Shown here: positions 1 to 50,295 of the stretch, piece after piece | How positions within the stretch are numbered: position 1 is the stretch's first letter | How the letters are laid out: every line of letters begins with the position of its first letter | NCBI GenBank assembly: GCA_002696035.1 | Contig: NZQV01000023.1 | Coordinates: forward strand, 1-50,295 | Origin: Balneola sp. | Lineage (GTDB): Bacteria > Bacteroidota > Rhodothermia > Balneolales > Balneolaceae | Length of the DNA stretch: 50,295 nt | Direction of reading: 5' to 3' | Made by a program: the position numbers and the translations under genes | The notes under the pieces: model-generated | Told to the model about the DNA's origin: nothing | What the model saw: the letters and a program-made list of their open reading frames with translations, nothing else | Databases searched by the model: none

Positions 1-830
1 CCAGTGTTGTCATATCGGCCGAAGTGAGTGGGACTCATAAGGGCGAAGGAGCGGAGTGGAGATATCTACGATGGTGGATTTCAATCGACCACTTTTCATA
101 GGCATCGTTTTCAGGCATCCGGACGTTGGCGGGAGATCCCGGTTCGGTACTTCTGTATAGGTTGTCATCCCGAGTGGCAGGTAAATAGCAAAGTGCAATG
201 CGCATGAACACGAGGGATCTCAACGGGTAATACAGCTTGCCGGGTCAGCCCTTGAGATCACGCCGGTAGTCGGACATAGCCCCTCGCGGAATACAGCCCA
301 AATCTATTTCAAAATCCACGCGCCTCGGGGTGACAACTAAAGAGATTCTGAAATATGTAGAGACTGTTTTGGTGATCAATGCTTCGCAAAAAGTAAGATC
401 CTTCTCTCGAGCAATTCGGGAAGGATGACTGGTGTGGTTTTAGGCATCCTTTTCTTCCAGTACGCAAGCGATGGATTTCAATCCTTCCGCGAGAAAATCT
501 CAGCATCATAAAATCCTGTCCCAAGCATTCGGGATGATTCAAAATGATACCTATGCCACAATCACCGCTGCTTTAACCACTTTCACCCTCACCAAAGCGT
601 TCCCTTACCCTGGCGCGAGTGCACACGAGTGTGGCACTCGTTCCTAAGCTCTAGCTTGGTGGACCTGTTATTCGAAGCTCCTGTTTCATGCTGTTTGCTC
701 GAATCAAACATGAAGCGGCTCAGCGAGACCGCTGTACGTTCTTAGCTGTTTTGGATCACGAGCGACTCTGGAGAGTCGCCCTACGTTCTGCCTTGGATGT
801 TCCTTGTTTGATGTTGGATGTTCGAATGTT
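1..830. repeat. Gene-free mosaic of intergenic repeat modules (left end)
   Basis: I see no convincing gene. The stretch contains modules that recur elsewhere in the window. About 5-85 matches 7494-7577 and 10191-10280 (core GTCATATCG...GGAGTGGAGATA, then GGTGGATTTCAA). About 130-180 carries the GGGAGATCCCGGTTC module, and about 690-745 carries the GCGGCTCAGCGAGACCGCT module also found near 4900, 7250 and 9850. Short ORFs here are by-products of these repeats. Confidence 0.6.
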
Positions 831-3326
831 CTACACCATTGCTTCGGGGGCTTTTTCGGGGCGCTTGCCGTCGCCGAAGGGTTTGGTTGGGGTTTCGTTC
901 ATGTATTCGTCGAGAGTGAATTCATCGACCTGAATTGCATCGTTGCGGGCCTTCTCGGTTTTCTTAACGAGCTCGGCATCGTCTTTGGTGATGACGCCTT
1001 TCTCGACGGCCAGGTCGGCGATTTCGAGGTACGGTTCTTTAGGTAGCTCTTTGGCTTTGATGGCTTTATAGAGCTTCTTGAATACCGGCCACGCCTGCTC
1101 GTTCAGCTCCATGGTGTGTTCGTATCGACCAATGGCAGACTCAGGGTCTTTGGGCATATACATACCGGCCGTGATATGATCGCGGTCTTCGCCCCGGGTT
1201 TGCATCGCCTGGGCGACTTTATGTCCCATTTTGTCTGAAGGATACGTGCCGATGGGATTCAATCGTCCCCAGACTCCCACCAATCGGAATAGCCAGCTTA
1301 AGCCGGGCACTTTGATCTCACGCAGAATTCCTTCAAAGGCCTGCTGTATCTTCCAGAAGCTGTATTCCATCGCCCATTCAAAATAGGGACGATCGGCCTC
1401 CCGTCTTCCTTCGGCCTCAAATCGTTTGAGGGTTCCGGAAGCCAGGTACAGGTAGCTCAGGATATCAGCATATCGACCGGCTATTTTCTCTTTCATTTTG
1501 AGAGCACCGCCGTATGAACCCAATGCTACATCAGCAAAGAACGCAAAGGATGCAGATGCCCAGTTTAATTTACGGACATATTTGGATGCGGGGCCACTTA
1601 CCGGTGAACCGGAGATCTTCCCTCTGGTGATGCTTAGCGTCAATGATCTGATCATATTGTTCACCACATGACCAATATGCTTCCAGAAGTTATCGTCGAA
1701 TTTCTTGACGTCCTTGTTCATGAGGGCGTCGATCTCATTATAGGCGTACGGGTGACATCGAATAGCGCCCTGACCAAAGATCATGAGCGTTCGGGTCAGA
1801 ATATTTGCCCCTTCCACGGTGATGGCGATCGGCATAGCCGTATAGGTGCTGGCAAATATATTTCGGGGTCCGCGGGAAATTCCGGCTCCGCCTACGATAT
1901 CCATAGCATCATTCACGATCTCACGTCCCAATTCGGTGAAGTTGTACTTGGCGATAGCGGTGACCACAGCAGGTTTCTGTCCCTGATCGAGTCCCCCCGT
2001 GGTATATCTTCGGGCGCCTTCCATCAGATAGGTGTATCCGCCGATGCGAGCCATGGGCTCTTCGATACCTTCAAACTTTCCGATGTTCAATCCAAACTGC
2101 TTGCGGATGGCGGTATAAGCTCCGATGGCGCGGGTGGCTACTTTGGCTCCTCCAACACTTTGGGCAGGAAGAGAGATCCCACGTCCTACAGCCAGCGATT
2201 CCATCAGCATTCTCCAGCCATTTCCGGCTCCTTCTTTTCCCCCGATGATGGCATCGATCGGCACCACCACATCTTTTCCGTTGATGGGGCAGTTATAGAA
2301 TGGAATACCCAGCGGGTCATGACGACGGCCCAATACTACGCCATCGGTGTCGGATGGGATGAGTGCAGCCGTGATCCCAAGATGCTCTTCCTCTCCCAAC
2401 AAGTGATCGGGATCCTTCAGGTTGAAAGCCAGTCCTATCACTGTAGAAATAGCGGCGAGGGTGATATATCGTTTTTCAAAATCGAGTCGCAGATAGAGTT
2501 CTCCATCTTCGCCTTTGAATACCGTTCCTTCTGAACGCATGCTTCCGGCATCAGATCCGGCGTTGGATTCGGTCAGACCAAAACAAGGCATTTCTTCACC
2601 GGTTGCCAGTTTGGGCAAATAATGATCTTTTTGCTCGTCGGTTCCGTAGTGTAGCAATAACTCGGCCGGGCCTAAGGAATTGGGCACCATGACGGTCGTG
2701 GCCAAAGGTCCGCATCTGGAAGCCAGCTTAGCAACAATGGCGGAGTGAGCGGTGGCTGAGAATTCCAGTCCACCGTATTTTTTAGGAATGATCAAGCCAA
2801 AGAATTTTTCCTTGCGCATGAACTCCCATACTTCGTCCGTGAAATCTTTACGAACCATTACGTCCCAGTCGGTCACCATCTCGCAGAGTTTCTCCACCGG
2901 TCCGTCTATATAGGCCTGCTCCTCTTCGGTCAGTTCGGGATAATCTTCATTGAGGATGCGTTTCATGTCGGGTTTGCCGGAAAACAGTTCGCCTTCCACC
3001 CACACGTTCCCGGCTTCGATGGCGGTTTGTTCTGTCTGGGAGATCTTAGGCAGGAAGTTAATGGCATCCAGCAGCTTCATCAGCGGACCGCTTAGCACTA
3101 CTCTTCGAAGCGCTTTCAGGTTGAAAACCAACACAAGGACGGTATAGGCGATGAACAGCCAGCTTGGGGCATTCAGTCCCACCAAACCTGCATAACCGGC
3201 CACGGCCCACAGCCATAGCGGGGCTCCGGTGTAGCCTAAGATCAGCGTTAACAACACCGCTGAGCCGATTGAGGCCCAGAGCGGGATCTCACTAAAAAAA
3301 CCGAAATATTCCATGATCGCTTCCAT
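831..3326 (-). CDS. fadE: Acyl-CoA dehydrogenase, FadE family
   Basis: Catalyses the first oxidation step of fatty-acid beta-oxidation, converting acyl-CoA to trans-2-enoyl-CoA with FAD. The 831-residue product is close to E. coli FadE (about 814 aa) and much longer than ordinary acyl-CoA dehydrogenases. The N-terminus (about 10-70) has two hydrophobic segments typical of membrane-associated FadE. The dehydrogenase core starts near residue 110, with the signature LTESNAGSDAGSM around 250 and a later DIVGGAGISRG segment. The C-terminal third corresponds to the FadE-specific extension. The gene starts 15 bp after the stop of a TetR regulator on the same strand, so the two form an operon that is probably controlled by that regulator. 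Family assignment is firm; the symbol is by similarity. Confidence 0.9.
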   Translation of the reverse strand: MEAIMEYFGFFSEIPLWASIGSAVLLTLILGYTGAPLWLWAVAGYAGLVGLNAPSWLFIAYTVLVLVFNLKALRRVVLSGPLMKLLDAINFLPKISQTEQTAIEAGNVWVEGELFSGKPDMKRILNEDYPELTEEEQAYIDGPVEKLCEMVTDWDVMVRKDFTDEVWEFMRKEKFFGLIIPKKYGGLEFSATAHSAIVAKLASRCGPLATTVMVPNSLGPAELLLHYGTDEQKDHYLPKLATGEEMPCFGLTESNAGSDAGSMRSEGTVFKGEDGELYLRLDFEKRYITLAAISTVIGLAFNLKDPDHLLGEEEHLGITAALIPSDTDGVVLGRRHDPLGIPFYNCPINGKDVVVPIDAIIGGKEGAGNGWRMLMESLAVGRGISLPAQSVGGAKVATRAIGAYTAIRKQFGLNIGKFEGIEEPMARIGGYTYLMEGARRYTTGGLDQGQKPAVVTAIAKYNFTELGREIVNDAMDIVGGAGISRGPRNIFASTYTAMPIAITVEGANILTRTLMIFGQGAIRCHPYAYNEIDALMNKDVKKFDDNFWKHIGHVVNNMIRSLTLSITRGKISGSPVSGPASKYVRKLNWASASFAFFADVALGSYGGALKMKEKIAGRYADILSYLYLASGTLKRFEAEGRREADRPYFEWAMEYSFWKIQQAFEGILREIKVPGLSWLFRLVGVWGRLNPIGTYPSDKMGHKVAQAMQTRGEDRDHITAGMYMPKDPESAIGRYEHTMELNEQAWPVFKKLYKAIKAKELPKEPYLEIADLAVEKGVITKDDAELVKKTEKARNDAIQVDEFTLDEYMNETPTKPFGDGKRPEKAPEAMV

Positions 3327-3341
3327 AATACTTTTCTCCTT

Positions 3342-3944
3342 TTATGATACCGAGGCACGTTCCAGGAATCCCTGAATGACATGCTCGATTGATTCTTCAA
3401 TAAATTGTTCTTTGTTGATCCTACTGTCTAACCGGCCGTTCAGCACCACCGATACCACCCCATGCAGCTGCGCCCAGATGGAGTATGCGGCTACCAGCGG
3501 ATCGTCCACTTCCATGAGTCTCTGTTCCACACTTTCCTCAATGGTCTGCACGAGCAGCTCATACGCGCGACGTGCTTTCCGGAACTTCTCTTTTGGATAT
3601 CGTGCCATCGAGTCGGATCGCACCCGATATATGATCTCGTACTTTTCGGGGTGATGCATCCCGAATTCTACATAGCTTTGAATGATGGCTTTGAACCGAT
3701 CGATGTTATCCGTTTTGGGGAGAGCCTGGTCTTCAATGAAGCGACTCAAATCCTCCACCGATTCTTCGATCAGCGTATGCAGCAGGTGATCCTTGTTCTC
3801 AAAATAAAGGTAGATGCTGGTGGCTGTTACATTGGCCTTCTTTGCGATCTTGCGCATCGAAAGTGACCTGTAGCCTTCTTTGAACAGCATATGCCTGCTG
3901 ATATCTAATATCTGATCTCGTAACGGAACTTCTACTTCGCTCAT
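3342..3944 (-). CDS. TetR/AcrR-family transcriptional regulator of the fadE operon
   Basis: The 200-residue length is typical of TetR regulators. The N-terminal helix-turn-helix spans about 10-55 (SLSMRKIAKKANVTATSIYL, then YFENKDHLLHTLIEE), the classic TetR DNA-binding pattern. The C-terminal ligand-binding helices resemble the acyl-CoA-responsive TetR group, though no ligand can be read from sequence. It lies directly upstream of fadE, cotranscribed, with a 13-bp palindrome 13 bp before its start codon, so autorepression relieved by fatty acyl-CoA is a reasonable inference. Confidence 0.88.
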   Translation of the reverse strand: MSEVEVPLRDQILDISRHMLFKEGYRSLSMRKIAKKANVTATSIYLYFENKDHLLHTLIEESVEDLSRFIEDQALPKTDNIDRFKAIIQSYVEFGMHHPEKYEIIYRVRSDSMARYPKEKFRKARRAYELLVQTIEESVEQRLMEVDDPLVAAYSIWAQLHGVVSVVLNGRLDSRINKEQFIEESIEHVIQGFLERASVS

Positions 3945-3955
3945 TCTACCTGATA

Positions 3956-3972
3956 GGTTAACAGTGTTAACT
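3956..3972. promoter_or_regulatory. Probable TetR operator (TTAACA-n-TGTTAA palindrome)
   Basis: The core TTAACAGTGTTAA (3958-3970) is a perfect palindrome around one central base, extended by one base pair on each side (GTTAACA/TGTTAAC). It lies just upstream of the leftward TetR start at 3944, where an autoregulatory operator would be expected. Confidence 0.65.
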
Positions 3973-4015
3973 AATGCAAGTTAATCATTCCAAATCGAAA
4001 ATCAAGCGGGATGTT

Positions 4016-4058
<43 letters not shown>

Positions 4059-5295
4059 AAGAACCGATACTTCGTCTGACCACTGAAGGGGCCGGTACAT
4101 CTTAAACCGTATCTATTTTACCACTGCCCGGGCTTTGGGATATCGCATGGAGTGGTCCGACGATTGTGATTGTTCTGGAGGCAAGGGGGGGCAACGTCTT
4201 GTCTGGTTTATCTTGCGACTCTGGAGAGACGCGCTACATTGCACTCGTTCCCAAGCTCCTGCTTGGTGAACGACTCATTCGAAGTTCCTGCTTCATACTT
4301 TCTTGCTCGAATCCAACAACGTGCACCCTCCGCCAGGCTTCGCATTCGCTCAGCCCGGCACCTCCCTTCCCGCATTCCCGGGAGAGGACTGTTCGAGGTG
4401 CGTCTTCCTCTTTCTTTTGGGCCGCCAAAAGAAACAAAAGCTCTCGTCTGCGAAAAAAGACCTAAAAATAATTCCATTCCACTAAAAGAAATCAATGCTC
4501 CTTCATGATTTTATATCTCTTCTAAGTATCACAGCGGTTTGATTTCTTTCTTAACGCTGCATTTCATCATTTTCTTGACGCTCTTTTTTTCTAAGGCCGG
4601 AGTGAGCATCGAAAATCCAAATTCCAATGTTGAATTTCTGGTTCTTTGCTCTGCCTCACTTTTTACTTGAATCCAGCATGCCAAGTGCTATGGGTGTTTT
4701 CCTTATTCCTTTTCTGCTCGTTCCCAAGATCCTGCTTCAGGCTTTTTTGCTCGAATTCAATACCCAAGTTCTGGCTACACGACCCCTCTTTGTTTCTCCC
4801 CTGCAAGGCAAGGGAGAAGACTCACGGATTATTGAACAGAGGAACATTGAACGGAATTGACGGATAAGTAATCAACCCTTTGTGCTCGAATCCGACATTA
4901 AGCGGCTCAGCGAGACCGCTCTACGTTTGTGCTCGTTCCCAACGACCTCGTTGTTTAACATCCCAAGCGTTGGCGGGAGATCCCGGTTCTGCTCCGCCAG
5001 CCGGCGGATTGTCCGGGATGACGGGTGGTTTTAGGCTTTGGATGTCTATATTAAACAAACTACCCACCGACCGTCTTCCCGCACGTAATGAACATGAAGA
5101 TGCGGGACCTCCTGCCATAGGGCAACGCTCTTGCCAACGGCTCGTTGGTTGACATCCCAAGTCGATTCAGGGAGATCCCGGTTCTGCATCTCCACTTCGT
5201 TCCGATTTGACCGGGATGACGGTCTTTTAGAAGTTTAGAAGGTGATATTAAAATAATCTGTAAGGAATTGCTTTCTCATCGCTCTTACTTAACAA
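4059..5295. repeat. Gene-free mosaic of intergenic repeat modules
   Basis: No gene can be supported. Recognisable modules are: about 4771-4865 (CACGACCCCTC...GGCAAGGGAGAAGACTCAC, also at 7138-7210 and 9706-9810); about 4864-4950 (GCGGCTCAGCGAGACCGCT, also at 7208-7283 and 9808-9900); about 4975-5027 and 5160-5225 (GGGAGATCCCGGTTC to GACCGGGATGACGG); and about 5045-5160 (ATATTAAACAAACTACCCAC to GCCAACGG). The modules occur in different orders and combinations in each gap, as expected for a shuffled intergenic repeat family. Confidence 0.65.
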
Positions 5296-5631
5296 ATGGC
5301 TAAATCAGGTTATCTATATATATTATCAAATAAACATCGGACGGTTTATTATACTGGGGTGACTTCGCAGTTGCTCATAAGAATTAATGATCATCGCAAT
5401 GGTATGGGGTGTGATTTTACAAAGAAGTACAATATCCGGGAACTGTTATATTATGAAGAATTTCCTACGATCTACGAGGCGATTCAGGCTGAGAAGCGGG
5501 TGAAGAAATGGAAGCGAGCCTGGAAGATTGAGCTTATAAAGAGTTTGAATCCGGAGATGGTTGACCTTTGGGGTGAAGTTTCTACGCTTGGTCAACCGGA
5601 GTTAATAAACGACCAGTCATCCCGCACGTAA
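5296..5631 (+). CDS. Stand-alone GIY-YIG domain protein
   Basis: The 111-residue protein matches the small UPF0213/YhbQ-like GIY-YIG group: Y-L-Y-I-L near residues 6-11, YYTGVT near 18-23, a conserved arginine in the LLIRINDH segment, then EAIQAEKRVKKWKR. The family has a nuclease fold but the roles of stand-alone members are mostly unknown. The last ten or so residues (about INDQSSRT) are translated from an intergenic repeat module (about 5605-5700), so the 3' end of the gene runs into repeat DNA. It is a solitary gene surrounded by repeat mosaic, with no operon partner. Confidence 0.85.
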   Translation: MAKSGYLYILSNKHRTVYYTGVTSQLLIRINDHRNGMGCDFTKKYNIRELLYYEEFPTIYEAIQAEKRVKKWKRAWKIELIKSLNPEMVDLWGEVSTLGQPELINDQSSRT

Positions 5632-6298
5632 TGAACATGGAGATGCGGGATCTCCTTTCATAGGGTTACGCTATTGCCAACGGGGCGTTATTTAAGATCC
5701 TAAATCTCGTCCGGGATGACGGGCTTTAAGGTATTTTACTTATTTAATCTTTCTGCTCGTTCCCAACGGCCTCGTTGGGAATGCATGCTGGAACCACCGG
5801 TTCCCGTGAGGGTTTGTTAGCCTATCGCAAGCATTCCTGGCCTTGGTGACAGGACCAAATCCCTACCTCATCGGCAGGCAGACCCGGCCCTTGCCCTACA
5901 GCTTACCTTTATTATATCGGGGCTTTTGCTACGCCGCAGGGTAAGGGAGCTCGTTGGTAAATATCCCAGGCCTATTCAGGGAGATCCCGGATCGGCTCCG
6001 CCAGCCGGCGGATTGACCGGGATGACGGGTTTTTTGAGGTTGGGATATCTATATTACACAAATTAACCAAGGACCGTCTTTCCGCACGGAGTGCATACGA
6101 AGATGCGGAATCTCCTGTCATGGGGCAACGTACCAGCCAACGGGGCGTTATTAGACATCCAGGCTTTGGCACGGTACAGAGATCTCTCCGCTTCATTGCA
6201 GTCGCTCCGCTCCTTCCATTTCGGTCGAGATGACTAATAAGATGAGGAATTTTGAATATCCAATATCCATCACGGAATATTCAATTTCCAAGGGGCCT
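5632..6298. repeat. Gene-free mosaic of intergenic repeat modules
   Basis: No gene seen. Contains a copy of the ATGCGGGATCTCC...GGGCGTTA module (about 5610-5700), the CTTGGTGACAGGACC...GCAGGGTAAGGGAGCTCG module (about 5838-5955, also at 7710-7805), the GGGAGATCCCGG...CCAGCCGGCGGATTGACCGGGATGACGG module (about 5980-6030) and another ATATTACACAAATTAACCA-type module (about 6050-6165). Confidence 0.6.
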
Positions 6299-6952
6299 TC
6301 AAAGCCGGAATGCCAGGTACTTGATCGTTTTGCCTTTGTCCAGGTGCATTTGTTCGTAATAGGTGCGGATGGAGAGCCTGGGATCGTCCGGGCGGTTTTG
6401 GTGGACGTTGGGTTCGTCATCAACCAGTTCCAGGTTTTCTTGTTCTATGATCTCCCGGGTGTATTCATATAACACTTCGCTGTCGGTTTTGAGGTGAATG
6501 AGAGCACCGGGTTTCATCACTTTGCGATAAAGCTTCAGGAACTTGGGATGGGTGAGCCGTTTTCGCTCTTTCTTCAGATAGGGATCTGAAAATACGATCC
6601 AGGCTTCGTCTACTTCATTCTCCCCAAAGAACTGGTCGAGGTGATCAATATAACAGCGCAGATAGCGGACGTTATCAAGTCCCTTTTCCAGGGCAGCCGT
6701 CGCTCCCACCCACAGACGATTTCCTTTGATATCGAGCCCTATGTAGTTTTTGTCCGGCTCAATTTCTGCCAGACCAACGGAGTATTCCCCTTTTCCACAG
6801 GCCAGCTCCAGTACGATGGGAGCTTCATTGTTGAAAATATCCGGGTTCCATCTTCCTTTAGGGGCGGGATTATCATCATCGAATTCGGTGTATACCAGCG
6901 TGTTGTCGAGCTTGGGAAGTTCTTCCATCCGCTCTTCTTTTATCTTTGGCAT
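6299..6952 (-). CDS. trmB: tRNA (guanine-N7)-methyltransferase
   Basis: Methylates N7 of G46 in the tRNA variable loop using S-adenosylmethionine. The 217-residue length fits the TrmB family. The SAM-binding motif LELACGKGEYSV lies near residue 48, followed by the acidic NYIGLDIKGNR segment. The catalytic-region motif VFSDPYLKKERKRLTHPKF lies around 120-140; many TrmB proteins have FPDPWPKKRHHKRR here, so this is the divergent Bacteroidota-type version. A housekeeping gene with no operon partner visible, flanked by repeat mosaic on both sides. Confidence 0.92.
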   Translation of the reverse strand: MPKIKEERMEELPKLDNTLVYTEFDDDNPAPKGRWNPDIFNNEAPIVLELACGKGEYSVGLAEIEPDKNYIGLDIKGNRLWVGATAALEKGLDNVRYLRCYIDHLDQFFGENEVDEAWIVFSDPYLKKERKRLTHPKFLKLYRKVMKPGALIHLKTDSEVLYEYTREIIEQENLELVDDEPNVHQNRPDDPRLSIRTYYEQMHLDKGKTIKYLAFRL

Positions 6953-7890
6953 GAAATGGTTTGTCTGATTCGTTTTTTGGTAAAATAGTGATCTTGGGAT
7001 TTAATTTTAGAAAAGCTGTTAGCTTTCTGGCTTCAGCTATCTGCTTTTTCTCGTTCCCGAGCTCCGGCTTGGTGAGCGTGTTACTGGAAGCTCCTGCTTC
7101 ATGCTATTCTTTTCGAATTCAATATCCCCGGCCCTGGCTACACGACCCCTCATTATTTCTTCCCTGCAAGGCAAGGGAGAAGACTCACAGAATATTGAAC
7201 GGAATTGAGGGATCAGTAATCAACCTTTTTGTGCTCGAATCCAACAATAAGCGGCTCAGCGAGACCGCTCTACGTTTGTGCTCGTTGTGCTCGTTGTGCT
7301 CGTTGTTCTGGTTACGTTGCTCCGCTGCGTAACCCCTTATTGAGGCTCTGCCTAACTTTTTACTCGAATTCAATCTCCCAAGATTGTGCAACTTCTGTAG
7401 ATCTCTCCGCTGCATTACGCTCGTTTTCACTCGCTTCATTTCGAGATGACAAGCAGGATGGGTTTATTCTATATTATTGACTTACTTCCATCCCGGTGTT
7501 GTCATATCGACCGGAGTGAGGGAGCCCCAACAGGGCGGAGGAACGGAGTGGAGATATCTGCGGTGGTGGATTTCAACCCGAGGCTTTTTATTTGGTTGTT
7601 GGCGGGAACTCCCCAATCCTGATCTGTTTATTCATCGGACGACTCTTTGCAGGGTTTTGCTGCCTGTCCTTTAAACAGTCGTCGGATGATGGGGTGGCTC
7701 AGGCATCCCAATCCTTGGTGACAGGACCCAATCCCCGGCCCTTGCCCTACGGCTCACCTTTATTATATCGGGGCTTTTGCTACGCCGCAGGGTAAGGGAG
7801 CTCGGTGGTTAATATCCCAGGCCTATTCAGGGAGGTCCGGGATTGGCTCCGCCAGCCGGCGGATTGACCGGGATGACTGACTTTTGATAA
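6953..7890. repeat. Gene-free mosaic of intergenic repeat modules
   Basis: No gene can be supported. About 7138-7283, 7377-7495, 7494-7577, 7710-7805 and 7830-7880 are copies of modules also present in the other gaps. A short tandem GTGCTCGTT run lies at about 7278-7304. ORFs in this stretch are repeat translations. Confidence 0.6.
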
Positions 7891-8329
7891 ATGATAAGCT
7901 AGTTTCGCGCACAAGGTAAATTCATTTCCATTTTACTTTTTCGCAGAGTATATAATCAAATTATACATATTCGGCACATATCCACGTGTTTTCCACAGAT
8001 TTTGGTTCATTTTTATCTCTAAATATTAGAATTCTTTAAAGTTTCAATCTGATTTGAAAGAACATGCAGTGATATATATCACATAATATCAATTACTTAA
8101 TTATTCGTCATATAACATCGAATTCAAAAGTCTAATTAAATGTGGATAAGTAGCTGATTTTGTGTGAAAATTTGCTCTTTCTGCGGTTGCAAAGGGCAAA
8201 ATCATTGCAGATTATTAAGGAGCATTCATTTACAGGCTTTTAGGCACTGTTTAAATGTTGTTATTTGACTTGTTGATACTTGTTCAGGATTTTGTGACAA
8301 GATCTGATTGGTTAGTAACTAGTTCTCTT
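7891..8329. other. AT-rich gene-free stretch with DnaA-box-like sites
   Basis: This stretch is much richer in A+T than its flanks and has no gene. A perfect DnaA-box match in reverse orientation (TGTGGATAA) lies at 8142-8150, and a one-mismatch match (TTTTCCACA) at 7989-7997. Short AT palindromes include TATAATCAAATTATA near 7950 and GATATATATC near 8070. It directly precedes the 21-bp repeat array. An origin-like or regulatory role is possible but cannot be shown from sequence alone. Confidence 0.35.
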
Positions 8330-8603
8330 TACTTAGTTCATAGTACTTGTTACTTAATTCAGAGATCTTGTTTCTTAGTGTGAAGTACTCGTTATTTAGT
8401 TCGGGGATCCTGTTGCTTAGTCTGGAGAACCCTTTACTTAGTTCGAAGATCTCGTTACTTAGTTCAGAGATCCTGCTATTTAGTGTGAAGTACCCGCCAC
8501 TTAGTTCGGAGATCCCCCTACTTAGTACTAAGTCTTCTCTACTTAGTTCGCAGATCTTAATACTTAGTAAAGAGATCCCTCTACTTAGTTCAGAGTCCTC
8601 TGC
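8330..8603. repeat. Degenerate 21-bp tandem repeat array, about 13 units
   Basis: Approximate unit TACTTAGTTCnGAGATCcnn repeated about thirteen times with a 20-22 bp period. The period equals seven codons or two DNA helical turns. Read on the minus strand it gives an open heptad pattern (I-S-E-L-S-N-E-like) without a start codon. Read on the plus strand it gives a TTG-started open frame with LLSSEIP-like heptads (8347-8628). Neither frame has a convincing ribosome binding site. The array ends about 135 bp before the gene at 8738. Confidence 0.75.
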
Positions 8604-8737
8604 AGAGGTTTGTTTTATTTGGGTTTAACCATTTATAGACCATTTTTTGGTCTCGTGCCAAAAAGCACCGGTAAACTTCCGGCCGGTTAAATAAACACGG
8701 AAATAACCAAAACAAACCTAAAAGAGGTAAAACAACT

Positions 8738-9151
8738 ATGGCTCTCCTTAAGAAAAAGAGATCCCGTAGTCTGGATACCGCTAACCTTCGTTTAGTTGGA
8801 CTGAATGAAATTGATCGTGAGATCGATTTTGGCTCAGGTTTCGACTTAGACAACTATAACATGTTGTACGAAGATACTTCTGAGGTTCTGCGCAAATACA
8901 ATTCGTATTTGAAAAGAGCTGACGAACAGCGAGACATCCTGGACAAGTTAGAACGACAACTGAACGACGCCAACGAGCGAGTCCTATTTTTGATAGGAGG
9001 ATTCTTTGGTAAGGATTCTCTTGAGTATCAGAAAGTAGGCGGCACTCGAAAGAGCAAGTTCAACAATAACCGACCGGTAACCTATGATCCGAATGGATCA
9101 GTGGTAACATCTGGTACGGAAGACGACGGCAGTGGGTCCGAAAACCCATAA
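8738..9151 (+). CDS. Unknown protein with acidic and coiled-coil character
   Basis: I do not recognise this 137-residue protein. It has a basic start (ALLKKKRSRSLD), a central helical region with coiled-coil character (about 45-85, EVLRKYNSYLKRADEQRDIL) and a low-complexity acidic/Ser/Gly tail (GTEDDGSGSENP). No membrane segment or signal peptide is seen. The start is supported by an AGAGG Shine-Dalgarno sequence about 10 bases upstream, and the stop is followed by terminator hairpins. The preceding 500 bp hold a 21-bp repeat array and an AT-rich region that may belong to its control or be independent. Confidence 0.75.
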   Translation: MALLKKKRSRSLDTANLRLVGLNEIDREIDFGSGFDLDNYNMLYEDTSEVLRKYNSYLKRADEQRDILDKLERQLNDANERVLFLIGGFFGKDSLEYQKVGGTRKSKFNNNRPVTYDPNGSVVTSGTEDDGSGSENP

Positions 9152-9180
9152 AAAAAGACCTTCTAAATTTCTTTAGAAGG
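9151..9180 (-). terminator. Hairpin after the 8738 gene, T-run on the minus strand
   Basis: Nine-bp stem CCTTCTAAA/TTTAGAAGG (9159-9167 with 9172-9180). The A-run at 9150-9156 gives a T-run on the minus strand, so it would best terminate leftward transcription. Confidence 0.55.
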
Positions 9181-9192
9181 CCTCGACAATTC

Positions 9193-9230
9193 AGCCCGGT
9201 TGCGCTACCACGCGATCGGGCTATTTTTTT
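9193..9230 (+). terminator. Intrinsic terminator of the 8738 gene
   Basis: Stem AGCCCG (9193-9198) pairs with CGGGCT (9217-9222), followed by seven T residues to 9230. Confidence 0.6.
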
Positions 9231-10560
9231 ATAATTATTCTGAAAAAGCTTTGTATTGCACAGGTGCATAAGAGGTGCATGGTGTTATGAATTCATTGAA
9301 TAAACAATTGAATTCAATAATACACACTGTTTTGGTTGCGACCGCCAATATCCCTGCTGCTTTGTAATAATTGAAGTTTGTCACCATATTTCAATCAATT
9401 ATCACAATTGTAAACTTGTTTCAACTAATATAAGTTGACAGCTGTAAACTCAAAAACAAATTGCACATGTTAAGTTTAACTAGTTAACCTTTGGTGTACT
9501 TTGTTTTTTATACATTTATGTATTGGTTAATAGTTGCTTAAGCAATTGTTGATGTATCAATAGTATAGAATCTGTGCGTGAATCAGAATTTTTGGAACGA
9601 GGATACTAAATGGCAGAAGGGTTTGCTGAGTGACTATTTTACAGGCCTGACAAGTTTTTGAAACCTGTCAGGCCTTGGTGGTTTGGGTATGCGGTGTAAG
9701 CCCTGGCTACACAACCCCTCTTTGTATCTCCCCTGCCAGGCAAGGGAGAAGACTTACAGAATATTGAACAGAAGTACATTGGATAACGAATATTGAACGA
9801 AATTGAGGGATCAGTAATCAACCTTTTTGTGCTCGAATCCAACAATAAGCGGCTCAGCGAGACCGCTTTACGTTTGTGCTCGTTCCCAAAGGCCCCGTTG
9901 TGAACGCATGACGGAACCACCCGGTTCCTGTGAGGGTTTGGGCTTGGGATATCTATATTAAACAAACTACCCACCGACCAGACATCTCGCACGTAATCCC
10001 CGTATTCACGGGGGAGATACGGATCTCCTGCCATAGGGCAACGCTCTTGCCACCATCTCGTTGTTCTACATCCCAAGCCTTGGCAACTTCTGTAGATCTC
10101 TCCGCTGCATTACGCTCGTTTTCACTCGCTTCATTTCGGTCGAGATTACAAGCAGGATGGGTTTACTCTATATTATTGACTTAACTTCCATCCCGATGTT
10201 GTCATATCGACCGGAGTGAGGGAGCTCCAACAGGGCGGAGGAACGGAGTGGAGATAACTGCGGTGGTGGATTTCAACCCGAGGCTTTTGTGGGGTACCGG
10301 TTTCAGACATCCGGACGTTGGCGGGAGATCGCGCTTCTGCATCTCCACTTCGTTCCGATTTGACCGGGATTACGGGTGGTTTTTATTTGATATTTATTTT
10401 TACCAAAATCACCAAACATCCGTCATCTCACACAAGTTCATGAAAAGATGCAGGATTATCTTCCATGGGGTGGCGCTTAAACAAGTGGCTCGTTGGTTTA
10501 AATCTTTAAAAATAGACTACATTTATTTATTGCCTATTCTAGCTTGTAGGACACAGTAGA
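9231..10560. repeat. Gene-free region: AT-rich part, then repeat mosaic ending at the tRNA fragment
   Basis: The first 400 bp are AT-rich with no gene and include an inverted repeat TCAACT-n6-AGTTGA (9421-9438). From about 9640 the repeated modules resume: 9706-9810, 9808-9900, 9950-10080, 10085-10195, 10191-10289, 10322-10380 and a diverged last copy at about 10400-10500. No module copy is seen to the right of this point, which makes about 10.5 kb the visible edge of mosaic-type chromosome. Confidence 0.6.
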
Positions 10561-10585
10561 CCCGATGAGTCTTTAGCCGTCTAAA

Positions 10586-10627
10586 CGATTATGAGTCGAC
10601 TGCTCTAACCAACTGAGCTACGGATCC
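10586..10627 (-). pseudogene. tRNA-Met(CAT)-like 5' half, truncated after the anticodon loop
   Basis: On the minus strand the sequence reads as acceptor strand GGATCCG, D-arm (GTAGCTCAGTTGGTTAGAGC) and an anticodon loop CTCATAA with anticodon CAT. The anticodon stem then fails to pair fully and no T-arm (GGTTCGA-type) or 3' acceptor strand follows for at least 100 bases. It is therefore a tRNA fragment, likely left by an insertion or recombination with crossover at the anticodon stem-loop. It marks the edge of the virus-like element. Confidence 0.7.
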
Positions 10628-10680
10628 TGAGATATCATAAACGGCGATTTCCCACCTTATAAGCCAAAACTGAATCAAAA

Positions 10681-10775
10681 TTGTACATAGTATTGTACAT
10701 AGCTCTACTTTCTTTACCGATTGTACATAGTACATTGGCATTAGAATGAGGTTTTATGTTTTTAACTGTGTACAA
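10681..10775. repeat. TTGTACATAG repeats near the element's left edge
   Basis: TTGTACATAG occurs exactly three times (10681-10690, 10693-10702, 10721-10730), and a further TGTACA palindrome lies at 10769-10774. They sit between the tRNA fragment and the repressor gene. They could be protein-binding sites (recombinase arm, origin or regulator sites); which is unknown. Confidence 0.7.
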
Positions 10776-10794
10776 TTCTGTTCCTTTTCGTTCG

Positions 10795-10809
10795 CTTACA
10801 TTGTGTAAG
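10795..10809. promoter_or_regulatory. Probable repressor operator, distal copy
   Basis: CTTACATTGTGTAAG is an inverted repeat with CTTACA/TGTAAG arms around three bases. It is nearly identical to the site at 11304-11318 on the other side of the repressor gene, so the two sites flank the gene and could allow looping. Confidence 0.65.
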
Positions 10810-10837
10810 TAAATATAGAAATAAAAAGTGGCTCGAT

Positions 10838-11257
10838 TCAATCTAATTTTGAGTGTTTTTTGAGAAGCCTAACCAGTGCCTCCGCAACTTTTATTTCAAG
10901 TTCTCTTGCTTCTGAATTTCCTTTCTGGCTTTCACTAAAATCAAAATTCAAAAGAAGTGTAAGTGCATTTTCGATTTTTTCTTTCTCAGAAAAGTTAAGA
11001 TCTGAACTTGCTGATATGCTTCCATACATTTCTCCCTTTCCGGTAAGAAGCCAAGTCCCATCACATCCAGACCCAAGTACAATTTGCGCCAGTACTTCTG
11101 ATCCCGGTTTTTTAATTCTTCCATATTTCAAATCAGTAATTAACGAATAATTGTTAATTCCACATTTCATAAGGAATTCTTTAGCCGAACCATATCTATT
11201 GCTAATTAAAATAATTCTTTCGGCTATGCTGTTTTTTTTAATTGTGCTTGAATGCAT
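10838..11257 (-). CDS. Phage-type repressor (helix-turn-helix)
   Basis: The 139-residue protein has an N-terminal HTH of the phage CI/XRE type (about 10-55: ERIILISNRYGSAKEFLMK, then NNYSLITDLKYGR) and the GTWLLTGKGEMY segment that is common in Bacteroidota phage repressors. The C-terminal half is helical and presumably dimerises; no LexA-type Ser/Lys protease domain is seen. It is the only leftward gene of the element, divergent from the rightward operon, with operator-like palindromes on both sides. Likely role: maintenance of the silent (integrated) state. Confidence 0.82.
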   Translation of the reverse strand: MHSSTIKKNSIAERIILISNRYGSAKEFLMKCGINNYSLITDLKYGRIKKPGSEVLAQIVLGSGCDGTWLLTGKGEMYGSISASSDLNFSEKEKIENALTLLLNFDFSESQKGNSEARELEIKVAEALVRLLKKHSKLD

Positions 11258-11301
11258 TTAATCTGTAATTTCGCCCATTCGTTAATTAACTATAATTCAT
11301 C

Positions 11302-11320
11302 TACTTACACTGTGTAAGTA
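11302..11320. promoter_or_regulatory. Probable repressor operator in the divergent control region
   Basis: TACTTACA-CTG-TGTAAGTA is a perfect 8-bp inverted repeat with a 3-bp centre. It lies in the 76-bp gap between the leftward repressor and the rightward gene at 11334, only 14 bp before that start codon, so binding would block rightward transcription. Confidence 0.75.
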
Positions 11321-11333
11321 ACTAAATATAATT

Positions 11334-11612
11334 ATGTCTAATCAAATACCTAATACACATTCACAATTAAAATTTGCGTTGGGTATCAGTCAAAGAAGTT
11401 TAAAAGGTTTTGCTAACACTCTTACCAAGCCAGATGGTTCCATTGGAATTTCACACGCCGCTTTAATTCGGGTAGCGCAAGACACAGACAAAACCCCTTG
11501 GATACGTGAAGTAATTAATAGAACCATTAATCAAAGTAAAAGGAAGCACCCAAGCATTTGGGAAGAATTTTTGAAAGGAAATGACTCAGACAAAACAAAA
11601 ACAAATAATTAA
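11334..11612 (+). CDS. Small early DNA-binding-type protein (Cro-position)
   Basis: A 92-residue basic protein directly opposite the repressor, in the position of a Cro-type regulator. Segments QLKFALGISQRSLKGFANTL and SIGISHAALIRVAQDTDKTP suggest a helix-turn-helix. It resembles small Bacteroidota phage regulators but I cannot name a family. It overlaps the next gene by 32 bp, indicating translational coupling. Confidence 0.65.
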   Translation: MSNQIPNTHSQLKFALGISQRSLKGFANTLTKPDGSIGISHAALIRVAQDTDKTPWIREVINRTINQSKRKHPSIWEEFLKGNDSDKTKTNN

Positions 11613-11838
11613 TGCAATTGATGGCTTATCTAATCAATTGGAGCTTATACGCTCACTGGTAAACGATACCCTCCTACAAAACAAAGAATGGTTAAATACT
11701 AAAGAATTTGGATTATTAACTAACATTGAACCTAAGACAGTTTCAAATTATGCTGGAAAAGGTAAGTACAAAAAAACAATGAGAGATCTCCACGGCAGGC
11801 ACCTGATACATGTTTCAGAGTTAGAGAGGCACTTATAA
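11581..11838 (+). CDS. Small helix-turn-helix protein, excisionase/MerR-like
   Basis: Eighty-five residues with a C-terminal winged-helix-like pattern: EWLNTKEFGLLTNIEPKTVS followed by a G-K-Y-K hinge and a LIHVSELERHL end. This is the usual layout of HTH_17/excisionase-type DNA-binding proteins. It overlaps the preceding gene and its stop overlaps the next start. Since no integrase is visible, a regulatory role is as likely as excision. Confidence 0.65.
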   Translation: MTQTKQKQIINAIDGLSNQLELIRSLVNDTLLQNKEWLNTKEFGLLTNIEPKTVSNYAGKGKYKKTMRDLHGRHLIHVSELERHL

Positions 11839-12026
11839 TGAGTATGAAACCACTTACAAAAGATCTCAGAACTACCATTTGGGGACTTGCTGCATTCATA
11901 GAAAGCGAAGTAAATCTTAAAGACTTTTCCTTATTGATAAGGGATAAAAATAATTCAGATATCAAACAAGTAGCAGTTATTCTGATTGAGGCTAAACAAA
12001 AACTTAACCGAGTGATCTTGCAATAG
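11838..12026 (+). CDS. Small early protein of unknown function
   Basis: A 62-residue, probably all-helical protein (LTKDLRTTIWGLAAFIESEV). No family is recognised. It is kept as a gene because its start overlaps the previous stop by one base, and it sits between the early regulators and the primase in a tightly packed operon. Confidence 0.5.
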   Translation: MSMKPLTKDLRTTIWGLAAFIESEVNLKDFSLLIRDKNNSDIKQVAVILIEAKQKLNRVILQ

Positions 12027-12037
12027 GTCAGACCTAA

Positions 12038-12802
12038 TTGACATTCGACGAAGCTAAATCATATTTAAGAGTTAAGTCCAGAGAGGATATTGTTGAAATC
12101 ATTTCTGAACGTATTCCTTTAAAAAAATCTGGAAGTTCCTATGTGGCACGTTGTCCTTTTCATAATGACAAAACAGCTTCCTTTAGTATAAAAAGTACTG
12201 AAGGCTTTTATAACTGTTTTGGCTGTGATGCAGGAGGTGATGCCATTAGTTTTGTGGAGTTTTTTGATGGACTCACCTTTAATGAAGTCATTTATTTATT
12301 TGCCGAACGGTATAACCTAACCATTTCAAAAAAAGGCAGGAAGAAATACCTGAAGGCTATAAAAAAAGAAGACGATATACTTCCAGGGTACTCAACAGTT
12401 AAGTCTGAAATCCTCAAGACAAAGAAAGTTTACGTAGCATTTAAACAAGGCTTCACGTCATTCACCCCTATTCTTTTCATAGATGGCAAGCTAAGCCTTG
12501 ATGCTGCAAAACTTTTAAAAAAACGAGCGCAAAAAATCATTTTTGTGGCTCAGGACACCTCTTGGGAGATACTTAAGCCCTCCTTTGAAGCCGCTTTAAA
12601 AGCAGAGTTGGATGTATTCGCTATTCCAGATTATTCCAACGAATTCCAGGAAATGGACTGGGTGGACTATTGCTCTGCTCAGACTACCCAAAAAATTACA
12701 AAGAAAGATGTGATACAGCTTATTGCGGGAATACCTGACAACATCACCCGGTCTGTGTACATCACTTATGCAACAGATAATTTCAAAGAATTGACTACAT
12801 AA
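12038..12802 (+). CDS. Short DnaG-type primase (CHC2 zinc finger, reduced TOPRIM)
   Basis: Synthesises replication primers. The TTG start at 12038 fits the N-terminal alignment with DnaG-type primases (IISERIPLKKSGSSYVARCP). Zinc ligands C39, H42, C60 and C63 are in the CHC2 arrangement (CPFHND ... CFGC). At 254 residues it is far shorter than host DnaG (about 600 aa). The C-terminal half keeps TOPRIM-like strands (KIIFVAQDT, DVFAIPDYS) but not the canonical EG and DxD set, so catalysis may depend on the partner helicase. Its stop overlaps the start of the SF3 helicase gene (taATGa), so the two are translationally coupled. Confidence 0.8.
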   Translation: MTFDEAKSYLRVKSREDIVEIISERIPLKKSGSSYVARCPFHNDKTASFSIKSTEGFYNCFGCDAGGDAISFVEFFDGLTFNEVIYLFAERYNLTISKKGRKKYLKAIKKEDDILPGYSTVKSEILKTKKVYVAFKQGFTSFTPILFIDGKLSLDAAKLLKKRAQKIIFVAQDTSWEILKPSFEAALKAELDVFAIPDYSNEFQEMDWVDYCSAQTTQKITKKDVIQLIAGIPDNITRSVYITYATDNFKELTT

Positions 12803-15117
12803 TGACAAACCCTATGTTCAACGCCGATTTTTGGCGTTGGTATCTGCGAAAAGAGTTTAAAGAATTTACCCATTTAGCAGACACTACCACTCTTATAGAA
12901 AGAATTCCGAATGTATTCACTGAAAACAATCCCGATTCTTTCCTCACAGTAAACCTCGACACAGAAATTTGCAAAGATTCCGATGGCAATGAATTCAATA
13001 TGGTTGAATTTATTGCAATAAAAGAGGACACCGAACGGCAGTATGCGGAAATGAACCTGGCCGTTGACTATGAGCGCTGGCTGGCTCAAAAATTTCAAGA
13101 AAACGCGGCCAAAGAATACGAACGGGATTTCGATAACTACCAATGGGTACGAAAACGAGGTGGAGAAAAAGTACCCGTAACCGATTTTGATCTGATTTTG
13201 GAGTCCATCATCGAAAAATGGAATCCGGAAAAGAAAGAATGGGAACGCACCTATGTTGGACAGCTCCGGTATCTACGGGGAGGCATTCCCATGTACAAAC
13301 CCTTCAATTTTGAGCCTGGCCAAACCCATAGCGTTGAGGAATTTTCCAAAAGTGTATGGAACAAAGACGTGCTCCAGGTGAAAAACATGAAAAATGAAGA
13401 CATGCGAAGCTTCTGGCTGCATGTGAATATCGAATTTAAGCCTCGTATTGTCCGGGAGTTTGACCACTTTGGGATCATTTCTTTTGAAAAAACCCCGTAT
13501 TTACTCGCAGGAAACGTGCTGGTAAGCTTCCCCAAGAAACCCTCTGATCACCTAAAACTCATTGCCCAGCGCGATGGAGCCTTTCCGGTAGGCGATAACA
13601 AGTTTTTAAAGCCCCCGGAAGAGGCTATTCACCTACCTCATTACGACTTGGGGCTCGCTAACCCCGATGGTTATTTCCAAAATGCTCAGGAAAGCCTGTA
13701 CAATGATCAGGAATTTTATAAAAAACTGGTGGAAGTTGAGTTTCACTTTTGCGGCATGATCGGTGGAACTACCGATTTCAGACTTTGGGGTAAGTTTATC
13801 ATCGCTTACGTGTTTGCTTTTGTCTTTTTTGATGAGATCTACACGCTTCACAAGCATGTCATCTTCTTGTATCTCTATGGTGAAGGAAACGTGGGTAAAG
13901 GAGAAATGGCCAAGCTTATTCAGGATTTTTTTGGAATAAATCACCTCGATAGTTTAAACACTCCACCAGCTCGATCGGTGGACGAGGCGCTGGAGCAAAA
14001 ATCTCACATCCCCCAGTGGATTGATGAGCACGTTCCCCAAGTCCCTGGCAAAAAAGCAAAGATTGAAGACCAGATCTGGAACTCCTGGTTTGAACTTAAG
14101 CCACGTCCTACCAACATCAAAAAAGGCAACAAATGGGGCAAAGAGCATAAAGTCGTGCGAACCATGCCGCTTTTTTGTAGCAATTTTCTTCCGGCCACCG
14201 ATCACCTGCTTAGCCGCTCACTGATCATTCATTACAGCAAAAAAACGCGAGGCCCAGAAGATCACGTAAAAGAGTTGCTCAATGATCGGGTTACTCTCCA
14301 ACGGCTTATGCTTTCTTTTCTAAAAAACTACCACCTTCTCAACCGAAAAGACTTCATTCGGGATATGGAACGCATCCGGCTCAAACTAAAAGAAGCGGTA
14401 AAAAACGAACTGGGCGACAAAATGAAAGATGTAGTGCTACAAGACCGGCAAATAAACCAGTTTGCCTCGCTGGTGACGGTTTCCTACTGGCTTAATCCTG
14501 ACTACCGGAACATTATTTCAGGCGTCCTGGAAGAGCTCGATGAGGTAAAGGACAAGGCTATGTATGATGATTACTACCGCAATTTTACCAAGGAGCGTAA
14601 TGAAGAACGGCTTCTCTCGGTTACCGGGGAAGATCTATTTCTGTTTGCTCGCGATGAAGTCGTTAAAACCGCCATCCGGTACTCTTCCCAAGATCCATTA
14701 ACCGAATTTATTGAAACCATCGGTACGCTTATCCAATCATTGAAGGTTACCGTCCATCATTTTAACTGGACCAAGGACGGCACGCTAAAAATTTGGGCCA
14801 AGGCAATCTGGGACATCTACGAATACGAAAAAAGAGGCACCGATGGCATGGTTCGCCGGGACATTGTGGACGAGAAGCTTCGGGATTTAAGCGATTTGAC
14901 TCCGGAAGGTGAACTTAAGGTAGTTAACTGGAAAATAATCGACAGTTATTCCAACCTAAAGACCGATACCATTCGTCAGAGAGGCTATTACATTCCTAAT
15001 GCGGTAGAAAACGAGCTGTTTCGTAATGCTTTTAACTGGGACAAATATAAACCCGCCGGAAGCCAACCCTGGACGGAAAACACGGATCTGTTTAATGAAG
15101 AAATAGCTTCGGCGTGA
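12802..15117 (+). CDS. Superfamily 3 replicative helicase (D5/phage P4 alpha-like)
   Basis: The 771-residue protein has a central SF3 ATPase: Walker A GEGNVGKGE near residue 359, Walker B IDEH near 407, and the SF3 motif C/arginine-finger region LFCSNFLPATDHLLSRS near 457. The Walker A ends GKGE instead of the usual GKST, which is unusual. The N-terminal 300 residues and the C-terminal region (winged-helix-like end) are not assignable. It overlaps the short primase gene and together they would form the element's primase-helicase. An intrinsic terminator lies across its stop codon. Confidence 0.85.
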   Translation: MTNPMFNADFWRWYLRKEFKEFTHLADTTTLIERIPNVFTENNPDSFLTVNLDTEICKDSDGNEFNMVEFIAIKEDTERQYAEMNLAVDYERWLAQKFQENAAKEYERDFDNYQWVRKRGGEKVPVTDFDLILESIIEKWNPEKKEWERTYVGQLRYLRGGIPMYKPFNFEPGQTHSVEEFSKSVWNKDVLQVKNMKNEDMRSFWLHVNIEFKPRIVREFDHFGIISFEKTPYLLAGNVLVSFPKKPSDHLKLIAQRDGAFPVGDNKFLKPPEEAIHLPHYDLGLANPDGYFQNAQESLYNDQEFYKKLVEVEFHFCGMIGGTTDFRLWGKFIIAYVFAFVFFDEIYTLHKHVIFLYLYGEGNVGKGEMAKLIQDFFGINHLDSLNTPPARSVDEALEQKSHIPQWIDEHVPQVPGKKAKIEDQIWNSWFELKPRPTNIKKGNKWGKEHKVVRTMPLFCSNFLPATDHLLSRSLIIHYSKKTRGPEDHVKELLNDRVTLQRLMLSFLKNYHLLNRKDFIRDMERIRLKLKEAVKNELGDKMKDVVLQDRQINQFASLVTVSYWLNPDYRNIISGVLEELDEVKDKAMYDDYYRNFTKERNEERLLSVTGEDLFLFARDEVVKTAIRYSSQDPLTEFIETIGTLIQSLKVTVHHFNWTKDGTLKIWAKAIWDIYEYEKRGTDGMVRRDIVDEKLRDLSDLTPEGELKVVNWKIIDSYSNLKTDTIRQRGYYIPNAVENELFRNAFNWDKYKPAGSQPWTENTDLFNEEIASA

Positions 15118-15128
15118 GCTATTTTTTT
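15103..15128 (+). terminator. Intrinsic terminator across the helicase stop codon
   Basis: Stem ATAGCT (15103-15108) with AGCTAT (15117-15122), followed by T residues to 15128. It would end the early transcript before the iteron cluster. Confidence 0.7.
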
Positions 15129-15167
15129 ACCCATAGAATAGAAAAGCCCGAAAAAGAAGAAAATCTA

Positions 15168-15450
15168 TGTTTCAATGTTTCAAAATACTAAAAACATACT
15201 TAATGATACTTTTAATACACTTTTTTATGAAACTTTTTCTGAAACATTTATGAAACACTATGAAACATTGGCTCTTTTTTCTGAAACAGGAATGTTTCAT
15301 CTGTGTTTCACGGGCAATTCTTCTAAATCATTGAAATTATTTACCCAAAAAATGAATCCAATCCAGCGTGAAACAGGCATGTTTCAGGAAATGTTTCATA
15401 AAAATCGGCCTTTATATATACGTGATGGCTATTTTCAGAGTTTTGAAACA
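15168..15450. repeat. Iteron cluster: twelve TGAAACA/TGTTTCA heptamers
   Basis: Exact copies lie at 15168, 15176, 15240, 15251, 15261, 15282, 15293, 15304, 15369, 15380, 15392 and 15444 (start positions), plus a near copy at 15228. Within groups the spacing is 10-12 bp, one DNA helical turn. Two identically built inverted pairs, TGAAACAggaaTGTTTCA (15282-15299) and TGAAACAggcaTGTTTCA (15369-15386), have 4-bp centres. It lies between the replication genes and the late genes. Likely an origin, a cooperative operator or a packaging site. The 110-codon ORF through it is probably incidental. Confidence 0.85.
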
Positions 15451-15516
15451 TTTTTTTGGAATAAATTGAGTTTTACCGGAAAATCTGTAATTAATCATCA
15501 CTATTGAGGAGACCTC

Positions 15517-15756
15517 ATGTTTTCAAAAAAAACCATGCAAGAAGTTATCGACCAGCAAGTAATGACCATCAAAGAAGCCCAGGTATATGTGGAAGAAAAA
15601 ACGGGAATGAAAAGCAGCCTCTTTTATGATTGCGTTCGACCGGAACTGACGCCACGCCCTATGGCCTTGAACAAACGCACCAACAAACCGGCCCATTTTG
15701 TTGTAACAAAAGAGCAAGTTGACCGGATTATTTACCAAATGAAGAAGAATTACTAA
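15517..15756 (+). CDS. Small probable DNA-binding protein next to the iterons
   Basis: Seventy-nine residues with a helix-turn-helix-like layout (MTIKEAQVYVEEKTGMKSSL then FYDCVRPELTPRPMALNKRT) and a basic C-terminus (VTKEQVDRIIYQMKKNY). The start is supported by a strong GAGGAG Shine-Dalgarno sequence 8 bases upstream. Its position directly after the iteron cluster makes it a candidate iteron-binding protein or late-gene regulator. This role is inference from position. Confidence 0.65.
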   Translation: MFSKKTMQEVIDQQVMTIKEAQVYVEEKTGMKSSLFYDCVRPELTPRPMALNKRTNKPAHFVVTKEQVDRIIYQMKKNY

Positions 15757-15909
15757 AAAAAGTGAATTCCATTTAACTCAATTAATTCCGGCAAATTTTA
15801 CGATTTATTTAAAAATATGTAAGTATTTCGGGTTACTCATACCACTCTAACAGTCGTTTAAAGCGGTTTTTTTCTTTCCTAAACTGTGTTCGAACCAAAC
15901 AGAACACAG

Positions 15910-16626
15910 ATGGCAGAACCATTAGATCCAGTTACCGAGAATACTACCGAGCCCGAAAAAGGGGGAGCTACCAAAGCTACACGTGGGCGTCCAGCTGCTG
16001 AATTTTATATGCAGGAATATGGGCAAAGTTACCGGCCACAGGTGGATGACAACTACTATCAGCAGCGATGTAATATTCTTGAGAGAGAACTTCATGAGGT
16101 GCAAAGTAAAAATCGTCTTCTAAGTGAAGAGCTTTTTAAAGCACGCAAAGAATTATCCGATGACAGAACTGAACTATTACTCAAACATCATAATGAAGTA
16201 ACAAAGTTAAAAGAGGATTTCAGGGATAAAATTGAATCTGAACGAGAGGCAAATCGGCAACTATGTCGAGAAAAAGACAAAGAAATAGATCAATTAGATA
16301 AAGAGCTTTATAAAAAAACGCTCCAGTCCAAAAATTCTGATCATTCAGACTTCGAATACAAGGTTGAGGTTGTTAAAGAGATTATGCCTTACGTCTCTGG
16401 TCCCCTTGGTTCTTTTATTTCAGCATTATTTAGGCCGCCCCAAGGGAATCAAATACCTCAAACTCAGCAGCAACCGGTCCATCAGCATTCAGTAAGTGCA
16501 GTAAATACAGGTCACGATATAGGGTCAGTACCTAATGAAAATGAGACTATGGAAGCTTCTGATGAAGACCTAAAGTCATTTGTAAATCAAGAGCTGAATA
16601 AAGACTCTGAAGGAAGCGCCCAATGA
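15910..16626 (+). CDS. Coiled-coil protein of the virus-like element
   Basis: The product of about 238 residues from the ATG at 15910 has a long central coiled coil (about 55-140, rich in E, K, R and L: ERELHEVQSKNRLLSEELFK). A short segment with small and hydrophobic residues follows (PYVSGPLGSFISALFRPP), then a Gln/Pro/His-rich linker and an acidic tail. A GTG start at 15886 is possible but has no better ribosome site. It overlaps the next gene by 4 bp. Possible scaffold or assembly protein; I know no specific homologue. Confidence 0.65.
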   Translation: MAEPLDPVTENTTEPEKGGATKATRGRPAAEFYMQEYGQSYRPQVDDNYYQQRCNILERELHEVQSKNRLLSEELFKARKELSDDRTELLLKHHNEVTKLKEDFRDKIESEREANRQLCREKDKEIDQLDKELYKKTLQSKNSDHSDFEYKVEVVKEIMPYVSGPLGSFISALFRPPQGNQIPQTQQQPVHQHSVSAVNTGHDIGSVPNENETMEASDEDLKSFVNQELNKDSEGSAQ

Positions 16627-17036
16627 AGTATAGCCCCAGAGAAGACCTGTTAAAGTTGATGCTTGGCTACATGTTAAGTGAAAACAGTAGTACCGATTGG
16701 TACTTGAAATACGCAAGGCGTATTAAATCACAAATTGAGCTCATTCAAGAGATAGAGAATCGAAAAATTTCAAAAGACGATTGGCTAAATATGGCCATCG
16801 AATTAGGCAGGACTGCATTAGTTAAAGATATAGGAGCAAAACGAATTGCAAAAAGTATATATCCCCTTGTGGATGGATCAGGGCAATCATCGAATATTGC
16901 TTCTATATCACCTGTCGTTGCTACCCATATTCTTTTGTCAATCTGTAGTGCTCATGAAAAGCTTACAGAAACAGAAAAGAAATTCTTGGTAAAAATTGTC
17001 GAAGAGCTACAAAACCTTCACCCTAAAAACCACTGA
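16623..17036 (+). CDS. Unknown helical protein of the element
   Basis: A 137-residue, probably all-alpha protein (KYSPREDLLKLMLGYMLSEN at the start, VVATHILLSICSAHEKLTET near the end). Not recognised. The ATGA overlap with the coiled-coil gene upstream and the 3-bp gap to the next gene place it in the late operon. Confidence 0.6.
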   Translation: MKYSPREDLLKLMLGYMLSENSSTDWYLKYARRIKSQIELIQEIENRKISKDDWLNMAIELGRTALVKDIGAKRIAKSIYPLVDGSGQSSNIASISPVVATHILLSICSAHEKLTETEKKFLVKIVEELQNLHPKNH

Positions 17037-17039
17037 TTT

Positions 17040-17261
17040 ATGTCCAGGGTAGAAACCAAATCCATTTCTCAAATTCGCAGGAAAAACTATTCCCAAACGC
17101 TTAGTGAAGGCATTACAGCTATTACGCTGAATGGTGAATTTGTGGGTGTATTGATCACTTGCGAGGCGTCAACGCCCGAAATGGCCTCCCTTCGCCATAA
17201 GCGACTACTCGATAATCCGGTGCATACCATTACTGAACTCACCAAGCAGGTGCTTCAGTAA
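17040..17261 (+). CDS. Small Phd/YefM-like protein
   Basis: Seventy-three residues. The SISQIRRKNYSQTL start and the following ITLNGEFVGVLIT strand pair resemble the N-terminal DNA-binding fold of Phd/YefM antitoxins. No toxin partner lies next to it, so a regulatory role in the element is more likely than a toxin-antitoxin pair. The stop overlaps the next start (taATGc). Confidence 0.5.
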   Translation: MSRVETKSISQIRRKNYSQTLSEGITAITLNGEFVGVLITCEASTPEMASLRHKRLLDNPVHTITELTKQVLQ

Positions 17262-18274
17262 TGCAGAGCGGTTACGTAAACATATTACCAGATACCCAGC
17301 AGCAATACACCAGAGCACGGGCTGTGGATGCTTCTTTGGGAGCATCCACAGTACCTCTTTCTACCCGCCGACAAGCGTATCCCGGTGTGGAAGGCGTGCT
17401 TTCGGCGGCCAGCAGGCTGGTTACAAAATATACCGGCGACGAACGCATTCGCTCGCTGGCCCTCAAAATTACAAGCACGATCCGCCGGCACCGGCTTACC
17501 GGTCAACCCGACCTGCGAAATATTGACGCTATTGCCTCTGCCATATACAAATGGATGGTGCGTAACGTGAATTATGTGCGCGATCCGTGGGATGTCGAGC
17601 GTATTCAGTCGCCCTTTGTTACCATTACACAACGGGCCGGAGACTGCGATGATCATGCCATTTTAGGGGCTGCCTTGCTGCAAAGCTTAGGTATTCAAAC
17701 CGGTTTCAGAATCGTATCGAGAACCGGTCGGCACTTCGATCATATCTACGCCGTCTATCACTCCCCAACAGGCTGGAAATCATTCGACACAACGGTACTG
17801 AAATACCCCGGCTATGTGTTTGACGAGCGGCTCATTAAAAAATCCAGGCACGTCACAAACCAGATGCCGGAAGGTTTGGGGCTTGATCCCATTACGCTAC
17901 TCACCACGGCTACCACAATGGCCAGTACCGGGATGACGCTTAAAAATACTTTTTCCAGCATTTTTGGAGCCAAAGATAAAGATGAGCGTCAATTGCGCGG
18001 AGCCCTGCGAGACTACCTCATGCAGCGGGGCGTGCAATCCGAGGTGATCAGTCTTTCCCAAAAAGACAATGCCACCCTCCAGCGCTACGCGCAGATTATA
18101 GATGAACTTGGTGCCCCGGCGGTTCAGCGACTGAACCGTTACGGGAAACTTTCCCCGGTTTGGGTTACTCAACAACAAGCAGCAAATAAAACCAAAAAAA
18201 TGGGGCTGTATGCCGGAATTGCCATTGGGACCCTGGTTCTGATTGGTGGCGGGTATATGCTTCTAAACAAATAG
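17261..18274 (+). CDS. Transglutaminase-like cysteine hydrolase with C-terminal membrane anchor
   Basis: The 337-residue protein has a transglutaminase-like core with catalytic triad candidates C129 (AGDCDDHA), H161 (HFDHIYA) and D176 (KSFDTTV). In bacteria this superfamily includes peptidases and amide hydrolases acting on cell-wall or protein substrates. It begins with the MQSGYV motif shared by several neighbouring small proteins and ends in a single hydrophobic segment (about 312-334, GLYAGIAIGTLVLIGGGYML), so it is probably a virion-membrane protein whose enzymatic domain faces outward or inward across the internal membrane. Possible roles are local cell-wall opening at entry or protein maturation. 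Family assignment is good; role is inferred. Confidence 0.75.
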   Translation: MQSGYVNILPDTQQQYTRARAVDASLGASTVPLSTRRQAYPGVEGVLSAASRLVTKYTGDERIRSLALKITSTIRRHRLTGQPDLRNIDAIASAIYKWMVRNVNYVRDPWDVERIQSPFVTITQRAGDCDDHAILGAALLQSLGIQTGFRIVSRTGRHFDHIYAVYHSPTGWKSFDTTVLKYPGYVFDERLIKKSRHVTNQMPEGLGLDPITLLTTATTMASTGMTLKNTFSSIFGAKDKDERQLRGALRDYLMQRGVQSEVISLSQKDNATLQRYAQIIDELGAPAVQRLNRYGKLSPVWVTQQQAANKTKKMGLYAGIAIGTLVLIGGGYMLLNK

Positions 18275-18277
18275 ACC

Positions 18278-18700
18278 ATGAGTAATAGTGGATTTATCAT
18301 TCCCTTAGAGGATACTGTAATTGGTGAGGATGACGCGGTTATTGCCATAGCCCTCAGTCCGGGACTCGGCAACTGGGAAGAAACCGACCCGTGCCGATAC
18401 GCCAATCAAAGCTGTAAAGGCAAAATGTTTGGCAAGCTGAAAAGCTGCCGCCGCCAGCGCGAGAAAAGCCAGGCGCTCTGCAAAGCGCACGAAGCATCCC
18501 TACAAAAGAAAGCCCAGTGGGAAGGCCAGCGCGAGGAAATGATGCAGGCGCTCCAAACCAATATCACGACGACCGCTCAGCATCAACAAACGGCCAATTC
18601 AACCATGAAGTCAGGCATAGCTGTGGGTGGTGTTGCCCTTACCGGAGCTATTGCCTTGGCGGTTTTAATGCTGAAACGAAAAAAGAAATCTTCTAACTAA
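18278..18700 (+). CDS. Small membrane-anchored putative virion protein, Cys-rich
   Basis: 140 residues: start MSNSGFII (variant of the shared N-terminal SGY motif), a central segment with four cysteines (PCRYANQSCKGKMFGKLKSC plus ALC), a helical stretch, then a C-terminal membrane segment (about 109-132, SGIAVGGVALTGAIALAVLM) and basic tail KRKKKSSN. Fits a minor protein of an internal viral membrane. The start is 3 bp after the preceding stop. Confidence 0.65.
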   Translation: MSNSGFIIPLEDTVIGEDDAVIAIALSPGLGNWEETDPCRYANQSCKGKMFGKLKSCRRQREKSQALCKAHEASLQKKAQWEGQREEMMQALQTNITTTAQHQQTANSTMKSGIAVGGVALTGAIALAVLMLKRKKKSSN

Positions 18701-18713
18701 GCAGGCCTTTTCC

Positions 18714-19037
18714 ATGACCAAACAACCCAGCGGATATACCAGTTTTGATCTTCTCAACCAGAAAGCGGCTACCGTTGCCCAGCCCACTCAAACCAAATTT
18801 GGCTCGGCATTAACCTCTATCAGTGACCTGCTAAAGACGGCGACCGATACCGTGGTGACCATAGACGGGGTCGTCAACAAAGGCGGTAACAAGTCTGGGG
18901 GCGGACAACCAACCGTACTTTACCCAGGTCAAGGCGCACCTTCTCCCAGCGGCTCGGGTGAGCTAATAAAGTATGCGGGCATTGCAGGCATCGCCATTGG
19001 CGGTGGCATTATTCTACTCAAAGTGCTGAAGAAGTAA
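18714..19037 (+). CDS. Small membrane-anchored putative virion protein
   Basis: 107 residues: start MTKQPSGYTSF, a Ser/Gly/Pro-rich middle, and a C-terminal hydrophobic segment (about 83-103) containing AGIAIG, followed by KVLKK. The AGIAIG core also occurs in the anchors of the proteins at 17261 and 20383. No family known. Confidence 0.65.
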   Translation: MTKQPSGYTSFDLLNQKAATVAQPTQTKFGSALTSISDLLKTATDTVVTIDGVVNKGGNKSGGGQPTVLYPGQGAPSPSGSGELIKYAGIAGIAIGGGIILLKVLKK

Positions 19038-19039
19038 GT

Positions 19040-19309
19040 ATGCAAGCCGGACGAATTTCAACATTTCTGGATGGAGGCGTTCCAGGTGGCCATGCCCCTG
19101 TGGTATTGCCTGACACGGAAGACACTTCCTACGAACAGCCGGATATTCAGGTCATAGAAATGGGCGAAGGCGAAGAGCCTGCGGCCAAAAAACTATGCCA
19201 GCGACTTCAGGAGCAGCCGATTTCACTTTCGCAGTGGATACGGGATAACCAGAACAACTTACTAATCGCGGGTGGCCTGTATGTAGGTTACCGCTTGCTT
19301 CGGAGGTAA
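19040..19309 (+). CDS. Small membrane-anchored putative virion protein
   Basis: 89 residues: MQAGRISTFLDGG start, an acidic middle (QVIEMGEGEEPAAKK) and a short C-terminal hydrophobic segment (LLIAGGLYVGYRLLRR). It lies 2 bp after the previous gene. The GGAGG ribosome site of the next gene is embedded in its last codons. Confidence 0.62.
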   Translation: MQAGRISTFLDGGVPGGHAPVVLPDTEDTSYEQPDIQVIEMGEGEEPAAKKLCQRLQEQPISLSQWIRDNQNNLLIAGGLYVGYRLLRR

Positions 19310-19310
19310 G

Positions 19311-19994
19311 ATGAACGTGCAATCAGGATATATCGACACCGGGCTCGGGCAGCTCAACCTGTCCAGCAATATCATAAGCTCCGAGGCGGTAGAACTACGC
19401 ATTATCGGGCGTAACCCCGCCTCGGGCAACCCGCCCAGCGGGGTTCCGTTTTCGCTTGACCTTGAAATTGAAACCTTCCGGAATTGGGCCAAAGTACTAT
19501 TTGTACCGTTTATGGCCAGCTGGGGGCAATGCCCCGACGCCCTTGTGGTGGTTCGCTCGGAGCAGACCGGATCGGTGTTAGGCTTCCAGCGTTTCCGAAC
19601 CTCTATGATGGACGGATGCCGCGCACAGGAACGACTCCTTTTTGACCGCTCGTTTGTACCCACCTCAGCCCATAAAGTAATCTTTGAAGTGTATCCCGTT
19701 GATGTGGAAATGAGCAGGATTTCCGCTTCTGAGCTGATCGAAAAGTCCGCACCCATTTCTCTCGACCTGGACCAGAAAACCGGCGAGCAGTCGGGGGTAT
19801 ATTCTCCTCCCACAGAGTCGTGGTACAAGATGCCCGAACTTGGACCAGGCAATACCCTTGGGGAAGTGAACACGCTACTCAAACGGGTGATCATTATATC
19901 GGTTGCTGGTGCGGGCCTTTACTTCTTAGCCCCCATGCTCCCCGGACTTCGGGCGGGCGTAAAAGCCTTAGCTCCTAAAGCAGGTGCCGAATGA
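19311..19994 (+). CDS. Putative virion protein with beta domain and C-terminal membrane anchor
   Basis: 227 residues: MNVQSGYIDTGLG start (shared motif), a beta-rich domain (about 25-150) and a C-terminal hydrophobic segment (about 187-215, RVIIISVAGAGLYFLAPMLP). It is larger than its neighbours and could be a vertex or membrane-to-capsid linker protein. The start is chosen because of GGAGG 7 bases upstream. No family recognised. Confidence 0.65.
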   Translation: MNVQSGYIDTGLGQLNLSSNIISSEAVELRIIGRNPASGNPPSGVPFSLDLEIETFRNWAKVLFVPFMASWGQCPDALVVVRSEQTGSVLGFQRFRTSMMDGCRAQERLLFDRSFVPTSAHKVIFEVYPVDVEMSRISASELIEKSAPISLDLDQKTGEQSGVYSPPTESWYKMPELGPGNTLGEVNTLLKRVIIISVAGAGLYFLAPMLPGLRAGVKALAPKAGAE

Positions 19995-20386
19995 GATCCG
20001 GCTATGTAACACATACCGGTACCGGCCTGCTTGGCATGGACGATTACCTGCAGCGTACCTCACAGAACGCTTTCAAGTTATTTGCAGGAAAACTTCAGAG
20101 CGCTACAAGCGGTCGTCGCGGCCAGCTTGCGACGATGGGACTCAATCTTGCGAACCTTACAACGGATAAAAACGGCATTAATACAGTGTACCAAGATCAT
20201 GCGAGTGTGATTGATTCCTATTTCGAGTATGTGGACTTGGTGGCGCTGTCGGAAAAACTGGGCGTGGAAGAGGCGGTCTCGACAGGCGTGTCTCGCTCGC
20301 TGATCAAAACCGGATCACTGATTCTAATTGGCATGGCCATCGGAATAGCCGGACAACGAATAGTTACACGAAAAAGAAAACAATGA
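19991..20386 (+). CDS. Small membrane-anchored putative virion protein
   Basis: 131 residues: MRSGYVTHTGTGLLG start, a helical middle, and a C-terminal membrane segment (about 102-122, GSLILIGMAIGIAGQ) with basic tail TRKRKQ. It overlaps both neighbours by 4 bp (ATGA type), indicating coupled translation through this gene series. Confidence 0.65.
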   Translation: MRSGYVTHTGTGLLGMDDYLQRTSQNAFKLFAGKLQSATSGRRGQLATMGLNLANLTTDKNGINTVYQDHASVIDSYFEYVDLVALSEKLGVEEAVSTGVSRSLIKTGSLILIGMAIGIAGQRIVTRKRKQ

Positions 20387-20694
20387 CATTAAAGAAAGGC
20401 GACTCAGGACCACAGGTACTCCGGCTGCAAGCAGGACTTCAAAAAGCGGGCTTTGCGCTCCCTCAATATGGTATTGATGGCAAGTTTGGCCCGGAAACCC
20501 AGTCGGCGGTCATGCAAGCCCAGCGCCGATTTTCACTTCCGGTAACCGGCGTAGCTGGCCCCAACTTGCTGGCCAAATTGGGTGCGACCGGTCTTCCTTC
20601 CACCCAAAATTCAGCCCTGCTAAAGAAAACAGTACTCGCTGGGATTGCCATCGGAGCGCTGTTTGTGATCGCAAAAAAAATGAGGAAACGCTGA
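20383..20694 (+). CDS. Peptidoglycan-binding protein with C-terminal membrane anchor
   Basis: 103 residues: a PG_binding_1 domain (about 3-68; LKKGDSGPQVLRLQAGLQKA, then YGIDGKFGPETQSAVMQAQR) and a C-terminal hydrophobic segment (about 82-99, VLAGIAIGALFVIAK) with MRKR tail. This domain normally targets murein hydrolases; here it is tethered directly to a membrane with no catalytic domain. It could anchor the virion membrane or entry device to the cell wall, working with the transglutaminase-like and transglycosylase proteins of the element. Confidence 0.78.
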   Translation: MTLKKGDSGPQVLRLQAGLQKAGFALPQYGIDGKFGPETQSAVMQAQRRFSLPVTGVAGPNLLAKLGATGLPSTQNSALLKKTVLAGIAIGALFVIAKKMRKR

Positions 20695-20695
20695 G

Positions 20696-21943
20696 ATGGA
20701 CACCCAGAACACCATGAGCGCCAAAGAGCTGGCGACCCTCAACATCAAAGGCATTAAAATTGCGAATCCTTATGGGGCGCTTCTTGGAGAGCCGGAGAAA
20801 AATGCGGTCATCTTTATTTGGGGCGAAAAAGGTGCCGGAAAATCCACCTTCAGTTTGGGACTTGCCAACGCTTTGGCCCAGCACGGGCGAGTGGAATACA
20901 TCCCCGCCGAAGAGCATTTCGGGAAGACCTTGGTGGATCGGGTAAAACGCCTAAACGCTACCCATTCGAACCTCAATTTCACCAAATGGAAATCCCTTAC
21001 CAGCCTCAAAGAAATTCTGCTTAAAAATGGATCGGCCTTTTGTGTGCTTGACTCCATCACGGTGATCGATGCCAACGATAAAATGACGGTTGAACTGGCC
21101 CAATGGTGCCGAGAGCAAGGCATTGGTTTCATCATGGTGGCCCATGCAACCAAAGACGGAAAGTACAAAGGCAATACCAGTATTGCCCACGAGTGCGACA
21201 TCGAAATCAAGGTCACCAAAGAGGGTCTCGCCGAAACCGAAAAGAACCGCTATCAGGTGCTCAGCTCCATTGAGGTGCCCTTCACCTCCCCCCGAAACCA
21301 TGAATATGAAGAAGTAAAATCCGCTCCCGTGAAACGAGAAAACCCTGTTGACCTGCCATTTAGCATTTCACTTAAAGAAATCGACAAGCTCCACAAACTT
21401 CGCTCGTGGAAACGGGTGAATTCCCTGCTCGGCTCGAAAATGCCATGCTACGCCAAACAGCACTCTGGGGAATCCGAACGGGCTACCCTTAGCATTCGCT
21501 ACGTGCCCGACTACTACAACAAACGCTATATCGTAGAGCTGCTGATTGACGGGGAGCTGAAAACCCAGATTTGCACCAAAGGGGCCAAAGGTGGGTTTGC
21601 TGCTTCCTGGGCCCAGCTGGTGAAAAAGCACGGCAATCTGGAAGTGCAGATCCTCGCCCAGGATCACGCGAAGAAAGTGTTGGGCGCGCGAGAATACCGG
21701 AGGCAGGAAAAGTTGCAAGGGGGCAAGCCCGATTGCCCGCCAGCAAGAAAATCCAACACCAAGAAAAAGCGAAAACCTACTCCACCCAAGAAGAAAACGG
21801 TCAAGAAAAAACCGGCAGCAAAGAAATCCAAACCGGCACCTAAGCCTACCAAGCAGGCCACTCCAAAGCCCGAAGTGGATCTGGAAGCCGCCCGAAAAAG
21901 CCAAGCCAAACTCGACGCCTTTTTAGAAAAAGTCCTTAGCTAA
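20696..21943 (+). CDS. RecA/RadA-like ATPase with histone-H1-like basic tail
   Basis: 415 residues. A RecA-type P-loop domain (about 20-210) has Walker A GEKGAGKST near 43-51, Walker B FCVLDS ending at D119-S120, and a VAHATKDGKYKGNTSIAHEC segment that resembles the L2 region of RadA/RecA. The middle region (about 235-330) is not assigned. The C-terminal ~85 residues are extremely Lys/Pro/Ala-rich, like histone H1 or phage DNA-condensing tails. It may be a recombinase or a substitute packaging/condensing motor; it does not show the FtsK-HerA-type features of PRD1/PM2 packaging ATPases. It sits between the anchored proteins and the giant fusion gene. Confidence 0.72.
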   Translation: MDTQNTMSAKELATLNIKGIKIANPYGALLGEPEKNAVIFIWGEKGAGKSTFSLGLANALAQHGRVEYIPAEEHFGKTLVDRVKRLNATHSNLNFTKWKSLTSLKEILLKNGSAFCVLDSITVIDANDKMTVELAQWCREQGIGFIMVAHATKDGKYKGNTSIAHECDIEIKVTKEGLAETEKNRYQVLSSIEVPFTSPRNHEYEEVKSAPVKRENPVDLPFSISLKEIDKLHKLRSWKRVNSLLGSKMPCYAKQHSGESERATLSIRYVPDYYNKRYIVELLIDGELKTQICTKGAKGGFAASWAQLVKKHGNLEVQILAQDHAKKVLGAREYRRQEKLQGGKPDCPPARKSNTKKKRKPTPPKKKTVKKKPAAKKSKPAPKPTKQATPKPEVDLEAARKSQAKLDAFLEKVLS

Positions 21944-21946
21944 GCC

Positions 21947-24900
21947 ATGCCCGCAGTTAAAACAAATATCGACCAGATTACCCACCTGTCCACCGGCGAC
22001 TTTGATCACTGGCTGGGCGACTGGGATGCCGACGGGATTGTCAATATTGATGATCCCAACCCGCTTACGCCGGGCGATACCGCCCCGGTTTCTGAGGCCG
22101 AACTGGCACCGCAAATCAAGGCAGTGATCCAGGCGAAAAACAACTACATCCCGGCCCTGAAAAAAGTTATGAAAGGCCTAATCGGAATGAATTTGGCACT
22201 GGTTGTAAAGGGGCGCATTAAAGAAGTGTATTCCACTCTGGGCAAACTCATTCGCAAACGGTTCCCCTTTACCGAAAAGATAACTACCAAAGCCGGAGAA
22301 AAATATACTACCGGCCTGACTGATGTGGCAGGCTGTATGGCTATTGCCGAAACACAGGCGCAGGTAGATCAGATGGTGAAACGTATCCTCTCGGGCGAGC
22401 TGGGTGAAGTCTGGGAACACGAAGACAAATATAAACATCCGGCAAATGGCTACCGCGCCCATCATATTATTCTTGTAGTAGACAAGCAGTACCCGGTCGA
22501 AATCCAGGTAAAAACCAAACGCATGTCCATGATCTCGGCGGCCTCGCACCAGCCCTATAAAGTGGGCCAGCTTAACGGAGCGTTGCTGGAAGAATTGACC
22601 CAGCTCGCGTGGAAAGCCGACCAAGGCGACACCGAATCGGCGGAAAAACTGAAGCCGTATTTGGCCGATCTGGACGCGCTGGAAACCCAGCTTACCCTTC
22701 GATCCAATCCAAGTGGAGAACTCCAGCAACTTCAGGCAGATTTTGAGCAGACCATAGGCAAACTGGCACTGGCGTTTCAGCTGGACAAGTTTCCGGCGGA
22801 GCATAAAAAGGAAGCCCTGGAGCTTTTCAGGGCACACGGGCGCATCATCGGTGTAGATTTTGACGGGGTATTTAAAAATGCCTCTACTGGGCAATCAAAG
22901 CCCGCCAATCAACCCAAGAAGAAATCAGGCCAATCAACTTTTAAGTTTAGTGACACCGAGCTTTCGGAATTTGCTCCCATCAAACTGAAGGCTTCCGAGC
23001 GTCGCAAGGCCAACGAAGCGGCTATCGCTGTACTTCAAAAAGAAGACCGGGCGATTACCTCTGGCGATCTGGACGTGCTACGCTCTTACACCGGTGCGGG
23101 TGGTTTAGGCTACACCGAATCCACCGAACAGTCCAAACGGGGACTCCTTAATGAGCATTACACCTCATACCCGGTGGTCAAACTCATCTGGGATAAGCTT
23201 CAACAAATGGGCGTTACGGGCGGTAATATTTTAGAGCCCGGTTCGGGCGTAGGTAACTTTGCGGGTTTCCTTCCCGACCGCGAAAAATTCCGCATGGTCA
23301 TGATTGAACGCTCGGCCATCAGTTCCCGCATTGCCAGTCTTTTGTACCCGATGCAGACCGTGCGCCACGAGAACTTTGCCGAGACCGACCTTTCCCTGTA
23401 TAACTTAACCGGCGTGGTTGGGAACGTGCCCTTTGGGGACCTGAAAATCCATACCTCCCGCGACCCGCTGGCACCCCTTAGCCCCCGCATTCACGACTAT
23501 TTTATCCTGAAATCCCTGGACGCATTAAAGCCCGGCGGGTTTCTGGCTGTGATCAGCTCAACCGGCTCGATGGACAAAAAAGACCCGTCCATTCGGCAGG
23601 CAATGGTACAACGCGCCCGTTTTGTCGGGGCCTACCGGTTGCCATCGACGGCGTTTAAAGATAACGCCGACACGACCGTAACGACCGATATTCTATTTTT
23701 TCAGAAGTACGGGGAGCACCAGGGAGAAATCCATCCGGAGGTGGACTCCACACTCAACCGCTTGTTTGCCCATGACGCGCTGATCGAAAGCCGCGTTTCT
23801 CATAATGGGGAAACCTACACGGCCTATTACAATCCCTACTTCAAAGAGCACCCAAGCCACGTGTTGGGCGAACATATTCAGGGGCACCACGTACAGTTTT
23901 ATTCCCGCATGGGCGTAAAAGGCGAACTTTCTGAAGGCCTCATTCAGCGCGTACTATCTGACGGACTGTCTTTTCCTTACGCGCTTCCGGTCGAGATGCC
24001 GTTGTACAACATTCCCGATGACGGCATTATGCTCGACCTTCCAAGGTCATACCATCCGGGAAATATCATTGTCCACGAGAATCATTTTTACGAGAAACAG
24101 CGACGGTTTTTCAAGCGGCTTACGCTCAAAGGCGGCTCCGGACTGGAAGCCCGCATTCGTTCGGCCTGCCAGCTTCTGGACAAGTACGATGATTATATCA
24201 CGGCGCTGGCGCAGGAAACCATTGAAAAAGACGCCCTCCGCGCTGAATTCAAGCAGCTTTTATCAGCCCACATTGAACAGTATGGGGTTCCCGATGAAGA
24301 CGAAGACATTCGCAAGGTGTTCAAGTTTGATAACCGGCTCTACAAGCTCACGACCCTTGTGAAACGAGATCCGCTAAATGGGGAACTCGTGTATGCAGAT
24401 ATCATCGACGCCGATTCCATGTTCAATCGCAACTATGTGCCTACGGTCAAAGATTCTGACGACCTGGCCGAACTGGCGATGTTCGGGCGCAGTATTGGCG
24501 AGTCCTTAGATATTGACTTCTACCAATCGGTGTACAAAGGGGGTACAGCCAGCAAAGAGGAGCTGGAACAAGCACTCGGTCATCACCCCGATTTTTACTG
24601 GAATCCGGCCACCGGAAACCACGAATTTCGCTACCAGTACCTCTCCGGTAACGTGCGCGAGAAACTGCAACTGGCCCAAGAGCACGAGCTGGAAAAGAAC
24701 ATCAAGGCACTCGGGGAAGTCGTGCCCGAATGGATCGACGTGTACAATATTACCGTGGACCCGCAGCACGTGTTCACCTACCTGCCTGCCAAAGCCATTG
24801 AAGAGTGGATTGCTGGTGAAATGAACTACGATAAGGTAGAAATCGGCCTGGTCAAAGATAAGGCCGATCTGGGCAACCGGTTCTACATGAAACTCCGAAA

Positions 24901-27900
24901 ATGGGGTCGCTATGTGGGTACGGGCGATGAGACCCCGGACGACACCAACCTCGGCTGGGGCGAAACGCCGTTCACCAAGATCATTACCTCTTACATTCAG
25001 GACAGCACGTTTCCGCTTAAGTTCTATGATGAGGACGATACCTTGATGCCGTCCATGACGCTAAAAGAAGCCCAGTCCATGAAAGGCGAACGTGGCCAGA
25101 TGCTTATCGAACGGGCGCGAAAAATACAGCGCCAAAACAACAACCGGATGCTCACGCACGTGCCCAAAAAGTTCAACAACTGGGTGCGCACCAAAGCTTC
25201 ATCCGAAGTCCGGAGCCTGATCGAAACCGCCTACAACCAGACTTACAACGCGGTGATCAATCCGCCGTTTGACGGGCGCACGCTTCGGGTTCGCGGCATG
25301 AGCGACACCTTCTACGGGGTGAAAGACTTTACCGTGTACAAGCACAACCGCGCTATTGCCGAAAAGCTGGTATGGAATGGCAAAGGTGCCAATTGCCATG
25401 ACGTGGGAGCGGGAAAAACGCTGGCCTCCATTATTACTTCCCAAGTGCTCCTCCAGCAGGGAGCCGCCCGAAAACCGATGTTTGTGGTGCCCGGCAAAGT
25501 GCAGGAAAAATGGGTAGAAGAATACCTAATGCTCTTTCCTGACGCCAACGTCCTCAACATGAAAATGGCGGGTGGCGACAAACACAAAGAACTTACGATG
25601 GCCCAGCTGTACAACTGGGATGCTATTTTTATCGCCGACCACGCCTTTAAATCATTGCCATTGTCTCCGGCGGAGCAGGCTCGGATTTACCAAGAGCGCA
25701 TCGACTACTTCAACCAGATGCTGGAGAATTTCGAGGATCTGCTTGAGGAAGACGAGGCTATCTCGAAAGCAGCCAAGACCTCCATGATGAAACGCATGGA
25801 AAAACAGATGGAAGAATGGGAAACCAAGCTCCGCAATGTAGCGCATTCCAAACGTCTTGAAACCGATATTTTCTTTGACGAGCTGGGCGTGGACTGCCTG
25901 TTCTTTGACGAGGCGCATTTCTACAAAAACGCCCTTGGCTCTGCTAAAGCCGCCAAGATGGGAATCTCGGCCAACAAGCCTTCCCAGCGCGCCGAAGACG
26001 CCCTGCAAAAAACGCGATGGCTGTTCAGCAAAGTGGGCTATAAAAACGTGTTTGTGCTCACGGCAACCCCCGTAGTGAATTCCCCCGTGGAAGTGTGGCA
26101 CATGCTCAACTTGTGCGCCCCGGATCTGCTGGCCAAATACGAAATTGAAAACCTCGACAACTTCATTAATCTATTTGTCCGGGAAGAAGAAAAGATCGTC
26201 AAAAAGACCAACGGGGAATACCGCTCCGAGCGTGTAGTGGCCGGGTACTACAACCTACCTGAAATGCGCAAGATTATTGACGAGGTGATGGACATCAAGA
26301 GCTACGATCAACTCATCGGGTTCTACAAAGAGTTCCCCGACTACATTCAGGATGAAAACGGGAAGGTTATTAAAGGCAAAGACGGCAGGCCTAAAGTATT
26401 GGAGCCGAAATTCAAGCGCCCCAAGGCCAGTACCCACAACGTGATTATTGAACCCAGTGAGCTGCATAAGCTGCTTTTTGATGACATTATCCTCCGGGCC
26501 AACGAGGTCATTGCCTGCATGAAAGACCGGCAGTGTGAGACCCGCGACAACTTCCTGGTAATCACCGGCGACGGCAGCAAGATTGCGACCGACCTGCGGG
26601 TGTACGAAAAGGATTTTGAAGGCATCGACCGATCCTACCTAAAACTTGGGGCAATGGTGGAAAACGTGGCCGCTTCCTACGTAGCCCGTTCCAATCCGGC
26701 TCCCGAAATGGTTCCCGAAGACGTGTATGGTGACTATTTTCACCGGCCAGGAAAAGGTCAGGTGCCAATCACTCCTCCACACCTGCGCCAGAACCCAACC
26801 CATATTGAAGTCATCACCAGCAAGGGCGTGGTAAAGGAAAAAAGCGGCTACTGGGTGGTCTGGGATGAGAAAAAAGAAGTGTATGAGCCCTTGCATATAC
26901 TGAAGGCAAAAAAACCTGAACACACCTGGAGTGAAGGTATCTTTGGTAGCGAAAAAGAAGCTACCGAACGCGCCGAGAAGCTCAATAACGAGTGGGAACA
27001 GATTAAAGCCCGTCGATCTAATCCGGACAGCCCCGCCATTCGCAACCAGATTATTTTCTGCGACTGGATCAGCCTTCATCAGTCTCAGGGAGGAAGTTTC
27101 CACCAGCTCATCAAATCCGAGCTGGTCAAAGCCGGAATCCCCAAAGAGCAGATTGCGATCATCAACGGGTCCATCATTGGAACGAGCAAAAACGGGGATG
27201 ACTACTCCGTCAGTAGCAAAGACGACAAAGAAGTGCTTAAGAAAGAAGTGCAGGATGATTTTAACCAGGGTAAGTACCGGGTGGTGATTGGCAACCAATC
27301 CATTGCCGAGGGGATGAACCTTCAGAAGTGGACGACCGATATGCACCATATGGACGTACCCTACACCCCTTCGCAAATCCAGCAGCGCAATGGTCGTGGG
27401 CTTCGTCAGGGGAACCAGTACCCCGAAGTTCAAATTCATTACTACCTGATGCAGGATTCTTTTGATCAGTACCGCCTGGAACTGGTCTCTAAAAAACAGA
27501 GCTGGATTGATGACCTGTTCTTTGGGACTGGCCGAGAAGTCTCCACCGGGGGCGACTCGGAGTCGCTGGAATACGAGCAAATGGTTGCCGCTACCAACTC
27601 CGATCCGCGGGTTAAACAGTTCTTTGAGGCTTTAGCGCAAAAGAATGTGCTTGATGACCGAATTGACAATTTGGAATCTGAAGTGCAACGACTCGAAGCC
27701 AGCCAAACACAGGCGACCACCGATATCCAGAGCAAACAGGATCGCATGAAAAGCGTGGTAGAGCGGGAAACAGCCCTACAAAACTCGAAGCTCCCCGAAA
27801 GTGCGGATCTTGCCCTAAAGGAGAACCTGTTTGAGGCGCAGTACGGGTGGAACGGCGAGCCGTACCAACTCGATATCCAATTGAGCTCAGACTCCAAACG

Positions 27901-29176
27901 CATTTCCGGCTACCGCATGAAAACCGCGCTGGACGTGCCTGAAAACAACGCCAACGGGCGGGTGTGGTTTCACCTGATCCCGGACAGCAACATTGCTGAC
28001 CGCTCGTTCTACAACAAGCAGACGTGGGGGGCAATCAAACGCATGGCCTCCAAAGAGCTGGGCAACGCCTTCGGGTGGACGCTGGAAGAAAAGACCGGGC
28101 AAGGAAAATCCATCTCCGGCAACCTTGGCAACATCATTGCCACTGAGGAAGATTTTTACAATGAATACGGTATCGACATCGAAGCCGAGAAAGCTAAAAA
28201 AGACGAAGCCGGAAATGAGCAAAGCTTCAAGGCCATCAAAGAGTCCGCCGGGATGTTTACCATCAAAAAATGGCAGCCGATTATCACCCGAAAACTGACG
28301 GGGCTATTTCTGGAACTCGAAAAAGCGTGGGTTCGAACCTCGGATTCCCGCATGCAGCTACTCAGCAGCGAGCTGAGGCAAACCGAGAAAACCCTGGCCG
28401 AACTTCAAAAGGTACTGGCAGGTACCAAGAGTGAACTCGAAGCGGCCAAAACTGCTCGGGAGAACAACCAGAAAACAGTGATTGAACTCAACGATGTGGT
28501 CAACCAGCTGGTGGCAGTGAGTTACGACGACCGAAACGAGCTGTATGAGGAGATCAACCGCATCGCCCCAAAATACAAGATCCACAAAACCATTACCGTT
28601 CGAGATGTCGGCTCACTAAAGGGCAATGCTACTAAAAACTCCCCTCAGCTTCGCGAAAACAAAGCGAACAATGTGCCTGAAAAAGCATCCAAACGACAGG
28701 GGGTGATAAAGACCCTATACGAAGAACCGCTCGTGTATTCCGGTATCGTCAAGGAACTGGAGTACATCGACGCCAAAGGCTACATGCAGCGTTTGGAGGC
28801 TGAAAAGGATGATCTGGCGATGATCATCAACGCCAAGGGCACCACCATTTTTGTGTTTCCAACCAAATTAATGAGGCTTTCCAAGGGAGCCTACAAGAGC
28901 GAACAAGCCACCGACATGTTTGAAGAGTTTCATCATTTCCCGGCGGACAACTACGATTATGAACTGTTTCCACCTCCTGGTGAGAAACTAATCAGTGCCG
29001 GTTTTGCCGACCGAATAATGTATGTGAGCGATAAGATTATCTATGCCGACGACGAGAAAGGCAAAGACAATCACTATTTCCACTACTTCGATACGGGCAA
29101 GCGACCGGTGTTTAAATACGGTGATGTGTACATCATCGCTAACGTCAACATAGACGGCAGGGGTATTCTTAATTGA
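21947..29176 (+). CDS. Giant polyvalent protein: RelA/SpoT-like domain + DNA methylase + SNF2 helicase
   Basis: 2409 residues, about 28% of the element. Order: a dockerin/thrombospondin-like Asp loop (about 24-44, DWDADGIVNIDDPNP); a RelA/SpoT nucleotidyltransferase-like domain (about 75-215) with TDVAG near 125, HPANGYRAHH near 164-173 and VEIQVKT near 184; an adenine-type methyltransferase (motif I LEPGSGVGNF near 428, motif IV GNVPFGD near 490); an SF2/SNF2 helicase (Walker A VGAGKT near 1151, DEAH near 1319, TATPV near 1372, QQRNGRGLRQG near 1812); and coiled coil plus an unknown C-terminus. The pattern matches polyvalent proteins that phages and conjugative elements deliver into cells. 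The alarmone domain lacks the usual Arg of the GxR motif (GCM instead), so its activity is uncertain. Confidence 0.82.
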   Translation: MPAVKTNIDQITHLSTGDFDHWLGDWDADGIVNIDDPNPLTPGDTAPVSEAELAPQIKAVIQAKNNYIPALKKVMKGLIGMNLALVVKGRIKEVYSTLGKLIRKRFPFTEKITTKAGEKYTTGLTDVAGCMAIAETQAQVDQMVKRILSGELGEVWEHEDKYKHPANGYRAHHIILVVDKQYPVEIQVKTKRMSMISAASHQPYKVGQLNGALLEELTQLAWKADQGDTESAEKLKPYLADLDALETQLTLRSNPSGELQQLQADFEQTIGKLALAFQLDKFPAEHKKEALELFRAHGRIIGVDFDGVFKNASTGQSKPANQPKKKSGQSTFKFSDTELSEFAPIKLKASERRKANEAAIAVLQKEDRAITSGDLDVLRSYTGAGGLGYTESTEQSKRGLLNEHYTSYPVVKLIWDKLQQMGVTGGNILEPGSGVGNFAGFLPDREKFRMVMIERSAISSRIASLLYPMQTVRHENFAETDLSLYNLTGVVGNVPFGDLKIHTSRDPLAPLSPRIHDYFILKSLDALKPGGFLAVISSTGSMDKKDPSIRQAMVQRARFVGAYRLPSTAFKDNADTTVTTDILFFQKYGEHQGEIHPEVDSTLNRLFAHDALIESRVSHNGETYTAYYNPYFKEHPSHVLGEHIQGHHVQFYSRMGVKGELSEGLIQRVLSDGLSFPYALPVEMPLYNIPDDGIMLDLPRSYHPGNIIVHENHFYEKQRRFFKRLTLKGGSGLEARIRSACQLLDKYDDYITALAQETIEKDALRAEFKQLLSAHIEQYGVPDEDEDIRKVFKFDNRLYKLTTLVKRDPLNGELVYADIIDADSMFNRNYVPTVKDSDDLAELAMFGRSIGESLDIDFYQSVYKGGTASKEELEQALGHHPDFYWNPATGNHEFRYQYLSGNVREKLQLAQEHELEKNIKALGEVVPEWIDVYNITVDPQHVFTYLPAKAIEEWIAGEMNYDKVEIGLVKDKADLGNRFYMKLRKWGRYVGTGDETPDDTNLGWGETPFTKIITSYIQDSTFPLKFYDEDDTLMPSMTLKEAQSMKGERGQMLIERARKIQRQNNNRMLTHVPKKFNNWVRTKASSEVRSLIETAYNQTYNAVINPPFDGRTLRVRGMSDTFYGVKDFTVYKHNRAIAEKLVWNGKGANCHDVGAGKTLASIITSQVLLQQGAARKPMFVVPGKVQEKWVEEYLMLFPDANVLNMKMAGGDKHKELTMAQLYNWDAIFIADHAFKSLPLSPAEQARIYQERIDYFNQMLENFEDLLEEDEAISKAAKTSMMKRMEKQMEEWETKLRNVAHSKRLETDIFFDELGVDCLFFDEAHFYKNALGSAKAAKMGISANKPSQRAEDALQKTRWLFSKVGYKNVFVLTATPVVNSPVEVWHMLNLCAPDLLAKYEIENLDNFINLFVREEEKIVKKTNGEYRSERVVAGYYNLPEMRKIIDEVMDIKSYDQLIGFYKEFPDYIQDENGKVIKGKDGRPKVLEPKFKRPKASTHNVIIEPSELHKLLFDDIILRANEVIACMKDRQCETRDNFLVITGDGSKIATDLRVYEKDFEGIDRSYLKLGAMVENVAASYVARSNPAPEMVPEDVYGDYFHRPGKGQVPITPPHLRQNPTHIEVITSKGVVKEKSGYWVVWDEKKEVYEPLHILKAKKPEHTWSEGIFGSEKEATERAEKLNNEWEQIKARRSNPDSPAIRNQIIFCDWISLHQSQGGSFHQLIKSELVKAGIPKEQIAIINGSIIGTSKNGDDYSVSSKDDKEVLKKEVQDDFNQGKYRVVIGNQSIAEGMNLQKWTTDMHHMDVPYTPSQIQQRNGRGLRQGNQYPEVQIHYYLMQDSFDQYRLELVSKKQSWIDDLFFGTGREVSTGGDSESLEYEQMVAATNSDPRVKQFFEALAQKNVLDDRIDNLESEVQRLEASQTQATTDIQSKQDRMKSVVERETALQNSKLPESADLALKENLFEAQYGWNGEPYQLDIQLSSDSKRISGYRMKTALDVPENNANGRVWFHLIPDSNIADRSFYNKQTWGAIKRMASKELGNAFGWTLEEKTGQGKSISGNLGNIIATEEDFYNEYGIDIEAEKAKKDEAGNEQSFKAIKESAGMFTIKKWQPIITRKLTGLFLELEKAWVRTSDSRMQLLSSELRQTEKTLAELQKVLAGTKSELEAAKTARENNQKTVIELNDVVNQLVAVSYDDRNELYEEINRIAPKYKIHKTITVRDVGSLKGNATKNSPQLRENKANNVPEKASKRQGVIKTLYEEPLVYSGIVKELEYIDAKGYMQRLEAEKDDLAMIINAKGTTIFVFPTKLMRLSKGAYKSEQATDMFEEFHHFPADNYDYELFPPPGEKLISAGFADRIMYVSDKIIYADDEKGKDNHYFHYFDTGKRPVFKYGDVYIIANVNIDGRGILN

Positions 29177-29204
29177 ACCACCCGCCAGAACAACGAAGGC
29201 ACCT

Positions 29205-29708
29205 ATGAAAGAACGCGTGTTCGCCAAGAACCCTTCCGAGCTACAAATCATCGAAAACCCAAACAAACGACGCAGTAACATGGCAAAAGAAAACAAAATC
29301 ACTACCGAGAAGGCGGTCTCTGAATTCAAGCAGCAGGCTATCACCGCCGGATACATTCTTGGTGGGCAAGCTGTAGCAGCGCAGGTTAATGCCCTGGCCG
29401 TCCCCATGCTGACAGGCAACGCATCTGCTACCATTCAACAAGCAACACGAGCGGGGATCCCACTTACCGCCGGCGTGCTCCTAACTCTAATGACCAAGAA
29501 CAAACACGTTCGCGGTCTGGCAATGGGTATGGGCGTGCAAGGCGTAATGGAGATCATCAAATTTATTATGCCTGACTGGACGCCCCAGCAAGGCCTGATG
29601 AATGGCTCCAACTACGTGTATGATGGGATCCCTGAGATCCCCGAAGCCACGCATCATGTAGATGAAGTGGAAACTTCCATGGAAGTGAGTAACACCATCG
29701 AAGTGTAG
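29205..29708 (+). CDS. Putative membrane protein preceding the capsid genes
   Basis: 167 residues from 29205; an internal ATG at 29281 is an alternative start. The N-terminal ~25 residues are basic (KNPSELQIIENPNKRR). Two or three moderately hydrophobic segments follow (about 45-65, 75-95 and 100-125), then an acidic tail. It could be an integral protein of the internal membrane or a scaffold. No family recognised. A hairpin-rich 90-bp gap separates it from the next gene, suggesting a new transcription unit there. Confidence 0.6.
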   Translation: MKERVFAKNPSELQIIENPNKRRSNMAKENKITTEKAVSEFKQQAITAGYILGGQAVAAQVNALAVPMLTGNASATIQQATRAGIPLTAGVLLTLMTKNKHVRGLAMGMGVQGVMEIIKFIMPDWTPQQGLMNGSNYVYDGIPEIPEATHHVDEVETSMEVSNTIEV

Positions 29709-29799
29709 AGACATCGACTTATAGCTCTGATTTGCCAAGGGGGTACTGGTAATACCGAAATGGCTAACAGCCACCTTCTAAACCCTTAAAAACACAGTT

Positions 29800-30411
29800 A
29801 TGAGCAACAAAATTAGCAAAAAGGCCTTGGTGCCTGCCACTGCCCGTATCAAAACCTATTTTGATACCCGTAAAGTAGAGCAAAACCAAACAGTAGTTAA
29901 TTTCTTTCCAGCCAATGCAGATCGAAAACTTACCCGAGATAATTATGTAAGTAACCCCTTCCCCGGTGCCATGAAGCGTCGGATTCTTGGTCTTTCGTTT
30001 GAACTCACCAAACAGTTCATCGAAGACGACCCCGCTAACGGCATTGATACGCGAGCCATCGTAAACGGGCTCAAAGATGCAGCAATTCTGTTACAGGCAG
30101 ACAACGACAATAAAGAATTCCTTCGCGCTCCGATGAGTGAGTTTTCCAACTTTTCAGGTACAGGCATTCAGTTCACTTCTGCTACCAACAACACTGTTGA
30201 TGCTGTAGCTGAATATCGAAGATTGGTTACTATGAAATCGGCCAGTGAATACCGTTTAGCTGATCCATTTGATTTGGCTATCAATCAAACGGTTTCCCTT
30301 GCGGTCCATTTCAATGATGCCTCGGTATTTCCAACCTCCGACAACTGGAATCAATCCGGACAGGGAGAGCTTTGGCTCAGGGCTTCTCTGGTAGTCGCAG
30401 AAGTTGAGTAA
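29800..30411 (+). CDS. Candidate capsid protein (jelly-roll type)
   Basis: 203 residues, soluble and beta-rich, with segments such as RRILGLSFELTKQF, YRLADPFDLAINQTVSLAVH and ELWLRASLVVAEV that look like jelly-roll strands. It has its own leader and its own strong intrinsic terminator, which suggests separate high-level expression as for a major coat protein. It is directly followed by a second beta protein with an internal duplication (30492). Together they could be the two coat proteins, or one major coat and one cement/vertex protein. No sequence homologue is claimed. Confidence 0.6.
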   Translation: MSNKISKKALVPATARIKTYFDTRKVEQNQTVVNFFPANADRKLTRDNYVSNPFPGAMKRRILGLSFELTKQFIEDDPANGIDTRAIVNGLKDAAILLQADNDNKEFLRAPMSEFSNFSGTGIQFTSATNNTVDAVAEYRRLVTMKSASEYRLADPFDLAINQTVSLAVHFNDASVFPTSDNWNQSGQGELWLRASLVVAEVE

Positions 30412-30421
30412 TCCATCCCGA

Positions 30422-30460
30422 CCCGTCGTTTTCAGTTCGCTGATTCCGACGGGTTTTTTA
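30422..30460 (+). terminator. Intrinsic terminator after the candidate capsid gene
   Basis: Stem CCCGTCG (30422-30428) with CGACGGG (30447-30453), followed by six T residues. One of the clearest terminators in the window; it isolates the 29800 gene from the downstream genes. Confidence 0.85.
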
Positions 30461-30491
30461 ACTCTTATAACGACTACTCCAAACCAAAGCC

Positions 30492-31268
30492 ATGAAGATT
30501 ATCACCAATTTTATACCTCCTAAAGAAAGCTCGGCCTACAATCCGGCGAAATCCATTGAAGTTCAACCGGGAGCGTCCGCCAACCTTACCATGAATGGCA
30601 TGGGTGGAGAGCGCTTTGGCATCCGAAAAATTCTCCCGTTTAGCCCCAACATGGATGCCATATTGATTTCGGCCCGACTCAACGAAGACTTATACTTGTT
30701 TCGGGATATTCAGCTTTCTGTAGTGCACAACCTGTTCAAATCCATTGACGGGCTATTTGCGCCCTTCATCATTCAGAAGAATAACCACATCGTTTTTGAA
30801 CTCACCAACACCGGTGCTGCTAAACAAATGGTCAATATTCAGCTTGTAGGCTACGACCAGTTTGCCCTTTCCAAGCTCAACGCTGCTTACCAGCAGATTG
30901 GAGCATCGTTTCCCGTACCCCGCTTTTTATATGGTCATGGCACCGTTCCGGCTGGCGGGCTCAACATTGATCTGAGCGTGAAAAGTAAAAGTGTGGACGT
31001 GGAAGTGCGCCGCATGGCCATGAGCAGCAACCTGCCCGGAGCCATTACCGCTTCGATGAAAGTCTACAACACCACTGTTCGCGATGAAATATACCTGGAG
31101 CAAGTAAACGACGAATTCAATGATAAGTACATCAACGTGCCCTTTGTTGTGGGTTCGAATGTACCCTTTGACGTGTACGCTTCCAACTACGGAGTCCAAC
31201 CGGCCGAGGTAAGTTTTCTCTGCGAGAGCTATGTGCAAGCCAAATCCGGATTCACCCCAGCGGAGTAA
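30492..31268 (+). CDS. Candidate double-jelly-roll capsid protein
   Basis: 258 residues, beta-rich. Residues about 24-123 and 151-249 align as two ~100-residue repeats without large gaps. Each starts with a P-[GA]-[AG] turn (VQPGAS/TVPAGG), then a VRR/IRK strand (FGIRKILPFS/VEVRRMAMSS), then an [AF]PF-centred strand (LFAPFIIQKNNHIVFELTN/INVPFVVGSNVPFDVYASN), and each ends LVGYDQ/CESYVQ. A tandem duplication of a ~100-residue beta unit is what a minimal double-jelly-roll coat protein would show; PM2 P2, the smallest known, has about 269 residues. The interpretation needs a structure model. Confidence 0.62.
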   Translation: MKIITNFIPPKESSAYNPAKSIEVQPGASANLTMNGMGGERFGIRKILPFSPNMDAILISARLNEDLYLFRDIQLSVVHNLFKSIDGLFAPFIIQKNNHIVFELTNTGAAKQMVNIQLVGYDQFALSKLNAAYQQIGASFPVPRFLYGHGTVPAGGLNIDLSVKSKSVDVEVRRMAMSSNLPGAITASMKVYNTTVRDEIYLEQVNDEFNDKYINVPFVVGSNVPFDVYASNYGVQPAEVSFLCESYVQAKSGFTPAE

Positions 31269-31270
31269 TC

Positions 31271-31684
31271 ATGCTAAATGAATTGATCAAAGTACTCTGC
31301 GAGCTAACGGCCAATGTGGAAGCTCTGGTGAAAAATCAGCAGCAGAAAACGGGTGGAAAACCCCGTCAAGGTCGTATTTCTTCCTCCATTTCCCCGGTTA
31401 TGAAACAGGATCAGCAACCTATTCGGCTGGTAAACGAAAATCCGCACCGCTTAGGGGTGATCATCCAAAACAGCAGTGAAGGCGAGCTGATGATTGCTCT
31501 AGACAGCCAACGCATCTCTGAGAAGTATTACACATTCAAGCTCCGAGCTGGGGAAACCCTTCACTTTGATATTCGGAGTTTCGGCGAGCTCTACAAAGGA
31601 GGCTTTATGGGACTTTGGGATGAGGCGACTGGTCCCGGAGCAGAGTCCAAAGCCTTAGTTACCGAAATCTTCTGGAGCAACTGA
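31271..31684 (+). CDS. Small beta-sandwich virion protein
   Basis: 137 residues. An N-terminal helical and basic linker is followed by a single beta-sandwich (about 58-137: RLGVIIQNSSEGELMIAL, TFKLRAGETLHFDIRS, ALVTEIFWSN). This layout is common in small phage decoration or vertex proteins. It lies 2 bp after the previous gene and its stop overlaps the next start, so it is made with the structural set. Could be a penton or cement protein. Confidence 0.6.
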   Translation: MLNELIKVLCELTANVEALVKNQQQKTGGKPRQGRISSSISPVMKQDQQPIRLVNENPHRLGVIIQNSSEGELMIALDSQRISEKYYTFKLRAGETLHFDIRSFGELYKGGFMGLWDEATGPGAESKALVTEIFWSN

Positions 31685-32262
31685 TGAGTAAGATATCCGG
31701 ACAGGAATTTGGCATGAATGAAAACTTCAAGATGCGGGTCGTGAGCGGTATGCTTGTGGACGGTTCTATCCTCATCTCGTGGGCCACCGGAGAGCCTGCA
31801 TCGAGCCAAATTGATTGGGGATGGGACGACTCGGTTCCTTTTCAAACTCCGGAAGTGCATGCTGAGCCGGATGAGATGGTGCGTTATCACCAGCTCTATC
31901 TGCCACAAACACTGGTGGATCAGCGGCATTATTTTCGCGTGCGCTCGCGAACTGAACATGGGGAAACCGGAATCTCGGATATCTACATGGTGGTTGTGCC
32001 TCCGGATCTAGCCATTAAAAACCGTGGGCGACTCGCTAACGAAACCCAGCTGGAATTGGTGCTGGTTAAAACAACCAATATTGACTGCACGAGCTTTCCA
32101 GTGACTTCCATTTCGGGCTACCGCACCGAGCCTATTTCCTCCGATCAGCCTGCCTTGATTGCACATGAAAACACCGAGTCGGCTCCCTTGGATAAACTCA
32201 TCTCTGTGAGTCCGGATACTAACAGCTCGCTGTCCACCAGAATCACCTATACCATTACATAA
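31684..32262 (+). CDS. Fibronectin-III-like virion protein
   Basis: 192 residues. Residues about 18-105 look like a fibronectin type III or related Ig-like domain (GSILISWATGEPASSQIDWG, then HYFRVRSRTEHGETG). The C-terminal ~85 residues are polar and unassigned. Such domains are often found on phage surface proteins that bind hosts. It lies between a beta-sandwich protein and the spike-like protein, so a spike-base role is plausible. Confidence 0.58.
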   Translation: MSKISGQEFGMNENFKMRVVSGMLVDGSILISWATGEPASSQIDWGWDDSVPFQTPEVHAEPDEMVRYHQLYLPQTLVDQRHYFRVRSRTEHGETGISDIYMVVVPPDLAIKNRGRLANETQLELVLVKTTNIDCTSFPVTSISGYRTEPISSDQPALIAHENTESAPLDKLISVSPDTNSSLSTRITYTIT

Positions 32263-32270
32263 ACCCATAT

Positions 32271-33692
32271 TTGCATAACTCATCACCCATGAAAACCATC
32301 ACAACAGATTTAAACGTCGGAAAAACGGCAAGCGGTCTCGACATGTACTGCGACCTGTCTCTGGAACAGCGGCACCTGTACCGCATGAAATGCGAAAGCT
32401 TTGTTGGAAACCTGCTCAAATGGATGCGCATCCAAATGGGCAAGACCAATCAGGATGACTACTGGGATGGCTATAATACCCGAAAAAATATCACCAATAT
32501 TATTAGCATCGTTGAATCCGGTGATGATTTGATTATTGAGCTTTCTGATTACCACGAATACAACACCGTGGAGCACGACCTGATTACCATTCAAGGAGTC
32601 ATTGGTCTGGAGGGATTAAACGGGGTGTATTATCACGACAACACCAAAGGGCCATTTCCGCTTGACCGTCATAGCCGATACAAGTATTTCATTCGCGGAA
32701 TTGTGCCACATCTGACCGGAGTGTGGGATGGAAATTCAGGGGTTTCGATAGCGGCCAAATACCGAAACCAGTGGGCGTCCAATGACTATCATTTGCCCCT
32801 GAACTGGAACCCTATTATCGGTATGAGTAATCAGGCTGTCAAGGCCTCTGATTTATGCCTGCCAGGATATTTCAAGCGTGGATGTACTCAGGGTAATGTA
32901 TCCATTACTTCCCTTATTACCGATCAAGAAAGCTCCAAGTTTACGCTATCCCGTCCGTTCACCAACATGACGGGGGCCATCCGGGATATCAAGGAAATTG
33001 GCATTATGGCTGGCGATTACCGAAGTGCCTACATGCTCATGGCACGAGACGTGCTGGGGGCTCCGATTAGCCTTGGCGACACGTCCACGTTGTCGCTGGA
33101 TTACGAGATCATTTCCATGATTGAGAACTTTAACCAGGATACCGAGGCAAACGGCACCAATGGTGGGTGGACGGTGAACTTCATGTACATTCTACACCGG
33201 ATTGCCAACCCAAGTGCCCAGTACAACTGGGAAAACGAATTCCACTTTACCGCTGGATTGGGTGGTGGGGGCACGGGCGTAAACTTCAGCTACGACCGCA
33301 ATTTGAACGGCTGGCAATTTGGCGTTCGTGTAGGTGAATCTAACAAGTACGTCTCCATGACCGACCAGTCACTTACTCCGGAAAATGCGGAAGTAAATGG
33401 GGTTCCCCACGGATATGGAGACGGAGAGCTGGTGCATCACGGCACGCACATTGGGCAACTCGTGGTCGATGATGTTGTAAACGAAGTCTATTTCCCGGTT
33501 GAACGTATTTTCGAAAATAAAGGAACTACACCCATTACAGTTCGAGAAATTGGGCTTTTCGGCAACAAGAACAACTCAAGTAATATCTCTCCTCACTTGC
33601 TGGCTCGAAAAGCCCTGGCTCCTATTGATCAGTTTATCATACAGCCGGGCGAGACCGCCAAGGTCACCTTTAACTGCAAGGCGATTGTATAG
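32271..33692 (+). CDS. Spike / receptor-binding-like virion protein
   Basis: 473 residues, beta-rich, no membrane segment. The C-terminus (about 430-473: ITVREIGLFGN, LLARKALAP, then QPGETAKVTFNC) matches a motif common at the ends of phage tail-fibre and receptor-binding proteins. A Gly-rich GLGGGGTGVNFSYD loop lies near 332. In a tailless particle it would be a vertex spike. The M at 32289 (MKTITTD) is a good alternative start, preceded by a CATAACTCATCACCC leader. The last base of the stop overlaps the GTG start of the transglycosylase gene. Confidence 0.6.
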   Translation: MHNSSPMKTITTDLNVGKTASGLDMYCDLSLEQRHLYRMKCESFVGNLLKWMRIQMGKTNQDDYWDGYNTRKNITNIISIVESGDDLIIELSDYHEYNTVEHDLITIQGVIGLEGLNGVYYHDNTKGPFPLDRHSRYKYFIRGIVPHLTGVWDGNSGVSIAAKYRNQWASNDYHLPLNWNPIIGMSNQAVKASDLCLPGYFKRGCTQGNVSITSLITDQESSKFTLSRPFTNMTGAIRDIKEIGIMAGDYRSAYMLMARDVLGAPISLGDTSTLSLDYEIISMIENFNQDTEANGTNGGWTVNFMYILHRIANPSAQYNWENEFHFTAGLGGGGTGVNFSYDRNLNGWQFGVRVGESNKYVSMTDQSLTPENAEVNGVPHGYGDGELVHHGTHIGQLVVDDVVNEVYFPVERIFENKGTTPITVREIGLFGNKNNSSNISPHLLARKALAPIDQFIIQPGETAKVTFNCKAIV

Positions 33693-34246
33693 TGAGTAGC
33701 GCCCTGTCCATATCCTCCCAGCTCAGCTACCTTCGGGTTAAAGGCATTATGGAGCACTTTTATGAAGCCTCACGGGCGTACAATGTGCCTGTTTCCCTGC
33801 TATTGGCTATTGCCTCCAGGGAAAGCAATATGGGCCTGGCTCTGGATGGTAACTGGACGGGCGATAATGGCAATGGCATTGGCATCATGCAAATTGACCG
33901 CCGATATCATTCTGGGTTTACCAGTAATCATGCCAATAAGGATCACCGGGCCAATGTGCTTTACGGGAGTAAATTCCTCGCAGATCTGATAGCCAAATTT
34001 GGTGGGCAGCTCACTCCTGCCGTTGCGGCCTACAACGCTGGTTACGCTAAAGTACAAAACACGGTTAGCGCTGGCATTGATCCCAACCTGGTAACCACCG
34101 GGCAAAACTACGCGTTCGATGTGCTACGTCGAAAAGAAATCGTCGAGTCAATACTGGGCATTACCAAAGCGTCCGCAGCAAGTATGGTAATTCTACCTCT
34201 TTTAATCACAGGATTTATTTCCTACCAAATCTTTAACACTCAATAA
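33692..34246 (+). CDS. Lytic transglycosylase (SLT/goose-lysozyme-like) with C-terminal membrane segment
   Basis: 184 residues, GTG start overlapping the previous stop. A lysozyme-fold domain (about 18-135) has candidate catalytic E44 in ASRESNMGLA, the GIGIMQID strand and the AVAAYNAGY motif typical of SLT transglycosylases. It cleaves the glycan strands of peptidoglycan. The C-terminal ~22 residues form a membrane segment (MVILPLLITGFISYQIF). The anchor suggests a virion-associated entry enzyme rather than a free endolysin. Confidence 0.82.
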   Translation: MSSALSISSQLSYLRVKGIMEHFYEASRAYNVPVSLLLAIASRESNMGLALDGNWTGDNGNGIGIMQIDRRYHSGFTSNHANKDHRANVLYGSKFLADLIAKFGGQLTPAVAAYNAGYAKVQNTVSAGIDPNLVTTGQNYAFDVLRRKEIVESILGITKASAASMVILPLLITGFISYQIFNTQ

Positions 34247-34252
34247 ACCACT

Positions 34253-34618
34253 ATGAAATCATCCTCCAGATTTTTGTACAGCGATGAAAACTCGCCAGGC
34301 TTGGGACTTACGATGTTGGACCCAACACTACATACAGAATTGAATACGTCTATTCAGCCGGTTTCCCCAACCATACCACGACGACCGACATTATCCATTT
34401 CGCCGGGGCTTCCTCGCAGAATCAGAAAGCCACTTCTTCCAACATTACCCAGAATTAAACCACCAAAAGTAACTCCAGCTGTTCGTGATTTAACCCAGCC
34501 TGCAACCACTAACAGCGAGACGGTAGCCACTCAGAAAAAACCACTCAACACGAAGATGATCGCATTGGCCGGGGCCGGTATTGTTGGAGCAGGAATCCTC
34601 TTAAAAATCTTACGCTAA
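34253..34618 (+). CDS. Small membrane-anchored putative virion protein, Pro-rich
   Basis: 121 residues: start MKSSSRFLYSDENSPGLGLT (related to the shared N-terminal motif), a Pro/Arg-rich extended middle (PRRPTLSISPGLPRRIRKPL) and a C-terminal hydrophobic segment (about 101-117, ALAGAGIVGAGILLK). The extended middle could bridge membrane and capsid. No family known. Confidence 0.65.
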   Translation: MKSSSRFLYSDENSPGLGLTMLDPTLHTELNTSIQPVSPTIPRRPTLSISPGLPRRIRKPLLPTLPRIKPPKVTPAVRDLTQPATTNSETVATQKKPLNTKMIALAGAGIVGAGILLKILR

Positions 34619-34634
34619 CCTAACTTAGAAAAAC

Positions 34635-34865
34635 ATGAGTAAATCAAGATATACCTCTGATACCGGCCTTGGCTGTGGATGTAATAACGGAGCCGGAATT
34701 GGTTCCTCCCCCGTAGTGGACGTAAAAAACGCCCAGGCTGAAGACACCAAAACAGATTTGGTGGATACCGCCAAGAAATACATCAATGGCGAGGTGCCGA
34801 TGAAATACAAAGTGGCTGCTATCGCCCTTGGCGCAGGCTTTCTCTGGCTAAAGTTCAAGAAATAG
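34635..34865 (+). CDS. Small membrane-anchored putative virion protein
   Basis: 76 residues: start MSKSRYTSDTGLGCGCNNGA, whose DTGLG matches the start of the 19311 protein; a polar middle; and a C-terminal hydrophobic segment (YKVAAIALGAGFLWLKFKK). Short even for this series, but with both shared end features. Confidence 0.65.
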   Translation: MSKSRYTSDTGLGCGCNNGAGIGSSPVVDVKNAQAEDTKTDLVDTAKKYINGEVPMKYKVAAIALGAGFLWLKFKK

Positions 34866-34868
34866 CCC

Positions 34869-35444
34869 ATGAAACAAGCCGACTACATTGCCCTTATAGA
34901 AAGCTATGGGGGCAATTTTTCTCTATCCGATTTTGAAATCCAGGGTGATATCTCCCGAATGGATGTGGATTTCCTGCGGTCTTTTTTGGCCTGGAGAGAT
35001 TGGACGGGAATTAAAACCCTGATTACGTCTGCCTGGCGAGATGGAGACCCGAAATCCCACGGTAAAGGCCTGGCCATTGACTGCCTTTTGTTTTCCGAAT
35101 GGCTTACCAAACAGACAAGCCCACTTCAGCACTGGCTGCTTGCAACCACCTGGCCCTTTCAGGGAGTAGGGTTGTATTTCGACTGGACATTCACTCATAA
35201 GTTATGTGGACAAAAGATCCCGGCCATTGGCCTTCATGTGGACGGGTGGAGTGGCAAGCGGATCAACGAGCGGCCCCTGCGATGGCTCCGGATTGATGGA
35301 TTTTACTACTACCAATCAACGAAAACCGCAAGGTTTTACTGCCGGGAAAACAAACAAACGATAACGCTTACAGAAGCCATTCAGGACTACGAGCAACGCT
35401 ATGAGCAAATCACCAAGGCACGAGCACTACCTCAGCAAGTATAA
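34869..35444 (+). CDS. M15-type peptidoglycan peptidase (probable endolysin)
   Basis: 191 residues with a peptidase M15/hedgehog-like zinc site: H64 and D71 in SHGKGLAIDC, and H123 in PAIGLHVDG. This family cleaves peptide cross-links of the cell wall. No signal peptide or anchor is present, so unlike the transglycosylase it would stay cytoplasmic until a holin releases it. It overlaps the next gene (holin-like) by 44 bp, which fits a lysis cassette. Confidence 0.75.
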   Translation: MKQADYIALIESYGGNFSLSDFEIQGDISRMDVDFLRSFLAWRDWTGIKTLITSAWRDGDPKSHGKGLAIDCLLFSEWLTKQTSPLQHWLLATTWPFQGVGLYFDWTFTHKLCGQKIPAIGLHVDGWSGKRINERPLRWLRIDGFYYYQSTKTARFYCRENKQTITLTEAIQDYEQRYEQITKARALPQQV

Positions 35445-35688
35445 AGAGCTGATTATTACGACCATTATTTGCCTGTTTTTGACCGGCATTTATGACTCGA
35501 TCAACAATCAAACCGCTGAAATAAAACGGTGGTATGAGCTGATGATTAATATTCGGGCGGAGCAAAAAATTCAAGGCGTTGACCTGGAATCAATAAAAGA
35601 GTCCATTGAGTCTTTTCAGACTAAAACCGACCAGGAACTAACCAAACACGAACAACGTATTCAGTCCCTTGAAAGATGGAGTGAATAA
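35401..35688 (+). CDS. Holin- or spanin-like small membrane protein
   Basis: 95 residues: a basic N-terminus, one membrane segment (about 17-32, LIITTIICLFLTGIY) and a C-terminal coiled coil (about 50-95). It overlaps the M15 peptidase gene and the next membrane-protein gene. Position and topology suit a lysis protein; the exact type cannot be told. Confidence 0.6.
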   Translation: MSKSPRHEHYLSKYKELIITTIICLFLTGIYDSINNQTAEIKRWYELMINIRAEQKIQGVDLESIKESIESFQTKTDQELTKHEQRIQSLERWSE

Positions 35689-35998
35689 AAATAAATATCC
35701 CTTCTTAACCTTGATACTCATGAAGAAACTACTCCGAAACGCACTCAAAGCCGTACCAACTTTGATTACTTTATTCAGAAAAGAAACACCCCAGGAAGGA
35801 AAGGATATCGCTAAAAGCGGACTAACCACCTTGGGTATAACTGGTATGATTACAACCGGAAGAATCAATGCCGGAGAAATGGACGAAACCGTACTCATTA
35901 TTCTGGCTATCGTGGAAGCTATTGGATATGTGTATGGGGTGATTGCTTTAGTTGCTGGTTCTTCCCAAAACACAGATATTCAACAAAATCAGCTATAA
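35669..35998 (+). CDS. Holin-like small membrane protein
   Basis: 109 residues from 35669; the M at 35720 (MKKLLRNALKAVP) is a likely alternative start. It has two weakly to strongly hydrophobic segments (about 52-65 and 73-98, VLIILAIVEAIGYVYGVIAL). Last rightward gene of the element, after the peptidase and the single-segment protein, so a holin is the best guess. Confidence 0.58.
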   Translation: MKDGVNKNKYPFLTLILMKKLLRNALKAVPTLITLFRKETPQEGKDIAKSGLTTLGITGMITTGRINAGEMDETVLIILAIVEAIGYVYGVIALVAGSSQNTDIQQNQL

Positions 35999-36206
35999 AG
36001 AACGTGTTAATTCTTTATGTAGATCAAAATAGAATATAACACCTTGTCAAAATATACGCTTACCAGTATATTCAATTAGTGCCCTGTACCTTGCGAAGTC
36101 CTAAGTTCCATTTGGGAAACGAATTTAATTTCATAGCAGATACGGGGCATTTCTTTTTGTTTTCGAATCATCCCGTTTGGCGTTGCTAATAAGGCTAAGC
36201 TGTCTC

Positions 36207-36650
36207 TCACTTATCCTTCTGGTAATTCTCTTTAAAATGATTCCACATTGAAGTAGGATCAGTGATTGGCAAAGGAGCGTCTGCCAATATGGTTGATTGA
36301 GCTTTCACCAATAAAGCTCCCCTGGTAGTAGAATAGGCAATAGAAATTAATGAAATAATGAGGTGATCAGGAAGATTTACTTCCCCCTTTTCATTTGTAT
36401 CTAAATCTCCTGAAAGTCTAAAAGTGGTTTCTGTTTCAATTCCCCCCAGTGATACAGGTTTTTGTTTTCCATGTAGAGCCTCAATTTTTAAAAAAACCTG
36501 AAATTTATTGTGCTCAGGGACAAAATTAACCTTCAAGCCAATATTAAAATTAATTCGATCCTTTCTAATATTCTGAGTTTCCTCATTATCTGAAAAACTA
36601 AAAGACCGGACTTTAAAAGCATCAACACCAAAGCTTACTTTACGTTCCAT
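36207..36650 (-). CDS. SecB-like chaperone of a toxin-antitoxin-chaperone (TAC) module
   Basis: 147 residues with SecB-like beta strands (INFNIGLKVNFVPE, FQVFLKIEAL) and a C-terminal helix region (LIISLISIAYSTTRGALLVK, ending LPITDPTSMW) resembling the SecB helix before its Leu-Pro end. In TAC systems a dedicated SecB-like protein protects the antitoxin from degradation. Its start directly abuts the antitoxin stop (TAA-ATG). The family call rests on pattern recognition and gene order. Confidence 0.65.
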   Translation of the reverse strand: MERKVSFGVDAFKVRSFSFSDNEETQNIRKDRINFNIGLKVNFVPEHNKFQVFLKIEALHGKQKPVSLGGIETETTFRLSGDLDTNEKGEVNLPDHLIISLISIAYSTTRGALLVKAQSTILADAPLPITDPTSMWNHFKENYQKDK

Positions 36651-37139
36651 TTAACTCGCTTTTCGGTAATTAAAAGGGTTCATATTTGTGGTGTCTTCGG
36701 CTGCATCAACTTCCATTTCTCCTTTTTTCTCATTGAAAAAATTAAATGAAAATGATTCATCCGCTACAAACTGTGATACTTCATCCTCTTGGTTATAAGA
36801 TGCCGAAATAGTATCCATACTGATTGATTGAACAATTATACCCTGCTCTTCTAATTCTTCCATAAAAAAGTCAGGCGCTACAATTACATTTTCACATAAT
36901 GCGTCTTCTAATGCGGATATGGTTTTAAGTGTCGGGTTAGCTTCTCCTGAAATTATCTCGGAAATCTGGCTAGGGCGTAATCCTGCCTCTTCGGCTAATT
37001 TCTTTTGCGTCCATCCTTTTCGTTCCAGGCAATTTTGCACCTGCGCAGCAATATACATTTGGTTGTCTATGAATCTCGCATTGGGAGATTCAATAGCTTC
37101 AAATTCCGCTCTGATTTGTTCTGTTCTTTTTTTATCCAT
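36651..37139 (-). CDS. HigA-type antitoxin with extended C-terminus (TAC module)
   Basis: 162 residues. A clear HTH_3/XRE domain (about 28-80: GWTQKKLAEEAGLRPSQISE, then GEANPTLKTISALEDAL). The ~70-residue C-terminal extension has aromatic clusters (FSFNFFNE, NPFNYRKAS), as expected of a chaperone-addiction segment recognised by SecB-like partners. Its ribosome site AGGAGG is embedded in the last codons of the toxin gene, which starts antitoxin synthesis efficiently. Confidence 0.8.
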   Translation of the reverse strand: MDKKRTEQIRAEFEAIESPNARFIDNQMYIAAQVQNCLERKGWTQKKLAEEAGLRPSQISEIISGEANPTLKTISALEDALCENVIVAPDFFMEELEEQGIIVQSISMDTISASYNQEDEVSQFVADESFSFNFFNEKKGEMEVDAAEDTTNMNPFNYRKAS

Positions 37140-37141
37140 GC

Positions 37142-37636
37142 TTACCTCCTATCTATGTAATCTTCTTTATTAAACACAAGATTACCTTGAATTTCTCCAT
37201 CTAACGTTACCCAAATTTCTTCTCGTTCTACTGCTTTTTCAAAACATTGATTCACCCATCTGAGGCCATATTCTGCGTTTTTAAGAAAAGGATCGTCTTG
37301 GGTAGCTCGCACATTTTTTTCTCCTCCATTTCCAAATATCACCATCTGATTACTCCAACGGAGACAGTACCAGCGCAAGTTCCCTCTTCGTACATATAAT
37401 GCATTAACCATGTCGCCGGGTAAACCTTCATCTTTAAAAAATTGAAGCCGTGCACCGTACTTATCTTTTAAATTGAATAATACCTGTTTCAAGTCAGCAA
37501 AATGCCTGTTTTGATTCACTCTGTCATTATCTAAAAATTTATCACCTTCAGATAATTCTTCCCCTTCTATAAGTATGGTATAGAATGTTGCTCTTTTCCC
37601 TTTGAAGAAGGGTATTATTTGAAACGAGAAGTTCAC
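37142..37636 (-). CDS. Probable toxin of the TAC module
   Basis: 164 residues, first gene of the three-gene set. A segment RWYCLRWSNQMVIFGNGGEK followed by NVRATQDDP resembles patterns in RelE/HigB-like or related toxins, where a conserved Gly-Gly-Lys turn occurs. I cannot assign an exact family. Gene order toxin, antitoxin, SecB matches described TAC loci. A frame of similar size found only upstream of antitoxins would support it. Function is inferred from context. Confidence 0.6.
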   Translation of the reverse strand: MNFSFQIIPFFKGKRATFYTILIEGEELSEGDKFLDNDRVNQNRHFADLKQVLFNLKDKYGARLQFFKDEGLPGDMVNALYVRRGNLRWYCLRWSNQMVIFGNGGEKNVRATQDDPFLKNAEYGLRWVNQCFEKAVEREEIWVTLDGEIQGNLVFNKEDYIDRR

Positions 37637-37639
37637 TTA

Positions 37640-37878
37640 AATTAGTATAATTGTCAAGTAATTGACAGGTTTATTTTTTGATTGAATACACTAAAAGATT
37701 GTTACCTATAAACATGACATGCAAATGTAGTAAATATTACAACCTCTATTCAGATTCTTTTTGAACAAATCCTGAACAGAATTATCCATAGATAGAAAAG
37801 CATACACAATACCATTTGTTTGAGGCGGAGCCTCTATGGGGCATCACGGAGCGGAGCGCGGTGGCGAGGGCAAGTTCC
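37640..37878. other. Intergenic region upstream of the TAC module
   Basis: About 240 bp with no gene: an AT-rich leader just upstream of the toxin start, including TTGTCAAGTAATTGACAGG (possible operator TGTCAAG/..TTGACA), then a GC-rich stretch of about 60 bp near 37830-37870. Confidence 0.4.
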
Positions 37879-38004
37879 CTAATCCTTCTTCGGAGGATTT
37901 GTCTTTGTAACATCCGGACGAGGCGGTTTTGTTTTACTATTCTGCTGTTCTCTTTTCTTTTCTTGATACTTTGGGGTGCTTTTCTTTTTCTTTGAATCGC
38001 TCAT
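37879..38004 (-). CDS. Tiny Lys/Pro-rich ORF (41 aa), coupled
   Basis: Forty-one residues beginning MSDSKKKKSTP and ending TNPPKKD, strongly basic and disordered. Its ATG overlaps the stop of the previous small ORF (ATGA), as in a coupled operon. Too short to classify; kept because of the overlap and the shared Lys/Pro composition with its neighbour. Confidence 0.4.
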   Translation of the reverse strand: MSDSKKKKSTPKYQEKKREQQNSKTKPPRPDVTKTNPPKKD

Positions 38005-38105
38005 TTTTGGGGTGGTTTTTTACTTTGACTTGCCGATGGTCTTGGATGTTTAGTTTTCCCCTTCTTTACAGGGACTGTCTGTTGTGTTTTTTGCATTTTA
38101 GCCAT
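38001..38105 (-). CDS. Tiny Lys/Pro-rich ORF (34 aa), coupled
   Basis: Thirty-four residues, start MAKMQKTQQT, end SKKPPQK. It starts 3 bp after the stop of the membrane protein gene at 38109 and overlaps the next tiny ORF by 4 bp. Basic, Pro-rich and without a recognisable domain. Confidence 0.4.
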   Translation of the reverse strand: MAKMQKTQQTVPVKKGKTKHPRPSASQSKKPPQK

Positions 38106-38108
38106 GAT

Positions 38109-38498
38109 TCATAGATTAATGGTGAAGAATATTACAAAAACGGTTATAGCTGCGATTAAAAACCCAAATGACCAGTTATTCAATCGGTTCGTTGTTACAT
38201 CCTGTTCATCACTTTCGGTTTGCTTTCCTTGTAACTCAAGAGTTCCCGCTTTAATGGCGGATTTATGGGACAATAGGATTAGCAGAAGTGATATAACAAA
38301 ACCTGCCCACGAAGCTATCATAAGGAACTTCCAAATGGCTTCCTCGAGATCAACTAAGTCTTTTACGAAGCCCAGAGTTAAGATCAATCCCCCGCTGGAC
38401 AAATACACAATTAGTTTGTCAAACTGTTCCTGGGCATAATCCCGCATCTCACGAACAGTTGATCTGTATTCTTCCAATTCTTTTTCTTGTTCTGTCAA
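38109..38498 (-). CDS. Small two-helix membrane protein with N-terminal coiled coil
   Basis: 129 residues: a charged coiled-coil start (about 1-28, EQEKELEEYRSTVREM), hydrophobic segments near 30-45, 55-80 (FLMIASWAGFVISLLLILLS) and 108-127 (WSFGFLIAAITVFVIFFTI). Membrane proteins of this size often occur in defence islands as effectors, but no family is recognised. Lies between the TAC module and the OLD nuclease gene, with separate spacing on both sides. Confidence 0.6.
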   Translation of the reverse strand: MTEQEKELEEYRSTVREMRDYAQEQFDKLIVYLSSGGLILTLGFVKDLVDLEEAIWKFLMIASWAGFVISLLLILLSHKSAIKAGTLELQGKQTESDEQDVTTNRLNNWSFGFLIAAITVFVIFFTINL

Positions 38499-38673
38499 AC
38501 TTTAACTCTGTTTCTAATTACAATTCCTCAAGCTCCAGTAACTGGTTATATGTATGATCTATACGAATGTACTTAATTATCCTAACCGAATTAAGATTCT
38601 TTTTAAACAAATTTTAGACGGAGTTTTCCACAAACATGAATGGGGTAGCAGTAGCTAACCAACCATTGTAAGA

Positions 38674-40629
38674 TCAGTTAAACAATACATTAGAAATTTT
38701 CTTATGTAATCGTATTATATCTCCTGCCTTTCCTTTATCTATTATTTCTTCTTTAAAAAATACTAGAGTCTCAGCAATCTTTACCTTACTTGGTTCTTTG
38801 ATATTTTTCTTTTCACACCAATCCTTCACTGACTTCATCACATTGGGAGATTTTAAATCATTAATTTGCATTTCATAACGCCCGTCATGATGAATTTTAA
38901 GCTGTTCATTTATAGCTCTCAAAAGTTGCTTGTTGTCAACGTAGTCTTCTAATGTATATCCATTTTTCAAACTAAAAATTAATGATTTATCGACTCCATT
39001 GGCTTCTAGGTTTTTGCTATAATTTTTACCCGCACTATCACCATCAACTAAATAAGCAACTCTTGGAGCCTCAAGGTCTAAATCTTTGATATCAGAATTT
39101 GCAACTCTAGACAATCCTGGAGCAACTTGAAAATTCAAATTCTCAGTTTGCGTGGCTTGGCGCAATAAGGTAGGAAGTAAAATCATTTCCGTAGGTCCCT
39201 CTCCTATTACAGCTCTTCTGGTTGGCACAAATGAAAGTAGACTTGCCCCCATAGCAAATAATAAAGAAGAAAAGCCTGGTGCAGAATGCCAAAAACTCTG
39301 ATAAACTTTACTCTCTTTTGTATCAACATTATTCTCATCAATAATCGGAGACATAACTCTTATTCCAGTGCCTAAATCACTAGGTAAACATCCGGCTGAG
39401 TGAGTTGTATATATAATCTTTCCAGCTTCTTTTTGATTTTCGAACATTCTTATCAAATCAGCTTGTGCATCATAGTGCAAATGCATTTCAGCTTCATCAA
39501 TTAATATAATTGGAGGTTTCTTTAGAGATCTTTTTGATAAATAAGCAAATAGAGCAAAAAATGCTTTCATCCCATCACTTCTCTCTGCTATTTCAGTATA
39601 GCCTTTTGATTCACCTACATATATTCTAATTACATCTGAGGCTAATTCTAATTTTGGATATACATTTGATTGCCCCCAACTTTCCGTAAATTTTTTCTTT
39701 AAAAGTATATTTGCACTCTCCTGAATTTCTTGCCTTTTAGCATGTTCAGATTGCTGAATACATTTATTAAGATCAGAGGAATTTATTTTAGCCAAATCGA
39801 AAAGGTTTTGCAGAGGTCGAGGTAATTCACTTCTCAAAACTTTGATATCATATTCAGACGATAGATTTCTATCCTTTTCACTAAAAGGTAGGATTCTAGG
39901 TCTTTCATCTTCCAAGAACTCTATTGCTCTTATTTCTGGATTTTTCTCAGATTCATATCTTTTTTGCTCTATTATAGAATCTACTAGTTCATCCAAATAG
40001 CTGATCTTTCTTTTATCACCTATTTTTGATATAACACTATTTAATACCTCAATAATATTATCAATATAACTTAGATCAACACTTTTTAAATTTTGTGATT
40101 CAGTGCTTAAAATGGAGATTAAATCTTTGAGGTATTCCTTGACTGATTTTTTAACCTCAATCAGTTTATTATTCTCATCCTTTTTTTGAACATTGTATGT
40201 GTAATTAAAAGTACTCTTAACTAAATTATATTTTAGTGCCTTAGATATTCGAACTTTTAATTCATCTCTTTTTCCTAAATCTCTTTCAATTTTAGGATAA
40301 ACCCTTTTGATAATATTTCCATCCGCAGATTTTTCAATTATATACCAACTTGGTTCACCAATACCCCCAAACTCATTTATTCTAATTTTCTCAGAATTAC
40401 TAACTTTAAACTTCAATTCTATAACTTTGTCATTGGGACTTATCTGATTTACTCTTGATAATGATTTCACCGGAATTGGATTAGTATTTTCAATCTGTTC
40501 TAAAACCTCCAGAAAAGAACTTTTCCCAGCTTCATTAGGCCCAATAATTGCAATTATTTTACCATTTAAAGTTATATCTACATTACTAAGCCTCTTAAAT
40601 CCTTTTATTTTTGCTTTATAAAGTTCCAT
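38674..40629 (-). CDS. OLD-family nuclease: AAA ATPase plus TOPRIM
   Basis: 651 residues. ABC/SMC-type ATPase: Walker A GPNEAGKSS near 30, signature-like RSDGMKAFFAL region near 348 and Walker B IILIDEAEMHLH near 373, then the H-loop THSAG. A C-terminal TOPRIM nuclease has GEGPTE near 471 and VDGDSAG near 520. OLD proteins include GajA of Gabija and other anti-phage nucleases. No UvrD-like helicase (GajB) or reverse transcriptase lies next to it, so it is not a standard Gabija or retron. It follows the R-M and HEPN genes on the same strand after a 132-bp gap containing an R-M tail copy. Confidence 0.85.
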   Translation of the reverse strand: MELYKAKIKGFKRLSNVDITLNGKIIAIIGPNEAGKSSFLEVLEQIENTNPIPVKSLSRVNQISPNDKVIELKFKVSNSEKIRINEFGGIGEPSWYIIEKSADGNIIKRVYPKIERDLGKRDELKVRISKALKYNLVKSTFNYTYNVQKKDENNKLIEVKKSVKEYLKDLISILSTESQNLKSVDLSYIDNIIEVLNSVISKIGDKRKISYLDELVDSIIEQKRYESEKNPEIRAIEFLEDERPRILPFSEKDRNLSSEYDIKVLRSELPRPLQNLFDLAKINSSDLNKCIQQSEHAKRQEIQESANILLKKKFTESWGQSNVYPKLELASDVIRIYVGESKGYTEIAERSDGMKAFFALFAYLSKRSLKKPPIILIDEAEMHLHYDAQADLIRMFENQKEAGKIIYTTHSAGCLPSDLGTGIRVMSPIIDENNVDTKESKVYQSFWHSAPGFSSLLFAMGASLLSFVPTRRAVIGEGPTEMILLPTLLRQATQTENLNFQVAPGLSRVANSDIKDLDLEAPRVAYLVDGDSAGKNYSKNLEANGVDKSLIFSLKNGYTLEDYVDNKQLLRAINEQLKIHHDGRYEMQINDLKSPNVMKSVKDWCEKKNIKEPSKVKIAETLVFFKEEIIDKGKAGDIIRLHKKISNVLFN

Positions 40630-40686
40630 ATTTGTTTGCTATTCATTTATTAACTCAGTCATGTAAATTACATTTACACTATGCCA

Positions 40687-40748
40687 CACTCCCCTCCACA
40701 ATCCCAATCTCCTCTTCACTCAATCCATACAACTCATATACCAGTAGG
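40687..40748 (-). repeat. 62-bp duplicated tail of the type IIG R-M gene (remnant copy)
   Basis: Matches 41864-41925 with about five differences in 62 bp. On the minus strand it still reads LVYELYGLSEEEIGIVEG and a stop, like the real R-M C-terminus, with most differences at silent codon positions. It lies between the HEPN stop and the OLD start. Confidence 0.85.
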
Positions 40749-40761
40749 AACAAATCTATTA

Positions 40762-41862
40762 TTATGTATCACTTTCATCATTATTAGTATCGGTTTCATT
40801 ATTCTCACCCTCTTCATCAATTCCATCGTTAGTACCAGTTTTTAAATCAGGAATTTCAAAATATAATCTCTGAAACTCTTTTGCCTCTAAAAATTTTTGA
40901 ATCGCTGATATATTAATTACGCCAATTTCTTGCATAGCCTTAATTGTTGCTGGCGGAATAATTGGTGTTGAAACTGCCTTTAGTATTTCAGGATCAATTT
41001 GAAACATTTTATCCTCAAAAATACTCGACCATTTCTTAAACGCTTTAGACAATTTTTCTTTTGTCATTTTACGCTTTGCACCCCTTATAGTCCTATTCAA
41101 TTGGGTCCTGTACTCCTCTAACTGATTTACCTCATACACACGCAATAATCTGTGGTGCATTACTTTATTTCTAATTGGGATAACTCGATCTTTGATTTTT
41201 TCTTTAAGCTCATACCAAGTTTCTTTATCATCAAAATAATTTGAGAAAACATCCTCCCATATAGAAATTGTTTTACTTTTATTCGCTAACCCATCTTTCA
41301 ACTTTTCTATCGAATCGTATTTATTAAGTAGCTCTTCTAAATCAGATACAGTTAACGGTTTTTCTTTAGACCACTCAGTATATTCTGCTGTTACGATTTC
41401 AATGAGACCATCAAACATGGTGAACTCAATTGGATGGTGAAGTTTCACTTCATTCTTACCAGAACTCTTTTCAATTTCTATAGCCCTCTCCCTTAAATTT
41501 TTAGGAATCAATTGGTCCCACCAAGCAAAACCTGCAACTTCAATCATTGTTTTGCTAATGAATTTCCTTAGTTCGGTTTCAATTTCTGATAAGATTTTAT
41601 AAGCATTTCCTCTTAGTTCATCACCAAGCTCATCATTTGCACGAAAAACTCCTTCCCTTTCAAATTCAATTTTGTCATAACACGCATCAACGTTTTGCTT
41701 ATCACCTTTTATTTTTAACGAATAAAATTTCCTTTTCTCTGTGATCTCTCTTTCTATATCTAATCGACTTAATTTATTTGAGATTTCTTTTTCAAAATCT
41801 TCTTTATTTAGAATTGATAAATCAATCCAATACTCTAGTTTATATTTCTTATTCGAAGTCAT
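40762..41862 (-). CDS. Swt1-type HEPN domain protein
   Basis: 366 residues. HEPN domain (about 90-265) with the pattern of Swt1-HEPN proteins: AYKILSEIETELRKFISKTM, then WWDQLIPKNLRERA, and the R-x4-H active-site motif RNKVMH near 230. HEPN proteins are commonly metal-independent RNases and frequent in defence and abortive infection. The N-terminal ~80 residues and the acidic tail are unassigned. Its ATG overlaps the R-M stop (ATGA), so it is translated together with the R-M enzyme. Confidence 0.78.
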   Translation of the reverse strand: MTSNKKYKLEYWIDLSILNKEDFEKEISNKLSRLDIEREITEKRKFYSLKIKGDKQNVDACYDKIEFEREGVFRANDELGDELRGNAYKILSEIETELRKFISKTMIEVAGFAWWDQLIPKNLRERAIEIEKSSGKNEVKLHHPIEFTMFDGLIEIVTAEYTEWSKEKPLTVSDLEELLNKYDSIEKLKDGLANKSKTISIWEDVFSNYFDDKETWYELKEKIKDRVIPIRNKVMHHRLLRVYEVNQLEEYRTQLNRTIRGAKRKMTKEKLSKAFKKWSSIFEDKMFQIDPEILKAVSTPIIPPATIKAMQEIGVINISAIQKFLEAKEFQRLYFEIPDLKTGTNDGIDEEGENNETDTNNDESDT

Positions 41863-44800
41863 TCACTCCCCTCCACAATCCCAATCTCCTCTTCACTCAA
41901 GCCATACAGCTCATACACCAGCCGGTCTATTTCGGCTTCCAGTTTGCTGGTGTCGGATTCGGGGTTTTCGTTTTTGGCAGTTAGAATTTGATTAATGCAA
42001 GATTCAATTTGATTGTTATACTCTGTTGTTGCTTCTGGGATAGGAAACTGATTAATATCTCTTATCAGAATTTGAGGAAATGTATCTTCTGGATTTATTT
42101 GAAATTTCTTCCTGTAATACCACCCTATAAGCTTTGAATTTAAAATCCCAAGTAAAGACTTGTATGTAAATTCCTCTGATTCAAGCTTTATTATGAATAA
42201 AAGAGTATTACAATACGACTTCTCAGGTATATAGGTAGCAATAAGTCTGTCCGATACTATTTTTCGTGCTAATATCTTCTCGCCTTCAAATATTGCGGGG
42301 TCTCTTGGTGCGGCAAGCCACTCTCCATATTTAATCCAATTATTCTCATTCCAATGGTTAGTAAATCTTCCAATATGTTTTCCATCATAGAATGGAGACC
42401 ATTCCTTTGAGTGTTTTTCATCAGAAGTGAATGGTTTGTTTTTTCTCGTTTCTTTTTTTTGAGGAGGTGTGCCCTTTCCAACCTCATATGTTTTAATTCC
42501 AGAATAAACAGACCCAATTTTTTCCAAAGATTGAAATCGATCTAACTTCAAAATTATTCTTAATTCTTCTTCATCAGAATAAAGATTAAAACTCTGTAGT
42601 TCTTTCCAATACTTAAGCTGTACAAAAAACTCTTTTTCGGCATGTATTAGATCATCAATAATTGAGTCTTTTGAATAGAATTTTACTTTCACTTCATCAG
42701 ATTCATCTAACTCTTCTAATATTTCTTTCTCTGCAAATATTAAAATGGTATCAACTGTTGCATTCTCAAAAACATTAGTGGGTAATAAAACAAGCTCAAA
42801 CAAATGTGTGTTATTGAGTAAGTAATTTCGTAGATCATTGGTAAAACCAAGGTTCAAAAGGGTATCAGGAATTATAAAACCTTGTTTGCCATAAGTCTTT
42901 AATAAGTTCTGACCCAACTCAATAAAAGCTAAATAACTTTCCCCTCTCCACGTATTCGTGACAAACTTCGTTTTTAAATAATTATTTAAATCTTTTGGGA
43001 ATTTTATCCCATACGGCGGATTCCCAAGCACCACATCAAATCCTCTATACTTCCCTTCCTCATCTAATACTTCTGGGAACTCGAAGCGCCATTCAAAGGC
43101 TTCGCGGTAAAAGGCCCCTGCTTCCTCTTCGGCTTTCTGCTCTTCCAGCTTGGCTACTTTTTTCTTAGCCTTTGCTATCTCTTTCTTTGAGGCCTTTTTA
43201 CCAAACATATCTGGCTGATTAACGAGCGCATTATACTTAGCCCTTGCATCGCTTAATTTTCTATTTATAGGCTTATTATTTATTAAACTTTCGCTGTATT
43301 CGGCTTTAATGTCGTCAATGAGGGTTTGGAGATGCTGCTTCTCACTGCGATCCCGCGTTTCACGGTAGCTGCGGACGGCCTGTTTGTAATCTTCCAGTGA
43401 GTGATCGCTTTTCTTAAAGATGGAGCTGAGGTCTTCATCCAGTTCAAACCGGCTCACCAGTGAGTTCCCCTGTTTGATGTTAATGTCGATGTTGGGTAGC
43501 ACTTCCAGTTCAGAGTAGTCTTCATCAGACCGGTAATAGGCATGTTTCAGCAGTTCAATCCATAACCGCAACCGGCAGATCTTCACTGAGTTGGGATTGA
43601 TATCCACTCCAAACAGACAGTTCTCGATCAGGAATTTCTTTTCGTGGAAGAGGGCGACTTGGACCCTTTGCCGATCACTTCCGGCTGGTTTCCTAATGAC
43701 TTTCCCATTCTTCCATTCATGGTTCAACTTATATTCAAACAGCTCTCCTTCATGCTCAATGGCCAGTTCATCGTTTTCCACCTCAATATCCAGGTACGGA
43801 ATGCGCTTGCCCTCATGATCACACAAGATCTTCAATTCCGACTTAATCGCAATCAACTCATTCAAACAAGAAACCAAAAAGTGTCCCGATCCCACTGCCG
43901 GATCGCAAACAGTGATGGAGTTCACAACCTCATTGGCTTTTTCCAGTTCCACCGATTCCATCTTTCGCTTCAACTCGTCAAACTCGGAGCAGTCCCAACC
44001 AAAAGCCTCATTGAATTTATCCAGCACCGACTTCCGCAAGGTTTCCCGAGCCATGTACTCGGTAATAAATCCGGGCGTAAAGAACGAACCATCCTTGTAG
44101 CCGTTGATTTTCTCAAAAATGAGTCCCAGTACCGAAGCATTAATTAAAGCCTTGTCCTCGGTTTGAATACCGCCCGAACTTTCCGCACTGAAGTTATAAG
44201 CATCCAAAAACCGGAGCAGGTAATCCAGTGTATTTAGCGGGCCTTCCGGAGGATTAGCTCCTTTTTTGAGTACGCTTCTTGAATACAGATCCATCAAGGA
44301 TTTATCATCCAAGTTTGAAATACGAATGGTGGAATGCTCCAATTTAGTGGCATCAAAAAGGGACGAATTTAGATAAGGAACATGTCCGAACTTCTTCTGT
44401 ATGTTTTCATTTCGTTCGTCATTTCGGAGCGCCAATACCCAGAAGAACAGCTTATTCAGCTCGTCATACTCATCAATGTTGTCGTAGCTCAGAAACTTAA
44501 ATTTCGGGTCGTGATTGTGGTACGCCAGCAACTGCGATTCCATGAGTTTCAGGAATAGCACGCGGTTCATCCAGGTAATCACCAGCTCCAGGGCCACCCC
44601 AAATAATTGATCGTCTTCCTCATCCCCATACTGTACGGTTGCTTCACGAACTTCACTCATATGCTGACCGTACTTAAGGATATCAATCGTACTCTCAATC
44701 AATGACCCTGATTGCCGATCTTTTTGGGGAAGTCTCTGAATAAGGCGGCTCCCCTTCTCTTTTACTTCTTGCAGCCCAAGGATGTGCAGGAACTCATTAT

Positions 44801-45563
44801 AAAATCGTTTGTCGAGCGAGTTACTGTCGTTGGCAAAGGGTTTCTTCACCAGGTGTTCCGGAGAGAATAATTTGTAGAGTGGAATCAGCTTTTTGTCGTC
44901 TTTTTCCGAAGCCGGAACTTCCAGGTCTTTCTTAAACTTGGATAGATCAACATAAACTGCACTCAGGTTGGCATCAGAATCTTTAATAAACTCCCCGAAC
45001 TTGGAATACATGAACTTCGTATTGGAAGATACCTTCTTATCTGTCTTCCATTGATTGAACGTATTAACCAGTGCTTTTTTGGAATAGAAATTCCGTTCAA
45101 TCTCCTGTGCATCAAACAAAAAGAACTCTGTGTAGTTGGTGATGACCACTTGTTTGAGATCTTCATTTCCAGCTTCCCGTTCCTCAAAATAATACAGCAA
45201 AGCCTCTTGCAGCGCTTTCGCATTAGGGTCATCCTTAGAGATCATCTCACGGGTATTATCCGGTTTTTTAGCTTCGATAATGACTTCTAAAGTTGACGAA
45301 GTTGTTTTCCCGGAATAGATGCCCAAATCTACATTCCTGCTGGTGTTTACCAACCTCTCCTCTTTGGAATAAAATGTATCTTTTAAGAAGTCACGCAGAT
45401 AGGCTTTATGATGTTCTTCATCTTTTCCCTCAGCCTGAGCCAAATTATTCAAATAAGCCGTGGCTTTCTCCTTAAAGGCATCGAGATCGGCCCGCTTCAC
45501 ATTTACTTTTAGATAAGCTTTGTTAATCCCCTGTCGTACCGTCTTAGTCTGTAGTTGTATCAT
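41859..45563 (-). CDS. Type IIG restriction-modification enzyme (Eco57I-like)
   Basis: 1234 residues in one chain: an N-terminal PD-(D/E)xK nuclease (candidate D79, E97, K99 in EVIIEAKKP), a helical linker, an N6-adenine methyltransferase (motif I CDPAVGSGHFLVS near 555, motif IV GNPPYG near 846) and a C-terminal target-recognition region. Such enzymes both cut and methylate one strand of an asymmetric site. First gene of the leftward operon, with the HEPN gene coupled and the OLD gene downstream. Recognition sequence cannot be told from this. Confidence 0.9.
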   Translation of the reverse strand: MIQLQTKTVRQGINKAYLKVNVKRADLDAFKEKATAYLNNLAQAEGKDEEHHKAYLRDFLKDTFYSKEERLVNTSRNVDLGIYSGKTTSSTLEVIIEAKKPDNTREMISKDDPNAKALQEALLYYFEEREAGNEDLKQVVITNYTEFFLFDAQEIERNFYSKKALVNTFNQWKTDKKVSSNTKFMYSKFGEFIKDSDANLSAVYVDLSKFKKDLEVPASEKDDKKLIPLYKLFSPEHLVKKPFANDSNSLDKRFYNEFLHILGLQEVKEKGSRLIQRLPQKDRQSGSLIESTIDILKYGQHMSEVREATVQYGDEEDDQLFGVALELVITWMNRVLFLKLMESQLLAYHNHDPKFKFLSYDNIDEYDELNKLFFWVLALRNDERNENIQKKFGHVPYLNSSLFDATKLEHSTIRISNLDDKSLMDLYSRSVLKKGANPPEGPLNTLDYLLRFLDAYNFSAESSGGIQTEDKALINASVLGLIFEKINGYKDGSFFTPGFITEYMARETLRKSVLDKFNEAFGWDCSEFDELKRKMESVELEKANEVVNSITVCDPAVGSGHFLVSCLNELIAIKSELKILCDHEGKRIPYLDIEVENDELAIEHEGELFEYKLNHEWKNGKVIRKPAGSDRQRVQVALFHEKKFLIENCLFGVDINPNSVKICRLRLWIELLKHAYYRSDEDYSELEVLPNIDINIKQGNSLVSRFELDEDLSSIFKKSDHSLEDYKQAVRSYRETRDRSEKQHLQTLIDDIKAEYSESLINNKPINRKLSDARAKYNALVNQPDMFGKKASKKEIAKAKKKVAKLEEQKAEEEAGAFYREAFEWRFEFPEVLDEEGKYRGFDVVLGNPPYGIKFPKDLNNYLKTKFVTNTWRGESYLAFIELGQNLLKTYGKQGFIIPDTLLNLGFTNDLRNYLLNNTHLFELVLLPTNVFENATVDTILIFAEKEILEELDESDEVKVKFYSKDSIIDDLIHAEKEFFVQLKYWKELQSFNLYSDEEELRIILKLDRFQSLEKIGSVYSGIKTYEVGKGTPPQKKETRKNKPFTSDEKHSKEWSPFYDGKHIGRFTNHWNENNWIKYGEWLAAPRDPAIFEGEKILARKIVSDRLIATYIPEKSYCNTLLFIIKLESEEFTYKSLLGILNSKLIGWYYRKKFQINPEDTFPQILIRDINQFPIPEATTEYNNQIESCINQILTAKNENPESDTSKLEAEIDRLVYELYGLSEEEIGIVEGSE
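41864..41925 (-). repeat. R-M gene 3' tail, partner of the 62-bp repeat
   Basis: The authentic 3' coding end of the R-M gene, repeated at 40687-40748. The two copies bracket the HEPN gene. Confidence 0.85.
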
Positions 45564-45693
45564 GTATTACATACTTAATTTAGGCTTATCCTAACAAAAT
45601 CAGGGATTAAAGACAATAAATACATTTGTAGAATTCTCATTTCACAGAATGAAAGCCGCATGCCATAAATTCTATTCCGTTCGCTCTCATCCA

Positions 45694-45726
45694 TTTAAGC
45701 TTAATTTAAGCAAGCGTTCTTATTAT
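45694..45726 (+). promoter_or_regulatory. Response-regulator-type box and -10 upstream of the PII gene
   Basis: Direct repeat TTTAAG-n5-TTTAAG (45694-45699, 45705-45710; 11-bp period), then 10 bp to a TATTAT -10 hexamer at 45721-45726. The same arrangement occurs at 47940 and 49322. An 11-bp direct repeat replacing the -35 is typical for OmpR/PhoB-family (PmrA-like) response regulators. Confidence 0.6.
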
Positions 45727-45796
45727 GGAATCAGATGAAATACTAAAGAATTTTTTACTAGTGTTTCATCCTGTCATTAACACAAAACTCAATGCC

Positions 45797-46138
45797 ATGA
45801 AGCTGTTAAAAATTTTAATCAAACCCATTTTGCTTGAAGAAATTTGTAAAGAATTACGGCACCATGGAGTAATTGGTATGCTGGTTTTTAGAGGTGAAGG
45901 AACCGGTAGATATATTGATCCCACTAAGGAACATGGTTCGTTAGACTTTCCAGCCCCCCATGCAGAACTAGTGAAGATTGAAATAGTCACTCACGACGAT
46001 GACGCCATTAGAATTGCGGATATCATACAAAAGAAGGCCACAACTGGAACAGAAGGAGATGGAATCATTTTTATCTCTCCAATTGAAGAAGCGGTACGCA
46101 TAAAAGACGGTACAAGAGGAACTGAAATCCTTTTTTAA
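45797..46138 (+). CDS. PII-family signalling protein with divergent T-loop
   Basis: 113 residues from the internal ATG at 45797, the usual PII length; the upstream ATG at 45725 lies inside the probable -10 element. It has PII features: KLLKILIKPILLEEICKEL, the KIEIVTHDDDA strand, the TGTEGDGIIFISPIEEAVRI C-terminal motif with RGTEIL end. The T-loop region (about 37-60, RGEGTGRYIDPTKEHGSLDF) differs from GlnB/GlnK and lacks the usual GRQKGHTELYRG, including the uridylylated Tyr context. It is next to a Met/His-rich protein and small membrane proteins instead of amtB, which suggests a metal- or transport-related PII. Confidence 0.82.
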   Translation: MKLLKILIKPILLEEICKELRHHGVIGMLVFRGEGTGRYIDPTKEHGSLDFPAPHAELVKIEIVTHDDDAIRIADIIQKKATTGTEGDGIIFISPIEEAVRIKDGTRGTEILF

Positions 46139-46186
46139 AGAAGAATTTTAAAAGCTAAAAATCACAAAATATAAACTATCCTAATT

Positions 46187-46552
46187 ATGAAACGACTTAC
46201 CCTAACACTGACTATTATACTTTTTTCTGTAGGTATGGGCTTTGCTCAACAACACCCGGATATGAGTCAGAAGAAACAACAAATGCAGGAAATGATGCAG
46301 GATTCTACCATGCGCTCGATGATGATGGATCAGATGGTGCAAAACCCCGAAATGCGTAAGCAGATGATGCAAAAAATGATGGGCTCCATGAAGATGGACG
46401 GAAATATGGATCACTCCAAAATGATGGAAATGAAGGGCGACTCCTCAATGACAATGCCGTGTATGGATATGAAGCAGGACAACAAGATGGACTCTCAGGG
46501 CATGAATAACGCAGATGAAAATGGCAGTGACCATCAAGAGCATCATAACTGA
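46187..46552 (+). CDS. Met/His-rich periplasmic protein (probable copper binding)
   Basis: 121 residues with a signal peptide (LTLTIILFSVGMGFAQ, cleavage after about residue 20) and a mature part that is nearly a third Met, plus His near the end (DHQEHHN) and one Cys. Met/His-rich periplasmic proteins bind copper or silver. In-family naming is not possible because of low complexity. Follows the PII gene by 48 bp. Confidence 0.75.
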   Translation: MKRLTLTLTIILFSVGMGFAQQHPDMSQKKQQMQEMMQDSTMRSMMMDQMVQNPEMRKQMMQKMMGSMKMDGNMDHSKMMEMKGDSSMTMPCMDMKQDNKMDSQGMNNADENGSDHQEHHN

Positions 46553-46656
46553 TCAAATTGAATAGATAGTCAGCCATCGCCAATAAGGTATCTTGACATT
46601 AGTTTAACGAGGTACCTTTACATGAGAAGTTAAATCCCATAACACTTATTAAAAGA

Positions 46657-46845
46657 ATGAATAAGCACATTTTGTGGATGATAATCGGGTGCGGAGCCGT
46701 ATTTTTGTTTCTATTTATTGCTCCGTCACTTGGTTTAAATAAGGGGATAACGACCGCTTTAGCAATTGTAGCCATGCTTGCTTGTCATTTATTAATGGCG
46801 AATCACCATCGCAAAGGATCCAAGCATCAAGGTCACCAACATTAA
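46657..46845 (+). CDS. Small membrane protein, DUF2933-like
   Basis: 62 residues with two membrane segments (about 5-24 and 32-48) and a His/Lys-rich end (HHRKGSKHQGHQH). Matches in layout small DUF2933-type proteins of metal-resistance clusters. Preceded by a TTGACA-like -35 near 46592. Confidence 0.65.
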   Translation: MNKHILWMIIGCGAVFLFLFIAPSLGLNKGITTALAIVAMLACHLLMANHHRKGSKHQGHQH

Positions 46846-46859
46846 AATCAGAGGTCACT

Positions 46860-47151
46860 ATGAAAACGCTAAACATCAAAAAAATGGGATTGGCTGTTGG
46901 CGCTACCGGCGCTATTCTATATATCGGCTGTATTATCCTGATGGTTTCGGTGGGAAGTGGGAAGATAGGGGACTATTTTCTTCTTTAACAGTCTATTGCA
47001 TGGACTGGATGTAGGACCGATCATTCGGATGAACGTCCCGCCACTGGATGCATTCTTTGGCATTATTCAAACGTTTATTCTCGGTTAGTTGATTGGGGCA
47101 TTGGTTGCGGCTATATATAATATCGGCAAAGGTGAGGAAGAAGAGCAGTAA
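46860..47151 (+). pseudogene. DUF5676-like membrane protein, broken by frameshift and stop
   Basis: Begins MKTLNIKKMGLAVGATGAIL and stays open for 42 codons to 46988. The rest of the family-like sequence continues in another frame (FFFNSLLHGLDVGPIIRMNV, later ALVAAIYNIGKGEE) to a stop at 47151, with one in-frame TAG where a Trp codon (ILGWLIGA) is expected. So at least one frameshift near 46975 and one nonsense change have occurred. The whole 292-bp span is recognisable. Confidence 0.75.
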
Positions 47152-47184
47152 CGGTTTCCCTGCCCCTGAAAACTTTGTCCAAAT

Positions 47185-47889
47185 ATGAATATGCAATACG
47201 TTTGGCTTATATGGTCCCTACTCATCCTACTGTTGTGGGGAATCATCTTCGTTTATAAAAAGCCCATCAGGGCAGAAATGCTAAAGGTAAGTCTCAGGAC
47301 GATGCCTATGGGACTATCCGAGCCGCTCTTTGTGCCCGAATACTGGACGCCTCCCTCCATGTTTAATCTGGCAGCGCAAACCGGTTTTGATATCGAGAGC
47401 CTTATTTTTTCGTTCGCCATCGGTGGAATTGGAGCGGTGCTGTACAAGGTGATTACTCCGGTTACTACCATTAGCGTTTCGGATCATGATCGTAAGCACA
47501 AACGCCACCGGTTTCATTTGCTGAGCTTGTTTGCTCCACCCGTCGTTTTTCTCATACTTGCCCTGTTTACACCGCTTAATCATATTTATTGCGGATCAGT
47601 TGCCATGTTTGCAGGAGGAGTTTCGGCCATGATCTGCCGGGCCGATCTAACGCGAAAAATATGGATTAGTGGCCTGTTGTTTACTGGGCTGTATTTCATC
47701 TATTTTACCAGTCTGAATATAGTCTTTCCTGACTACGTAGAACATGTCTGGACACTTGAGAAGCTGTCCGGTGTGGTGATCACCGGCATCCCGCTGGAGG
47801 AGTATCTTTTTGCCTTTACCTTTGGTATGTACTGGTCCAGCCTGTACGAACACCTCACCTGGCGCTGGCGCAGGCTGAATCCTGCCTGA
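47185..47889 (+). CDS. Lycopene-cyclase-domain membrane protein
   Basis: 234 residues, 5-6 membrane segments. The SGVVITGIPLEEYLFAFTFG segment near 197-216 is the heterodimeric/fungal-type lycopene cyclase domain hallmark (GxPxEEyLF). A second, N-terminal half has similar spacing (EPLFVPEYWTPPSMF). In carotenoid clusters this fold cyclises lycopene ends, but here there are no other carotenoid genes, so the substrate is uncertain. Confidence 0.75.
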   Translation: MNMQYVWLIWSLLILLLWGIIFVYKKPIRAEMLKVSLRTMPMGLSEPLFVPEYWTPPSMFNLAAQTGFDIESLIFSFAIGGIGAVLYKVITPVTTISVSDHDRKHKRHRFHLLSLFAPPVVFLILALFTPLNHIYCGSVAMFAGGVSAMICRADLTRKIWISGLLFTGLYFIYFTSLNIVFPDYVEHVWTLEKLSGVVITGIPLEEYLFAFTFGMYWSSLYEHLTWRWRRLNPA

Positions 47890-47939
47890 CCGATTGCAGG
47901 ATAACGCATGGCAAAAATAATTCACAGGTTATTCTCAAG

Positions 47940-47973
47940 TTTAAGCTTTATTTCAGCAAAAGGCCTGTATGTT
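47940..47973 (+). promoter_or_regulatory. Response-regulator-type box and -10 (second copy)
   Basis: TTTAAG-n5-TTTCAG (47940-47945, 47951-47956), then 11 bp to TATGTT at 47968-47973. Drives the small ORF at 48016 and probably the protease at 48219. One mismatch in the second half-site. Confidence 0.55.
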
Positions 47974-48015
47974 ACATTCAGAACCTGAAATATCAGTCTG
48001 TTGATGCATATTATT

Positions 48016-48162
48016 ATGGAAACACTAAAAACACTGCTTCGCAATCTCGCAGAAAAGCTGGCTCGCATACCAGACAATCTCCAGCCACAGGAATGTCCGG
48101 TTCGGGTTAGTAACAAAAACTATCCGGGTCCTCATCATAACAATTACAGAAGTATCGGGTAA
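48016..48162 (+). CDS. Small ORF (48 aa) behind a box-type promoter
   Basis: Begins METLKTLLRNLAEKLARIPD and ends HHNNYRSIG. It starts about 43 bp after the -10 hexamer of the 47940 promoter and precedes the protease gene. No family known; support is positional. A minus-strand ORF overlapping it is less likely. Confidence 0.45.
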   Translation: METLKTLLRNLAEKLARIPDNLQPQECPVRVSNKNYPGPHHNNYRSIG

Positions 48163-48218
48163 CAACATTTTGAAACAAGGATCTGCAATAAATCATCAAA
48201 ATTAGAAGGAATACTGCC

Positions 48219-49307
48219 ATGAAATGGTCACTTTATATCGGAAAACCGGCGGGTATCAAGGTCTTCATTCACTGGACCTTTATTCTTCTGGTCATCTGGC
48301 TCTCCTGGATGCACCTGCAACAGGGACACGGGTTTTTTGAAATAACCATGGGTTTGTTGTTCCTGACGGCCCTTTTTGCCTGTGTGACGCTGCATGAGTT
48401 CGGCCATGCTCTTACAGCCCGACGATACGGTATCGAAACGCAGGATATTAATTTATTGCCCATTGGCGGGGTGGCAAGGCTTGAACGAATGCCCGAAGAT
48501 CCCAAACAAGAACTGGCGGTGGCCATCGCAGGTCCGGCGGTAAATGTAGCTATAGTAGTGTGTCTGTATCTGCTCATGCTGTTTTTTGAACAAACAGAGA
48601 TGGAGCTGAGCCACCGCGTAACGGGCGGCAATTTCTTGGCGGATCTACTCGTAATCAATATCATACTGGTTGTCTTTAACCTGATTCCCGCCTTTCCCAT
48701 GGACGGAGGGCGCGTACTGAGAGCGCTGCTTGCTTTTAAGATGAAAAGAAGCAAAGCCACCCGGGTGGCTGCTTCGGTCGGACAACTGCTGGCTATGGGG
48801 TTTATCCTGTTTGGTCTCTTTTACAATCCATTTTTACTGTTCATCGGCATATTCGTTTTCCTGGGAGCTGGTGCAGAGGCCAACCTCGTATCCAGGCAAG
48901 AAGCCTTACGGGAAATAACATCCAGGGACCTGATGAAAGCGGATTACCCAGCCATATCCCACACTGCTTCGGTTTCCATGGTAGCGAGCACCTTCATGGA
49001 AAGCCGCGAACCTGAAATGGTGGTTACAGACGGAGACCGTTTTGTCGGTATCGTCTCCTATAAAAGAATTATTGAAGAACTTCAAAAGGGACATTTCGAA
49101 AATCCGGTCATCAACCTGGTTAAAGAGGGGCTCCATACGTTATCCCCATCCGCAACGATGGATCAGTTATTCGATCAATTTCATCAATCGGACCAACATA
49201 TCTTTCCGATTGTCGAAAACGGTCGACTGGTGGGAATTGTCTCACGGCAAGAGCTGGCACACCTGCTGAATCAGACCGAACCGGGTACGCATCATGGACA
49301 CCATTAA
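48219..49307 (+). CDS. Site-2-type zinc metalloprotease (M50) with CBS domains
   Basis: 362 residues. Membrane core with the HEFGH zinc motif near 58-62 (TLHEFGHALTARRYGI) and the FPMDGGR motif near 157-163 giving the third metal ligand. Membrane segments near 12-30, 38-55, 105-125, 145-160 and 185-215. The C-terminal ~130 residues are two CBS domains that bind adenosyl nucleotides. This is the SpoIVFB/M50 subgroup with CBS, which cleaves substrates inside the membrane; substrate unknown. Confidence 0.9.
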   Translation: MKWSLYIGKPAGIKVFIHWTFILLVIWLSWMHLQQGHGFFEITMGLLFLTALFACVTLHEFGHALTARRYGIETQDINLLPIGGVARLERMPEDPKQELAVAIAGPAVNVAIVVCLYLLMLFFEQTEMELSHRVTGGNFLADLLVINIILVVFNLIPAFPMDGGRVLRALLAFKMKRSKATRVAASVGQLLAMGFILFGLFYNPFLLFIGIFVFLGAGAEANLVSRQEALREITSRDLMKADYPAISHTASVSMVASTFMESREPEMVVTDGDRFVGIVSYKRIIEELQKGHFENPVINLVKEGLHTLSPSATMDQLFDQFHQSDQHIFPIVENGRLVGIVSRQELAHLLNQTEPGTHHGHH

Positions 49308-49321
49308 ACTTGCATTCCCAA

Positions 49322-49355
49322 TTTAAGGTTGTTTTAAGCCCTCTTGTTGTATCAT
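49322..49355 (+). promoter_or_regulatory. Response-regulator-type box and -10 (third copy)
   Basis: TTTAAG-n5-TTTAAG (49322-49327, 49333-49338), then 11 bp to TATCAT at 49350-49355. Upstream of the SHOCT protein and GAPDH genes. Confidence 0.6.
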
Positions 49356-49420
49356 GCGAGTAGTAACGCACGGTCCATTATAAGACCGTTACAGACATAC
49401 TTAATAAACAGGTAAAAACC

Positions 49421-49636
49421 ATGTTTTTTGATCATCATTTTATAGGAATGCACTGGATCTGGTGGCTGATTTTTATAGCCATCGTCCTGCTGGTGACTTT
49501 CGATATTGTTCCTTACCGGCCCAAAACAGAACCAAATGAAGATGCACTGGATATTCTAAAAAAGCGGTTCGCCCGTGGAGAGATAGAACGCGAAGAGTTT
49601 GAGGAGCGTAAGAAAATTTTAAAATTAAACAAGTAA
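49421..49636 (+). CDS. SHOCT-domain small membrane protein
   Basis: 71 residues: an N-terminal membrane segment (about 9-28, WIWWLIFIAIVLLVTF) and a C-terminal SHOCT domain (DALDILKKRFARGEIEREEF). SHOCT is a short oligomerisation domain common in small membrane-associated proteins. Precedes GAPDH by 17 bp. Confidence 0.82.
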   Translation: MFFDHHFIGMHWIWWLIFIAIVLLVTFDIVPYRPKTEPNEDALDILKKRFARGEIEREEFEERKKILKLNK

Positions 49637-49653
49637 AATTAAAAAATACAACA

Positions 49654-50295
49654 ATGGAAAAGATCAAAATAGCCGTAAACGGATATGGCGTCATCGGAAA
49701 ACGGGTGGCGGAAGCAGTAACCTTGCAAGAAGATATGGAACTGGTGGGTATCGGTGATGTAGCCGCCGACTGGAGAATTAAAGCCGCAGCCGCCAAAGGA
49801 TATCCGATATTTGCCAATACAGACGAAGGCCGCAAAGCGATGGACAATCAGAATATCTCGGCGGCCGGAGGCCTGGATGATTTGCTGGATGCCGTTGATG
49901 TGGTGGTGGATTGTGCTCCGAAAAAATTCGGCGCACAAAATGCCGAACTGTATAAAACGGCAGGTGTGAAGTTTATCGTGCAGGGCGGGGAAAAGCATGA
50001 GACGACCGGGCATTCCTTCAGCGCGGAAAACAATTATGCCTCTGCTTTAAATCGGGAAAGTACCCGCGTGGTCTCCTGTAACACCACCTCCATTGTACGG
50101 ACCCTCAGCGCATTAAAACGAGCGGGATTACTGAATAAAGCACGTGGCACGCTTTTACGCCGAGCCACTGATCCGTGGGAAAGCCACAAAAACGGCATCA
50201 TGAATACAATGGTTCCTGAACCGGAAATTCCCAGTCACCAGGGCCCGGATGCCCAGAGCGTAGATCCCGAACTGGACGTGGTAACTGCCGCGGTA
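49654..50295 (+). CDS. Type II (archaeal-type) glyceraldehyde-3-phosphate dehydrogenase, partial
   Basis: The gene runs off the window end; 214 codons are visible. The N-terminal Rossmann fold has VNGYGVIGKRVAEAV (GxGxxG variant) near 8-22. The active-site region SCNTTSIVR contains the catalytic Cys near 149. This is the type II GAPDH family, known mainly from archaea, not the usual bacterial GapA. It uses NAD(P) to convert glyceraldehyde-3-phosphate. Start ATG at 49654; it shares an operon with the SHOCT gene and the box-type promoter. Confidence 0.88.
   Translation, partial: MEKIKIAVNGYGVIGKRVAEAVTLQEDMELVGIGDVAADWRIKAAAAKGYPIFANTDEGRKAMDNQNISAAGGLDDLLDAVDVVVDCAPKKFGAQNAELYKTAGVKFIVQGGEKHETTGHSFSAENNYASALNRESTRVVSCNTTSIVRTLSALKRAGLLNKARGTLLRRATDPWESHKNGIMNTMVPEPEIPSHQGPDAQSVDPELDVVTAAV

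Follow-up and report, generated by a model that had tools for sequence, protein, structure and literature searches.

The window analysed here, a stretch of 50,295 nucleotides from Balneola sp., encodes a series of proteins with differing middles that begin with much the same few residues and end in a predicted membrane anchor, which raises the question of what the shared peptide does. To our knowledge, the way in which membrane proteins are selected and tethered to the shell of an internal-membrane virus is largely unresolved. A preliminary description of the locus had read the two ends as a bipartite address, with the anchor placing the proteins in the internal membrane and an SGY-type N-terminal motif docking them to the capsid.

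By sequence comparison, the element belongs to a set of proviruses (SSIP-1-like) whose relative is a tailless phage containing a membrane, with which it shares homologues of a transglutaminase-fold protein (gp34), an ATPase (gp40; 34.5% identity over 48% of the query, 3e-26), gp44, gp45, gp47 and an anchored SLT protein. When genes are named by their first coordinate, phmmer against SSIP-1 matches 29800 to gp45 at 1e-14 and 30492 to gp47 at 2e-10, the latter match also being found by tblastn (2e-5). In SSIP-1, gp34, gp44, gp45 and gp47 are annotated as structural and gp35 (the homologue of 19311) carries no structural annotation; with gp34 and gp44 so annotated, we infer that the window's proteins would be present in virions. 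A 2409-aa ORF sits where the giant methyltransferase gp43 is expected and has no phmmer match to SSIP-1 ORFs at 1e-3 or better. Scans of viral contigs with a single ATPase sequence, a single 30492 sequence and A1 confirmed nothing, and a scan with A4 found one contig. The core genes to which the argument refers are as follows.

20696..21943, plus strand: ATPase, homologue of SSIP-1 gp40 by sequence match
29800..30411, plus strand: capsid-protein candidate 1, homologue of SSIP-1 gp45 (model pLDDT 77)
30492..31268, plus strand: capsid-protein candidate 2, homologue of SSIP-1 gp47, predicted double beta-barrel

The 30492 model (pLDDT 88.7) is mostly beta and aligns with STIV MCP at Z 10.1 (rmsd 4.9, 228 aligned), with PM2 P2 at Z 8.3 (4.9, 205) and with PRD1 P3 at Z 8.2 (5.2, 229), all of them below the Z of 11.7 reached by PHM enzymes. 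A Foldseek search with the 29800 model gave no match at 1e-3 or better.

The proteins that carry the peptide, together with the two anchored proteins that do not, are listed below with their conservation in lineages A and B. The elements of one lineage are close relatives of each other, and orthologue counts are therefore not independent; orthologue starts were picked by distance to the previous gene.

17261..18274, plus strand: transglutaminase-fold protein of 337 aa (Transglut_core 2.9e-8; homologue of SSIP-1 gp34), N-terminal MQSGY, C-terminal anchor
17267..17275, plus strand: SGY motif of 17261; S-x-(Y/F) in 10/10 A-type and 9/10 B-type orthologues, the one miss being the G103b copy, for which no ATG/GTG/TTG start was chosen before the homologous tail
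18278..18700, plus strand: anchored 140-aa protein with MSNSGF, anchor and basic tail KRKKK; S-x-(Y/F) in 20/20 orthologues
18287..18295, plus strand: SGF motif of 18278, from sequence
18362-18370, plus strand: GLG of 18278; GLG in 10/10 A copies, mostly GLE in B
18714..19037, plus strand: anchored 107-aa protein, MTKQPSGY; motif in 20/20 orthologues
18729..18737, plus strand: SGY motif of 18714, from sequence
19040..19309, plus strand: 89-aa protein with STFLDG (SHFIDG further in, in lineage B), taken as anchored; the hydrophobicity of the C-terminal segment is weak (1.18), and automatic calling placed the protein among the unanchored ones
19058..19066, plus strand: STF motif of 19040, from orthologue comparison; 10/10 A copies within residues 2-14, 7/7 B copies only within residues 2-34
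19311..19994, plus strand: anchored 227-aa protein, MNVQSGYIDTGLG ahead of a conserved domain; motif in 20/20 within residues 2-34
19323..19331, plus strand: SGY motif of 19311, with GLG at 19341-19349
19991..20386, plus strand: anchored 131-aa protein, MRSGY; DY...DG(L/M)G instead in G054, G105 and lineage B
19997..20005, plus strand: SGY motif of 19991, from sequence
20383..20694, plus strand: anchored peptidoglycan-binding protein, without motif (domain match and motif scan)
29205..29708, plus strand: SSIP-1 gp44 homologue (gp44 is annotated as structural), unanchored according to hydropathy scans, motif near the C-terminus
29607..29615, plus strand: SNY motif of 29205; SGY in 8/10 A-type and S(D/E)Y in 10/10 B-type orthologues
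33692..34246, plus strand: SLT transglycosylase with C-terminal anchor, without motif (domain match and motif scan)
34253..34618, plus strand: tether-like protein by sequence, with S-x-(Y/F), GLG at 34298-34306, variable linker and anchor
34265..34273, plus strand: SRF motif of 34253; in 7 of the 8 core A elements, all but this one, it reads SGY
34635..34865, plus strand: anchored 76-aa protein, SRYTSDTGLGCGC, with GLG at 34665-34673
34644..34652, plus strand: SRY motif of 34635, from sequence

The N-termini named in the preliminary description are thus real (SGY in 17261, 18714, 19311 and 19991, SGF in 18278, SRY in 34635), and of the two that it called weaker versions, 34253 does read SRF while the motif of 19040 is complete (STF; SxFLDG or SHFIDG). 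At its cut-off, Pfam gave no family for 6/7 tagged proteins tried (34635 was left out), and the two tried against PHROGs had no match better than 0.09.

How far the peptide goes with the anchor can be counted. S[GSAHTRKN][YF] within residues 2-14 is found in 8/10 C-terminally anchored ORFs, whose middles differ as had been claimed, vs 1/14 others (Fisher p = 4.9e-4), a count in which the ten anchored ORFs were curated by hand, 29205 and 35720 were placed among the others and the class [GSAHTRKN] was widened after the orthologues had been inspected. The two anchored ORFs without it are 20383 and 33692, and the single other ORF with it is 35401 (SKY); the background is 9/256 ORFs of the element's own host and 1/130 ORFs of the G067 host. 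The ORF 35720, placed among the others, contains a hydrophobic segment that lies some 36 residues short of the C-terminus. With anchors called by a hydropathy cut-off that mislabels a few proteins (16623 and 17040 taken as anchored, 19040 not), strict SG[YF] within residues 2-20 occurs in 5/12 anchored ORFs, 0/12 others and 1/256 and 0/130 host ORFs, and 0/3000 within-tail shuffles reach the 7/12 observed for S[GSAHTRK][YF]. S-x-aromatic is by itself not exclusive, since SAY stands at residues 14-16 of the capsid candidate 30492, where the conserved surroundings are different (SSAYNP); some orthologue starts of 30492 are probably several residues late, so that SAY falls within residues 2-14 in 7/10 A copies.

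Motif-free pairwise scoring of anchored N-termini, which uses the same hydropathy labels, is null in the window alone (z = 0.2), and significance therefore rests on orthologues, host background and distant relatives. The same scoring is also null in G054 (-0.3) and G047 (0.6), weak in G102c (1.2, exceeded by the control stretch 41-79 at 4.1), G104 (1.6) and G099b (1.6), and higher in G103b (2.5), SSIP-1 (2.7, where unanchored proteins score too, at 2.0) and G067 (4.7). De novo EM returned S-S-Y-L in A/B and S-G-F-L in G067, and in leave-one-out runs the anchored family left out outscored the other proteins of the element with one-sided p = 0.019, 0.0027 and 0.0054 (A/B) and 0.035, 0.022 and 0.054 (G067) at widths 4, 6 and 8, respectively.

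In most families, the serine and the aromatic are kept in orthologues with 29-60% whole-protein identity (window vs G047) while the residue between them varies, and strict SGY was given up in favour of S-x-(Y/F); the 100% at both positions in the spacing and conservation table is by construction, rows without the regex being dropped. In six families together, the middle residue is Gly in most core-A copies and never Gly in B, the side branch G054/G105 being mixed, and such a joint shift is what would be expected if one partner changed. Several families have a GLG-type second part after S-x-(Y/F), at a spacing from the aromatic of 23 to GLG/GLE in 16/17 rows measured for 18278 and of 4 to GLG/GLS in 17/18 for 19311. 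Across its orthologues, 34253 retains little beyond peptide and anchor, with motif and GLG in 19/19 copies (10 A, 9 B; distant copies were assigned by position after the transglycosylase gene). Within residues 2-14, the motif of 19991 and 34635 is lost in most or all lineage-B copies, and some B relatives have two copies of 34635 or lack the first. The C-terminal S-x-Y of 29205 is present in 20/20 A and B orthologues, in two copies in G067 and not at all in SSIP-1.

In lineages A and B, then, the motif is neither absent nor unconserved in orthologues, nor is it equally frequent in unanchored proteins. Its confinement to anchored proteins holds largely, the exceptions being 29205, with its C-terminal motif, and two G102c proteins that have their lineage's peptide and no anchor. 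AGIAIG, which the preliminary description had called frequent in the anchors, does occur in 17261, 18714 and 20383 with different codons, on which ground a recent DNA duplication was rejected, as had been argued. It is not retained in the lineage-B orthologues shown, however, and was set aside as generic anchor sequence that does not belong to the signal.

More distant relatives share N-terminal peptides of their own, SGFLxD in one and L...L(G/S) in others. SGF(L/I) is found in 6/11 anchored ORFs of G067 vs a shuffle mean of 0.02 (motif-free z = 4.7 and 7.3), and the one match of SGF(L/I)x(D/G) among its other proteins is probably the ATPase (SGFIWG beside the P-loop). L...L(G/S) is found in 7/12, 4/10, 2/4 and 6/9 anchored ORFs (hydropathy labels) of four relatives vs 34/386 host ORFs, a pattern that was written after all four had been inspected and is not a held-out test; two starts in G099b were corrected by hand, and 1/6 G102c matches (L093:11257) and 1/4 G104 matches (5984) are probably not true cases. 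SSIP-1 differs in having the S-x-aromatic tag in 0/12 anchored ORFs (residues 2-12) and only G(L/M)(G/A) elements, in 5/12 anchored ORFs and 1/13 others. No comparable tag was seen by eye in P23-77, PM2 or PRD1 (motif-free z 3.2, 0.7 and 3.4), the scores of P23-77 and PRD1 being, we suggest, due to hydrophobic N-terminal segments. As judged from these alignments, the motif reads S-x-(Y/F), in many cases with a GLG after it, and the peptide differs between virus lineages; the SGY-type motif first described thus stands as a shared peptide and not in its strict form.

What the peptide might do is best accounted for, with what we consider an even chance of being right, by a docking tag common to non-homologous SSIP-1-like virion proteins, mostly membrane proteins, whose likeliest partner would be the inner face of the shell. 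The predicted C-terminal anchor would hold each tagged protein in the internal membrane, and a flexible N-terminal tail (the C-terminal tail in 29205) would offer S-x-aromatic, often with GLG after it, to one common partner, most likely the inner face of an icosahedral shell built from 29800 and 30492. The tag would in this way join shell to membrane and sort the correct proteins into the virion; its binding, partner and orientation and the flexibility of the tail are what we infer from these comparisons. A broader proposition, which we put forward tentatively and would rate as somewhat doubtful, is a virion-wide address code in which non-homologous membrane proteins of each virus lineage would share one terminal peptide specific to that lineage (S-x-aromatic...GLG, SGFLxD or L...L(G/S)); the peptides would be read by one shell receptor and co-change with it as lineages diverge; our confidence in it was lowered slightly because the L...L(G/S) pattern is not a held-out test.

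The main rival of docking is that the tails would be substrates of the transglutaminase-fold enzyme 17261, cut at a small-Leu-small (GLG-like) site or cross-linked in maturation. The catalytic triad of 17261 (C129-H161-D176) is invariant in 9/9 homologues, SSIP-1 gp34 included, GLG lies at a nearly fixed distance from the aromatic within families, and a GLG also stands in 17261 itself, in the linker that follows the catalytic domain (5/5 A/B rows). Its PDB sequence matches are 3isr, a transglutaminase-like putative cysteine protease (8e-4), the designed protein 6egc (0.015) and 4u65_E, a "putative cystine protease" (0.078). The adenovirus protease recognises short sites. LapG, a transglutaminase-type protease whose Cys-His-Asp triad is of a like kind, cleaves LapA within the N-terminal part, where the site is short and conserved (PMC3032545). 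LapG acts on an adhesin, however, and the sequence match that would make 17261 protease-like is weak. Such processing nevertheless seems unlikely: GLG is lacking in the tails of 17261 and 18714 and in lineage-B 18278, S-x-aromatic being more widely kept; a single GLG cleavage consensus, sought as G(L/M/I)(G/S) in residues 5-45 of 17261 and 18714, is absent from 20/20 orthologues of each; a discarded leader needs no conservation upstream of GLG; and a cut at SG|Y takes off only a few residues. Transglutamination at a glutamine donor was considered as well and rejected, Gln preceding the motif in some families only.

We regard as equally unlikely that the tag would recruit proteins to a partner other than the capsid, be it an assembly chaperone, the ATPase, the packaging machinery or another membrane protein. 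Candidates exist, such as 15886 and 16623, which are conserved in most related elements compared, and the peptide occurs on unanchored proteins in the case of 29205 and of two proteins of G102c, but a tag on eight families and on 29205 points to a partner present in abundance, as the shell would be. Most tagged genes adjoin one another (17261-20386) and G067 has a similar pair of neighbouring proteins, which would fit one ancestral anchored protein whose first residues were retained with no common partner. This is, however, very improbable, as the middles look unrelated, codons differ, two positions are retained while the residue between them varies, the motif of 29205 is at the opposite end and the shared peptides differ by lineage, a pattern that ancestry without function would not preserve.

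A search of open-licence papers found no description of such a shared tag. Encapsulins have the HK97 fold, whereas the candidate shell protein 30492 is predicted to be a double beta-barrel. Their cargo offers a close parallel to a docking tag, in that various cargo proteins have short terminal peptides by which they are guided into a shell made of protein; as described there, these peptides are C-terminal (PMC7925596), whereas those of the element are mostly N-terminal and on membrane-anchored proteins. In SH1, proteins under the capsomers were proposed as possible bridges to the membrane, by way of disordered linkers that were left unassigned in the structure; the likeness is this possible capsid-to-membrane bridging, and the difference is that the available part of the account mentions no shared sequence tag (PMC6441041).

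A peptide common to eight or nine proteins of one phage would turn the selection of membrane proteins into a mutational experiment and would yield a transferable tag with which membrane proteins could be loaded into particles, as well as a means of spotting virion membrane proteins in elements otherwise without likeness. The address code, if true, would give a sequence identity to the disordered tethers that are inferred to link capsid and membrane in membrane-containing viruses.

The preliminary description held that C-terminally anchored proteins of the element share an N-terminal motif, and this is here confirmed and extended: S-x-(Y/F) lies near the start in 8 of the 10 window families taken as C-terminally anchored and, in most of these, is kept in lineage A and B orthologues. 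The comparison set comprised 26 element copies plus SSIP-1, namely lineage A (the window, G000 contig 23, G001, G002, G004, G006, G056 and G107, with the side branch G054 and G105), lineage B (G047, G014, G055, G032, G101, G099a, G102a, G102b, G103a and G103b) and single or few-copy relatives (G067; G104, G106a, G106b and G099b; G102c). Copies within A are close kin, as are those within B, so that counts within each lineage are not independent.

Copies with S-x-(Y/F) within residues 2-14 unless stated, per family (named by start coordinate), lineage A then B
17261, transglutaminase-fold enzyme: A 10/10, B 9/10
18278: A 10/10, B 10/10
18714: A 10/10, B 10/10
19040: A 10/10, B 0/7 (B 7/7 within 2-34)
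19311: A 10/10, B 7/10 (B 10/10 within 2-34)
19991: A 5/10, B 0/9
34253: A 10/10, B 9/9
34635: A 10/10, B 1/10
20383, peptidoglycan-binding: A 0/9, B 0/9
33692, SLT transglycosylase: A 0/10, B 2/9

The N-terminal tails are largely hydrophilic, and the C-terminal anchors are often followed by a basic stretch. The two anchored window proteins that are devoid of the tag, 20383 and 33692, may occupy another place in the particle. Fourteen other families gave zero within residues 2-14, except 30492 (A 7/10, in a conserved SSAYNP context, the count being raised by late start calls), 35401 (A 2/10) and 32271 (B 1/10); with the looser window of 2-34, 34869 had the motif in 8/10 and 3/10. The capsid candidate 30492 and its relatives have an N-terminal (Y/F)-x-P-(A/S) stretch of their own (residues 13-20 in 30492), kept in the lineages seen, with variants SSAYNPAKS, TNYTPSQ, AQYFTPAR and PYFSPSEN.

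In four families, the motif is followed by GLG or close variants, at a spacing that is nearly fixed within each family.

Residues from the aromatic to the GLG-type element
18278: 23-24
19311: 4-5
34253: 8-10
34635: 5 (10-14 in three B rows measured)

GLG was observed in 4/12 window tails, against a mean of 0.37 in shuffled tails. In 18278, this second part is GLG in A and mostly GLE in B. The clearest tether is 34253, with an N-terminal peptide containing GLG, a variable Pro/Arg-rich linker and an anchor; its B copies, assigned by position, keep S-x-Y...GLGR. The unit is apparently repeated in some B copies of 34635, a family (window 34635-34865) in which Cys-Gly-Cys repeats (GCGC) adjoin the GLG element. 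In a transglutaminase-fold relative (L088:9958), GCGC also occurs downstream of the catalytic domain.

The motif also occurs in 29205, the homologue of SSIP-1 gp44, where S-x-Y lies 33-46 residues before the C-terminus in 20/20 A and B copies and hydropathy scans revealed no membrane anchor. The G067 homologue has both SGF and SGY, those of G104 and G106a one motif each at other places, and SSIP-1 gp44 no S-x-Y motif of this type; no homologue was matched in G099b or G102c. An N-terminal AKNP..L.I.ENP-like stretch of this protein (window 29205-29708) is kept in homologues as distant as gp44.

In six families (17261, 18278, 18714, 19311, 34253 and 29205), most core-A copies have Gly between serine and aromatic and no B copy does; the side branch has Gly in three of these families. 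Two others, 19040 and 34635, depart from this pattern, the latter with SGY in two B copies. The window's own copies of 34253 (SRF), 34635 (SRY) and 29205 (SNY) are atypical. Read from sequence, such a shared lineage shift is suggestive of a common partner.

Distant relatives display other dialects. Several anchored G067 ORFs, mostly without a window homologue, begin SGFLSD, SGFLHD, SGFLAD or SGFIHG, and SGF(L/I)x(D/G) is found in 6/11 anchored and 1/12 other proteins (script labels) and in 0/386 host ORFs. The common form in G099b, G104, G106a and G102c is a Leu at one of residues 3-5, followed further on by L(G/S), a pattern composed post hoc from these relatives' own sequences rather than a held-out test, with a background of 34/386 host ORFs.

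Proteins matching L...L(G/S)
G099b: 7/12 anchored, 0/8 others
G104: 4/10 anchored, 0/10 others
G106a: 2/4 anchored, 0/7 others
G102c: 6/9 anchored, 3/19 others

Two of the three non-anchored G102c matches plainly bear the lineage peptide yet are anchorless by the scan; these proteins (L093:9344 and L093:9941) are mutually similar. The dialects are linked, by position and by eye, through the gene after the transglycosylase, which has GLGR in most A/B copies, and LGR(L/I) in G104, G106a and G099b; of the two such genes in G102c, one has LGKR. A motif-free test of anchored N-termini was null for the window and mixed in other elements, and EM motif-discovery results vary with motif width. The case is built on the comparison with host ORFs, on conservation among orthologues and on G067 as a separate set, the L...L(G/S) relatives lending weaker support.

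Named matches to the element come from Balneolaceae and relatives (e.g. Gracilimonas, Balneola, Rhodohalobacter and Fodinibius/Aliifodinibius). Homologues of the capsid candidate 29800 were found in 21/128 genomes of the order and in 15/394 drawn from the phylum, all 15 within the same order; those of 30492 in 21/244 genomes of the class. The window is contig C27 of genome G000, and contig 23 of that genome (L040/L041) carries a second, related provirus with homologues of 28/28 window genes compared. Likely defence genes lie beside the element (window 36207-45563), including a 1234-aa type IIG restriction-methyltransferase and an AAA ATPase similar to AriA/GajA/Old proteins; the candidate systems PDC-M34B and PDC-M64 are also matched there. 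In three divergent relatives, the ATPase and the giant protein look fused by eye into one ORF of 1017-1455 aa, which starts like the ATPase and closes with the RG(L/I)LN-type C-terminus of the giant protein.

Fused-looking ORFs
L088:14902-19104
L090 14814-19181 (reverse-complement coordinates)
L092:16060-19113

SSIP-1 is the closest described virus found, its gp40 being 34.5% identical to the window ATPase over 48% of ATPase length, with further homologues of gp34, gp44, gp45, gp47 and the SLT protein. Published accounts describe this phage as having two major capsid protein types and a membrane (PMC6356626, PMC4958249), and one groups it with two-MCP, vertical single beta-barrel viruses (PMC4958249). 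The gp47 homologue 30492 contrasts with that placement, since it is predicted to be a double beta-barrel like the STIV, PM2 and PRD1 coat proteins, PHM enzymes scoring equal or higher.

No description of such a tag was found in the open-licence literature searched. The simplest account, plausible but unproven, is that a shared docking peptide would tie every tagged protein to a single partner, for which the shell is the likeliest candidate. A less likely alternative is that the tails are processed or cross-linked by the transglutaminase-fold enzyme 17261, which is itself conserved. Extending the docking-peptide account, we propose tentatively, and with some doubt, that the element family uses a lineage-specific address code, in which peptide dialects would be read by one shell receptor and would change together with it.
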